A DNA stretch of 64,000 nt from Tubulanus polymorphus. Taxonomy: Eukaryota; Nemertea; Palaeonemertea; Tubulaniformes; Tubulanidae. The stretch lies in the NCBI RefSeq assembly GCF_964204645.1, contig NC_134034.1, forward strand, positions 11,866,462-11,930,461, written 5' to 3'. The notes beneath the pieces are model-generated. The model did no database searches. It was not told the DNA's origin and worked only from the letters and a program-made list of their open reading frames with translations. The stretch's first letter is position 1. Each line of letters begins with the position of its first letter. Of the stretch, positions 1 through 64,000 are shown piece by piece. The translations under genes and the position numbers were made by a program.

Positions 1-3000
1 AATAGACTCGGATTTACTATACTTGACATCATACTAGAATACTGAAAATACACAATACGTAACAAAGACTCAACCTCTGAAAAGTTCTATCAGTAAAATG
101 CAGAATTTTTTCAGTGACATTTCTTTGAAATATTTAAGAAAATGTTCAAATTAATCAGTAATCAATGGGGGTAAGACCCTCACTAACATCTTTCGTATTT
201 CTGTTCAAATGAATCAGTAATCAACAGTAAGACCCTCAGTAACATCTTTCATATTTCTGTTCAAATTAATCAGTAATCAACAGTAAGACCCTCGCTAACA
301 TCTTTCATATTTCTGTTCAAATGAATCAGTAATCAACAGTAAGACCCTCAGTAACATCTTTCATATTTCTGTTCAAATTAATCAGTAATCAACAGTAAGA
401 CCCCCTCAGTAACATCTTTCATATTTCTGTTCAAATTAATCAGTAATCAACAGTAAGACCCTCACTAACATCTTTCATATTTCTGTTCAAATTAATCAGT
501 AATCAACAGTAAGACCCTCACTAACATCTTTCATATTTCTGTTCAAATTAATCAGTAATCAACAGTAAGACCCTCAGTAACATCTTTCATATTTCTGTTC
601 AAATTAATCAGTAATCAACAGTAAGACCCTCAGTAACATCTTTCATATTTCTGTTCAAATTAATCAGTAATCAACAGTAAGACCCCCTCAGTAACATCTT
701 TCATATTTCTGTTCAAATTAATCAGTAATCAACAGTAAGACCCTCAGTAACATCTTTCATATTTCCGTTCAAATCTATCAGTAATCAAGGGGGTTAAGAC
801 CCTCAGTAACGTCTTTCATATGTTTCATATTTGCATCAAACAAATCAAATCGGTATTTCTCACTATAGATTAGTTACAAATACTGAAAATCAGGAAGAAA
901 TGGCAGCTGTGAGTCATCCATCGTGGGTGCTTATTTATTGACTTCGTAGTGGCCCAAACCCTGTGGAAGTGTGTACTGGCTGTACTACTGCAGACTTACC
1001 CCTGGACCGTTGGAAGACAATGTATTAATAGAATTAAACAATGCGTTCTCTTGTAAAGGACCCAACGTATTAGACGCATCTCTTTGAGCTGAAAAAAATT
1101 ACAATCATCAAAAAAAGAAGATTAATAATGATAATAATGATAATCTATTTACTTAATATCTACAGGGTAATATCTGCACTTAACATAAAATGAGAAAATA
1201 AATGAAATACTCGACATTAACAATACGAATAATTGTCAATTTGTTAAAAACATTAAGACAAATAAACAAATTAACATTTAACTTGACAGTGAGAGTAGAA
1301 ATAGAACACCATATGCATCTAGACCTCAATTGATGAAACGTTTTACAGCGCAAAATCATTTGTTTTCATCTTAAAAAATTCATCAGAACCCTAGGTCTAT
1401 TTCCAAGAGATAATTCAAGCTCGAAATCGGGCTAATCAGGATTAGGAATTTTTGGATGATCCCGATCTAAATGCGGTCACAGGCGCGAATATGCATACCA
1501 TGATTTTTTGAAACTGACACAGGAGATGCCTGGGTTGAATATAAAGAACAATTAGTTCAAGGTGTCACGCGCACGTGTGCAGCTCAACAGGGTAATTAAA
1601 ATCATACTCGTCTAAAACGTGGATAAAAACAATGCTGTAAATTACAGCAGTAATCATCGAATATCTACGAAATGACAATTCAATCTGGCCGACGAAATAA
1701 TCGATTCGAAGCGGTATATTTTTGGAATCGGGAAAAATTTAACCGGATAACTATTCTACCAACTGTTGTATTTTATACTCGCGAGGCAGGATCATCCATT
1801 CATTATCATATTGTGCGCAAATTCCCCTGAATTTTCATTTTACCGCCTTTCTTATTCTAGAGCCCCCTCTCCCTATGCAGACCCTACTCCTGTATATATC
1901 CACTATCCTCTCAACATGTAGGCTCTCTATCCTTTTCACCTTAGACTAATTGTTCTTTATATTCAAGCTAAGAGTCTACAGGCTCCATACCCTTGTACAG
2001 ACCCAGTAGACTCCTATTATACCTCTCTCTCCGACCGCCTAACCTCATGGCCTGTAGGTTCCAATTTTATGTCTTTTCCTCCCTGATGTAGACCTTCTCT
2101 CTCCCGTACAGACCCCCTTCCCCCGTACAGACCCTCTCCCCTCCCCATGTACAGACCCTCTCTCCCCCTCCCCATGTACAGACCCTCTCTCACCCTTCCC
2201 CCATACAGACCCTCTCCCCCTCCCCATGTACAGACCCTCTCCCCCTACTCATGTACAGACCCGATCCCCCTCCCCCTGTGTGAACCCCTGCTACATACCT
2301 TGCTGTTTAACATTGTGAATAAACAGACTACAGTCTTGAGGCGGTTTCCATTCAGGGTTCGTCAACTATAAACAACAAATAGGAAAAGTCAACGATCGAA
2401 CGAGAGAAACTCACTGAGATGAATATCTGATACTTACAGTAAAATGCATCAGTGATAATTCAGTTTTACCGTTCTCCGCCTGCTGGTAGTGATTAGCGTT
2501 AGTTAAATCTTCATCAACCCACTGAATATAAAACAAAATACAGATTCATCTTCACGCATTCCTCAACATCCAGTTCCATTGCGACTCTTTCAAATAGTCT
2601 AAAAATGGTCCCGGTTACTTATCAAAAACAACCAGGGGCTGCAGTTGCTCAAGAGTTGCTCAAGAGTTAACCAGTGGATTGATGTAGTGACAATTAAAGT
2701 TGCATTGTTACTATGCTATTTATCCGCCGATAAGATATCTATCATGAACCAAATATTCAGCGATTGGCCCCAGGTCGAGTCAAGAATAATAGGGAAAATA
2801 AGGATTATCGATTTCAATTCCACAGTAAGAAGTGTAGTTTGATTCTGGATCTCACTCATACAACTGCACCTAGAATTCCATCACTTAAGAGTTCATAGTA
2901 TAGGACTACATATTGCTTTCAGGGGCAGATCAAGAGGCCAATTTCAAAGTCCCATAAGGGCATTTGATGTCCAAAAAGGCAATGTACTACTGCAATGAAA

Positions 3001-6000
3001 TGCACCAATTTTCTTTGTTGACCAAATCAGATGGGTTTACCAAATCAGATGTTAACCGAGGCCGCGTTTTTAGCATTACCTGCCGATTGCCGTGTTTTCT
3101 GACGTCCATCTGAGCGAACGAGCAGACGTCGCCGACTCCGACGACTTCCACGGTGAAATTACGAAAGAAATCGATAACGTCGAGAGTTCGGTGTCGCAAC
3201 GAGAAACACAGAATGAACGGCGTAATCAGAGGACTTAATAACTCCTCGAGGATACACGTCTGAAAATATAACGATATAAACATCATTATCATAACCGTTG
3301 ATTTAACACTCCAGGTCCGCGTCGTGAAGAAAGATGAAAGTCTCAAACTAAGAATGATAGATAAGAGTCCCAACCTCTGAAAAGTGCTATCAGTAACAAA
3401 TTTAATTTTTCTTCAGTAACATTTCATTGAAATATGAAAGAAAATGTTCAAATTTATTAGTAATCAACAGTAAGACCCTCGGTAACATCTTTCATATTTC
3501 TGCTCAAATGAATCAGTAATCAACAGTAAGACCCTCAGTAACATCTTTTATATTTCTGTTCAAATGAATCAGTAATCAACAGTAAGACCCTCAGTAACAT
3601 CTTTCATATTTCTGTTCAAATTAATCAGTAATCAACAGTAAGACCCTCAGTAACATCTTTTATATTTCTGTTCAAATGAATCAGTAATCAACAGTAAGAC
3701 CCTCAGTAACATCTTTTATATTTCTGTTCAAATTAATCAGTAATCAACAGTAAGACCCTCAGTAACATCTTTTATATTTCTGTTCAAATTTATTAGTAAT
3801 CAACAGTAAGACCCTCAGTAACATCTTTCATATTTCTGTTCAAATTAATCAGTAATCAACAGTAAGACCCTCAGTAACATCTTTTATATTTCTGTTCAAA
3901 TTAATCAGTAATCAACAGTAAGACCCTCAGTAACATCTTTTATATTTCTGTTCAAATTTATTAGTAATCAACAGTAAGACCCTCAGTAACATCTTTCATA
4001 TTTCTGTTCAAAGTTAATCAGTAATCAACAGTAAGACCCTCAGTAACATCTTATATATTTCTGTTCAAATTAATCAGTAATCAACAGTAAGACCCTCAGT
4101 AACATCTTTCATATTTCTGTTCAAATTAATCAGTAATCGACAGTAAGACCCTCAGTAACATCTTTCATATTTCTGTTCAAATTAATCAGTAATCGACAGT
4201 AAGACCCTCAGTAACATCTTTCATATTTCTGTTCAAATTAATCAGTAATCGACAGTAAGACCCTCAGTAACATCTTTCATATTTCTGTTCAAATTAATCA
4301 GTAATCGACAGTAAGAATAGCTGAATAGCACTGGGTTGTATGAAGTGTTACAGCAATTAAACTCATGAAAATCATGAATTTACTTTTAGTTTTTATGTTT
4401 TCGTATTATTTTCTAATCAACGATTTCTTTCAAACGAAAAAACTTACGATTTTATATTGAAATAATTGTGAGAATTCATCTCTGACGCGGTACGTGTGAG
4501 CGTTACCCTTCCACGAGTCGGGCATATAGTGAATCTGAGCGAGGGTCGTCATTAGCAACGCTTCCGGGCAAAATATCATGTGTTCATCGGGGATTAAACT
4601 GCGACTGATCGTCACGACGACACCTGGAAAAAAATACCGCTAAACTGATAAACACCATATAATGGTCGCTTCTATCGAATGACATAAACAAACAATCCAT
4701 TTTCAGAAATGTCTGTCTCCTTATGCCATCATCGAACTACCACGTAGCTATTGGAGTAGAAATTAAACATTCATCTTTAAATCTTCGGAGTACAATTTCT
4801 TACCTAATATGGTCATAGTGGTTAACATATGAGATACGGCCAAAACATCTTCATCAATAACAGTGAGAATGATTAATATAGCGAGTACTGAACCAGCAAA
4901 AAATACCACATTCCTGTAAATGAATTAACAGATATCAGTTACTGAGAACTACTAGTTCAGTTACTGACCACTACTAGTTCAGTGACTGACCACTACTGCT
5001 TCAGTTACTGACCACTACTGCTTCAGTTACTGACCACTACTTCAGTGACTGACCACTAAGAGTTCAGTGACTGACCACTAAAAGTTCAGTTACTGACCAC
5101 TACTGCTTCAGTGACTGACCACTAGTTCAGTTACTGACCACTACTAGTTCAGTTACTGACCACCACCAACTAGTCTCACTGATTGACTGGCTAGTCTCAC
5201 TGATTGACCTGTTCTCCAACCTCCCGCCTGAATCAGATTTCCGAATAATTAAAATCATCGACTTACTTTGCAAACACTACAAGTAACGGAGAAATAAATA
5301 TATTCATGAATCTCGTTGCTGGTTGATAACCCCGACTTAATCTGAAAATACGCCAACAATCATTCATGACTTCTACGAATCAGTAAAACTACCGGTAATT
5401 ACCGACGACCTTTCCGAACTAACCTGGCATTGAACTCATGATCTAATTCGTTAAAATGACGCAGATAAAGTCTCGAATAATGAGACCACCTTCGCATTCC
5501 TAAACTACTCGGAGATCTTTTAATTAACTGGAAAAAAACAAAACCATGAAAATCAGACATAAATTCTACAGAATTTGATTCTGAACTATTAGCATCCTCC
5601 TATTAGCAGGGTTCTTACAGATCAGGGAATCCTAAATTCCCTCATATTTCCCTGACCCTTGACCATAAATTCCCTGATTAAATCATAAGACATCCTCAGT
5701 GAGGGCTGTTTCTTATCAAGAGGTTCATTGTGTCATTCGTCACTGGCAAAAACAACAAGACACCAAAAATTCAAATTCCCTGATCAAATTATAACGTATC
5801 CTCAGTGAGGGCAGTTTCTTATCAAGAATCTGTTCCTTGTGCCACTCACTCATCACCAGCAAGAACAACATGACACCAAAAATTCAAATTCCCTGATTGC
5901 ATTATAAGATATCCTCAGTGAGGGATCAAGAGTATCCTTGTGACACTCATCGCATGCAAGAACATGACACAAGAAATTCCCTGATTTTCTCTGCAGGGAG

Positions 6001-9000
6001 AAATAAATCCGGAATTCCCTGATCAGTAAGAACCCTGTATCAGACTTATCCTCTCAGGAATTGAGTAAAACTACCCTAACCCAGCCGCCCTATTACTAAA
6101 CGGGATAAACTCTTACCTCTGCATACTGGAAGAACGAATACAATATCGTCCACAGAAATATAATCGGACAAAATATAAAATTAGCAATTCCAACCCACAA
6201 AATATGTTTCGATAACCTGAAAAATATCAATATCGTCGAGAATGTCAATTCACTGAAACGACAATCGATAAATCCTCTACAGGTGAAGACTTACTGTTCT
6301 GCTAGTTCTTTTCGTTTGTGAATATTTTTGAAATCGTCTTTTAAATGCCAGTAATTTTGGAACGGAGACCACGGACCCCCTGCAATAAATATTCGATCAT
6401 GCTAGATCCCACAATAATTCAGACAAAAAGAGAACTCTTGAATAGAAGAGTTTATATATTTGAGCAACGTTTAGACTACTAGCCATCATCAAGTGTACTG
6501 ATGATGGCTACCGAAACGTTGCTCCAAATATATAAACCCTTTACTCAACAACTTTAAATCTTTGACTGAATAATTGTTTGATTTCACATGTATATTTATT
6601 GTACACGGATGACGTACGCTCGACTCGTTTTATCAATGTTTTAGTAAAGAACCTTTTAATTCACGATAGATGACTAAATTTCGGTACTTACAAAAAAGTA
6701 TCATTTCCAGGTTATATTTCAGCCCTTGACTGAGGAAAGTGCTGCAAGAATATCGCGAAGACAAACTCTGTGAAAACCGATTGAAAGTCAAGAGTCTGAA
6801 ATGTTTCCTTCAGCCGGTAGCTTATTCAACATTTCGACTGTATCCTGAGATTCATCTCCAGGAATACAGTATTCCTGAAGATGACTATTAGGATATTAAC
6901 AATACGTCAAATACACTTAGCTTAAGGAAACATTTCAGGATCTCGTATCATCTTCACAACGCGGACTCAGGGAGTGGTTATACATGTACTTACTATTCTC
7001 CTATAAACGGTAGGTCGAATTTAAACGGTAAAACCGATTTGTTCACCATCGCGATCATATAATTCTTAAATCTCAAAATACGGTGATAAATATCTGAAAC
7101 AAAACGAATGGCGAAAAAATATCAACGATTGAAAAATCTGACTCAGAGAAGCAAGGACAGGGGCTCGAATCCCGTAGTGTCCCCGGGCCAGACACTTATC
7201 CTCATTACCTCTCTTCAGGAGTAAATGGATACCTGACCTGATAGATGACTCCCAAGTCGAGTTGTTAGGAGGTTACTGCTTCCCACGGGTAGATGACTGA
7301 TATATCGTTTAAGTCGGACCGTAAACCGTGGAACTAAAATTCTGAAACATTACATCACCCAGGCCTGAAGAACGCTGAGAGCCGCCTGGTGGCCGGGTTA
7401 TGAAACTTACCTAATCCACTGAGTTCTTGTTTATGTATACACATTTGTTGTTCTTTCTGTACCTCGAGCAGACGATATTGAACTTCATGCCACGTCATGT
7501 TACTTAAATCAGCCTGCAATTCATTACAACATATATAACCCCCTCACAAACATGGCTACTACCATACATAACACTATGACATCATCAAATTGACCAGTGC
7601 CTTAAGATGCTTCTTAATCTTTTATGGAGACTGTCATCACTTCGGTTAGTATCTATAAGTGTCAATTGATGATGTCATAGGGAGATAAATGGAGTCGGCC
7701 ATATTATCTCAAGGGATCTACCAGTATATCAATTAACTTGGTAATTTGATGATGTCGTAGATGGATTTTATGGAGACAAGTCATATTTTAAATAGCCGAA
7801 AATAATCATGTTCTTTCCTGATACTTACGGCTGAGATTTTTAATGCATATAAGTAGAAAGCCCTGATCTCGCAGTATTTAAATATGTTGTAGATGACTTT
7901 AATCACGCGTAGAATCCAGAACACCAATGCAATTAACAAACAGATTACAATCATCGGATTAAATCTGCAGAGAAAAAGAAGACGATCGTAAGTTTGACTG
8001 CGGCGAACGAGGAGCCCGCTTGTGACAACTACTTTAGCAGTAGAGGTTTCAACTAGTGGCAGGCTAGGATCTGCCAGGTGTTGCTAGTGTGCAGTAGGAC
8101 ATCAACTACTGCGGCAATGGACGATTCCACTTGTGGCGAGTGAGGATCCACTACGCGTCACCAGTTTAAATTAAGACAAAACGACGCCCGATTTCATGCC
8201 CAATTCAAATAAAATCTAGCCACAATTTCCTTAATTCTATACATGATGAATCAATATATTGTACGATATATGAACAATGAAGATGAATCTGAGTTTATCA
8301 GAAGGTCTTCATTTGCCTAAGTTCCCGATGTAGGAGGCTAAAGTGAACTAAATTTTGATTGAGTAGTCCTATTGATATACACACCATCTAACAGGATAGT
8401 CCTCATCAACAACGTATTAGTCGATGATTATTCAGTCGATGATTATGTAAATAAGCGGTGTATCTAATCGACGAAACGAGCAATATATTAAACTTACCCT
8501 CGTACGCATTGATTGAAAGGTATCACAGTTTCCGGGATGGTGACTTTGTGAGTCGAGTTGAAAATGACGTTGGCGAATAAAACGTTGTAATCGACGCATT
8601 CGATGAGATAAACTGAGAACACGACGACGAACACAAACTGTCTACAAATAACAACAGAGAGAAAGAGAGACATAAACGTGTCAATCTGCATCATGTAACC
8701 CTTTAGTGAGTTAGGCCTTCCTGCGTACCTAATCGTCGGTGGTAAGCTTTCATAATCGGATGGATTTTAGATTTCTTCTAATTTGTAAATAGTGGGCTTT
8801 TTATCTTATCATCGGATGGACTTAAGTATCCGATCGTGAAATTAAACCACAGACAGGTTACTGACTGCCTGTGTGTAACCTTTAGCCTGTGGACCCTGCT
8901 GCACACTCTCACACATTCATACTTCCTATTTTGATTGTCAACGCTTCAATCTTTTAATTGAAAATGAACTAACTTCATCAGAACACTTTCAAAATCTGAT

Positions 9001-10133
9001 CATCCACACTTCACACGTGTTCAGTACTTCACCCGAGACATTTTCAATTGAAAATGAACTACAAACACCAGACATCAGTTAAGTTATCAGGATACTTTCA
9101 ACAACTGATCATCCACACTTCACATGTGTTCAGTACTTCACCTGAGACATTTTTAATTGAAAATGAACTATAAGCACCAAACATTAGACATTTTATCAGC
9201 GCACTTTCAAAAACTCACTGTCCACACTTCACACAGAGTCACTCTGGTGTAGTTGTAGGCTGTAGGTTGATGCTTGCGCTGTGATTAGGTGTATTTGAGG
9301 ATGTTTTAAAAACTAACTTACAGAAGTTGTAATAAATCTTCGATGACCATACACAGAAACCCGTGACGCTGATGAAACTGATAAACGCGAGCGAAGAACT
9401 CATCCAGATTCTCAATATGATTCCAACGAGCTGTAAACAAAAAACACATCGATTGAACTGACTGGAACTACTGAGTTCAGAACTGTGGAACTGAGTTCAG
9501 AACTGTGGAACTGAGTTCAGAACTGTGAGACTGGAAGCAGTAGTGTGGAACTGTGTACATAACTGGCTCCAGAACTGTGGAACTTAATCTAGCTGTGGAA
9601 CTGGGTGTAGTAGTGTGGAACTGTGTACAGAATGTGGAACTGGGTCTTGTAGTGTTGAACTGGTTTCAGAACTGTGGAACTGGGTCCAGAACTGTGGAAC
9701 TGGGTCCTGTACCGTGGAACTGGATTCAGATCTGTTGAACTGGATTCAGAACTGTGGACCTGGGTTCAGAATTGTGGAATTGGGTTCAGATCAGTGGAAC
9801 TGGCTTCATAACTTCTGAACTGGGTTTTAATCAGTGGAACTGGTTTCAGAACTATGGAACTACATCCCGAATTGTGGAAATGAGTCAAGCTGTGGAACTG
9901 GTTCAGGTCAGTGGAACTGTGTGATATACAGAAGTAGTGGAAATGGATGTGAACTGCAGAACTGGGCGCTGAACTGTGGAACTGTGTGGATGAATTGTGG
10001 AATTGATGTGGAACTCACTTTTATTATCAGGTACAATGTGTATGATGTTCTCATACTGTGGAGTTTCAGTATCATCGTCGTAATAAGACGACAGGGGTTG
10101 ATATCCCGTTTCAAAACCACTAGTAGACGCCAT
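1..10133 (-). CDS. ATG9: ATG9 autophagy lipid scramblase (partial, multi-exon)
   Basis: ATG9 is the multispanning membrane protein that seeds autophagosomes and scrambles phospholipids on ATG9 vesicles. Sixteen coding exons on the minus strand, high to low: 10019-10133, 9322-9430, 8498-8641, 7829-7964, 7411-7513, 6994-7093, 6692-6729, 6295-6379, 6117-6216, 5424-5527, 5267-5341, 4804-4913, 4448-4623, 3080-3259, 2438-2521, and about 989-1078. All have GT/AG borders, and phases agree through 2438. Family hallmarks: WNHIENLDEFF (about residues 41-51), ECVDYNVLFAN in the first membrane segments, LRHFNELDHEF, IPDEHMIFCPEALL, IHYMPDSWKGNAH, DEFSQLFQYK, then ILEELLSPLITPF, DFFRNFTVEVVGVGDVCSFAQMDV and YQQAENGKTELSLMHF. 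The start is the first ATG (10133) after a likely 5'UTR acceptor at 10175. The exon for the conserved TNPxW segment, expected between 1079 and 2437, was not found. The C-terminal tail continues beyond position 1. Confidence 0.96.
73..830. repeat. 56-bp minisatellite, copy 1 (ATG9 intron)
   Basis: About 11 tandem copies of a 56-bp unit containing AACATCTTTCATATTTCTG and CAGTAATCAACAGTAAGACC. The left flank (about 73-160) matches the flank of the second array at 3371. It lies in the ATG9 intron downstream of the exon at 989-1078. Confidence 0.95.
831..2437. other. ATG9 introns around the 989-1078 exon
   Basis: Apart from the exon at about 989-1078 this stretch shows no gene. 1860-2290 is C/T-rich and contains a degenerate array of about 25 bp (CCCTCCCCATGTACAGACC) at 2100-2280. 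The open frames there are by-products of the low-complexity repeat. Confidence 0.6.
3371..4318. repeat. 56-bp minisatellite, copy 2 (ATG9 intron)
   Basis: About 15 tandem copies of the unit seen at 73-830, with the same left boundary (AACCTCTGAAAAGT then CTATCAGTAA). It lies between the ATG9 exons at 3080-3259 and 4448-4623. The last copies share a CAGTAATCGACAG variant, showing recent local duplication. Confidence 0.95.
4941..5215. repeat. about 22-bp tandem repeat (ATG9 intron)
   Basis: Repeats of CAGTTACTGACCACTACT with variable spacers, about 11 copies, between ATG9 exons 5267-5341 and 4804-4913. Noncoding. Confidence 0.85.
5607..6037. mobile_element. hAT-like non-autonomous element (CAGGG termini)
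   Basis: The termini are inverted repeats: CAGGGTTCTTACAGATCAGG at 5607 and its complement (AGTAAGAACCCTG) ending at 6037. The interior carries three degenerate copies of a block of about 110 bp (ATCCTCAGTGAGGG, AAATTCCCTGAT). CAGGG ends are typical of hAT non-autonomous elements. No 8-bp target duplication is visible, so the family assignment is tentative. It lies in an ATG9 intron. Confidence 0.65.
6446..6546. mobile_element. foldback with hammerhead-like core (ATG9 intron)
   Basis: Inverted arms (TTTATATATTTGAGCAACG and CGTTGCTCCAAATATATAAA) enclose CTGATGA (6499-6505), a short GG/CC hairpin and GAAAC (about 6513-6517). Same motif class as 33582-33727, 38381-38683 and 57279-57533. Confidence 0.6.
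7140..7410 (+). mobile_element. possible tRNA-derived SINE remnant
   Basis: GGCTCGAATCCCG at about 7163 resembles an RNA polymerase III B-box. About 230 bp of non-coding sequence follow (GATGACTCCCAAGTCGAG, then CGCCTGGTGGCCGGG) without open frames. No A-box or 3' tail was identified, so this is a weak call. Confidence 0.3.
8724..8890. mobile_element. partial copy of the 62.4-kb foldback with nested insert
   Basis: CCTAATCGTCGGTGGTAAGC and ATCCGATCGTGAAA match the left arm of the foldback at 62388. Between them an insert of about 60 bp (ending GTAAATAGTGGGCTTTTTATC) matches the terminus of the foldback at 38381-38683, so one element is nested in another. Confidence 0.6.
8930..9240. repeat. 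three-copy repeat of about 100 bp (ATG9 intron)
   Basis: Three degenerate copies, 91 and 109 bp apart, each with AATTGAAAATGAACTA and TGATCATCCACACTTCACA. The AAAATGAACT block is the same sequence found at the centre of the MITE at 13314-13427. Confidence 0.8.
9462..9930. repeat. 20-21-bp minisatellite beside ATG9 exon 1
   Basis: About 20 copies of AACTGTGGAACTGGGTTCAG, the first half of the 39-bp minisatellite seen elsewhere. Degenerate units extend to the ATG9 exon 1 donor at 10018. Open frames here are repeat artefacts. Confidence 0.9.
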
Positions 10134-10174
10134 CTCACTATCCACTCTTATCTATCCACTCTCTCTATAAATCT
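10019..10174 (-). other. ATG9: ATG9 first coding exon with 5'UTR segment
   Basis: On the minus strand a TTTTTGCAG acceptor ends at 10175, so 10134-10174 would be 5'UTR preceded by an upstream noncoding exon. Coding runs from the ATG at 10133 to 10019 and gives a tyrosine- and aspartate-rich N-terminus (ETGYQPLSSYYDDD), like the vertebrate ATG9A start. The donor is A|GTGAGT at 10018-10013, and its intronic side falls at the edge of a 20-bp minisatellite. The 5'UTR part is inference. Confidence 0.75.
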
Positions 10175-13100
10175 CTGCAAAAATAATCAAATCATTAGAA
10201 TAGATTAGGTAGGTAGGTCTCATCCATGGCATAGGCTATGCGTTCCACAGGTCTGGGGCCCCTGGGTTATTGATCTGACAAAAAAAAAATTTTGTATGAA
10301 AATGATAAATTTACAGGCGACAACTGTGGAACTGGATACGGGTTGGTGAACCTGAAAAATAAAACTATAAGAAGGGATGGGTTTGAGAACTAGGATTGTT
10401 TACTACTAAGTACCTCCTTAAAAGGGAAAAAAGTCCAAGAACATGTCAGTCATTCAAGAACCAGACAGAGGTAAATTGAGGATTGTCAGAGGTATGGTTG
10501 TTAGAATTAACGCTATAAAAGGTACACGACTTGATATTGTGTCATTACCTAACGAAATGACATTCAAACTGATCGGAATAAACACAGACTAAGCAAACAG
10601 CTGATTTTGAAAAGAAAGAAACTGAAAATCAAAAACAGTAAAATATCTGACAATTCGACATAAATAAATTATTACCAGTTCGATATTTTCTCAACCTCTT
10701 TTTATCATCAATCAATCCATTCATTCACATTTGACCTGTTTTAATTATATCGTCGCAGTTTCCCTAAATCATCAAAAAATTAGAAAATTTCTGACAGATC
10801 AAAACAACGCAGTGCATTGTGGGTGTTAGAGTCTAACGATAGATGGCGGTACTGATCAAATTCAAATTTGGTTTATTTGTTCAAACCGGTGGCAGCACTG
10901 GACGGTATAATTGTTCGTACTGGCGGCCCGGTCGGCCAGATTACCCAGGTATTTGTTAACGTATTTAATTGTGGCGCCAATTCTGAATGTTTCGATACGA
11001 AACTCGCAGGGACTCTTAAAGACGACTGGATGCATCTTTGTGCTATGTCAGTTTTACTATAAACACGGAATTTTTCCATATTTAAAGATTTTAATCTTCG
11101 AAACTGACAAGTTCAGGATGCCACTATACCCCAGTCTATTGATTAAACTGACCCCTGAATTTTGCTATTAGAGTATAATCAAAACGGCAATCAGAATATT
11201 GACTCACTTGTCCTTTTTTTATGATAGGAATTTTTTGGAGAGCCTTTTGAATCGTACCGGTTAGACAAAAGCTTATGCCTTATGTCCCCAATGTGACAAA
11301 TGAATAGAATTCATAGAATTTAAGTGCATCACGATTTTTAAAAACTGAAGAAAATTCCCTTGGAAAATTTCATACCCTTACATCACCCAAATATCTCCTA
11401 GGAAAAGATACTGCAATGCCTATCCGCCATTTCATTGTGAAATCTCCGTGTAGAGGACTGAGCCGCAGAGCTTCTTCACGTAACAATAAAGTGGCCTTTT
11501 GTCGTACAGGCCATCGACTGGTTTGCACCAGAACAATAGAAATCGGACCTATTTGGTCAATCTATAGACTGCGCATGGGTGGTCTGTGGAAGGTTTGTTT
11601 GCCGTCTCGACCTGAACTCGATCTCACAGACTGTGGTCACATGAAATGATAATACAATATTACAAAGGTGCCACGACCACAATTTCCAATAATAACGAAC
11701 TACTTGTTATCTTATGCCATTTACACAAGAGGGTTGAGGATTTCACTATTCCCGAAGAAGTCTGATATAGTCAAAACATCGAATTAAGTATTAGCTCAAG
11801 CGAAAACATTTCGGACTCTGATTTCTGATTCTTAATGTGGGACTCTCGATATTTTCATTAAAACACGGAAGATGACTATTAGGTTATAGTCGAAACATTA
11901 AGTAAACTACACTAGCTCACATTTCGGAATCTATTTTTACATTATTAGTACATCACCACAGCACGGACTCAAGAGTGTTTCGTTAATGATTATGATGTCA
12001 ATCGTTGTCGCGAACACGTAAATTACACCAGTAGTCGTCTGCTAGCGATAGACGATTATTAACGGTCGAACGGACGGCGTATTTCCCAGAGTCGAGACTT
12101 CGGCAAACAAATATCGGCGCAGTAACGAGCTAAGACAGTAACCAATCTAGATGTATTAGTGGACATACTTCATTAGAGGCCACCGCGGAATACTAGGCTA
12201 TCAGTAGAGGTTCAAGTCTGGGGATTTCTTTTCCCAGATCTCCAGATCCGCAGTTGTGATTCGTGTTGACCGTAGTTAATTTTCGATGAGTTGAAATAAC
12301 CTTATTTTCAATGACGACTCGACTGCCGAGTCAAATTGCATCTCACGACTTTGGAACCGGGTCCTAACTAATCTCCAAGTTGAGTTGAAATCTATTTTTG
12401 TAGCGCATACACAGCACAAGTTGAGTTGAAATCTATTTTTGTAGCGCATACACAGCACAAGTTGAGTTGAAATCTATTTTTGTAGCGCATACACAGCACA
12501 AGTTGAGTTGAAATCTATTTTTGTAGCGCATACACTTGTGATGTACAGAGTGGAATGAATATAAATTTAAAACCCACTGCATACAGGAATTAAGATATTC
12601 AAAATACGAATTTCATCAAACAAGAATTAAAATCGAAATACACGATGCGTTTCGAAGTCTCGCTAGGGGTCATCGTCAGGTTCTACCTGTCCTAATAGCC
12701 GTTTAAGAAAATCTCTAATAGCTGGTCATTCCAAGTTGCAAGGGTCATGGCTCAGATTCAAGACCAGCCCAAGACCAATTTAGGGAACGATTTAAGAGCA
12801 ATTTCGGACTTCGTCAATAGTCTAACCTACCGCAACGAATGGTAGCTAAACGATGAAAGAAAAACAAACAAAAAACTGCTGTTAAATCTAATGATGCAAC
12901 ATTTTATTGATTATTTCAGCATTTTTAAAATTATTTGCCAACTACGATCAGTATTACATCGAGGAACTACATAATTATACAATCATAAACAATGTCACGT
13001 GACGTCTGTATCATTACCACAGCGACAATTATTTACAAACTTTCATTAACAAAAACTCAATCATTTAAGTTTCACGCTTTACAAGAATATAAATATTTTT

Positions 13101-13313
13101 TCGCTTGATAAATCGAACAAATCTATTGCGATAGAAAAACAAGTGCTCAGAGGAAGAAAGACCAGTTGTAGTTTTAGGTAACAATTCTAACCTGACCGTT
13201 TTGCAAGGGAACCTCGTAATCGATTATTACAAACTCGAGTTTTTCGAGTCACAAATAGGATGATTTCAACAATTTCACAATATAACGAACTATCGGTTAG
13301 ACTTTCTGGTGGC
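10175..13313. other. intergenic region upstream of ATG9
   Basis: No gene supported. 10795-10990 is a non-repetitive island with an AGATGGCGG element (YY1-like), possibly part of the ATG9 promoter or a 5'UTR exon. Degenerate CTGAAGATGACTAT/AGTCGAAAC motifs occur near 11755 and 11865-11915. A 41-bp unit (AAGTTGAGTTGAAATCTATT) is repeated four times at 12376-12535. A minus-strand hammerhead-like core lies at 12649-12679. Confidence 0.6.
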
Positions 13314-13427
13314 CAGGGTCCAGTTCCACAGTTGTGAGTTAAGATTTGACTCTAGAGTTAACTCATTGAAAATGAACTGATTTAACTCAGAGTTAACTCT
13401 AACTCACAACTGTGGAACTGGGCCCTG
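13314..13427. mobile_element. 114-bp foldback MITE (CAGGG termini), source-like for the 39-bp repeat
   Basis: Near-perfect palindrome: CAGGGTCCAGTTCCACAGTT at the left and its complement ending GGGCCCTG at 13427, with TTGAAAATGAACT at the centre. CAGGG termini suggest a hAT-type non-autonomous element, though no 8-bp target duplication is visible. The arm matches the unit of the 39-bp minisatellite arrays across most of its length. A decayed copy lies at about 37335-37449. Confidence 0.75.
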
Positions 13428-16418
13428 AAGTTTTTGTAACAAGGTTAAATAAGCACGCTAGATCATTATTGCGGTTGACGCTAACTGATACTCGATTACA
13501 ACAACAATGACAGACTAGTAACAGTTCAACAGATTGCGTCGATAAAAATATTTTTTCTCCAATAATCTATAGACTGATAGTAGAGTACAGGAGAACCTGC
13601 TAGAGGGGTACAGCTTCACGAAACTAATCAAGTACAAATCTTAATTGGCGAATTCATTAGATTGAGAGAGGACAGTTTAGCAATAAGCAATTAGGTCTGA
13701 TCACAATTCGCTTCATTTGAAACAGGCCTCTGGATTCATCAGGTTTCGACGAACAAATTTGATGAGTTGTAATTGAGCGTTTTCGCAATTTTAACAAGCA
13801 TCGATTTGTTCCCGAAACCCAGGGCCCTTAGGTATTGAATTATTTCCAGGGTAGCTGATAACGCCCGACGGCAATGAGAAAATACAGTAAATTCTCAGAT
13901 CACACACGTTGGAAAAATGAGTTTGAAAATGAGACAAGTTTCGAGACAGATAAGAGAAATTATTTTCAATATAAATATCGTGTAAAACATTTGAAATCGA
14001 AGCACAGTAGACTCTGCTTCACTCACTGCGTTTGGGATCCAAACGATCAATTAAAAATATGATCTACTAGAGTGATAAATTAAGTTCTCTAGGATATAAA
14101 GCAGTTGAAATCAGATTTATACAATGAGACAGTACAGTTCCACAGTTGTGTGAGTTTAACTATGGATTGATTTCAGTAAATTCCAGCAGGGAAGCGTTTC
14201 CCCGATTCCGGTAAGTTTAGGTACAATACTTCAGTTCATTGTACTGCTGAACTGTAGAATCAGTTTTTAGAACCTGAGACCTCTTTTAGAGAATTACGGT
14301 CAGTAGAGGATTACGAAGTCTAAACCTGCAGTTGATTGATATCAAAACGTTTATTGTCTGACAGTTTTGGAGTTTATCAGAGAAAGCAAAATCGATTTCA
14401 CCTTTGAATATCAACTATGGATTTTACGTTTCAATATCAACAGTGGGTTTTTACTTGTTAACTCTAAACATTGAGATAAATATCGGTCTTCCAGTCATTA
14501 CGAAGAGTGATTTATTGCATCAGATTCAGCTATCGACGATTAATCTGAAGATGTAATCGTCTGTCATACGAGTAGAGAATCCGACAGCCTGAAGGCTACG
14601 ATTCACTTGATATTGATCACGAACGTGCGCCGCGCGGACAGCGAATTCCGGGCGGTTTCCGAACCGCCGGAAAAACTTATGTTTACCATCGTCGATATTA
14701 TGCGTCGATGAAGCTGAGTAAATAAGGAATAAACAGGTGGTAGATATGTCTACGAGGAAGACTCCCGTTGGGGCTCCATATCGAATATTGAATACAAGCG
14801 ATAGAATTCTATATCTGTATACGGTAGACTTCCCTCTAGTCGGATCCTATCGATTGAACTTGTATTTAACTGTTTAGCTCAAATGTTTATTGTCCGTTGA
14901 ATCCAATTAAGACGTAGCTATAGCGCTCAAGTTGCACGCACATCCATGGTCCAGAAGGATCATCCACCCTGAGCAGAGTCTACCGATTTACAGGGTTCAA
15001 GTTCGCTAGCGTGGAACCAGTTCCACAACGGGATATTGACAAAGCTAAGATATTGCGGCGCCATCTGGCGTGTGCCGATATCCCATTGAAAGTCGAATGT
15101 GACTACTGAATGAGCGAGATCTCGCTCGACTCACAACTGCGGAACTGGATCCCGATGAAATTTCAATTAAATTTCTTTTCGATCATCAATCATATCAACT
15201 TCATTGAAATATTGCAATTTTCCCGAAGTTCTCATTTCATAAATGCAAATGTGAAACATGAATGCCATATATACATGTATATGCAATCAAAAAAGCAATG
15301 ATGTCTATATGTATGTTTCAGCGAAAACCCACAGTACAAATCTGAACAACAAATATTGCTTTGTTCCTCATGTTTCCGGTGGAATACTTCCACCCATCTT
15401 CCGAGCTTTCCACCCGAAATGTAAGGAATCACTAGAATGTCGCTGAAGATGACTGAAACGCCTAAGTGTAAAATACACCCTGAGGGTGTGGGGGCATTAA
15501 AACAATAGTTGTTTAGATTTGTATTCAGGGTTTTCTCTTAATGATATTCAACAAGACTGGAACTAGTCTCAACTATTTACAATTAAATATCTACCGGGTG
15601 AATATGTATTGGTACAACAGGAGTAGGAGTATTATAACGATACAGACCTCAGTTCCACAATCAACTGCGGAACCAGGTCCTGAATTACATGCATTGATTT
15701 ATCCTACTCATACAAGTCGGTAGAATACGTCAAAAGCTGCAAGAAAATATGAGAAAAACACTTGAACATATTGCAATATTCTTCAAAAAATTTTTGTCAA
15801 GATTTTTCGAAATTTGGATACAATTTCTCGTGTTTTTTTTTGTGGAAAATGATAAGTAATCCATTCTTAGATAATTCATTCAGGTACCCGGGCAGTTCAT
15901 ATCTAAAATCTAATATCCTTTTTTTTGATAGGAAAGTGCCCCATTTTCATGGTGATAGTCCCCCTTTTCTCGAAATAGAAGTACCCCTTTAAAAAGTTCA
16001 GCACGGGCCTGGCGCCTACTTATATTTGCGAGACTCATCGTAAGTTTTTCCTCGCCAATAATGTACCCTATAACCCATAAATCTATATCATAAGCCATTT
16101 TCATCGGAGGCGTCGAAGGTAGCACCCGGTTGTTTTCATAGAAAATAATTCGATGTCTAGGTAAAACAGGTAGTGACCGCGTCCTGTAGTACAGGATACT
16201 GAGAACGCAATTAACGATTCATTTTTCATGTCGCGAGATTGTCGTCGACGTTCGTGAAATACGGGCCGATAAAAACCTATAAAACGTCCCTCATGTTTAC
16301 ATTACACGTTTAACGACCTCGGATATCATTAACTCTTTCATTTCACTGTGTGAACTCAGGCGCGAACTCAGCCCTGCAGTTATACTTGAGAAACTCAGAT
16401 GGCTCAACCCAGTCAGCG
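13428..16418. other. intergenic, mostly unique sequence
   Basis: No gene supported; short open frames here lack codon structure or recognisable domains. Single units of the CAGTTCCACAGTTGTG repeat occur at about 14127 and 15650-15690. GC-rich unique patches lie near 14615-14700 and 15050-15085. Nothing else identified. Confidence 0.5.
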
Positions 16419-17395
16419 TTTGTTACGGGTTACCCCTAAAACAGGGTGAATACCAGCTGATGTTACTGGTTACCCCTAGAACAGTGTGAATACCAGCTGA
16501 TCTTACCGGTTACCCCTAGAACAGTGTGAATACCAGCTGATCTTACTGGTTACCCCTAGAACAGTGTGAATACCAGCTGATCTTACTGGTTACCCATAGA
16601 ACAGTGTGAATACCAGCTGATCTTACTGGTTACCCCTAGAACAGTGTGAATACCAGCTGATCTTACGGGTTACCCCTAGAACAGTGTGAATACCAGCTGA
16701 TCTTACTGGTTACCCCTAGAACAGTGTGAATACCAGCTGATCTTACTGGTTACCCCTAGAACAGTGTGAATACCAGCTGATCTTACGGGTTACCCCTAGA
16801 ACAGTGTGAATACCAGCTGATCTTACGGGTTACCCCTAGAACAGTGTGAATACCAGCTGATCATACGGGTTACCCCTAGAACAGTGTGAATACCAGCTGA
16901 TCATACGGGTTACACCTAGAGCAGTATGAATACCAGCTGATCTTACTGGTTACCCCTAGAACAGTGTGAATACCAGCTGATCTTACGGGTTACCCCTAGA
17001 ACAGTGTGAATACCAGCTGATCTTACCGGTTACCCCTAGAACAGGGTCAATACCAGCTGATCTTATGGGTTACCCCTAGAACAGTGTGAATACCAGCTGA
17101 TCTTACGGGTTACCCCTAGAACAGTGTGAATACCAGCTGATCTTACCGGTTACCCCTAGAACAGGGTCAATACCAGCTGATCTTACGGGTTACCCCTAGA
17201 ACAGTGTGAATACCAGCTGATCTTACGGGTTACCCTTAGAACAGGGTGAATACCAGCTGATCTTATGGGTTACCCCAAGAACAGTGTGAATACCAGCTGA
17301 TCTTGTGGGTTACCCCTAAACAGTGAGAATACCAGCTGATCTTACGGGTTACCCCTAGAACAGTGTGAAAATCAGCTGATCTTGTTTGAACAGTT
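16419..17395. repeat. 40-bp satellite, about 24 copies
   Basis: Highly regular 40-bp unit: GGTTACCCCTAGAACAGTGT then GAATACCAGCTGATCTTAC. Variants alternate between TTACTGGT, TTACGGGT and TTACCGGT. A 120-bp block ending in ACAGGGTCAATACC occurs twice (about 16941-17060 and 17061-17180), so there is local block duplication. The low divergence implies recent expansion or homogenisation. Confidence 0.97.
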
Positions 17396-17946
17396 TACCC
17401 TCAGAATAGTCTCAATAGCGACCGCTTACCCCAGGAACAGTTTCAGGACACTGGATCTTGACTTTTTGCTGAAAAGCCAAACTAAAAACTGACAACTAGT
17501 GAACTCGATGTCTAAGTGAGTGAAACATTCTCACTGAGTGAAACCAGGAACATGACGTGTTCAACATGAATAATTAAATAAAAATCCTTGAGGGCACCTT
17601 CCTCGCGATGCGCTTCAAAGACTAGCATCGATGCTTTGAATAAAACAACTTTTCTGATGTTGCCGATGTGACAACATACGTCGTAAAGTAAGTCTTTCAT
17701 CATTTTTCAATTCGGTATAAATTCCACCTGGGTCCAAATCAACTCCGTCTCCTGATCTCACTGATCTCACTGATGCCGTCAGAACAGTAGACGGGAATTT
17801 TCTTCATTGTTATTCGAAATGTTAACCTATTAATCAATCTAAGATCAGTCTATCGTTAGAACATGGGAAACCAAAGTGATTCAAACGTTTCATTCATGGA
17901 GGCAGCTTCAGACGGAAATGTGCCGAGGTATTTTTTCGAGACATTT

Positions 17947-18186
17947 CAGGGGCGGATCTAGGATCTGATTTAGGTAGGGATGCACCCCAAAATAAAGGAA
18001 TATCATAATTGAAAAGGCATCCGAAAGAAAGTTAGGAAAACATTCATAGAAATACGGAGAACAAGACTATGAATTTAAACTTTTAAGTTCAGTTAAATTT
18101 TTCATTTTCCCATTAAATTTCAGGGTAACTTGACATTTTAAAGGATGTGCACCCCCTGCACCCTTCCCTCAGATCTACCTCAGCAT
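17947..18186 (+). mobile_element. hAT-like element, CAGGGGCGGATCTA terminus
   Basis: Starts CAGGGGCGGATCTAGGATCT and shares about 160 bp with a second copy at 49636. The right end (CAGATCTACCTCAGC) is a poor inverse of the left. CAGGGGCGG ends are typical of hAT-derived MITEs. No transposase frame is present. Confidence 0.6.
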
Positions 18187-20479
18187 TTTTTCCACCGAAC
18201 AAGAATTTCATGATTTATGTATCGACACACCGTAGGCGTAGGACCGAGCCCCGCAGTAATCTATTAACCCAAACCTGCTGAACCGGGTCCAGAATACCTT
18301 CAAGATAGCAATGAAAGTTCTCTAAATTAGCCGACGGATCGACTACCGTTGTGGGTCTTGAAAGATTAATCTCCCCGTAATTTCGCGAACCACTCTCATC
18401 ACTTGAAAGGGGTCAGTAAGCAGGCCGTCTGGGGCGTTGATATGAATAATGAATAGGTCAGGCACGGGAAGATGAAGCGATCTAATTTCCTGCGTATGAC
18501 GTTTGTATTGATTTATGAATGAACTCAGGAGATTCGTCTGCCACGTCGGTTTTCAGAACGCAGTCACCATCCCCGAAAAACCCCCGCGGGGCGAGGGGGC
18601 TAATGGCTTTCAAGAGTAATCTCAATACTCGCATTAAACGTTTTCAATCCTGCTTATAAATAGTATCAAACAGAATGTTAGATTTCGTAGCCGACGCACA
18701 TGAGCTTTCTATAAATGATCAATGGCAAATAGTTGAGACGAGATAGTTTTACAAATAACTCATTTGACTAGGAAGCTAGTTGCTTGTTGCTTGTTGAGAA
18801 TTTAGCGTAACTCTGTAGTAAATTGCCACAATCAATGATCGAATTTGAACTTGAAAAGTCAAATTTGAAACCCTTCTCAGTAAAGATAAGGAGTAATGGA
18901 TGAAATGTTAAGTCCGAAAATGTTCCAAACCCAGTATTCCTAAAGTTGACTATTAGGATAAAGCTGATATGTCGAATAAACTAATAGCTCAAGGAAACAT
19001 TTATATAAACTTAAAATATGGGAATTTTTCCAGATCTAGCAACAGTACAGTGAATAAATTAAATTTTAATTTTTACAGAAATATTCTTTTTTCTTCGAAT
19101 AAAAAAAATATCTTCCAAATTCGGTTTTATGGCACGGTTTCTAGCAGCACATTCTATTGATATGAACGGACATTTTTTTTCAAATTTGTTTAAAAAGCAT
19201 TGAAAAATTCCACATCAAAAACATGCGATTCGTTACTTTAAATATCTTCACTTGCCAGGGTTGAATTCAAACTAAGCAACCTTGCGAAAAGGTGGAAAAT
19301 TTTGCAGGTAAAATATTTTTTTTTGCGAGCGAAATTGTACCGGTTACTATACATACAACATTGAAGGCATGTGTGATGAAAATATGAAAAAAGATGCCAG
19401 GCATGCAAGCGCGACTACTACAGTTCATAATCCTAGATTTTACATTTTTTATGAAACGTTGAAAACGTCGAAGAAGGTTATTTATTCTCGAAAGTATCAG
19501 CGAGTAGTTGACTAAACTATATCAACAAATTCATCAATTCCATTCCAAAAGTGACGAAATTGGAATTTCTTCAGAGATTTTGAGGAATTTCATTTCATCG
19601 ATTTCACAGGTTTTGAGTTAATAAACTTCAGTCAAATACCCGCTGTATACTAAAGCATTAGACAATAGCTACGAGTTATGTTATATCGAGAAAATGAAGC
19701 TTAGATGATGAAAATTAGGACCCAGAACCGCAGTTATTATGGGTTAAATTCGGAGAGACCCAGTGCCACAGTTAACATACATTCAAACACTGGTCAGCTA
19801 ACACAGTTGCAACATAATTTCAAGTTTGCTAGTAGTACAAAATGTTTTCTAAAAATCCATATTCAAGATTTTGGGATAAATAAAAATCGATATTCAAGAT
19901 TTAAACAACTATCAAACGTAAGCCGGCCATCCTTCCTTGATTTCTTGGAGCAGAATGGCACGAAATGCGACGCTATATTAAAAGAAATATCGGCTTCTAG
20001 ATTAGAAATAACACCCACGGCAGCCCTGAAAGGTGAAGGCCATCCTCTGTTATAAAACATAATAAGAAGGAATTATTGTTTACACTGTTGCGATGGTTTA
20101 TTTGTCAGCGCAATGGATTTACGCCGTTATTTTACCGGGGATTCCTAATCGTCGAGATGAATAAAAAGGGATATAAGATTACTAATCAACCACGCGTCGA
20201 GGATTACCGGCAGGCGAGGGGATTCAACCCGGGGGGGATATTCACCCCGGCAGACGCTGAGGAAGTTAACATGGTTAACTGAATATGAGCTAATCCGCGA
20301 CAATGTACTCGACACGATACTACCGATTTTCATAAAAAATGAAACCGAAAACCATTTAAACGTAACATGCGTACATGAAACTACATTGTACATTGTAACA
20401 TGAACGATATCTCGGCATTCAATATTGATTCTAATTTCTAATTCTATACCGGACAAAGAGCCACTGTGGTATTGTGGGC
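18187..20479. other. intergenic, no supported gene
   Basis: AT-rich and largely unique. The longest frame (19705-20055, plus, 116 codons) has no recognisable domain, no splice context and no codon bias. A degenerate CTAAAGTTGACTATTAGG motif occurs at about 18942. Nothing else identified. Confidence 0.5.
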
Positions 20480-20975
20480 TTATCCTCACGTGGAACTGAG
20501 TTTATGTGTCAAGTTACACAATTGCGGAACTAGATTCAATCAAATTTACCTCACACAACTAGTTCCACAGTCAAATGAAACCTACACAACTGTGGCACTG
20601 GGTCCACAATCAAAATAAACCTACACAACTGTGGAAGTGACTCCATAGTCTAATAAAACCTACACAACTGTGGAACCGGGTTCAGAGTCAAATTAAAGCC
20701 ATACAACTATGGAACTGGGTGCAGAGTCAAAATAAACCCACACAACTGTGGAACTGGGTTCAGAGTCAAATTAAACCCAAACAAATGTGGAACTGGGTTC
20801 AGAGTCGAATTAAACCCACACAACTGTGGAACTGGGTGCAGTCAAATTAAACCCATACACCTGTTGAACTGATTCCATAGACAAATAAAACCTTCACAAC
20901 TGTGGAACTGGGTTCAGAGTCAAAATTAAACCCACACAACCGTGGAACTGTCCACAATTTGACAGTGTAGACTGG
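20480..20975 (+). repeat. 39-bp minisatellite array
   Basis: About 11 copies of ACACAACTGTGGAACTGGGT followed by CAGAGTCAAATTAAACC. Units vary between 36 and 39 bp. Same family as 25460, 28425, 32480 and, inverted, 30905, 35225 and 43010. Confidence 0.95.
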
Positions 20976-21647
20976 CAGTCCTGCAGTGTTGTAGATTCTA
21001 CTTGAAGCTCAATTGCTGTTAGATTCTGAACCCATTTCTCATATGACTTGTTATTAATAATATAGTTAACCGTGGAACTGGGTCGCAGGTATTCTCTAAA
21101 ATTTTTTTCAAAAACTATATTAATATCAACACATCGAATAATAAAATACTTCTCTATCTTATATACAAACTGACACATACAAACACCGAGTGATAATGTA
21201 CGGCAATTAGAATCTAGTAATGAATCTATTTTAACAACTATACGTGTCAGTTTTCTCAAACATTTGAGTATCTTCCCTTCGGATCATAGGCCTGCAAAAT
21301 ATTCATATGAACCAATGGAAAAAACAGCGCAGATAATACCAACGAGCAAACCCCCGTCCTTAACATTTCAATTACTAGTATTTCATGTTTTAACTCTCAG
21401 AAATATCATTTTGATAAGCGGAAATACTATGTAGCAAATACAGGTTATCATCTAAATGCTAAACAATAAACGACCGATACGCCCCCTGGCTGAGATCTCT
21501 TGAACTTCGAATAATCTCAATAAGCTTTTTTCGTGTCAGCAGAAAAAAGATATTTTTTACTATTTTGGAAAAAATGTCCACCGTCATATAATCACCTATG
21601 ACATCATCAATTATCGCCAGACAATGCGTAGAGTGAAACTCAATGAA

Positions 21648-21935
21648 CCCTTTCAGTGCTGACTGATTAATACCCTTTAGTGCTGGTGATAATTTCAAAA
21701 TTTAAAAAAATCCAAACCCAGTGTGTTGAATAATGGGAATACCACTATAGTATGTCTACACCTTGGTGCGGTGTATCGTTAGTTACTAATATTTCACTAT
21801 GTTTGACAGGTGCTGCCATCTTTCAATAGAGATAAAAACTAATTACTAATTACATCAATACACCGCAGTGCAGTGTACTAGCAAAATCCATCACTGATTC
21901 GTACACCGCACTGCAGTGTAGACGCACTGAAAGGG
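21648..21935 (-). mobile_element. piggyBac-like MITE, copy A (288 bp)
   Basis: Ends CCCTTTCAGTGC and GCACTGAAAGGG. Flanks TGAA and TCAA look like a decayed TTAA duplication. The interior has the palindrome ACACCGCACTGCAGTGT. It is inverted relative to the copies at 36502 and 59550 and has the same length as 36502-36789. Confidence 0.8.
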
Positions 21936-22210
21936 TCAATCCAAAAGATGACTTACACTTGCTTAATTGATTTGAAAATAAAAATTGAGCCTGAAAAATA
22001 GTGATGAATTCAGGAATGTACTAGTTATTACGCTTAGTAAGCAATTTGATGATGTCATAGGGGGATTTACGGAAGTTATCATATTTCTTATTCCGAGAAA
22101 TGGTCGATACAATTTCTCCCCGCCCCCTGAAACAAACCGAAATTGGAATTTAGTCCCAGTTTTGCCGAAATGCGAATTTTTGCCCAAAAATAACTTTTCA
22201 CGTGGTCAGA

Positions 22211-22651
22211 TCAGATATTAGTTTCATCACGCGCGCTTCGATCGGCCATTTTTATACCGACGACAGCGGCGCCATCTACGCAACCGTTATCGACGAGTAA
22301 CGGTCGCAGTTGATCGGCCTTCGAGAACGACGACGTCGCCCGGGTAACGAGCGTATTGTTGCCGCCGAGTTTGCTACTCACGTTTGACGACGATGACGAA
22401 GTTTTGCGATGACGCGGAGAACGCTGCGACGACGCGCCGCACGAGCTACAGTCGGCGTCGTCGTGGCGACGTAGACAGAACACGCAGCAGACGAGCCGTC
22501 GGAATTCGACGCGATATTGACGCATCATTCCGGCGAACACGATCGGGTTCCAAACCGACACGAAAAACAACAGGTAACCAGAGATCGTGTACATCATAGT
22601 ATTTATATTTCCACTTTCAACAACTCCGCTCAGTGTTATAGGCAGCCAAAC
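22211..22651 (-). CDS. Prostanoid-receptor-like GPCR, exon 2 (TM7 and tail)
   Basis: Second and last coding exon, residues 270-415 of a 415-aa receptor. It begins after a TTTTGTAG acceptor (22652-22653) in phase 0 and ends at a TGA at 22211. It encodes the end of TM6 and ECL3 (VWLPITLSGVVESG), TM7 with NPIVF in the NPxxY position (about 304-308), a helix-8-like segment (MMRQYRVEFRRL) and a likely palmitoylated CCVFC. The rest of the tail is Ser/Arg-rich. The prostanoid-receptor TM7 arginine (R in the usual LRxxxxNxIxDPW) is not present, so prostanoid binding cannot be assumed. Joined with 51459-52265. Confidence 0.9.
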   Translation of the reverse strand, partial: VWLPITLSGVVESGNINTMMYTISGYLLFFVSVWNPIVFAGMMRQYRVEFRRLVCCVFCLRRHDDADCSSCGASSQRSPRHRKTSSSSSNVSSKLGGNNTLVTRATSSFSKADQLRPLLVDNGCVDGAAVVGIKMADRSARDETNI

Positions 22652-22721
22652 CTACAAAATAAAATATCATTCTAACATTTAGATTCACAATTCACTAAAT
22701 TCCTTCCGAGGTACTACAGGG

Positions 22722-23075
22722 CAAATTCCGGGGCAGTCATAGCAGGGATGGGGCGAATTCCCGGGCAATCACAACAGGGATGAGGCGAATTCCCGGGCAG
22801 TCGCAGCAGGGATGGGGCAAATTCCCGGGCAGTCGCAGCAGGGATGGGGCGAGTTCCCGAGCAGTCGCAGCAGTGATGGGGCAAATTCCCGGGCAGTCGC
22901 AGCAGGGATGAGGTGAATACCCGGGCAGTCACAGCAGGGTTAGGGCAAATTCCTGGGCAGTCACAGCAGGGATGGGGCAAATTCCCGGGCAGTCAGAGCA
23001 GGGATGGGGCAAATTCCCGGGCAGTCGCAGCAGGGATGGGGGGAATTCCCGGGCAGTTGCAGCAGGGATGGGGCA
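22722..23075. repeat. 32-bp G-rich minisatellite
   Basis: Eleven copies of CAGGGATGGGGCAAATTCCC plus GGGCAGTCGCAG, 71 bp inside the intron from the acceptor of GPCR exon 2. Frames open on both strands are by-products. Confidence 0.95.
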
Positions 23076-23399
23076 TTACTAATACGAACTGGAATGAGAA
23101 AATTTATAATATACATAATATTGTCGGGCGGGGCAAGCTACAACTAATTCCAACTCGTAACAACTGGATTCTGAGTGAAATTAAATCCACAAACAACCGT
23201 GCCACTGGACCGAGAATCAAATCAAATCCACACAACTGTGGAACTGAGTCCACAATCAAGTCAAACGCAATCAATAACTGCGGAACTGGGACCTGATATT
23301 TTTCCACCATTCATTTAGCTTCTTTTTCTCAATAAAATATCAGTCATTGCTATCGTCGAACGCTTTAGTATACCGTGGCACTGGGTAATTATACGTCAA

Positions 23400-23780
23400 T
23401 TTCTGAAATATACCTCACCCTTGCTTCGATCTTGTTGGAATGATAAATTCTTTTCGCGAGGCAGAAATTCATTATCACTGTTCTCCACAACACATTTTGG
23501 GCCACCGCTTTTGTTTTTACATCCACCCCTCTGAAAATCATCAGCCACCCCTTATAGAATATCCGCTGCCCCGACCAGAGTGGATGCCAATATTCTATCA
23601 ATGCTGATGATTGTTAAGAAATATATCAAGCTAAATGTAGAAAATAGAATATTACACCGAAAATTAAGCTTAATCTTTGTTTTTTTGGGTGGATTGGAAG
23701 CCTTGTTATTTCGGTAGTCACAATCTCACAATGCGGCCCCTTTAGAATTCCAGCGTACAGAACCGACTATAAACCACGAT
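23400..23780 (+). mobile_element. dispersed repeat R1, copy 1
   Basis: Shares CACCCCTTATAGAATATC, CCCGACCAGAGTGGATG and TGGGTGGATTGGAAGCCTTG with 35935-36215 and, inverted, with 48440-48840. Unclassified transposon-like repeat without coding capacity. Confidence 0.75.
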
Positions 23781-24109
23781 ACAATCACGCGATACTTGCT
23801 CTCAATAAAGATCCGTAGATTTTACGGCCGCTATAGAATCCCGATTTAAGTGGATTAAAATTCGAGCAAATCCCATTAACTGAACAAATACGCTATGCGC
23901 GCGCAAAGAGCAATTATTATATATCCGTATAATGTTTAAATTAGCGTTGATGAAGGCCGCACCGAGACGCGATGTATTGGCATTGTGACGATATAGTTTA
24001 ATCGGATTTCATTCGGTCGCCGGCCACCGCCGCCGTGTTCTACGCCGATAAACGTTTCACGTGTTTCCGAGAAAAGATTTCGTACTGCCGTTTATGCGGC
24101 TAATTAACA

Positions 24110-24238
24110 ATGGCGTCAGTTTTTACGTTAAGCGTGGACACGCGGGACGAAGACAGCTTCGACGACAAGAACTTGCCCGGAGCGGACGATAACTTAAACG
24201 CTACTCATGGGGTCCCGGCACTGACCAGAGAGCGCTAA
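24110..24238 (+). CDS. candidate 42-aa small ORF in a GC-rich island
   Basis: ATG at 24110 to TAA at 24238, inside the GPCR intron on the opposite strand. The product begins MASVFTLSVDTRDEDSF and is acidic with balanced amino acid use, unlike the surrounding repeat-derived frames. The island (about 23960-24240) is non-repetitive and CpG-rich. It could instead be a regulatory element or a first exon whose donor I cannot identify. No homology recognised. Confidence 0.22.
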   Translation: MASVFTLSVDTRDEDSFDDKNLPGADDNLNATHGVPALTRER

Positions 24239-24418
24239 AACCTCGAGAAAATTAATTCTTTTCAAATCAGCTTTAACAGAAATCTAAACCATAACAAATC
24301 TAACAAGCCTAAAAATCGAAATCCAGTCCAGATTTCATTGAAAAATGAACTAATTTGTGACATCTGATATGTGCCGGGACCTCATTAGAAGCTTGGTTCA
24401 GTTTTGAACGCTCAATTT

Positions 24419-24555
24419 CTGGGGCCGGTTGCATAGTTACGGCTTAGACTTAAGACCAGTCTAAGACCAACTTAGTTCTATAGCCAATCTAAAAACTTAA
24501 GACCAGTCTTAAGACCACTTTTAGACTTAAGTCATGACTGTGCAACTGGGCCCTG
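24419..24555. mobile_element. foldback MITE, source-like for the 47-bp repeat
   Basis: Inverted ends CTGGGGCCGGTTGCATAGT and ACTGTGCAACTGGGCCCTG. The interior contains CTTAGACTTAAGACCAGTCT and TAGTTCTATAGCCAATCTA, the same blocks that form the 47-bp arrays at 25020, 47575 and 53995. hAT-like by its GGGCCCTG end; the target duplication is not clear. Confidence 0.65.
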
Positions 24556-25019
24556 AGTTTTACGTGACTATGTATCTGGTTGAACTACGTCCCGATTATC
24601 ATATAAGTCAAGTTGTTCATATTTTGTCTACGGAAATATAAATATTTGCGCCCCGGTGCAAAAAACGGTGCAGTGAAAGGTTATTTCTATGATTAGATCG
24701 GGGAGTTGTTATCCCATATCTCTGATTAGACACACTGATAACATCCCCGAGCGTTCCATCAATCTCAAAAATAGTCATTTAGCTGTTTGTTCAATTGCTG
24801 AATACCAGGTATTGTCGATTCCACTCTAAGAATACCTGATAATGTTGTGTCGATAATTACGATGATTATCCTCTTTGACGCATTTTCAGATATCTAAAAA
24901 TGGATGCAGGAACTGTGAGAGGCTTTATTTCTGGACTGACAAGGAAGTGATGTGAATGATTTATTAACCAACTTAGCAGTTATGACTGAAGAGTGAAAAA
25001 TCTCAAATATCAGTTGAGT

Positions 25020-25190
25020 TGTATCTCAAATTGCTGGCTTGGTTATAGAACCAAAATCAGCTTAGACTGGTCTTAAGTTGTTAGATTGGTTATAGAACCA
25101 CAATGAGCTTAGACTGGTCTTAAGTTGTTAGATTGGTTATAGAACCAAAATTTCTCAGAAATAGTTAGATTGGCTGTAGAACCATATCTT
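25020..25190 (+). repeat. 47-bp minisatellite array, short
   Basis: Three copies of TTAGATTGGTTATAGAACCA plus CTTAGACTGGTCTTAAGTTG. Same family as 47575-47880 and, inverted, 53995-54265. Confidence 0.85.
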
Positions 25191-25459
25191 TTGTTCTAGT
25201 GGTGTTCTGGTAACACGGTGTTTCTTGTTTTTCGAGATGTTTCCCACTATGTTGAGAGTATAGTTTTCAGTACGAGACACATAAATATTGTCAATTTGTA
25301 AACAGCGAAAAACGCGTAAATTTCAAATGTAAATTTTCGATCTCGTAATCAAAACAGGCGTCATATTCGCAATGAAGTGTACTGTAAATATAAAGGAACA
25401 GTCGACTGGGTTTGATGTATTCACATTTAGACCGAGTAACAGCACAGGAGTGCATTGAT

Positions 25460-26000
25460 TTACTCAACTGTGGAACTGAGGATAGGGAATGTTATTCATG
25501 TTGATAAAAACCCACACAACTGGGCAACTGGATTCAGAGTCAAATTACACCCACACAACTGTGAAACTGGATTCAGAGTCAAATTACACCCACACAACTG
25601 TGAAACTGGATTCAGAGTCAAATTACACCCACACAACTGTGAAACTGGGTTTAGAAACCATATCTAATCCATACAACTGTGTATTTGGATCCAGAGTTAA
25701 ATTGAACCCTCAAAACTGTCGAACTGGATCCAGAGTCGAATTATACCCACACAACTGTGGAACTGGATCCAGAGTCAAATTATACCCACACAACTGTGGA
25801 ACTGGATCCAGAGTCAAATTATACCCACACAACTGTCGAACTGGATCCAGAGTCGAATTATACCCACACAACTGTCGTACTGGATCCAGAGTCAAATTAA
25901 ACCCGCGCAATTGTGTGGAACTGGATCCTGAGTCGAATTAAACCCACACAACTGTGGAACTGGATCCAGAGACAAATTCAACCCATGCACACAACTATGG
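25460..26000 (+). repeat. 39-bp minisatellite array
   Basis: About 13 copies of CACACAACTGTGGAACTGGA plus TCCAGAGTCAAATTATACC. The 39-bp period is divisible by three, so frames of 66-150 codons stay open on both strands; this reflects period length, not coding. Confidence 0.95.
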
Positions 26001-26564
26001 ATTATTTGACCAAACATTTGAGTCAAATGAAGTATTTCCAAGTTAAACTAACTCATAACTAGTGGAATTGATGACGTCACTTTCAAGGAAATTCTACACA
26101 CATAAAAATGCAGTTGAAACACAACTAATGGTGAAACATTGATGAATAGCAGACTCTTTACAACGTTCGGTTCTTGAAGCTTTCACAAAATCCGAATTTT
26201 ACGAAAAACGTGGAAAAAATATTTATTATAAAGCTTTAATCTAGAGAGTCGAGGATGAGTTGAGGAGTATTTTAAGAGGAATAACTGAGTATTACAGGAT
26301 ACAGATCACCAGGTGTTGAAAGTATAAATCATTCGTGTTTTAGTGGTTGGTAGGCCTATACGTGTATAGTGCTGGTATATGGAAACTAGAGTGCAAGAAA
26401 ATGTGGGAGAAAACCACAGAATGAGAAAGTACAGCGCCAGAGGAGATGAGAGAGGTCAGCTGAGGCTAAACATTGAAAACAATCAAGTTTTATTTGATCC
26501 TCAGTTTGGCCCTTTTAATTCGAACCTCAGCATCAGTTCTTTACTTTTGTGAGCTATATAGAGT

Positions 26565-26765
26565 TGATGGCCCACACACAACTGTGGAACTGGATCCAGA
26601 ATCAAATCAAATCCACACAACTGTGGAACATGAAACAAAATGCTACGAGCAGACGTACCAGTCTAGTCTGAAATGCCGGTCTCAAGTCTAGTCTGAAATA
26701 CCGGTCTCAAGTCTAGTCTGAAATACCGGTCTCAAGTCTAGTCTGAAATACCGGTCTCAAGTGAG
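26565..26765 (+). repeat. two 39-bp units followed by a 25-bp repeat
   Basis: 26570-26635 holds two units of the 39-bp family. 26660-26765 holds four copies of AAGTCTAGTCTGAAATACCG (25-bp unit). Confidence 0.85.
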
Positions 26766-28424
26766 ACAAGTCGAGCCATTAGCGATTTGAATATTTCATG
26801 ATTAACTAATGACATTTAACGCGGGCAAAGGCGACGTAATTGAAAGAGGTAAAACTCTGGAGACGTTTCTACGGAGAAATACCATTACTAGAGCGTCGTT
26901 AAAACAGAGGTTAACGACCCTGACCACGAGATAATGACCAGTCGTATTTCAGCGATATCTTCGACGGCTCCCGGGGAAATCTTTATCACACCGGACAGAA
27001 ACCGATCGAGCGACCGCTAGCGTGGCATGACAGGAAACTGGCACTAAATCACGAACTGCGGCTACGAGGAACAATTAACGAGCGAAAAACGAAGACGATC
27101 CCCCTCCACCCTCCCCCCCCCCCTGCTGCGAGTTTTATACACAGGAATATACACTGCGCTGAATACCAATCCATCCAATCTTTCTTAATCGCGAGATAAA
27201 TCATTCCCTGTACAGTTAAAGAAGTAAAAGGTGATGAATTCAAAACACTTTCATCAAAGTGAAGCCTCAAGCATGAGCTCAGTTGTAACTTTGACTTTTC
27301 AACCACGGCAGTCGTAAACAACAATAGCCACGACGATCACATGATGATTCTAGGGGTCGTCAAATGAATTCTATATTTAGATTTTAGAACGGACAGGACA
27401 GCGGGTCAAAATCAGCAGGTCTCACATTCTGGTCGGCTAGGAGCGAGATATCTCTGACGCGCTGATAGACACGAAAGACATCAGTGGCGAAAAAAGTCCG
27501 AAAGAGACAATATGAAACACTTAAGGAGTTTCACAAGGGGGGATGTTTGGCCCCGCAGCACGAGTTAGGAATCATGATGACAGATAGCAATAAACACCAG
27601 CAGGGAAGAGCGTGACTTTAATAAGACACCGGACAATAACATCCTACAGAGTGTTGACTGTTTAATTAACTCTCGGCAGACAAACTGATTACTTTGTTTT
27701 CTCTATTTGTCTCATCTTACCAGAGAGTGTAATGAGTCATGACATCTGTCTGACTGGACAGCAATCTCCGCTGTCTTATCGGACAGTAATCACTGCTGTC
27801 TTACAGCTAACGGACAATCAACGTTATTGTCTTTTTACCGAATTCGCAGCAATGAGCAACGATCTATCTCTATTAGGGGGGGGGGGGTCTATAGGGGGTG
27901 GTTCCTGGGGATGCAGATCCCTGCCTTACCGACGAGGTTGTTGCCCTTTTTGTCAAGATGCCGATCCTTAAAACCTGTAACTTTGACTCTCAACCTCTCG
28001 GTAATCGTAGCCTTTCGGATGAACTTCTTCAGAAATATCTACCGGCGAAGTTGGGGCGACAAGCGTGGCCTTCGGTGTGGCAGTTTTATCCGAGAAATTC
28101 CTTTCTTTTTCATTAGATTCGAGCACATTCCAATTTTTGTAGATGCCCCAGTTGAAATGTACTTTCGCGCGGGAAAAAAAATTTTCTTCGGATATTCGCG
28201 ATTTTTTTCTCGTAAAAAGATTCATCAACAACGATAAACTGTTTAGTGAAAATATCAGCGCAGACGTGTTCTCACTGTTAGAACAATAGTTCAGAGCAAT
28301 AAGTGGCAGATGTAGGAATGGGGTAGGGGGCCCGTCGGGGGTCGGGGGAATAGGGGGTGGAGCTACTGACTGAAACATGTAGAATATGTAAAATACTTCA
28401 TCTAGAGTCGAAAGAGAATTCAAA

Positions 28425-28955
28425 ATTGTGGAATCGAATTAATCGCACACAACTATGAGAGTGGATCCAGTCAAATTGAACTCTTATAACGGTGGAACTG
28501 GGTTCAGAGTCAAATCAATCCCACACAACTGTGGAAATGTCGAACTGGATCCAGAGTCAAATCAAACCCACACAACTGTGGAACTTGATCCAGAGTCAAA
28601 TCAATCCCACACAACTGTGGAACTCGCTTCAGAGTCAAAGCAATCCCACACAACTGTGGAACTGGGTTCAGAGTCAAATTAAACCCACACAAGGGTGGAA
28701 CTTGATCCAGAGTCAAATCAATCCCACACAACTGTGGAAATGTGGAACTGGATCCAGAGTCAAATCAAACCCACACAACTGTGGAACTTGATCCAGAGTC
28801 AAATCAATCCCACACAACTGTGGAACTGGGTTCAGAGTCAAAGCAATCCCACACAACTGTGGAACTGGGTTCAGAGTCAAATTAAACCCACACAAGGGTG
28901 GAACTTGATCCAGAGTCAAATCAATCCCACACAACTGTGGAACTGACTCAGCTGC
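28425..28955 (+). repeat. 39-bp minisatellite array with duplicated block
   Basis: About 13 copies of the 39-bp family (CACACAACTGTGGAACTTGA and variants). A block of about 203 bp (28530-28735 and 28733-28937), marked by an ACAAGGGTGGAACTTG variant, is duplicated. Both strands are open by periodicity only. Confidence 0.95.
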
Positions 28956-29289
28956 ATATTTGTTTATTAAGCCTCAAGTAGGGTAGAGTGAGGAAGTCGT
29001 TTGTGTTAAATCCCTAAGAGATAAACGGCACATCAGAGATAATAGAATTTACGAGTTTTCTTTCGACAGTCTATGAGCGTTTCTCCAAGTCAATCGGGAC
29101 CCGATTGTAATAGTATCGAATTTCCGTTGCTATCGGCGATGATTTAGTGTACAACAGTGAATTCACTGGTAATGCGTTAACATCGATTGATTTACGCAAT
29201 GAAAGATCAAACCATGAATGAAGTTTAAATCATTAATGAGAATAACATCGACTAAACAATCGCGGCCTTTAATAACCCGACAATAACAA

Positions 29290-30200
29290 CCCAACCGGTG
29301 TATACGTTCCCAGACAATCATAACCATGGTTCCATACATACGTTCCCAGACAATCATAACCATGGCTTCATACATACATGCCCACGACTATGGTTCATAT
29401 AACCATGGTTCCATACATACATGCCCACGACTACGGTTCATATAACCATGGCTCAATACATACATGCCCACGACTACGGTTCATATAACCATGGTTCCAT
29501 ACATACATGCCCACGACTACCGTTCATATAACCATGGTTCCATACATACATGCCCACGACTACGGTTCATATAACCATGGCTCAATACATACATGCCCAC
29601 GACTACGGTTCATATAACCATGGCTCCATACATACATGCCCACGACTATGGTTCATATAACCATGGCTCCATACATACATGCCCACGACTACGGTTCATA
29701 TAACCATGGCTCAATACATACATGCCCACAACTATGGTTCATATAACCATGGTTCCATACATACATGCCCACGACTATGGTTCATATAACCATGGTTCCA
29801 TACATACATGCCCACGACTACGGTTCATATAACCATGGTTCCATACATACATGCCCACGACTACCGTTCATATAACCATGGTTCCATACATACATGCCCA
29901 CGACTACCGTTCATATAACCATGGCTCCATACATACATGCCCACGACTACCGTTCATATAACCATGGTTCCATACATACATGCCCACGACTACGGTTCAT
30001 ATAACCATGGTTCCATACATACATGCCCACGACTACCGTTCATATAACCATGGCTCCATACATACATGCACACGACTACCGTTCATATAACCATGGCTCC
30101 ATACATACATGCCCACGACTACCGTTCATATAACCATGGTTCCATACATACATGCCCACGACTACGGTTCATATAACCATGGTTCCATATATACATGCCC
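29290..30200. repeat. 43-bp satellite, about 20 copies
   Basis: Unit CCATGGTTCCATACATACAT plus GCCCACGACTACGGTTCATATAA. Each unit contains the palindrome CCATGG. Point variants (GGTT/GGCT, TACGG/TACCG/TATGG) recur in blocks, indicating unequal exchange. Confidence 0.96.
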
Positions 30201-30487
30201 AAAATCATTCTTCTATTAATGAAGCAACTTATGATAAAAGAAAGATTAAACTCATAACTGCGCAACAGGATCCGGCGTAGATTATGGAGATGGGTAAAAA
30301 AAATACGATAAGAACAGCAATGGAGAACACTGAAATTGATCACAGATAAAAAGACAAGCAGTTGATTTGTATATCAGAGAGTACGGGGGTCAATAACTAT
30401 AGGAACAATCACAACAATAGAAAGGAAGCAATCGAAATGAATCGATCAATTTTCTAATAAAAATGTAACGTTTTTGTGCAATGAATA

Positions 30488-30645
30488 AACCAGCCGCGGT
30501 CTCTGGTAGAGAAACCAGCCGCGGTCTCTGGTAGAGAAACCAGCCGCGGTCTCTCGTCGAGAAACCAGCCGCGGTCTGCCGTAGAGAAACCAGCCGCGGT
30601 CTCTCGTCGAGAAACCAGCCGCGGTCCCTCGTAGAGAAACCACGC
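30488..30645. repeat. 25-bp tandem repeat
   Basis: Six copies of AACCAGCCGCGGTCTCTGG with alternating GTAGAG or GTCGAG ends. Confidence 0.92.
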
Positions 30646-30904
30646 GATTAATCGACAAAATTAAAAAAACGTTAATTTTTCGATACTCATCGTCGTCGAC
30701 GACGAGGAGGAGCAATCTACGTGATTTGCGATCAATTGATCGCGGAACCTGCTGGAGGAAAATGTGGTGAAATTCTCTCCGGAAATCTATACAAATTGTT
30801 ATCGATAGTTTTTATTAAGTGACGCAAAGTATTGATCAATAACCTGTGTGAACAGTTTCAAATATATCACATATGATGAACCCTGCTAGCAGTTATAATT
30901 AGTG

Positions 30905-31165
30905 TGGGATCCAGTTCCACAGTTGTGTGGGTTTAATTTGTCTCTGAACCCGGTTCCACAATTGTGTAGGTTTGCTTTGTCTCTGGATCCAGTTCCACAG
31001 TTGTGTGGGTTTAATTTGTCTTTGAATCCAGTTCCACAGTTGTGTGGGTTTAATTTGTCTCTGAATCCAGTTCCACAGTTGTGTGGGTTTGATTTGTCTC
31101 TGAATCCAGTTCTACAGTTGTGTTGGTTTAGTTTTACTCCGAACCCAGTTCCACAGATGTATGTT
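30905..31165 (-). repeat. 39-bp minisatellite, inverted orientation
   Basis: Seven copies of CCAGTTCCACAGTTGTGTGG plus GTTTAATTTGTCTCTGAA, the complement of the unit at 25460. The 128-codon frame through it is periodicity-derived. Confidence 0.93.
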
Positions 31166-32449
31166 ACAGTGACTAGAGACTCAATTGCCTGTGTTCGGAG
31201 GTGCCACCTGTTTTACAATAAGTTGTTTGGGGCAAAAAATGAAAATTATTGTATAACAGCTATTTACGGAATCACGTTGTTTTTCTAACGCTCGTACGCC
31301 ACACAGCTACAGGTGATGTAATAATTATATTAGTACGAGTAGACTGAACATATTTCTGGAGAGGAATGCACAAAAAGTCTTGAAAATCTGATATTTTAGG
31401 TTTGCGGAATACCCTATGATTATTACAGACATTTCAACCATCTGATGCAAACTCATATTCTAGTAAATTTAACCTTTTCTAAAGAAGTTTTTTTTTTCAA
31501 AATTCGGTCATCTTTAAACAATTGCGTACAAAAGCTCTTTATCATTGGATTTCGGAATGAAGAGTTTAGCTATGTAGGTACATGACCTTACGGATATCTC
31601 GTGCCCTCAGGACAGTAACCGATGACTACTGCCAGTACTGAGTACCGATAACTGCTGCAGGTTCTAAGAGAGACTGATAAGAATAATTCAACAGTCTTCA
31701 CTTCAGCGTGCAGGAAACTTGAATAGAGGTATGAGAAATTCTGTTAGAATATCATTCATCTACGGAGACCAGTTGAAAGAGTTCATTAGGAGAGAGGGAG
31801 GGAGGGAGATGGAGAGGAGGGAGAAAGCCCCTGAATGGAGATTTAATCAATTCAGAAATTCAGCAATTCATTTACAGTGCGGCAACTTTGGAAGACTTTC
31901 GTAAAGACGGGGTAAGGTTTCGCCGGGATTAGGAAACCAAGGACTCCAGACTTCAATCAACTCTTCGGATACCGACCTCCCAGACATTTCGCCTTAGTAC
32001 ATATCGCCTAATCGAACTACGGACAGATATCGTAACCATAAAACATCTCAATTAACATCAAAATTATAACTTAGGAAAAATAAAACCATTCACGTGGAAA
32101 ATGTAGAGTTATGCAGGACAGGTGCGAGCTAACTATACTAAATCCTAAACAATGCTTAGTAATATTTCTCAGTGAAAAGTTTTAGAATATTTGTTGTTTG
32201 TAAACATTCGATGGAACGTTGTTGAACACAATGATTCGTTCATAAAATAACAGACATGCCAGGTATGCGAAAATAGAACATCTCCCCCGACCGACCCCCC
32301 AACCCCCTCCGCGGGGAACGGATAAAAATGCTAAATATCGCTACTAGACAGAGAACATGTGTGCAACAAACTTAGGTATTGTTCTTAGTGGTGATTTATA
32401 CGGCTAATTTTAGTTCCAGTAGCACAGTTATGATAAATGCGTTTCAAAG

Positions 32450-32775
32450 GAATTGAAAATGAACTATTTGATTCACGCAAACTGTGGGACTGGGTCCAGA
32501 TTCAAATTAAACCCATACATCTGTGGAACTGGGCCCAGAGACAAATAAAACCCACACAACTGTGGAACTGGATACAGAGTCAAATTAAACCCCGACAACT
32601 GTGGAACTGGGTCCATATTCAAATTAAATCCATACAACTGTGGAACTGGGTCCAGATTCAAATTAAACTCACACAACTTTGGAACTGGGTCCAGAGTGAA
32701 ATTAAACCCACATAACTGTAGAACTGATTCCAGAGTCAAATTAAACCCACAGAACTGTGGAACTTTGTCCTTGGC
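32450..32775 (+). repeat. 39-bp minisatellite with MITE remnant at its edge
   Basis: Seven or eight copies of the 39-bp unit begin at about 32480. The left edge (32452-32466) is AATTGAAAATGAACT, the centre of the MITE at 13314-13427, so the array sits where a MITE right arm would be. Confidence 0.9.
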
Positions 32776-33581
32776 AATGGAGAAAAAACCGGGCTAGTCC
32801 GTGATGGAAATGAAAAATCAAATGTCACGCAACCGTATAATGAACAGAACTGTGTTTTATTCTTGTTATTTTGCGTGGATAAATGGAGTTAATTACGTGA
32901 GATATCGCGTTCAATATCGAGCCGCAGAATGAATGTAAGCAGTAATCATACGTACCAGATACATTCATAGTGTTATAGCGTATATACCTTCATGTTTGTA
33001 AAAAATAACTTATATATTTATTTTAAAAAAAAACCCCGTAAATCCGAGTCCATTCAAAAGTAAAATGTGATGCACTTCCTGGAAATGTCAAGTTCATCGA
33101 TGAAACCTCAAAAGCCGATCAGAAAATTCTACGAAGCGGGCATCGTTTTTCAAATGTTTTTTGTTTTTTAAGTCGCTGATGTTGTAAGATAAGATAAGAT
33201 GTAATTCTATTTCGCCGGACTAAAATTATCAAATAAAGAGAAGAGGTGATGCATAATGAAATTATCCAATAGCAGTTTAGGGTGAATTCGCGGAGACGGC
33301 CATCTTTTCTCTGCGGAACGGCGTTTATCCGTCTGCCAGGCCTCGTATCCGCAACAAAAACTGATCAGCGACAAAAAACTCCTCTCTGCAGCTGAGAATC
33401 CGTACGCTCGTCGCAGATGCGGGCTTTCCTCGAATTCTTTTTTGCGAACGCGAAAATCTAGGATAATGCTGGGCGCGGAAGTCAAACGAATGCATCACAT
33501 ATATCGATGCAGTCCATAGCGCGAGTCCTAGTTCTAGTACTAGACCTTGACCTAATTCTAGTCCTACATATCTCTTGCATA

Positions 33582-33727
33582 CGAGAGAAATCCCACAATA
33601 ACAAAGCCAAAATCAGTACGCCTGATGTTGGCTAACAGTTGTTAGCCGAAACGTCGCTCCTCAAAATACAATCATTCTGACATGGAATTTTTTCAATTTT
33701 GGCTTAGTTATTGTGGGATTTCTCTCG
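33582..33727. mobile_element. foldback with hammerhead-like core
   Basis: Arms CGAGAGAAATCCCACAATAA and TTATTGTGGGATTTCTCTCG (one mismatch) bound 146 bp. Inside is CTGATGT (33622-33628), a perfect GGCTAAC/GTTAGCC hairpin and GAAAC (33648-33652). Unlike other copies the core reads CTGATGT, not CTGATGA. Confidence 0.7.
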
Positions 33728-34194
33728 TCATCATCATACACGGATATTGTGTATCTTCTCGTCTAATCTCTTGCGTAGTGTGCTAGTACCGGCTCTAGTA
33801 ACTAGTCCTAGTCATTTCTTAAGTTTTCATTTTCACATAAACTATAGGATTTAGTTCTTAGCAGATAAAGAGTGTGGCACTTTTTCAATCTCGAGGTCTG
33901 GTCTATGGACTCAATGAAATAACGAACAGCAACCGAAGTTAGAGCCTCGACGTCCGATAGAAAATCATGCGCGTGAATTAACAAAGTTCAAAAAGCCTAA
34001 GGCCCTTTTCGATTGTGCGGTGAAGCTTCCAGAAGTAGAGGAATTATTTACTTCGGTTTCGATTGCAGTGTTTAAAAGTTTTTGTCAATTCTTTAGTCTC
34101 GTAACGATGGCAGCAATTACATTCAACAGAGAAGAATACTCCATCATCCAGAGGAGTGTATAATAGAAATGATGGCCTTAATCTTCACTGTGAA

Positions 34195-34395
34195 ACCATC
34201 GTTCAGCTGGGCATGGATTTAGCTAGGTGTAGATTCAGCTAGACATGGGTTCAGCTAGGCCTTGGTTCAGTTAGACGTGGGTTCAGCTAGGCGTGGGTTC
34301 AGCTAGGCGTTGGTTCAGTGAGATGTGGGTTCAGCTAGGCGTGGGTTCAGCTAGACGTGGGTTCAGCTAAGCACGGGTTCAGCTAGGCGTTTGTT
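34195..34395. repeat. 16-bp tandem repeat
   Basis: About twelve copies of GGGTTCAGCTAGGCGT with variants. Followed at 34470-34515 by a CT-rich microsatellite. Confidence 0.9.
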
Positions 34396-35224
34396 TAGCT
34401 AGAATATGCCAATACCCGCTCTCAGATTCAGCGAAAAATCATTTGTGGCAGACGCATTATTTGATACACTTTTCCCCCCTCTCTCTCTCTCTCCTTTCTC
34501 TCTTTCTCTCTCCGCACTTACACACAGCTATTAATGCAATATCAAATAACCCCTTGTTCTCAAATTGACTAGTCGCATTTCGTTTCTCGGCGCAAAAAGA
34601 CCGAGTTCTTTTTTTGGTTTTCGCTGACGAAAATGACAGTCGCACTTAGCGAAAAGTTTCTCCGATACGGCTGTTTATAATACGCGGCGAAAGGCGACTA
34701 ATTGTAAGTAATCGCGAGGTAAACGCCCTTTCGGCAACTGCTCTGCTCTAATTGCCGGTGAGGGAAATTATTCTTTGATTAGTCCAAAGAGAAAGCGTTG
34801 TTTCACCAAGTTTCGGGAATGTCAATAACAAGTCGGTGCAATCCTGTCTATATGCATTACGGGTTTGAGTTACGGAGCTGTGATGCCTGATGTTATTGTA
34901 ATGCGTTCTGAAACGGTCGATTCGCGATCATTAATCATTTTCTTATGATCGTTTTTGTAAGCGAAAAGTCTGATTACTCCAAGCTGATATCAAATCGTCA
35001 CATATTGAAGATTAAGATATATCAATTATAATAAGCATGGTTTTTACTTATGAATTTTTGAAAATGTTTATTGTGTTTGGGATTACTGATCAGACTACTA
35101 ATTAACGAACATACTTCTACTTTTAATTCAACTAGAGGATTATCACACATATTAATCAAGATTAAAATCTTTTTTTAAATCTAAATGTCGAAGAAAGTAT
35201 TATGAAAGAATTCATAAAGAGAAA

Positions 35225-35500
35225 TTTAATTTGACTCTCGATCCAGTTCCGCAACACAGTTTTGCGGGTTTGATTTGTTTCTGGGCCCAGTTCCACAGTT
35301 GTGTGGGTTTAATTTGTCTCTGGGCCCAGTTCCACAGTTGTGTGGGTTTAATTTGTCTCTGGGCCCAGTTCCACAGTTGTGTGGGTTTAATTTGTCTCTG
35401 GGCCCAGTTCCACAGTTGTGTGTTTAATTTGTCTCTGGGCCCAGTTCCACAGTTGTGTGGGTTTAATTTGTCTCCGGACCCAGTTGCACAAATGTGTGGC
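35225..35500 (-). repeat. 39-bp minisatellite, inverted orientation
   Basis: Seven copies of GGCCCAGTTCCACAGTTGTG plus TGGGTTTAATTTGTCTCT. Very low divergence between central units (GGGCCCAG variant fixed) suggests recent homogenisation. Confidence 0.94.
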
Positions 35501-35934
35501 TGCCGTTTTGTCCATCGTTAATAAACATTGCAAAAAAAATGCTAAGACATAAAGATCCTCGACTGGCAGAAATAAACACGGATCAGGAATGTTGCGAGAG
35601 TAAAGATTAACCGAAGGAATTCTCATTCCGGTCAGGTTTTATCGCTGATAGTATCTACTCCGCAATACGCATAAATCGCGGCAAATTAAACAAAACGCCT
35701 GAAAGGCGAAATAGCATCGGAGACTCTGGTTTGGGGGGAGGGAGGTGGGGAGAGTGTGTGAAATTTACATGAATTTCATCGCGTGTAAATTATACATTAA
35801 AGCCACCATTTCAACGAGTAAACAACGTTATAAATCATTAGTGAATTCACGTATATTTGTCGACTGATACCTGCATTCGAGAAACTGAGATAAACTATAG
35901 ACTCCGTTCAGCGTTCAGTGTTCTCCGTAACAGG

Positions 35935-36215
35935 TTTTTAGAGGGGTGGCCACCCCTTTCATTCATTTACACATCCGCCCCTCTGAAAATCGTTAGCCAC
36001 CCCTTATAGAATATCTGCTGCCCCGACCAGAGTGGATGTCAATATTCTATCAATGCTGATAGTTGCTTTGAAATATATTGAAGTAATCTGAAAAATAGAA
36101 GATTACACCGAAGCTTAATCTTTGTTTTTTTTGGGTGGATTGGAAGCCTTGTTATTTCAGCAGCCACGATATCATAATGCAGCCCCTTTAATATCCAAGC
36201 ACATGGAGGAAACAC
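35935..36215 (+). mobile_element. dispersed repeat R1, copy 2
   Basis: Homologous to 23400-23780; begins with the palindromic AGAGGGGTGGCCACCCCTTT. An (ATT)n microsatellite of about 17 units follows at 36241-36292. Confidence 0.78.
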
Positions 36216-36239
36216 TAATCCGCTTATATTCTGGACACA

Positions 36240-36296
<57 letters not shown>

Positions 36297-36501
36297 ATTT
36301 ATAGTGCCTGTATCCATAAAAAAATGTGATCAAAGACACTTTTGTACCAGTAATGAAAACAGATGCATTTTCAGACGTCGCCGGAAAATTGCTAAGCTGT
36401 CAGATAATCTAATAGAAATACATATCACTTGGAAAAAAGGTTTCAATTCTATTCCCCACTTCCTATTCACGTGCGTACATTAATTTTTGCCCTTATCTTA
36501 A

Positions 36502-36789
36502 CCCTTTCAGTGCGTCTACACCGCAGTGCGGTGTATAAATCAGTGATAGATTTTGCTAGTACACCGCACTGCGGTGTATTGATGTAATTAGTAATTTGTA
36601 ATTATCTCTATTGAAAAATGGCAGCAAGTGTCAAACATAGTGAAATACTAGTAACTAACGATACACCGCACTGCGGTGTAGACGCACTATAGTGGTATTC
36701 CCATTGTTCAACACACTAGGGTGGAATTTTTTAGAATTTTCAAATTTTCTCCAGCACTATAGGGTATTAATTAGTCAGCACTGAAAGGG
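36502..36789 (+). mobile_element. piggyBac-like MITE, copy B (intact TTAA duplication)
   Basis: TTAA at 36498-36501 and 36790-36793 flanks a 288-bp element with 12-bp terminal repeats CCCTTTCAGTGC/GCACTGAAAGGG. Three internal copies of the palindrome ACACCGCA(G/C)TGCGGTGT. TTAA target sites with CCC...GGG ends are the hallmark of the piggyBac superfamily. Confidence 0.9.
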
Positions 36790-37334
36790 TTAAAGGAGTC
36801 AATGCGGACCCGACACCTGGAGTACAGAATGAAGCCCGACGAGAATGAAAGATGCACCGGAGAAGACTAAAACTTGACTAATGCTTTAATGAGATTCAAT
36901 TCGCTTCAATTTAAGTCAATTAGCGAAGATCGTCGAAGATCGTCGCCGTCTTAATCGCGAGAAACTTCATAATTCGATCTCACTTGCAGTGTCGCGTATA
37001 ATCGGTAAGGGTTCCGCTGTAAAAACAGAGACCGTCTAACATCTTGTATGTCACGCGTCGTAGAGAATCCTTACGCAGCCAGACGTAGCTCGGGGAGGGG
37101 GCTTGACTTTGAAAGTATCGCAATAACTATTGACTTTTTACCTTGAAATTGAGGCAGTGGAACCTCGTTATGACGAACTTGGACGCGGACCTGGAAATAT
37201 GTTCGTTATAACCGATAGTTCAGTTATATCCGGTATGAAATGATTGAAATTTTCCGACTTGGGACGAAGTTCTAGGTTTGTAATTGCCGATAAATCAAAT
37301 GAATCTGGAAAACTGGATCTTGGAGATAAAATTC

Positions 37335-37449
37335 TAGGACACAGTTCCACAGTTCTGAGTTAAATTTGACTCTAGAGTCAAAACATTGAAAATGAACTAA
37401 CTTTAACTCAGAGTTAACCCCCGCAACTCACAACTGCAAAACCAGGCCT
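37335..37449. mobile_element. decayed copy of the 114-bp foldback MITE
   Basis: CACAGTTCCACAGTTCTGAG, TTGAAAATGAACTAAC and AACTCACAACTGCAAAACC align with 13314-13427 over its whole length. Confidence 0.7.
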
Positions 37450-37714
37450 AGGTTTGTAAGAACCGGATCAGATAAATCGGTTAACTGGATCCTAAAGAGG
37501 AGGGTCGTACTGAAATATTCCTGGCCAGAAAGACGATGAATGCCGAATGGGAAAGATCCATTTTTCAGTGTAAATACAATATCCGCAAAATGTGATCCGT
37601 CATCTGAGTCCGGATAAGAAGCCTGTAGTGAGACACAGATACCAGAGAAAACTACTCATTCCACTGGTCAATAGAATGCATTACTCCAATGTGGAAGCAT
37701 CAAAAACAATATTG

Positions 37715-37895
37715 ATCTGAGAGGAGAGAGAGGAAAGAGAGAGGATAGTGTCTGAGAGGAGAGAGAGGAGAGAGAGGAAAGAGAGAGGAGAGTGTCTGAG
37801 AGAAGAGAGAGTAGAGGAGAGAAGAGAGTGTCTGAGAGAGGAGAGTGTCTGAGAGGAGAGAGAGGAGAGAGAGGAAAGAGAGAAGAGTGTCCGAG
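37715..37895. repeat. GA-rich low-complexity tract
   Basis: Repeats of GAGAGGAGAGAGAGGAAAGA and GTGTCTGAGAG. Purine strand is plus; complementary frames are artefacts. Confidence 0.95.
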
Positions 37896-38194
37896 ATTGT
37901 CCCGAAATGACCAAACAAACCACTGATTTCATCTCGCCAGCAAAAAACCAGATCTTGTTCGTTCATCTTACAAATGCCGTTCTATTTTTCTCGACAGACC
38001 AAATATTACACAAGATTGTCGCAACAAGAGCTACCAATCAAGAGCTACCAATCACCGTTAGCAGTCAGAGAATATGTATGGTTGAATATCTCCGGGAACA
38101 GGTCTCAAAAGTTCTCAGAAAAGTTTCAATCTTCAATTCAAATAGAAAAATCGACAAAAAGTTCTTAAACCTTTGAAGGTTATATGAATAGTTA

Positions 38195-39010
38195 TTTGCA
38201 AGTCTCGATGTATTCGATTAGGCAGCCAACAACAAGAATAACGCCGATCAGTCGCTTGCCGGTTCAGGCTGGTCGAAAGATTGTTTGAATGAACCGGAAC
38301 CGAAATAACCAATTGTGTGCTTCGATTTAAAACCATAAATTCTGTAAACTCGTCCGCCGATCACACAACCATATCTGTAATAAGATAGAAACCCACTATC
38401 TACAGATTAAAAGAAGTTAAAAACGAGAATTTATTTAATAAATCTAAAATATATATAAGACACGACGTTTCGATCTCACCCTAGAGATCATCGTCAGGTG
38501 TGAGGTAAGCAGTATTATTAGTTGGTATTATTTGGTATTAGTTGGTTATTATAATCAGGTACACCTGACGACGATCTCTAGTGTGAGATCGAAACGTCGT
38601 GTCTTATATATATTTTAGATTTAATGAATAAATTCTTGTTTTTAAATTCTTTTAATCTGTAGATAGTGGGTTTTTTTATCTTATAATCCGTTCACCACGT
38701 TTGAGTGTGATGGTTATCGTTCAACTATGTCTGTATTTCCGATTTCAAAATCAAGCCTCCCTCAGGTGTGGTCGGCTTGTAACAAAAATCGAACGCAATC
38801 TACCGATCAATTAAATATCAGGATCAATCCCTATTTTAAGATCATCATCTCATCAAGCCGCGATCACACGAGCATTTTTTGGCCCGGAACAACGATGTCT
38901 TTCGTAACGCGCTATTTTGGAAAAACTCGAAAAAATTTGATAATTTTCCCTAATGACATAAGTTTTTAATTGTCGAAATGTTATCACAGTTAAACGAGGT
39001 CCATAAGATC
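38195..39010 (+). mobile_element. dispersed repeat R2, copy 1, interrupted by a foldback
   Basis: 38200-38380 and 38720-38865 match 48870-49170 (AATCAGTCGCTTGCC-like, ATGAACCGGAACCGAA, GACAATCCCTATTTTAAGAT-like blocks). The two halves are separated by the foldback at 38381-38683, which is absent from the other copy. Confidence 0.75.
38381..38683. mobile_element. 303-bp foldback with two hammerhead-like cores
   Basis: Arms begin TAAGATAGAAACCCACTATC and end with the near-complement ATCTTA at 38683. Each arm contains the core: minus strand CTGACGA (38491-38497) to GAAAC (38467-38471), plus strand CTGACGA (38565-38571) to GAAAC (38591-38595), each enclosing a GATCTC/GAGATC hairpin. Inserted in repeat R2. 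Confidence 0.78.
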
Positions 39011-39394
39011 CAAAGTCACGATCATCGTGTGTAGCGCGTGTTCTACGTACCGCTAAGCGTATTTGTATTAATACATCCTGTATTAACGTGAAAAATATTT
39101 AACATTTAAAGGTTTTTCGCAGCGCGAGGATCAGCTGCAGGAACTACTGCTGAAAACAACGACGACGACGGAGCAAAAAAAAAAAACAATATCACTTGAA
39201 AACTAATCAAACATGAAACGAATTCGTTTTTCACGACGAAATTTAATTTCCTGCGAAACGAGCAGTCGTCACAAACCTATTGAACCATCGACGACGAAAT
39301 GGAAAAAACTTGTCGATTTACTGAGATACTCGTACGAGAGAACTGCGCTGAGGTTCTCATGTTGGAGAGTAGTGCATTTGAAAGTTTGACTGGG

Positions 39395-39830
39395 AGCATG
39401 GACGGGGAGAGAGAGGGAGTGAGAGGGAAGGGGAGAGGAAGACGGAGAGAGAAAAGAGAGAGTTAGACAGGGCAGGAAGGGAGGGAAAAGGGGAGAAGAG
39501 GGAAAGGGAGAGAGGGAGAGAGGAAGAGGGGTGAGAGAGAGGGAAAGGGAGAGGAGTGAGCGAGGGGAAGGGGAGAGGAAAAGGGAGAGAGAAATGAGAG
39601 TAAGAGAGGGCAGGAGGGTAAAGGGAGGGAGAGAGGAGTGAGGGAAAGGGGGAGAAGAGGGAGTGAATGGGAGGGAAAGGGAGAGGGAGAGGAAGGAGAA
39701 GGGAGAGAAGAGTGAGGGAGGGAAAGAAGAGTGAGAGGGGGGAAAGGAAGGAGTGAGAAAGGGGATGAACGGTAGTGGAGGGAGGTAAATGGGGAGGGAG
39801 GGAAAGGAGAGAGAGAGGGGCAAAAAGTAT
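39395..39830. repeat. GGGAGA-rich low-complexity tract
   Basis: About 435 bp of almost pure purine on the plus strand (GGGAAAGGGAGAGAGGGAGA). It produces Ser/Pro/Leu-rich frames of 169-201 codons on the minus strand in all three frames, so none is likely coding. Confidence 0.95.
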
Positions 39831-40199
39831 AAGAGGAGGAAGAGATATATAGAGAGGAGGGTAAGAAAGATAGATGAACAAAAGTAAAAAAAAAAAACAG
39901 GAATGAGGGCGAGTTATCTTTTCTTTCTTGAAAAGGCTGATGACATTTGAAAAAAAAAACATGGCACATCATTTTCCCTCATAAAATATTCAGCAGAAAA
40001 TCTGAGAAAAATTTACCAAAGTAATATACAGAGAAACATGAGAATATGTCCACCTTATCGCTGAACAATGACGCCAAGTTTCCAGCAAAATGTCACCATC
40101 CCCCGCCTTCAGATTTTTGGTAGAATTTCATTGTGAATTTGGATCGCATCCAAATTTGGTCATATTGATACAAAGCTGAACTCTACATTGATATCATTT

Positions 40200-40735
40200 T
40201 ACTGTACAGAGGGTAACACTTATTGTACAGAGGGTTACCCTTACTTTACAGAGGGTTACCCTTACTTTACAAAGGGTAACCCTAACTGTAAAGAGGGTAA
40301 CCCTTTCTTTACAAAGGGTAACCCTAACTGTACAGAGGGTAACACTTACTGTACAGAGGGTTACCCTTACTTTACAGAGGGTAACCCTAACTGTAAAGAG
40401 GGTAACCCTTTCTTTACAAAGGGTAACCCTAACTGTACAGAGGGTAACACTTACTGTACAGAGGGTTACCCTTACTTAACAGAGGGTTACCCTTACTTTA
40501 CAAAGGGTAACCCTAACTGTACAGAGGGTAACACTTACTGTACAGAGGGTTACCCTTACTTTACAAAGGGTAACCCTAACTGTACAGAGGGTTACCCTTA
40601 CTGTACACAGGGTAACACTTACTGTACACAGGGTAACCCTTACTGTACAGAGGGTTACCCTTATTTTACAAAGGGTTACCCTTACTGTACAGAGGGTAAC
40701 CCTTACTGTACAGAGGGTAACAGGATATACAGTAA
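40200..40735. repeat. 21-bp minisatellite (heptapeptide-like open frame)
   Basis: About 25 copies of TGTACAGAGGGTAACCCTTA (21-bp unit). One plus frame stays open for 199 codons as a heptapeptide repeat (YCTEGNP). The recurring differences between units change the amino acid (Cys/Phe, Glu/Lys, Asn/Tyr, Pro/Thr), with no excess of silent changes, as expected for non-coding drift. Confidence 0.93.
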
Positions 40736-41759
40736 GGGAACCTCAACTGAACAAACGTACAAGATTAAATTCTTATCAGTAAATTAAACTCTCAGTGAGG
40801 GGTCGATGAGGTCAAACAGACACTCTCAGCAGCAGTAACAAGGGGGGTGGAATAAATTAATTAGGATTTCTTATCACTGTATAATTTGAGATTAACCAAT
40901 GAATGTAACATCTTTATTCCTTCCAGCAGTAGCAGCAGTAGCAGCAGGGCTGTGCGAACTAACTACTCTTCATCACTTCATTGGCTCAATCTTAGTGGTA
41001 CATTTCAGTCGACAAGTAGATGGGAAAAATTATTTGGGAGTTCATCTATAAAGTCATCTCAGTTTATAATTCTTTTTTCTGCACAAATGTTTTTCCGTTG
41101 ATTGAACAACTCATTGTACAATTAGGATACAACCCACATGCGTTTTTTGGAAAATGAAATGTAATCCATCCTCAAATAATTTATTCAGGTACCCGGTTTT
41201 GGGACTCGGAGGAGAGGGTTCGGATCACTGTTCTAAAGGGTCGGACTGTGTAGTTAAATCATTCCGTAAAAAGGTTCAATTACTTGTAAATGTTATTTCT
41301 TAATATCGGCGATAAATACTTTAAATTCAAGGTCATAAAAATACCATAAATTTAAAGTCATAAAAATCGTATATAGATGTCGAAAAAATTATATTCAAGA
41401 TAAGTCTTTTTGACTTCTCGAAATAGAACTGCCCCTCAAAAAAAAAGCTTGACACGGGCCTGCAAATATCGATGTAGGATTCATGAGATCGATTTCAGAA
41501 ATCGCACAAGGACACCGGGTAGATCACATCGAGTCCTTGATTCTATGGTAAGTAATCTAATCATCGTAGCTTATCTAATTATAGACAAACCTATCAGATA
41601 CAACTATCTAAATATTGATGTACAATGCCATTATATAATAGCTTTTTGTGCGCATATTTAGTTCAATGAGTAATAATCCGAAAGGCTCCACGTGTGAATG
41701 GTAAAGCTGTAAGACTTCTTAACCGTTTACTGTGAGTCTTCTGAGGTGAAAGACACGTA

Positions 41760-42590
41760 GGTAATGCAGTTCTCTTCAAAATAGAAAACTGACAGATATT
41801 TGACCAGTTTCATACTGAGTTTATAGACTTATAGTTGAAGTGACAGTCTTATAGAGCAGTTCTCTTCAAAATTGAAAACTGATGGATATTTGACCAGTTT
41901 TATACTGAGTTCATAGACTTATAGTTGAAGTGACACTGTCTTATAGAGCAGTTCTCTTCAATTTAGAAAACTGATGGACATTTGACCAGTTTCACACTGA
42001 GTTTATAGACTTATAGTTGAAGTGACAGTCTTATAGAGCAGTTCTTTTCAAAATAGAAAACTGATGGAGATTTTCACCAGTTTTATACCGAGTTCATAGT
42101 CTTATAGTTGAAGTGACACTGTCTTATAGAGCAGTTCTCTTCAATTTAGAAAACTGACAGATATTTGACCAGTTTCATACTGAGTTTATAGACTTATGGT
42201 TGAAGCGACAGTCTTATAGAGCAGTTCTCTTCAAAATTGAAAACTGATGGAAATTTTCACCAGTTTTATACTGAGGTTATAGACTTATGGTTGAAGCGAC
42301 AGTCTTATGGAGCGGTTCTATTCGTTACAAATAGAATACTGACAAATATTTGACCAGTTTCATATTTAGTTTATAGACTTGCGACAGTCTTATAGAGCAG
42401 TTCTATTTGTTACAAATAGAATACTGACAAATATTTGACCAGTTTCATATTTAGTTTATAGACTTGCGACAGTCTTATAGAGCAGTTCTATTTGTTACAA
42501 ATAGAATACTGACAAATATTTGACCAGTTTCATATTTAGTTCATAGACTTGCGACAGTCTTATAGAGCAGTTCTCGACAGTCATAAACCA
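41760..42590. repeat. tandem repeat of about 90 bp, later copies shortened
   Basis: About nine copies with GCAGTTCTCTTCAAAATAGA, ATTTGACCAGTTTCATACTG and CTTATAGTTGAAGTGACAG. The last three lack the TATAGTTGAAGT segment and carry TATTTGTTACAAATAGAATA instead. Confidence 0.92.
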
Positions 42591-43009
42591 CTTGCTGAAA
42601 CCTCTTCATTCGAAACCAATAAAACATCAAGTTTACACATATAACGGAACCTTATTGTCTCTCCGTGATATCGTCTATTGATAACCACTAATGAGAACAA
42701 TCTACCCTTCATCAGAATCTTTGTGAAATAATGAAACGTGTGTCTATGATTATTATCCGGTTTTTGTCAGGCGCTGAATTTTCCCTAATAACCACATCTT
42801 CACTAAGCAAACATACTAAATAAATAATTACATGCACAGACGGCCTCGCCCGTGGTCGTAATTTTCTCAGGAGCTTCGGACAATTTTCTATGATTCTTCG
42901 GAGCGCTCGATAATAACGGGATTCTACCGAGAAAATAACACGTTCTATACACAGTGTATGTAATAATATTACACCAGTAATAACCTATACAGAGTCTCTA
43001 CCAGAACGT

Positions 43010-43440
43010 GTGGGTGTAATTCAACTGTCGATCCACTTACACAGTTGTGGGGGTTCAATTTGTCTCTGAACCCAGCCAGTTCCACAGTTGTGGGATTCAA
43101 TTTGTTTCTGAACCCAGTTCCACAGTTGTGTGGGTGTAATTCAACTTGTGGATCCAGTTCCACAGTTGTGTGGGTTCAATTTGTCTCTGAACCTAGCCAG
43201 TTCCACAGTTGTGTGGGTTCAATTTGTCTCTGAACCCAGTTCCACAGTTGTGTGGGTTCAATTTGTCTCTGAACCCAGTTCCACAGTTGTGTGAGTTTAA
43301 TTTGTCTCTGAACCCAGTTCCACGGTTGTGTGGGTTCAATTTGTCTCTGAACCCAGTTCCACAGTTGCACATGTCTAATTTGACTGTATCCAGTTCCACA
43401 GTTGTGTAGATAAATTTCAACTCTGAAACCAGTTGTACAA
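43010..43440 (-). repeat. 39-bp minisatellite, inverted orientation
   Basis: About ten copies of CCAGTTCCACAGTTGTGTGG plus GTTCAATTTGTCTCTGAAC; some units carry an AGCCAGTT insertion. Frames on both strands are periodicity-derived. Confidence 0.94.
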
Positions 43441-43799
43441 TCAAGATTCCAATCAAAAGCGTTCAGTAGCCACGCCGCACCTGACTCCACGTTTCGAGGA
43501 AAGTTGCGTCTTAATTTCGGCAGGTTGTGGTACTACTGACTGGTACAGTGAGCAAGGTGCAGTATTAATCAGTGCTTGTTAACAGGTAATGAAAACAGAT
43601 CAAAGCAAGCACCTGTAAGCAAGCAGCTGTGCTTCCTGTGTAGAAATTAGATACAATTGAGATCTTCAAATATCTCTGATTCTATCAATATTAACGGATA
43701 ACTCTTAATATAGTTCAATATGATGCATGTACTAAGGGAATACATATATCTGCAATACAAGAAACTGTATATAATAGAACTTTTTGTTTGAATTCTTGG

Positions 43800-45015
43800 C
43801 AGGCATCTTGACTCTCATCAATCCTGGGTTCATGTGTTTGAATCCTGGTGGTAGCAGTCAGTCAGTCAGTCTTTCACTGGTCTCTCATCAATCCTGGGTT
43901 TATGTGTTTGAATCCTGGTGGTAGCAGTCAGTCAGTCAGTCAGTCTTTCACTGGTCTCTCATCAACCCTGGGTTTATGTGTTTGAATCCTGGTGGTAGCA
44001 GTCAGTCAGTCAGTCAGTCTTTCACTGGCCTCTCATCAATCCTGGGTTTATGTGTTTGAATCCTGGTGGTAGCAGTCAGTCAGTCAGTCAGTCTTTCACT
44101 GGCCTCTCATCAATCCTGGGTTCATGTGTTTGAATCCTGGTGGTAGCAGTCAGTCAGTCAGTCTTTCACTGGTCTCTCATCAACCCTGGGTTTATGTGTT
44201 TGAATCCTGGTGGTAGCAGTCAGTCAGTCAGTCAGTCTTTCACTGGCCTCTCATCAATCCTGGGTTCATATGTTTGAATCCTAGTGGTAGCAGGCAGTCA
44301 GTCTTTCACTGGTCTCTCATCAACCCTGGGTTTATGTATTTGAATCCTGGTGGTAGCAGTCAGTCAGTCTTTCACTGGCCTCTCATCAATCCTGGGTTTA
44401 TGTGTTTGAATCCTGGTGGTAGCAGTCAGTCAGTCTTTCACTGGCCTCTCATCAACCCTGGGTTCATATGTTTGAATCCTAGTGGTAGCAGGCAGTCAGT
44501 CTTTCACTGGTCTCTCATCAACCCTGGGTTTATGTATTTGAATCCTGGTGGTAGCAGTCAGTCAGTCTTTCACTGGCCTCTCATCAATCCTGGGTTTATG
44601 TGTTTGAATCCTGGTGGTAGCAGTCAGTCAGTCTTTCACTGGCCTCTCATCAATCCTGGGTTCATATGTTTGAATCCTAGTGGTAGCAGGCAGTCAGTCT
44701 TTCACTGGTCTCTCATCAACCCTGGGTTTATGTATTTGAATCCTGGTGGTAGCAGTCAGTCAGTCTTTCACTGGCCTCTCATCAATCCTGGGTTTATGTG
44801 TTTGAATCCTGGTGGTAGCAGTCAGTCAGTCTTTCACTGGCCTCTCATCAATCCTGGGTTCATATGTTTGAATCCTAGTGGTAGCAGGCAGTCAGTCTTT
44901 CACTGGTCTCTCATCAACCCTGGGTTTATGTGTTTGAATCCTGGTGGTCAGTCAGTCAGTCAGTCAGCCAGTCATTCACTGGTCTCTCATCAATCTGGGG
45001 TTCACGCATTTGAAT
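43800..45015. repeat. 66-bp satellite with 198-bp higher-order repeat
   Basis: Unit CTCTCATCAATCCTGGGTTT plus ATGTGTTTGAATCCTGGTGG and (GTCA)n. Early units are 70-74 bp because of extra GTCA copies. From about 44240 units are 66 bp and arranged as a three-unit (198-bp) higher-order repeat copied about three times. The 257-codon frame reflects 66 = 3 x 22. Confidence 0.95.
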
Positions 45016-46159
45016 CCAGTCTTGCCAAATACTGGATTGAAGGATGAAGTTACTAGTGATGTCATACGGGGACGAATGAAGAATTCTGAAAGTTAGTAGA
45101 ACGAGATATTGAGAGGCGTTTACTGCTAATCGATGGTCGCTGATGTCAGAGTTCTCTCTCACAATCTGTGGCAAATTGATGGATTTTTCTCAAGGCACAG
45201 AGCACAGTTCTGCGTCAGACTTCATTAATCTTCACGCGAAATGAAAAAATAATAATAAGGAACGCGAATTAAGCTACTTATACGCAGCGGAGAGAGTTAA
45301 ATACCTGCGTGGATCATCGATTAACCTTTTTCAATTCTATTAGGGGGTCATTTATTATGTACGAATTAGGGGAGAGGGAGGGGGAGAGGCATGCGTACTG
45401 TAGTGCTTAATGTATATGAAAAAAGGCCGATTTTGTGTATACAGGGTCCGATCTAAAGCACTTGTCCGATTGCCCGGGACAAGTATATTCTCATCAGGGC
45501 TATAGTAGGTTATCATTATCACAGGGCCTGTGCAATTTCATATCCCAAAGAATTTTTCCCAATCGATACAACGGATGATTGCGTCACAATTTGCTCGGCT
45601 TGTGCGTCGGGTCAATAGATTTTTTAACGGGGCAAATGAAATTTCAGATACGCTTGCGATACCGGGAACTAGCTCAGAATGTCACCAATGTCACCAAACA
45701 CAAACGATATTGGATGCAGGTTGAAAAATTCAAATTCTATGCGTACGTAATAAATGAACGATCCCTGCCAACGCTATCAAAGACTCGATCAATTCAGTGA
45801 AATTATAAACTGTCATTAAATGTAACCTTTTTATCCTCCGTGAGTTGTTTTTTCATTTCAATTTACTAGGATATTTCTCTGGGATATGAACGGGCGGCAG
45901 TAATCGATTTTTATTTCAAAACATTTTCACAGATAGATCGGAATTTATTCATTGAAATCGAGTGAATTTGAATTGACAGCTATTACCGCCGAGGCCGCAA
46001 ATTATCGAAGTTTCAAGCTGTGTTTATTTTGCAGTTTATTCAGTAATGATTGCCACCTGACGACCACATGACGACCGTGGTCGACGTTGTTTTCAATACC
46101 GCCCCGGAATCACAGTCAACCTGGTATTTAAATTCTATTTCTTGATTGATTCTATGTAG

Positions 46160-46530
46160 CACGGACCGACTGTTGCTGCTGGTGCTGCTAGTGGTACTGC
46201 TGCTGGTATTGCTGCTGCTGGTGTTGCTGATGCTGCTAGTGGTACTGCTGCTGTTGCTGGTGCAGCTAGTGGTACTGCTGGTGTTGCTGGTGCTGCGAGT
46301 GGTACTGCTGCTGTTGCTGGTGCTGCTAGGGGTACTGCTGCTGCAGGTGTTTCTGGCGCTGCAAGTGGTACTGCTGCTGTTGCTGCTAGGGGTACTGCTG
46401 CTGCAGGTGTTGCTGGTGCTGCGAGTGGTACTGCTGCTGTTGCTGGTGCTGCTAGGGGTACTGCTGCTGCTGGTGTTGCTGCTGCTGCTGGTGGTACTGC
46501 TACTGTTGCTGGTGTTAGTGGTGCTGGTGG
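46160..46530. repeat. CTG/GTTGCTG triplet-like array
   Basis: Imperfect triplet repeat (GCTGCTGGTGTTGCTGGTG, GCTAGTGGTACTGCTGCTG). Gives a Leu/Val-only frame of 130 codons, not considered a gene. Confidence 0.93.
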
Positions 46531-47574
46531 TGAAATAGAGAATAGAACAAGGGAGGAAGAGGGTGAGAAAGGAGATGGTAAGAAAAGAGGGAGATGGAAA
46601 GAGAGAGAGAGGGTGAGAGAAGGTGGCTTAAGATATTGACACGACTACAGTCTGAGCCGCTGAGTAGAAAATCAACAAGACCTGTGTATCTGAATTCATT
46701 AGCAAACATACGACTACAAGAGATGCATTTAAACCCCTGAACCTGCAGCAGTCGGGGAGGGGGGGCTGTGAAACAACTTAAACATCTGATGATTTTAAAG
46801 TGGGGTCAACTGAGTGGTCATCATCCTTATTACAACATAATCTTCAGAGTCTTAACATCTCGAAGCTGTTAGTACAATGTATGTGAACTATTAAACCTCG
46901 CAGATACACCTCTGGAGAGGGGTGGACGGGAGGGGGAGGTTGCGTGATATGCCAAATGCATATAATATTCTCGGAACTAATGGAATAGTCGATGGATAAA
47001 TAAGTGCGATGAACTTTTAATGTCGACTGTCCACTGGGCAGCTCTAACCAACTTTTTAGCAAACGGCTGCTGACTTTAAATTCCGTAGTTGGATATCTAC
47101 CAGAATCCTAAACATACACAGGGAACACAGCCATCCCAGCACGTACTCATACATTGCATTCTAACAACGCGTAAAAACTATCTTAGAAAGTTCTAAAAAA
47201 AATGTGTTTTACAACAACTAAATTAGAATTCTATAGTGATACCTTCACCGCACACTAGGTGGTGCTGAGGTAACAATTTCCACTGATAAAGCCCCATTTC
47301 CGAATTCGACACTTCTGAAATCAAATCCCCGCTTATTTTTATTCGTAAAACCGATCTGCGTAACTAGACCCTCGGGTAATGGCGTCGATTTGTTTCTAAG
47401 CAACTAATTGCGATAGAATTCGACGACATTTAATCGAACGCTTATGAGTGAGTCCCAAGATGACCAAAAGTGCTGTAAACTCTAATTACATTGGAGTCCC
47501 TAGATGACTGTTACATATTATTCAGATCTGAAACCATATGAAGGAAGTCTGAGCAAGACTGTTTTTCACAAAGA

Positions 47575-47880
47575 AGAGAACCAAATGAGCTTAGACTGGT
47601 CTCAGGTTGTTAGATTGGTTATAGAACCAAAATGAGCGTAAACTGGTCTTAAGTTGTTAGATTGGTTATAGAACCAAAATGAGCTTAAAGTGGTCTTAAG
47701 CTGTTAGATTGGTTATAGAACCAAAATGAGCTTAAAGTGGTCTTAAGCTGTTAGATTGGCTATAGAACCAAAATGAGCTTAAACTGGTCTTAAGTTGTTA
47801 GATTGGTTATAGAACCAAAATGAGCTTAAAGTGGTCTTAAGCTGTTAGATTGGTCACAGAACAAAAATAAGCTACTTATT
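47575..47880 (+). repeat. 47-bp minisatellite array
   Basis: Six to seven copies of TTAGATTGGTTATAGAACCA plus AAATGAGCTTAAACTGGTC. Blocks match the interior of the MITE at 24419-24555 on the complementary strand. Confidence 0.95.
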
Positions 47881-48439
47881 CAGATTAAGCCTCGTCTACG
47901 CAACAGCCTATTATCACCTATAAGTCAGTAAGAAGTGTAAAGGTTTCCAGTATGTAATGCCTATTGTATAGTGTTGTAGTTAAATATTTGGGTCTTTACC
48001 ACAGGTTATCGAAACCTATTAATCAGAACTATATCAAACCCTGACCCGTCAACTAATTGCAACGATTAGCGACGTAAATATATATTCAATCTACTAGAAA
48101 TAGCTGCAATGAACGTGGTAGATAATATCTTACTCCGCAGCCTGAGCCAATTAAAATTTTTGGAAACGAAAATCTCTCCGAAAAAAACCCAGTCGAATTC
48201 CGGCAGTCGGGGGGGGGGGATTGGTTGCGGGTGGAAAAGATTTACTGCATTTTAATTGCCGCACGTTTTAAAACAGGGGAATTCCCAATCAGTATTAATT
48301 AGTGCTTACCACGAGTGTATTTTTGAACAGGCCATATCCATTCAGTGAATTCCGAAATTCAGCGGGAAACTGAGGGCGAATATTTTATTTGTCTTCTCAT
48401 TGTCATTCAGTTCTAAGTGTATGACACTATGGTGAAGTA

Positions 48440-48840
48440 GCAAGGCTTTCGATTCCCCCAAAAAGAAAATTAATCTGAAATTTGGCGCAATTTTCTATTT
48501 TTCCACATCCTCTCAATACATTTCAAAGCAATTATCAGAATATTGACATCCACTCTCTGCTAAAGGCAGCAGATATTTTATAAGAGGCAGCTGATTCTCA
48601 GAGGGGTGGATGTAAAAATGAAGTAGCAAGGCTTTCGATCCCCCAAAAAGAAAATTTAGCTAACTTTTGGTGTAATCTTCTATTTTCCAAATTAGCTCAA
48701 TATATATTTCAAAACAATTATCAGCATTGATAGAATATTGGCATCCACTCTGGTCGGGACAGCAGATATTTCATAAAGGGTGGCTGATTTTCAGAGGGGT
48801 GGATGTGAAAATGAAAGGGGAAGCCATCCCTCTAAAACCC
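48440..48840 (-). mobile_element. dispersed repeat R1, copy 3 (two tandem pieces)
   Basis: Two successive copies of GTAGCAAGGCTTTCGAT...CAGAGGGGTGGATGT, inverse to 23400-23780 and 35935-36215. It ends near ATCCCTCTAAAACCCACCC. Confidence 0.75.
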
Positions 48841-48869
48841 ACCCTTGTAATTAGCTATTTCCAAAATCT

Positions 48870-49180
48870 TGATGTATTAAATTAGGCAGCCAGAAAAATT
48901 CACCCCAATCAGTCGCTTGCCGTTTCAGACTGCTTGGAAGATTGTTTAAATGAACCGGAACCGAATTTCCAATTATGTACTTCGATTTAAAAAAGAAAAT
49001 TCTGTAAATTAGACCGCCGAGCAAACAACTATATCTGTACTTCGATTTCCGATTTCAAAATCAAACCCCCTGTTTCACTCCCGGCAGGTGTGGTGGGTCT
49101 GTAAGGGACACTCAATCAAAAAATCTAACGAAATTTACAAACCAAATAAACAACAGGGACAATCCCTATTTTAAGATTTA
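48870..49180 (+). mobile_element. dispersed repeat R2, copy 2 (uninterrupted)
   Basis: Matches both halves of 38195-38865 without the foldback, so it shows the pre-insertion structure. Confidence 0.72.
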
Positions 49181-49474
49181 AAAAAACCTGTCGCGGAGAA
49201 CAGTGATGTGCCTGGTTTCGTAGAGTTTAATATAAATTGCGTTGGGAAATCTGAGGTGGCACCCGACGTAAAAGTCATTAAGTGGTGCTCCAAGCAACTC
49301 GCTCGTAGCGCCGTGGTAACAGCTTGGACGAATCTCACACACTGTCCGAACAAGCATCTACTCAGAATGAAGGAGTATCTGATAGACGTTATTGTGGTGA
49401 GATAGGAATCTAGTCGAGGCCGGCCTCACGAGATCAAGTTATATACAGCCCTGTAGACGCATTGAACCAGCAAG

Positions 49475-49635
49475 GAGGAGTCCATGAAACCAGCCTGAGG
49501 AAGTCCATGAAACCAGCCCGAGGAAGTCCATGAAACCAGCCCGAGGAAGTCCATGAAACTGGCCTGAGGAAGTCCATGAAACCAGCCCGAGGAAGTCCAT
49601 GAAACCAGCCCGAGGAAGTCCATGAAACCGGCCAT
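49475..49635. repeat. 23-bp tandem repeat
   Basis: Seven copies of TGAAACCAGCCCGAGGAAGT+CCA. It ends directly at the hAT-like element starting at 49636. A degenerate relative (GTCCATGAAACCAGCCC) recurs at 51040-51240. Confidence 0.92.
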
Positions 49636-49800
49636 CAGGGGCGGATCTAAGGTCTGATTCAGGAGGGGTGTACCCCAAAAATAGGGCAAACAAAGAGCTG
49701 CTCGGATAAAAGCTCATTGGAAAACATTTTTCGAAATACAGGGAACAACCTTGTGAATCTAAACTTTTTTAGGTATCAGTTAGGTTATTTTAAGTTCATC
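49636..49800 (+). mobile_element. hAT-like element, second copy of 17947
   Basis: Begins CAGGGGCGGATCTAAGGTCT and aligns with 17947-18110. Right end missing or unrecognised. Confidence 0.55.
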
Positions 49801-49968
49801 AGTTCTAGGCTACACGGTCTATAAAAGAGATCAAGTGCAGACCTCTCTCTAAGTGTAATGTAGTAATGTATGCTTTTTTACCAGATGAACTAAAATAACA
49901 CATATATATATAGTGTGAGGTCAGAGTGACTTCCGCTTAGAGAGCTGACTATATACACCCCTATAAGA

Positions 49969-50021
49969 AGCAGCAGCAGCAGCAGCAGTGATGATGATGA
50001 TGCTGCTGCTGCTGCTGGTGA
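49969..50021. repeat. (CAG)n-(TGA)n-(CTG)n hairpin-forming tract
   Basis: About seven CAG units, four TGA units, then five CTG units: the outer tracts are complementary and can fold into a hairpin. Confidence 0.85.
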
Positions 50022-51254
50022 TGAGATGCATAAAAAACAGCACTAAAACACTATTGTTTTGACATAGATAAGTCACAGTTAAATAGAAATAGAACCAACA
50101 GACGCAACTGAGCTGAAATAGATTACGTCTACACATGCACACATATCAGTCTGAACACAGTTCCACGGTGGAGAAGTAAACCACGACCGAGCATACAGTC
50201 CCAACACACAAAAAATAGACTGAAGACTCAGGTCATTGTAATGACCTCGCATTTGACGACTTATCAGTTATCGTAAACCTAGATTTTTGTCTCAAATAGG
50301 ACAATTTCGATCTGGCTAGAAACAAACAATAATCAGTTTTAAAGAGGATTTTCTGGTCCCCTGAAATTCCGTAATATTGCTATTGGAAACGAACTCTTCA
50401 TATCGACGCGTCTGAAAATTTCCGGTTCAACCGTCAAAATTCTTCCAATTCAAAATTCTTCATTTGTCTAACCCGGTGTTATTATTAATCCTACGCATTT
50501 TTAAATCTGTTTTTTATATTATGAAATGCGTCGTGAACGCCGAATAATAACAGGTTTACGCAGAGAAAAGAGATATTCAATTTTTCGTCTCTATTTTTTG
50601 TCGAGGCGAATACCAGCGAATTGCCACGGAAAAATTTTTGGAAATAACTCCATTGCAAATTAGAAAACCCGACAGACCTTCAATAAGCTGAACGTTTCGT
50701 GGCAATCAATCTGTAAACGCATTTTCTGAAAATCTAATAATATCAAATTTCTGTTCAATTCAGAGTGATTTTCACGGCAGGTTTAATCTTCCCGTTCGTC
50801 CTCACTGTCTGTATATTCGATATCAGTTATCGTACGTAGCTCGTGTTGTGCTTTTGTGATTTGTGAGGCGTATAATCATTAATGTATAGAATTTTATCCG
50901 AAATTTTACCGTTTAAAAAAAAAACCGCTGAATATCGTGTAAAATTGTGGAGTTGCTCATGACAAATCCATGGGGGGACTACCAATTGACCGGATTGAGA
51001 CATACAGAATTTCTATGAAATCAACATGGAGAGTCCCATAACTCAGCCTGAGGAGTCCCTCTTACTCGGCCTGAGGACTCCCTGAACTCAGACAGCCCGA
51101 GGAGTCCCTGAACTCGGCACAGAGAAGTCCATGAAACAGCCCGAAGAAGTCCATGAAACCAGCCCTGAGAGTCCAACCTGAAACCAGCCCCAATGAGTCA
51201 ATGAAATCAGCCCCATAGCAGTCCCTGAAATCAGCCCTGTAGTAGTCTATGAAA

Positions 51255-51435
51255 CCAGGATTTAATCCGTGTAGGCTGAAATGGTCAAGTATTGAGGGTC
51301 TGGACTGACTACCCGGATTTAATCTGTGTAGGCTGGAATGGTCAAGTATTGAGGGTCTGGACTGACTGCCCGGATTTAATCTGTGTAGGCTGGAATGGTC
51401 CAGTATTGAGGGTCCGGACTGACTACCCGGATTTC
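51255..51435. repeat. 58-bp repeat, three copies, beside GPCR exon 1
   Basis: ATTTAATCTGTGTAGGCTGG plus AATGGTCAAGTATTGAGGGT, three copies ending 24 bp downstream (in gene sense) of the GPCR exon 1 donor. Confidence 0.9.
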
Positions 51436-51458
51436 CAATAAACGCATTTTCATCCTAC

Positions 51459-52265
51459 CTGCATTGGACCCCAGAAGACGACTTGGACGATCGCTATGGT
51501 GACGACGCCGAACGAGAACCTGCGTTCGTTCTTGCGTTCACGCGTGCTGCTTCTAGCGGCGGCGTTCAACGATATTATAGTCCCGATAGTGAACACGATA
51601 ATCGACAGCAACGCGAGTTCGTTCAAAACAAGAATCAACACCAAACTGATACGACGCGCGCCGCCCGCCTGAAAGTTGTAGCTACAAACGCCGGAGCTCG
51701 GGTAGAGGGCGATACAACCGTACCGGGTGAACGGAATCGCCGAAACGATCGCTGCGACGACGAATATCAGTGCGAGAATCGCGCCCCAAACGCGCAAACG
51801 TTTTAAATGCATTTGAAACTCGAACGGTTTATACGTGGCGAGAAAACGGATCAACGCGAGAGACGATACGATCATCGCCGATAGCAACTGGAAGAAATTA
51901 CCGGTGAACGCCATCAGGTTACACGACGCGACGCCGCCCGACCAGACGCCGCCGATCTGCGCTTTAATCAACATCGGATAGACGAACAGCGCCTGCAGGA
52001 AATCCGACGTCGACAACGCGAGTAGGTAAAACGTCGAACCGTTGCGCGATTCTTTACGCGTGCAGATTATCTTCGTCAGGATGACGATCGACAGGAAGTT
52101 GCCGATCGTCGTGAATATTCCGACCGTCGACGACACGACGAACTGAGGTTTGTTGACGTCGATTTTCAGACTGAAGTTTATCGGCGCGCATTGTTCGTCG
52201 CCGGCGCCGAGGATGGCCGCCGATGAGTTAGCCCACGCGTCGGGCTCCGCCGGTGTCGCTTCCAT
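51459..52265 (-). CDS. Prostanoid-receptor-like class A GPCR, exon 1 (N-terminus to TM6)
   Basis: Residues 1-269 of a 415-aa seven-transmembrane receptor; signals through G proteins at the plasma membrane, ligand unknown. N-glycosylation sites N13 and N30. TM1 has GN (55-56), TM2 has D88, TM3 starts at C115, which likely pairs with C194 in ECL2. The DRY position reads I139-R140-F141, so the acidic residue is missing. TM6 has FWGP (264-267). GSTFYLLAL in TM2, GVWSGG before TM3 and the YPSSGVC loop resemble prostanoid receptors, and the intron after TM6 (donor CAG|GTAGGA) fits that family. The start is the first in-frame ATG of the open region; joins 22211-22651 in phase 0. Confidence 0.9.
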
Positions 52266-52508
52266 CTTCCGAACCTTCGTCTCTCACTGCCGCCTGTCGA
52301 CGCGCGCGGTGCGAAAAAAAAGAAATTTTAAAAAGTTTTTAAAAAAATTTGGATCGAAATAACCGGAAATTGATTTAACAAAACTTAAGAATACTTTCTT
52401 ATTCTTAATACAGTTATTAATAGTAGTTTCAAATCGTTTAGAACCATCAATTGTCCAATTTATAAGCCTATCACCCAGCTTATTGGACTGCAGACTGGGG
52501 ATCTGACT

Positions 52509-52679
52509 CACAGGGGCTCGTCACGATAGCTGGGGGTCCAAAATCACAGATTTGACCCAGTATCCTAGGTACCACCTATAAAAAAAGAAAAAAGAAGATT
52601 CTTTTTTTATAGGTGGTACCTAAGATACTGGGTCAAATCTTTGATTTTGGACCCCCAGCTATCGTGACGAGCCCCAGTG
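52509..52679. mobile_element. hAT-like MITE 1 (171 bp, 8-bp TSD)
   Basis: Near-perfect palindrome with ends CACAGGGGCTCGTCACGATA and its complement (last bases CCCCAGTG). Flanked by the identical 8-bp duplication ATCTGACT at 52501-52508 and 52680-52687. The 8-bp duplication with a CAnnGGG end fits hAT. It lies about 240 bp upstream of the GPCR start codon. Confidence 0.92.
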
Positions 52680-52805
52680 ATCTGACTGGGGTTAAGTGGA
52701 AGTTGCATCTGCTTAAACTTGAAACGAAAACCTGTCTCCAACTTAAGTGAATTGAACTTCTGGTCATGTCTATATGAATCATCATCTGATTCAAATTGAC
52801 ACACT

Positions 52806-52921
52806 CACAGGGACTTGACACAAAATGATTTTGACCCCAGCATCCTAGGTACAAATATATAAAAAAATATATTTTTCTTATATATACTGGGGTCAAAATC
52901 CGTGTGTGTCAAGTCCCTGTG
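52806..52921. mobile_element. hAT-like MITE 2 (116 bp, 8-bp TSD)
   Basis: Ends CACAGGGACTTGACAC and complement GTGTCAAGTCCCTGTG. Flanked by GACACACT at 52798-52805 and 52922-52929. Internal GACCCCAGCATCCTAGGTAC resembles GACCCAGTATCCTAGGTACC of MITE 1, so the two are related subfamilies. Confidence 0.92.
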
Positions 52922-53249
52922 GACACACTTTTTTAAGTTCTACTACTTTTCTCTTAGTCTTAGTTAGGCTGTTTTAAAACTCACCACGTACCGCGGTATG
53001 ACGACTGCTGCTGCTGCTGCTGTATTATTTCTACTAAATCATCACAAAACTATGTCAACCGTGTGAGAACAATTCCATCTGTATTTCAGAATGAACGCGA
53101 AAGTTTAATACCGAGTAGTCATCCAGCATCCACTTACGCGCGCCGGCTCATTCCAGCTCGACTATCAATCAGATGTTTTGTTCATCGGGGAAGTCCACGC
53201 GGACGCAAACCAGGAAGTAAACAAACCGCAGCCAATCAGCGATCTACGG

Positions 53250-53330
53250 TAGCGCCATAGGCGTCACGGCAGCTCGTTAGGCGTTTTAGGCCTCCATCAG
53301 GTTCGAGTCCCATTGCGAGACGGGATAATT
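53250..53330 (+). mobile_element. possible tRNA-like or SINE head fragment
   Basis: GGTTCGAGTCC is an exact match to the polymerase III B-box consensus, preceded about 35 bp upstream by CGGCAGCTCGTTAGG, a weak A-box-like sequence. The T-arm does not pair well, so it is not a functional tRNA gene. Confidence 0.3.
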
Positions 53331-54702
53331 CTTTTAAAATTATTTGCTTCGAAACGTACTTAAGATAATACTCTTGAAACCAGTTGAAATTAATAGCCTT
53401 TCGAAAACAATGAAAACATCATTCAAATATTTCACTGTGTAGTCACCACAGATGATAGCAAAATAGACACAAATCGAAATCAAATACCAAATCATTATCC
53501 TTATATTGTTTTATTCTATCTTATAGGTAGCTTTCGTTTTTATTTAAATGTGACATGCAATTCAGTTGATATTTCCTATTTTCAGTGTCCAAGCGCGACA
53601 AAAAAAAAACACTTTTTCTTGGAAAAATTTCTACGGCAAAAATCCAAGTTCTAAAAAAGCAATTTTTGCAGTTTAAAATGTAGGTTTTTAACTATACATG
53701 CTATAACAACAATCATATATATATATATATTTATAACTAAATACATAAATCTTACATATAAACCGGATTTTAGTAGACTTTTAAACGTTTTAAACCGGGT
53801 TTTTTTTTCAATCTTAACTTTTGATGCGTCATCATCAAATTCCGGCTGAACTCTAAATGCACTATACACGTTCATATATATAACCCATAAACAATGATTT
53901 GAAATAAGCAGGAATCAATCTCTAAGCCATCTATTTTGCCTATGCACATCATAGACCCTTCAACGAGTGAAGGTTGAAATTTGAGATAAGCCCATTTTAG
54001 TTTGATAGGCAGTCTTACAACTTAAGTCTAAGCTCATCATTTTGGTTCTATAAACAATCTTACAACTCAAGACCAGTCTAAGCCTATTTTGGTTCCATAG
54101 CCAATCTTACAACTTAAGACCAGTCTGAGCTCATCATTTTGGTTCTATAGACAATGTAACATCTTAAGACCAGTGTAAGCTCATTTAGGTTCTATCGCCA
54201 ATCTTACAACTTAAGACCAGTCTAAGCTGATTTTAGTTCTATAGCCTATTTAACAACTCATTTTGTTGGTCCTATGGCTGATCGAACAACATCGAAGGCC
54301 ATTTTTGGAATTCCATCCCATTGTGCTACTGAATCTTAGAATAAATTCAATATCAGTTGATTTAATATAAGCCCCTCTCAAGCTAAAACCGACCCCTGCA
54401 AACATCTAGTGATTTGGAATCAGACCACAAATAAACCTCATTGAAGCCATTAAGTTTTCTAGAAGGATCTTAGGAAGCTAATAAGCGCCGATTTCAATCT
54501 CAATATCACCGGACTAAGTCACCAGAGAGATCACTGATCCAAACATTTCAATATCGGAAAACAATCCCAGTCAATTCATATATGTGGAACTTTTAGGACT
54601 ATGGGTTACGGGCAAGCGAATTGTTGACCTCAATTTTAGTCATTTACAAAATAAAAGCAATTTTTACATAAATAGATTTTATACACATATAGACACATAC
54701 AT

Positions 54703-54741
<39 letters not shown>

Positions 54742-55125
54742 GCTGAGCTATGATAATATTAATATTAATAACAGTAATTATATTCATACAGTATTATTAT
54801 CAACTGGCATAATAATTAGTTAGACTACTATGTGTATAGTCGTCATAGAAGGCATAAAATATTAATTTCGGTTTCCTTCATGAATTTTAGCACAATTCAA
54901 TTTTCGAACAGCTTTCATAATTTGCTTCGCATTAACTATCGAAATTTTGAGACTATGACTCTGAGAGACCCATATCTCTCACTTCCTCGTCTACAAGTAA
55001 CAATACTCAAACAATTACGCGTAATCATAATAATTCTACTCTTAATAAACAGCTGCTCAAGATCTTACTCTCAAACTCAGTCTGTAAGACTCTTCTCTTG
55101 GTTCTCTTGACGCCCTTTAGATCGA
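53331..55125. other. intergenic between GPCR and BEN gene
   Basis: No gene seen. AT-rich. 53995-54265 is an inverted array of the 47-bp family (ACTTAAGACCAGTCTAAGC). An (AT)n/(AC)n microsatellite lies at 54690-54736. The 3'UTR of the BEN gene is expected here, but no poly(A) signal was assigned. Confidence 0.6.
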
Positions 55126-58100
55126 TTACTGATTATTCTTCAACTCGTCCCCCCCAGCGCCCCCGCCCCCGCCCGAACCCCCGCTGCTGCTGTTATTCAT
55201 CAGTTTTAATATGGACATATGTTGCACCGAGTAACCGGGAACGTTGACCAGTTCTTTCGGTACAACGCGAGCTCCCGCGACGGCGTGCGCGGCAGACGAC
55301 GACGACGAACCCGTCTGCTGCGTCGTCGAGTGACCTTGACTGTGTTGTTTACGCAGTAGCAGACGCCGCGCTTGAACGCATTTATCGGTGGCCGCGGCGT
55401 TTAATAAACTCTCACGAACATCGGGGAAGTTTTCACGCACGAACGCTACACAAATATAAAATACCAATTAGATGATGTCATAGGAGGAATCAACGGAGGT
55501 AGACAACATGGAAGCACCCATTAATTTAGTAAATCGATTATATCATAGGGTGAATCGACAGAGGTAATCAACTTTTCTGGAAGCATCTATTTAGTAAATT
55601 GATGATGTCATACGGGGAATCTAAGGACGCAGACGACTTTTCTGGAAGCACCCATTAATTTAGTAAATCGATTATATCATAGGGGGAATCGACAGAGGTA
55701 ACCAACTTTTCTGGAAGCATCTATTTAGTAAATTGATGATGTCATACGGGGAATCTAAGGACGCAGACGACTTTTCTGGAAACACCCATTGATTTAGCAA
55801 AATCGATGATGTCATAGGGGGATTTTTATGGAGGCAGTTGTATTTTCTGGAAGCGTCCATTGAAGAACGTACCTTTTATTGCGCTCATGATCAGCGGGTC
55901 GAGTTTTTTCTTGATTTTACCCTCGCCGGTTAACGACGATTCGGCCAGCGTCAGATTATCGTAGAATATATCCATCAGATAGCGTAAAACGGCGGTGGCG
56001 CTTCCTTTACCCTTCCTCAGACTGTTCTCTAACTCGTTGCGCGGTAAGTGAATATCATACTCTGAATGAAGCCTCACCTGAAAATTAAAACAACAACAGA
56101 TATAGGTTATATAGCAGGGGAATTGTGCGGCCAGATTCACAAAAAGGTTTCACTCTTAAATCGATTTAATTTCTTCATTAATTCAGTTCATCTTAAATCG
56201 ATTAAGGCCTTAATCCTTTTTGTGAAACTGCAGGGTTTCCAGTGGTAAGGCCAGGGTAAAAAGAAGTACTTTTTCGGCAATTTTAGGGACTTTTTGACTC
56301 GGGAAGAAGTACTTTCCAGAAAAATGAGGTCATACATTTCAGGGTAATTTTTCAATCTTACTGATAATTGAATTACCAGACCTGGCCCTGAGTAAGAAAA
56401 TACTTCAACAGTCGAATTCGCGACAAAATTGCGCGCAAAGATACGTAAAAACCAAATTTAGAAGGACTTTTTTATCAAAAGGAAGGACTTAGAGTCAAAA
56501 AGGCGGACAAAGATAATGTTTGTCCAAACTTTTTCCATAAGAAGGACAAAGAAGGATTTGGAAGGATCGCTGGAAACCATGAACTGGGCCCTGGAGGCGA
56601 TGCCAGTTGAGAGGATTATTTGCGGGAGGGGTATGCCAGTTCAGGGGTATGTTCACAGGAGGGGATGCCAGTTCAGGGGTATATACACAGTAGGGGATCC
56701 CAGGTATGGACGCGGGTTCAGATTCAGGGGATTCAGTTTTTCAGGGGTAATGTACGCAAGAAAAGGAAGGCGAGGAATCGAGAGATTTGTTCGAACCACG
56801 CATGAGTTTAGACGCCGCTCAAGTTTAGTTTCTGGACTGACCTTTTCGGATTTGATCACCTTGCCGCCGATGTCAGTTGCCGACGACGACGATGATGACG
56901 TGATCGGAGTCGTTTCTATTTGAAGAGCGAGATGAGGATCGGTTGACTCCGACGGCGTTGTCGGTACCGATATCGTCAGAGGAGAAATCGGTATCTGAAC
57001 CTGTCGTCAAAATTACATTAAATACGATTAAAACCCGTTGATGAAACACTCCCTAGTAGGCGTTATGATAAAAGAAAATCCATAACTCGGGAAATAAAAT
57101 GCAGTCCATTTCGAATATTTCTTACTACAGTGGACTCTGCTTAAAGCAGGACTGGTTTATTCGGTAATCCGTTCAAACCAGTAGAATAATGAAAATATTT
57201 TCTGTCCTCAATGCGAGAAAATCTGAAAATCTTTACCGGTTAGTTGTCGAATAAACACTATAATCCGTGTAAACTGTTGATAAATGAAGAAATCCCACAC
57301 TTCGAATTTGAAATTATACTATCAAATTTATTATTACGAAACCACAACGTTTCGGCTGTTGACTGACAGCCATCATCAGGGGGCATGACCAGAAAAACAA
57401 TGCTTTGTAACTTGTTTTTCTGGTCATTCCACCTGATGATGGCTGTCAGTCAACAGCCGAAACGTTGTGGTTTCGTAATAATAAATTTGATAGTATAATT
57501 TCAAATTCGAAGTGTGGGATTTCTTCATTTATCTATACCGGTATTTGCCTGGTAACAAACATTCTGCCGGAGCTGGGGCTATCCCTATATATGGGCGCAG
57601 TCTACTGTAGAACATAGTAATGGTAGTATTCCTGAAGATGACTATCTATTAGGATATAGTCAAAACATTGAAAATTGGATATAGTCGAAACAGTGAATAT
57701 GAACAATACCTTCAAGGAAACTTATTAAGACCCTTTTTTCCTCCTGAGTCAGGAATTTTCGTTTATATCCTCATAAAAGTTCAACTGAATATCTATTTAC
57801 ATTTCGAGTGTTGATCGAAAGTTGTTTCAGGCTAGTAATGGATGGATAAGTGAAATAGCGACTTTTGTAATTGTAATTGTCGCTGTGGTGTAAATCTGAT
57901 GGCAAATGATAACCAACATTAAACGTTGATGATAAGTACCTGCACTTGGTACGGTTGAACTGCCGATTGTTTGATGACGGTAGTTGGCGTGGCGTGCGGC
58001 GTTGAACTGGTCGCTGCTGCTGCTGATGATGATGGCGTAGACGGTGGCAGTGGCGGTGTGGTATTACCGTGCGGTGGCGGTGACGACTGCGTACCGTGCG

Positions 58101-61039
58101 TCACCTGCACCAGTGTCAGCAGACGGCGCATGTACGCGGTAATCTCTGGCGTCGGAAGAACTAGAAAAATAAACCACATTCATACAGTAAAACTACGAGT
58201 GATCTTTAGTCTTAAGACTGGTCCTAACTTGTTAGATTGACTAGAGGACTAAAATGGTCTTAGGGCTAAGAATTGGACGGTAGGGACTTGTGCCCGGTCC
58301 GGTGTAGTCTGTTTAACTTACGTTCAGCGTACATTTTGCGCAGCGTCTCCAGTTCGAGCTGTTTCGCTCGCAGCATTCCTAACAGTTCCGTAATCAGCTG
58401 CTCTTTCACCTGGCAACCGTCGCAATTATTGCGCAACAGATTCGGCAACACGCCTCCGTTAGTCGACGGCGCGGACGTCGCCGTAGCGACCGCTGCCTGC
58501 GCCGGTTGAGTGTTGCCGAGGTTGGTCATGCTCGACGCGAGCGCCGCCAGCGTGTTGAAGCTGCTCAGGTTGTTAGTAGCGGCTGCAGCAGTGAGACCGG
58601 AGTGATGAGGATGCTGCGTGGTAACCGCCGCCGGGTAGGCGACCACGTGCGTGTCCGACAACGAGGCCAACGAGGTCATCACGTTCTGTACTGTGGTCGC
58701 GTTCCTGAGAAAATAAAATTCACAATTAAAACGTCGCGCTGTAACGAAATCGAAACAAGTCAATTATGGACAACATGACTTTCAATGAAATCCTGTAAAA
58801 CATCACTGTGACTTTCACCTAATGTTCCAGGGGCCGGTTTTAGAGACTGGTATTATCTTTTACCCAGCGGTTAATGCAGCTGAAAATGAATTGAGTTAGC
58901 GCCTGGGTTAAAGACAATACCAGTTTATAAAACTGCTCCTGAGTTTCAGTAAACTAAGCAAACATCTAAATAATTGACTAGTGTCATAGGGGAGGCAGTT
59001 ATCTTTTCCATAAGAATATAGGGAGCAAATTACCGGGTAATGATGTCATAGGGGGATGCAGGGAAACAGCCATTTTTCCTGTTGAATGGATGTACGGAGC
59101 AAAATAATGATGTCATAGGGGGATTCAAGGAGGTAGTTATTTTTTCCGTAAGGATATATAGTAAGCAATTCAATGATGTCATAGGGGGAATGGAACCGAG
59201 TACTTACAGGGTGGATTGTAAATGCTGATTTGTTTTATGATGCTGTGTTGAACCGGCCGCCGCGGCAACCGTCAGCGGTATATTGTACTTGGTCGCTATC
59301 GTAACGGCCGGGTCGTGATAGACCAGGCGTTGACGTTTCGGTTCCGGCTCACCGGGGGCGCCGCTGTCGCCTTGACCTCGATGGTGCGAGATCGTCGTAT
59401 TTATGGTCGGTACTCGAATACTCATATCTTGCGGTTGAACGGAGGAAGAGGACGACATGTTACTGGTAGACGGTAGCCTCATTCCGGTGTTACTGAAATC
59501 TGTTGAGTCTGTCAATCAAAATACAATCAGTTTTAAAAGTAGAGACTAAACGCTTGCAGTGCATCTACACCGCAGTGCGGTGTATAAATCGGCGATGGAC
59601 TTCGCTAGTACAGCGCACTGCGGTGTATGAATGCTATTAGTTCTCTATTGAAAGATGGCAGCACCTGTTTAACAGAGTGAATAGTAACTAACAATACACC
59701 GCACCGCGGTGTAGGTGCACTAGTGGTATGCCCGTTATTCACTGGGGTGGAATTTTTGAAATTTTCAAATTATCCCAAGCTCTTTTACAAAATCAATTAA
59801 TCCGCACCGAAAGAGTTAAACTCAAGATAAATATTGCAACAAGTTCCATTGAAATTGAAAAATTTGAACTGACATTATTTGTGATTTGAAAATATTTTGG
59901 GTTATTGAATCCGACTTCATTGTCGTACTGCACATTAACTAAATCCTCACTTGCAATAAGTGGAATCCCCTATTGCAGCAGTAGCTGATGTCCTACAGCA
60001 CACTAGCGACATCTAGTGGATCCTCGCTTGCTGTAGTCGAGTCCATGTTTTAGACTTACTTGTTAGAGGTTTATGTGCGTGCGGAGGCGATGAGTCCGGA
60101 CTTTGTAACGCTCCGTAAATTACTTCCAGCGCTTTTGGTTCTAATTTCATTCCTTGTTCTTCGTCCGACAAATCGCTGTTTACCTCATTCTCATCATCTT
60201 CACCGTCGTTATTATTATTATCGTGATTATCAGTATTATTATTATTAATTGAAGTACTTATATGCTCTTGACGACTTGGGCCTGAAATAAGGAAAAATAA
60301 ATAGAATGTCCTGCAAAGAAATTCTTCTTTTTCATTAGAAGAAACTCCATTATTTACTGCCCACATTTCAATAGAATTTCAACTTCTTCCAAATTATGAT
60401 TCATAACTGAATTAGGCGGATTCTTTAATATTCAATACTAGACTTATTCGAAGAGGCATCTAATTACCTCTAGGCTTATTGATTAATTACTGGAAATCCT
60501 GTTAATTAGTCTGTTAATTAGCAATCATGTTAGTTAACAAAACTGTTAATTAGGCCCACTGGTAGTAGGTTAATTCACATGCTTAACTAATGATTTTTGG
60601 GCTTAATCGCACTACTTCTATTGCTAATTATTCAATTAGCCTAATTAGTTATCATTTTAAATGTTTTCTGAGTAGTTAGCAATTCAACTTGATTCAAATG
60701 TAATTAACTATAAAATTCAATTTAATTATCCCGTCAGTCGGCGCCTAATTAGAAATTTAATTTAATTTATGTAGATGAGATCAACCAATTTCCCCTTTCG
60801 CTACCCCCAGGTCTTTATTTAATCAATCATATTATTACCAGAAAGACTAATTAGGCCATGTGTACAGGGAGCCAATGTTTTTGTTTACATGTTTATTGGA
60901 CGTGCTTGTAATTACGATATGCTCCCCGTCCCTTCCTTGGGCTTTCTCTCAACTCAGTTTCACAGCAGCCTCTGAAATCTTTCAAATGTCAAACAGTAAA
61001 CGGGCACTTACCGACGTTTTTGGGCATGTTATGCGCCAT
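55126..61039 (-). CDS. BEN-domain coiled-coil nuclear protein (612 aa)
   Basis: Likely nuclear DNA- or chromatin-binding regulator. Eight exons, phases all consistent: 61012-61039, 60060-60281, 59208-59508, 58322-58704, 57940-58160, 56842-57000, 55873-56077, 55126-55445. Order: Asn/Asp/Glu-rich acidic N-terminus (about 20-50); Ser-rich part with PKRQRL, a possible nuclear signal (140-145); Ala/Thr-rich linker; coiled coil (about 279-312, VKEQLITELLGMLRAKQLEL); Pro/Ser-rich linker; BEN domain at about 440-540 (HLPRNELENSL, VLRYLMDIFYDNLTLAESSL, KKKLDPLIMSAIKAFVRENF, CVQARRLLLRK); Gly-rich tail. The spacing LRxLMDxFxDxxTL...LTG...KLDP...I..FV...FP is the BEN fold, closest by eye to NACC1-type domains, but no BTB domain is present. 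Exon 1 (9 codons) is the least certain; the start there is the ATG at 61039. Confidence 0.88.
55446..55872. repeat. BEN gene last intron: GATGATGTCATAGGGG repeats
   Basis: Five to six copies of a unit of about 70 bp containing AATTGATGATGTCATAGGGG, a (GA)GGCAG-like segment and TTTTCTGGAAGCA. The same motif occurs at 7570-7760, 21590, 22049 and 58970-59195. Confidence 0.85.
56231..56593. mobile_element. hAT-like element in BEN intron 6
   Basis: Starts CAGGGTTTCCAGTGG and ends CTGGAAACC...GGGCCCTG. The interior is rich in GAAGGACTT repeats. No target duplication recognised. Followed at 56600-56715 by about four copies of a 28-bp unit (GATGCCAGTTCAGGGGTAT). Confidence 0.5.
57279..57533. mobile_element. 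255-bp foldback with two hammerhead-like cores (BEN intron 5)
   Basis: Almost perfect inverted arms of about 115 bp (GATAAATGAAGAAATCCCAC and complement). Plus-strand core CTGATGA (57433-57439), hairpin GGCTGT/ACAGCC, GAAAC (57459-57463). Minus-strand core CTGATGA (57373-57379) to GAAAC (57349-57353). A short GATGACTAT/ATAGTCAAAAC relative follows at 57635-57667. Confidence 0.82.
58828..58941. mobile_element. 114-bp foldback MITE in BEN intron 3
   Basis: Ends CAGGGGCCGGTTTTAGAGAC and ...AAAACTGCTCCTG, with CTGGTATTATCTTTTACCC and GGGTTAAAGACAATACCAG arms. Central GCTGAAAATGAATTGAG resembles the centre of 13314-13427. Same length as that element but different arms. Confidence 0.65.
58970..59195. 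repeat. BEN intron 3: GATGATGTCATAGGGG repeats
   Basis: Four copies spaced about 65 bp (AATGATGTCATAGGGGGAT, with TTTTTCCGTAAGGATAT spacers), just downstream of the exon 3 donor in gene sense. Confidence 0.85.
59550..59815 (+). mobile_element. piggyBac-like MITE, copy C (BEN intron 2)
   Basis: 266 bp, right flank TTAA (59816-59819), left flank CTAA. Internal ACACCGCAGTGCGGTGT and CGCACTGCGGTGT palindromes match 36502-36789. Terminal CCCTTT/AAAGGG decayed (CGCTTG, AAAGAG). Confidence 0.8.
60455..60860. promoter_or_regulatory. cluster of TAATTA homeodomain-type sites (BEN intron 1)
   Basis: Eleven TAATTA hexamers in about 400 bp (near 60461, 60484, 60503, 60515, 60547, 60625, 60642, 60702, 60723, 60746, 60847), many as TTAATTAG. 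TAATTA is the palindromic core bound by paired-like and Antp-type homeodomains. It lies just downstream of the first exon. An enhancer role is inference; AT-rich drift is the alternative. Confidence 0.4.
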
Positions 61040-63330
61040 AAAATATCACGGCTTCATGCTCGGTTCTCTCTGACATTCGCCGGGTTGACTTTGAATTCGA
61101 TTCGACGATGAAAACGGTCCGAAATTCAGCACTAATTAACGACACTTCGATTGACATGAGCATGTATCGATCGCGGCTCGCATTAAACATGCGGGTAACA
61201 TTTGCATGTCGTTAACTCCACAGAGCATGTCACATGACCTTATGACATGCGATCGGATCCAATCGGAATCGATCGACGAGCGCCGACGGAAATATCCGAA
61301 TACGCTGTCGGTAATCTTCGCGGCGTTACGCGGTCGTTCCGGAACTTACCGAAGATAGCGCCGGGAATCTCAGTGCCCGAATATTTTCTGTGATGATTAA
61401 TGTTCCTCAAAATAAATCTCTTCAATTCAAGAATTTTTCATCTCGGACTGAATCATTGTGGGATTTCTCACGTCATCCATCTTACACGTAGACTGGTTGC
61501 AGGTCTCTGATAACTACTAACCGAGGCGACCAGTCTATCTTCTCGACTCATTTTCTGTGATATCATCGTCATTCATGACTTTATTTATCGATCGAAATCT
61601 AAAGATACTTTTTCATGCTAGGATCTGTCGAATGAAGCGAACAAACCGCGACCTAATTAATGAACCCCGCAATAAAATTCATTTAAATTCGTCCCGTTGC
61701 CAGCTGCGGTAGGCGACTATGGAATCTGAATTGAAGCGTCTGACAACAGTCAAATTTCCAGTTTTTCTCTTATCTCTCGCTCTCGAATAACGATATTTTA
61801 ATACGTAAACGCGATAAACAGAAGAGATAAAAGTAAGTTTAACACTTATTCGAGTGATGGATCGATAAATGATTCATAAAAAAGAGAATCGAAACAGCGT
61901 CTGACAACCAAGTCAAATTTAAATCTGCTCTCTCTGCTGAAATTTATTCACGTGGGACTGTGGGTTCTGACTTTTTTACGTAATTACGAGATCATTTCAA
62001 TCGATGACGGTAACTGAAAGGATTTTCAAGGTATGGTTATTGAGGTAAAAGTGCAGATCCGCACCTCTCCGCGTAAACAGTTCAATCAATTACATGAAAT
62101 ATCATTGTTTCAGATTCAAAATGTCATCAGCAATTCATAATAACATTGCCATTGGACTTGGTTGATTTTAAGATATCTTCATTAGAAAGATTTTAGACTG
62201 GATTCTGTCATTCAGTAGATTGCGTCAATCACGAGAGGTTCGGATCTGCACTTTTACCGGTTACTGACTGTGTGGTGGTTAGGGCGTTGTTAACGTTCAA
62301 ATTTTAGGGTGTGGTTAGAAAAATATCCTCCTACTACTACTGTCTGTCACACCTGCTCTGAAAGAAAGTAGTTAACGTTAGTTACCTAATCGTTGGTGGT
62401 AAGCTTTTCATAATCAGTGTGGTGTGTGAAAATATCCGATCGTGAAACTTAACCTCAGACAGGTTACTGACTACATCGAGTACTACAGGACTTTTGGGGG
62501 AAGCTAATGTCTGTTTCAACTTGGCTTGAGAGCACATCATGTGGCCTAACTCAGTCAGTTTTGGCGCTACATACCTGATAAAAGTCTTATTAGGACCAGA
62601 ATGCACTGGCAGTCGACCTAAAACATTGATTTTTAATCCATTTTTAAACTGTGTTGAAGGATATCCAAAAAGTCTTCATTGAAAGGGGTTCATGAGAGAA
62701 AAGTGACTCCATGATTTGAAAGTTTTAACAATATGTCTCCATGCCTACCGACTGAAATGTGATACGTAGGCATGGAAACATATTGTTAAACTTTCAAATC
62801 ATGGAGTCACTTCTCTTCATTTAACCCCTTTCAGTGAAGACTTTTTGGATATCCTTCAATACAGTTTCAAATGGATTAAAAAATGATGATTTAGGTCGAC
62901 TGCCAGTCCTTTCTGGTCCTATTAAGACCTTTATCAGGTATGTAGGCCTACTACCAAAACTGAGTGAGCTAGGCCACCCGGAATGCTCTCAAGTCAGGTT
63001 GAAATAGTCAATAGGCCTGTCTATGGTTTACTCGTTTCATGATCGCATATTTACCAAAGACATCAAATTATTTTTAAATACCACCAACGATTGTAGTAGA
63101 ATTATAGGCCCCTATATTAGAATTATAATTATAATATATTATTAGGTAACTAGGAGGGGGTTAACAAAGTTTCACTCGACAGTCTGTGTTATAATCGTCC
63201 TGTTGATTTCTGAAAAATATTATTCTTTATCTTCTGTAGAAATAAGAGATCACGATTTTCAGCGAATTTGGATACGAGACACATTTCAGTAAAATAAGGA
63301 TCGGGACTTCGTCGTGTACGGAGTGAAAAT
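61040..63330. promoter_or_regulatory. divergent upstream region between BEN gene and the plus-strand gene
   Basis: 2.3 kb separates two head-to-head start codons. It contains unique AT-rich sequence at 61040-62380, the 705-bp foldback, and a likely 5'UTR acceptor for the plus gene (TTCTTTATCTTCTGTAG ending 63239). No TATA box assigned. Confidence 0.45.
62388..63092. mobile_element. 705-bp foldback (long inverted repeat) element
   Basis: Two arms of about 330-360 bp and a loop of about 17 nt (62749-62765). Ends AATCGTTGGTGGT and ACCACCAACGATT. Arm landmarks: ACTGAGTTAGGCCAC-type, AGGTCGACTGCCAGT, GATATCCAAAAAGTCTTC and CATGATTTGAAAGTTT, with their complements. A decayed partial copy lies at 8724-8890. 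No open frame. Confidence 0.88.
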
Positions 63331-63551
63331 ATGGCGGATAATGAAGCGTTCAGCGCGGATGCTGAGCGCGACGACGGACCTCAACCGGAGCCGCCCTCTT
63401 ATGAGCAATCTGTAACCATCATCGAGAATGGAGAACCACGGCCGAAATATTCCAGCGCTGTGGACGATAAAGGTGGCGCTACCGGTGATGAGAATTCTCC
63501 GAACGGAATCAAACCGTTAACCAACGGAAATACGCCGATTACTGACGAGAA
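63331..63551 (+). CDS. N-terminal exon of an unidentified (possibly ABCB-type) gene
   Basis: ATG at 63331 opens a 73-codon exon ending at donor AA|GTAAGC. The product (MADNEAFSADAERDDGPQPE start) is acidic and disordered, with PPSY at 21-24, a PPxY motif of the kind bound by NEDD4-family WW domains. Cytosolic N-termini of P-glycoprotein-like ABCB transporters often look like this, and the second exon ends VGITEL, like the VGxxxLFRF segment preceding their first membrane helix. That identification is tentative. Head-to-head with the BEN gene. Confidence 0.6.
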
Positions 63552-63857
63552 GTAAGCGTTACGAAATAATCCCAGACCAGGGTGGCGCCACTGAACTGGA
63601 AAACCGGGAGAACTCGGGTATTAGCAAAGTCAGGGGAAACTCAGGAAATTTGAAAAATTTCAAAAGAAACCTGGAAAACTCAGGGAATTTGGATAATGCT
63701 ATTGAGTATATATCCTCAACGCGCCTTGCTGTTCCCCTAGTCCAAGATGAGACAGTCTAGCCTCGTCCAGTTGTATGAAAATCGGCACAATTTGGCGCAG
63801 GCCTTTATACCCTATGATAAGCTTTCAGTGATTGAATTATTTGAATCTCACTTTTAG

Positions 63858-63921
63858 GGATAAAGAAAAGACGGACTCTGAAGAAGAGGTCGCGATCAGA
63901 AGAGTAGGAATTACTGAACTT
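63858..63921 (+). CDS. second coding exon of the 63331 gene
   Basis: 64-nt exon after acceptor CTTTTAG and before donor CTT|GTAAGT. Phase joins exactly (AA|G). It encodes DKEKTDSEEEVAIRRVGITE plus L, ending in phase 0. The gene continues beyond the window. Confidence 0.6.
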
Positions 63922-64000
63922 GTAAGTTTGAATATCTAGTCGATCAACGTGGGTCCCGCATCGAGAGATCGATGAGTTGTAGAGATTGATATTGATCTCA

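Follow-up and report, generated by a model that had tools for sequence, protein, structure and literature searches.

We propose, with a probability of about 0.6, that the bare minisatellites described here descend from a short palindromic MITE (MITE1) by tandem duplication within an arm, growth of the resulting array, jumping of the array-bearing element and loss of its body. A single genome thus appears to hold the likely stages on the way from MITE to minisatellite, namely the plain element, the element with a tandem arm and the bare array. Both arms of MITE1 seem to have yielded repeats, another element (MITE2) offers a parallel, and the outcome varies with position along the chromosome. 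The features of the window (the whole 64-kb stretch of DNA analysed) are listed below; the strand of a 39-bp array is that on which its unit reads CCAGTTCCACAG.

9470..9919, minus strand: 20-bp array, built on the terminal half of the 39-bp unit (TRF and alignment)
12242..12364, plus strand: MITE1 relative, very degenerate, both arms recognisable by eye
13314..13427, plus strand: MITE1, young copy; 108-bp near-palindrome GGTCC..GGGCC at 13317-13424, flanked by CAG and CTG
20557..20950, minus strand: 39-bp array, about 10 units (TRF)
24419..24555, plus strand: MITE2, CTG on both sides; one 15-mer occurs twice, 47 bp apart, making 1.4 copies of a 47-bp unit
25039..25151, no strand given: 47-bp array; unit aligns with MITE2
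25508..25985, minus strand: 39-bp array, about 12 units (TRF)
26572..26632, minus strand: 39-bp family, piece of two units (ends read by eye)
28488..28945, minus strand: 39-bp array, about 11 units, with a 203-bp higher-order repeat (TRF)
30909..31160, plus strand: 39-bp array, about 6.5 units (TRF)
32415..32764, minus strand: composite of a degenerate MITE1 body (about 32415-32497, made up of opposite arm, centre and arm) and an in-register 39-bp array (32480-32764)
35255..35499, plus strand: 39-bp array, about 6 units (TRF)
37337..37449, plus strand: second MITE1 copy, more diverged (ends by eye; BLAST matches 37342-37418)
43033..43407, plus strand: 39-bp array, about 8-9 units, indel-rich (TRF)
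47577..47873, no strand given: 47-bp array, same family as that at 25039 (period and consensus, by eye)
53987..54260, no strand given: 47-bp array, same family as that at 25039 (period and consensus, by eye)

TRF confirmed the seven arrays with a shared 39-bp unit that the initial annotation had reported, four in one orientation and three in the other, and the palindromic element it had placed at 13314-13427 is present, its extent now refined to 108 bp proper. The derivation of the unit from a terminal arm of this element also stands: the left arm of MITE1 aligns with the unit over its full length, CTG to CTG, with a score of 50, beyond the maximum of 31 (mean 14.9) in 2000 first-order Markov shuffles. 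These alignments support the identification of the 39-bp unit as the left terminal segment of MITE1. The proposal that the 20-bp array near 9462 uses half of the unit was borne out as well (score 38 against a null maximum of 28).

The same annotation had called the element hAT-like, and this part of its reading is not supported. A hAT MITE is expected to carry an 8-bp target-site duplication; no consistent duplication of that length was seen by eye in 45 MITE1 copies, and CWG trinucleotides stand on both sides of 38 of them (24-bp flanks read). The flanks fall into CAG/CTG (15 copies), CTG/CTG (12), CAG/CAG (11) and other classes (7), with the same CWG trinucleotide at both ends in 23/45; a plain 3-bp duplication does not account for the 15 copies with CAG..CTG against none with CTG..CAG. 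NuwaI elements of the PHIS superfamily are described as having a 5'-CWG-3' target duplication and a TIR that usually starts with GGG (PMC4482050). MITE1 resembles them in its CWG target duplication, the CAG/CTG class being other than a plain duplication, and may do so in a TIR starting with GG: it begins GGTCC or GACCC, its opposite end reads GGGTC or GGGCC, and MITE2 has GGGCC. Unlike the NuwaI transposons of PMC4482050, the elements here are MITEs only. A NuwaI MITE is expected to have an autonomous partner that shares its ends and encodes a DDE transposase and a Myb/SANT protein; PF13359 is abundant in the genome (at least 150 matches), and an inspection of 8 such places (L147-L154, with L156 as an extension of L147) revealed no transposase with matching ends, one of them, L152, having a single near-match to the end motif on one side.

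The MITE centre had been claimed to persist at the array edge at 32452-32466, and TTGAAAATGAACT is indeed found at 32453, adjoining the 39-bp array and lying within a degenerate element (about 32415-32497) whose alignment with MITE1 runs from end to end. This alignment supports reading the edge as a true remnant of the MITE that keeps the register of the array. For the passage from array-bearing MITE to bare array, the 39-bp family offers one good case. Allowing one mismatch at most, the window has six occurrences of TTGAAAATGAACT (at 8958, 9048, 9157, 13366, 32453 and 37386), three of which fall in an unrelated 109-bp repeat.

Hardly any of the 39-bp arrays examined bears out the expectation that array edges keep the centre or the opposite arm of the MITE. 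MITE sequence is kept in 4/58 inner flanks, where the chosen thresholds would give about 1 by chance: the centre once (the window case at 32453) and the inverted arm in three more. Across 122 flanks, inner MITE sequence was at chance level, with 1 and 2 flanks above the 99% control where 1.2 and 1.0 were expected, and inner flanks showed no overall excess over outer ones (p about 0.6), both being slightly above controls. Further degenerate units in direct orientation were present in 22 of the 122 flanks, so that array edges were placed somewhat too far inwards. Left edges are weakly biased to the terminus (26/64, with a control share of 29%; Rayleigh p 0.21). These counts leave aside L094 (no array), L081-L083, which were treated as MITE loci, and edges truncated where a locus stops.

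A sister family, built from the other arm, retains its element far more often. Its 44-bp unit consists of CAG, 38 bp of the MITE1 right arm and ACT, the last probably host flank, and at the loci examined each of the two families has one common junction. The opposite MITE arm exceeds the 99% control at the inner edge in 10/20 loci and at the outer edge in 1/15, so the edge test that nearly all the 39-bp arrays examined fail is passed by half of these arrays; L134, one of the 10 composites, may be a separate MITE beside an array. The MITE centre exceeds the same control in 2/20 loci, with one more reversed. Outer edges lie within 6 bp of the MITE terminus in 10/17 arrays, against 25% in a simulated control, with alignments that over-extend at some loci in both directions. 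Edge counts exclude L001 and L002 (fetched as MITE loci) and five loci short of left flank. Four composites (L001, L002, L136 and L140) gave body scores of 53, 86, 80 and 39, where the 99% control stood at 24; in that scoring the control extremes came from windows themselves containing a MITE, and the left-flank query contained the TIR in unit orientation and so caught degenerate outer units, and the comparison of inner and outer edges is used instead.

Arrays of 47-bp units provide the parallel case. The unit of the array at 25039 matches MITE2 copy L102 in an alignment of 66 columns, which is longer than one period, and on this alignment MITE2 gave rise to the 47-bp unit of the window. The flanks of the three 47-bp arrays in the window gave best scores of 38 and 39 against MITE2 (controls: 95% at 36, 99% at 78). 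By eye, MITE2 copies L101, L102 and L105 have CWG on both sides.

Under the proposed mechanism, a palindromic 108-bp NuwaI-type MITE would insert with a CWG target duplication, and a tandem duplication would then cover 36-38 bp at the end of one arm together with the target trinucleotide. In the 39-bp family it would reach from the flanking CTG to an internal CTG of the left arm, with CTG microhomology as the likely founding step; for the 44-bp family it would take in CAG, 38 bp of right arm and ACT. As the duplication includes the arm end, every unit would hold a MITE terminus. The array could lengthen inside the element through slippage or unequal exchange, and the array-bearing element, with inverted repeats still at its ends, could jump, so that spread would be by transposition. 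Decay or deletion of the centre and opposite arm would leave a free-standing minisatellite, and old age may explain the missing bodies of the 39-bp arrays. The founding junctions are legible at single-base resolution, which makes these steps testable with relatives or population data.

The initial annotation proposed instead that every array grew in place from its own MITE, either arm being able to expand independently. Such growth would fit the yield of arrays from both MITE1 arms (39 bp from the left, 44 bp from the right) and the composite at 32415-32764. Against it, 445 units from 47 loci give a single 39-bp consensus that differs from the MITE arm, the same derived left-arm-type unit being present in both orientations, and the genome contains no exact match to a MITE-type version of a fresh left-arm junction. 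Separate seeding of the 39-bp arrays is therefore not supported. Nor was a MITE subfamily with array-type arms found among the 40 scored of 2109 candidates; palindromes of the 39-bp unit itself (spacer of 17 bp or less) occurred at 3 places against 1 in the control. In-place growth of each array is largely refuted for the 39-bp family, and we give it very little credence. A better, though still rather unlikely, alternative is that the family was born once from a MITE arm and spread as bare pieces, by copying into double-strand breaks or by reinsertion from circles, without transposase. It would fit the flanks, which by eye seem to share no relationship, the near-random phases of the edges of 65 arrays (those with at least 4 cores), the absence of a body at nearly all 39-bp edges, and variants at unit positions 37 and 39 that are mixed inside loci and common to different loci, with a mean unit distance of 3.33 of 39 within loci and 4.38 between them (arrays with at least 5 exact units). 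The composite at 32415-32764 and the 44-bp family argue against it, since both show the route through an array-bearing MITE.

That the arrays came first and lent the MITE its ends is highly improbable. By eye, young MITEs sit at CAG inside the first unit of the 39-bp array L081 and within the 44-bp array L001, so arrays are older than some MITE insertions; yet the units hold the trinucleotide that flanks the MITE, and in the 44-bp family apparent host flank too, as expected after insertion, and MITE1 is on every listed chromosome while 39-bp arrays are concentrated on few. 

A more speculative reading, itself rather unlikely, is that of multi-ended MITEs. With a MITE terminus and target trinucleotide in each unit, arrays might act as ladders of alternative ends for a CWG transposase, mobilising segments of any length; one event per arm would have given two families that spread in this multi-ended form, settle or amplify chiefly in distal chromosome regions and shed their bodies with age. 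If so, the age of a family could be read from the share of its arrays with a body, which would make the 44-bp family young and the 39-bp family old; within-locus unit divergence, 0.068 per base in the 44-bp family and 3.33 of 39 in the 39-bp family, does not settle the ages.

Among the loci listed, arrays lie mostly less than 5 Mb from chromosome ends, more so than MITE1. All 54 listed 44-bp loci are within 2.5 Mb of an end, and on C1-C7 the median distance is 0.52 Mb for 25 of these loci and 3.86 Mb for 87 MITE1 loci (p 3e-11). MITE1 is itself end-biased, with 62/96 listed loci, in a listing that reaches into C8, within 5 Mb of ends, where 46% of the genome lies (two places on contig C37 are left out of the position counts). 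High recombination may underlie the distal place of the arrays. Tandem repeats overall were not enriched in distal DNA (0.126 against 0.168 interior, ten 5-kb samples each); nearly all of one interior sample was satellite, and one distal sample had a GC content of 7% and was probably masked.

That tandem repeats can arise from MITEs is already known. In Xenopus, the Xstir repeat of the Xmix MITE (Hikosaka and Kawahara 2004, as described in PMC12628747 and PMC9659126) is traced to the TIR in PMC9659126 and to internal sequence in PMC12628747; as here, a MITE-derived repeat sequence exists as lone MITE, lone array and composite. Unlike Xstir/Xmix as described there, our MITE is flanked by CWG, the 39- and 44-bp units carry that trinucleotide, and the arrays are short and dispersed towards chromosome ends. 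The MITE satellite miDNA4 of Xenopus tropicalis (Scalvenzi and Pollet 2014, described in the same two papers) shares array growth inside the MITE and later arrays without element ends; a captured internal repeat is proposed there (PMC12628747, PMC9659126), in contrast to the terminal arm segment seen here. The Tetris foldback of Drosophila virilis likewise feeds TIR repeats into satellite arrays, from another type of element and with a repeat named TIR-220 (PMC9659126, PMC8268682). The CMITE arrays of corals, which are piggyBac-type TTAA MITEs unlike MITE1, repeat the whole MITE with its flank (PMC2872659), as does L082 here, where MITE and flank stand in tandem with a 130-bp period.

Tandem Repeats Finder recovered the seven 39-bp arrays of the window in the places and orientations reported by the initial annotation, and the proposed homology with the arm of a palindromic element stands. 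Taken from CTG to CTG, the unit aligned over its full length with the left arm of this element, MITE1 (score 50; maximum 31 in 2000 Markov shuffles of the unit), and the 20-bp unit matched that unit's terminal half, scoring 38 where shuffles reached at most 28. The features concerned, in window coordinates, are:

9470-9919: 20-bp array (Tandem Repeats Finder)
13314-13427: palindromic element, MITE1
24419-24555: MITE2, small inverted-repeat element with CTG on both sides

The 64-kb window gave 83 rows in all, part of them overlapping, including two arrays with one common 56-bp unit, 2.6 kb apart (143-821 and 3445-4316). The MITE1 centre motif TTGAAAATGAACT (at most one mismatch) also occurs in a 109-bp tandem unit at 8958-9234, without recognisable MITE1 arms.

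The surrounding genome comprises 268 Mb in 77 contigs, 262 Mb of it in twelve, and a search with MITE1 yielded 2525 candidates (best 40 of 2525 scored). An alignment of 45 copies with flanking sequence puts the length of MITE1 at 107 to 111 bp, typically 108, and 38 of the copies have CAG or CTG on both sides (CAG/CTG 15, CTG/CTG 12, CAG/CAG 11); the CTG..CAG class numbered 0 among the 45, despite 15 CAG..CTG. Target duplications of hAT elements are 8 bp long. None of that length was seen by eye at MITE1 copies, and their CWG flanks do not support the earlier label "hAT-like". CWG target duplications are described as characteristic of NuwaI elements, PHIS superfamily (PMC4482050).

At L006, MITE1 occurs twice inside a 21-bp minisatellite, at a spacing of 174 bp, and its left flank is CAG, yet neighbouring repeats suggest a CTG target. 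At C6:3297050-3298000, the whole of MITE1 plus 22 bp of flank is in tandem, with a period of 130 bp and CAG at the bounds. Twelve matches to a PHIS-type transposase, on seven chromosomes (C1:15911046 and 11 other places), have identical scores and an open frame of 400 residues, and so point to a recently active family, whose ends were looked for and not identified.

The likely passage from element to array is seen in a sister family, traced via locus L001, whose 44-bp unit consists of CAG, 38 bp of the MITE1 right terminal arm and ACT, and of which an exact 33-mer occurs 124 times in the genome. We retested the edges of both families after removing MITE-bearing control windows before setting the 99% control. 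In 20 of these 44-bp loci, sampled across chromosomes out of 54 among the matches listed, the opposite MITE arm exceeded this control at 10/20 inner edges and 1/15 outer edges, and the MITE centre did so at 2/20 inner edges, plus one in reverse (L134) that is perhaps a separate MITE. In 10/17 loci the outer edge began no more than 6 bp from the end of the MITE (simulated control 25%); some of these alignments over-extend, and L129, L136 and L139 are uncounted though terminal by eye. At L136 the order is CAG, array, arm, centre, opposite arm, CTG. In these composites, one arm of the MITE is repeated in tandem.

The array-from-MITE picture offered for the 39-bp family is seen in its sister, whereas nearly all 39-bp edges examined lack the MITE body. 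By eye, the 39-bp flanks look mutually unrelated; of 122 flanks, 1 on one strand and 2 on the other had MITE inner sequence above the 99% control (expected 1.2 and 1.0). In 65 arrays, left edges lay near the MITE terminus in 26/64 (29% in simulated controls; Rayleigh p 0.21), and right edges showed a weak peak near phase 16 (p 0.04, 59 edges). On retesting, the MITE centre exceeded the 99% control at 1/58 inner (right) flanks, that of the window locus near 32 kb. An inverted arm of array type did so at 3/58 (L100, L036, L046), against 0/61 outer (left) flanks; overall, inner flanks showed no excess over outer (p about 0.6), and for the inverted arm both scored a little higher than controls. 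The window remnant is real: the segment at about 32415-32497 can be aligned with MITE1 along its whole length and continues in register as the array. At L100 (C10:12352150-12352950), two 39-bp arrays of opposite orientation are separated by a short spacer without the MITE centre. Young MITEs lie within array units at CAG, by eye, at L081 and L001; some MITEs therefore inserted into arrays that already existed.

The genome contains the plain, the composite and the bare form, and we infer how duplication, spread and their order in time may have run: a MITE would insert, its terminal segment and target trinucleotide would be duplicated, the array would grow inside the element, the array-bearing element would jump, and the body would finally be lost. 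A serious rival is that the 39-bp family spread by copying of bare array pieces; the near-absence of the MITE body from its edges speaks for this rival, the remnant at 32 kb against it. Either would follow what we read, from sequence comparison, as probably one birth, then spread and some local renewal, because 445 exact-length units at 47 loci yield one consensus, CCAGTTCCACAGTTGTGTGGGTTTAATTTGACTCTGAAT (locus agreement 0.87 to 1.00; variants common to loci at positions 31, 37 and 39), the junction expected of a fresh duplication in MITE-type sequence had no exact match in the genome, and a search with an array-type-armed MITE gave matches only at 90% identity or below, many at known MITE1 places (best 40 of 2109). 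MITE copies carry sequence like GAGTTAAGATTTG in mid-arm in place of array-type sequence. Units differ at 3.33 of 39 positions within loci and 4.38 between (54 loci, 527 units), and 0.40 have their nearest neighbour in their own locus (0.02 with shuffled labels); these loci are a non-random sample, mostly the best 40 of 606 matches, the rest from two further match lists. For the 44-bp family the differences are 2.97 of 44 and 5.01 (17 loci, 98 units); on these figures unit divergence does not rank the two families by age.

Tandem repeats arising from MITE sequence, in plain, composite and bare forms, are established for Xstir, miDNA4 and Tetris (PMC9659126, PMC12628747), and whole MITEs in tandem are described in corals (PMC2872659). 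In the open-licence literature, searched largely by title, we found no report of NuwaI MITE minisatellites, or of NuwaI together with tandem repeats.

MITE2, flanked by CWG by eye in three copies, holds the 15-mer ACTTAAGACCAGTCT twice, 47 bp apart. Over 66 columns, the unit of a 47-bp array at 25039 aligned with L102, a copy of MITE2, with a score of 80 against a null maximum of 33, and window arrays at 47577 and 53987 share its period and consensus; an array-type 32-mer of this family has 581 occurrences.

Exact-pattern positions were taken by contig among the matches listed, with C1-C7 wholly covered for MITE1 and the 39- and 44-bp families. On these chromosomes the median distance to an end is 3.86 Mb for MITE1 (87 loci), 2.81 Mb for 39-bp loci (46; p 0.004 vs MITE1) and 0.52 Mb for 44-bp loci (25; p 3e-11 vs MITE1). 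Among the matches listed, 54/54 44-bp loci lie within 2.5 Mb of an end, and within 5 Mb (genome share 46%) lie 50/53 and 43/45 39-bp loci in two lists, 50/52 47-bp loci (reaching into C6) and, somewhat distal too, 62/96 MITE1 loci (reaching into C8). Small samples showed no general tandem-repeat surplus in distal DNA; high recombination may be the reason for the position of the arrays. C10, about 5% of the genome, has 23/45 of the 39-bp loci of the twelve large contigs (complete list, 76 places), at 1.2-2.9 and 9.3-13.7 Mb, and the PHIS transposase family has 18 places there among 150 matches listed, all between 4.06 and 9.20 Mb.
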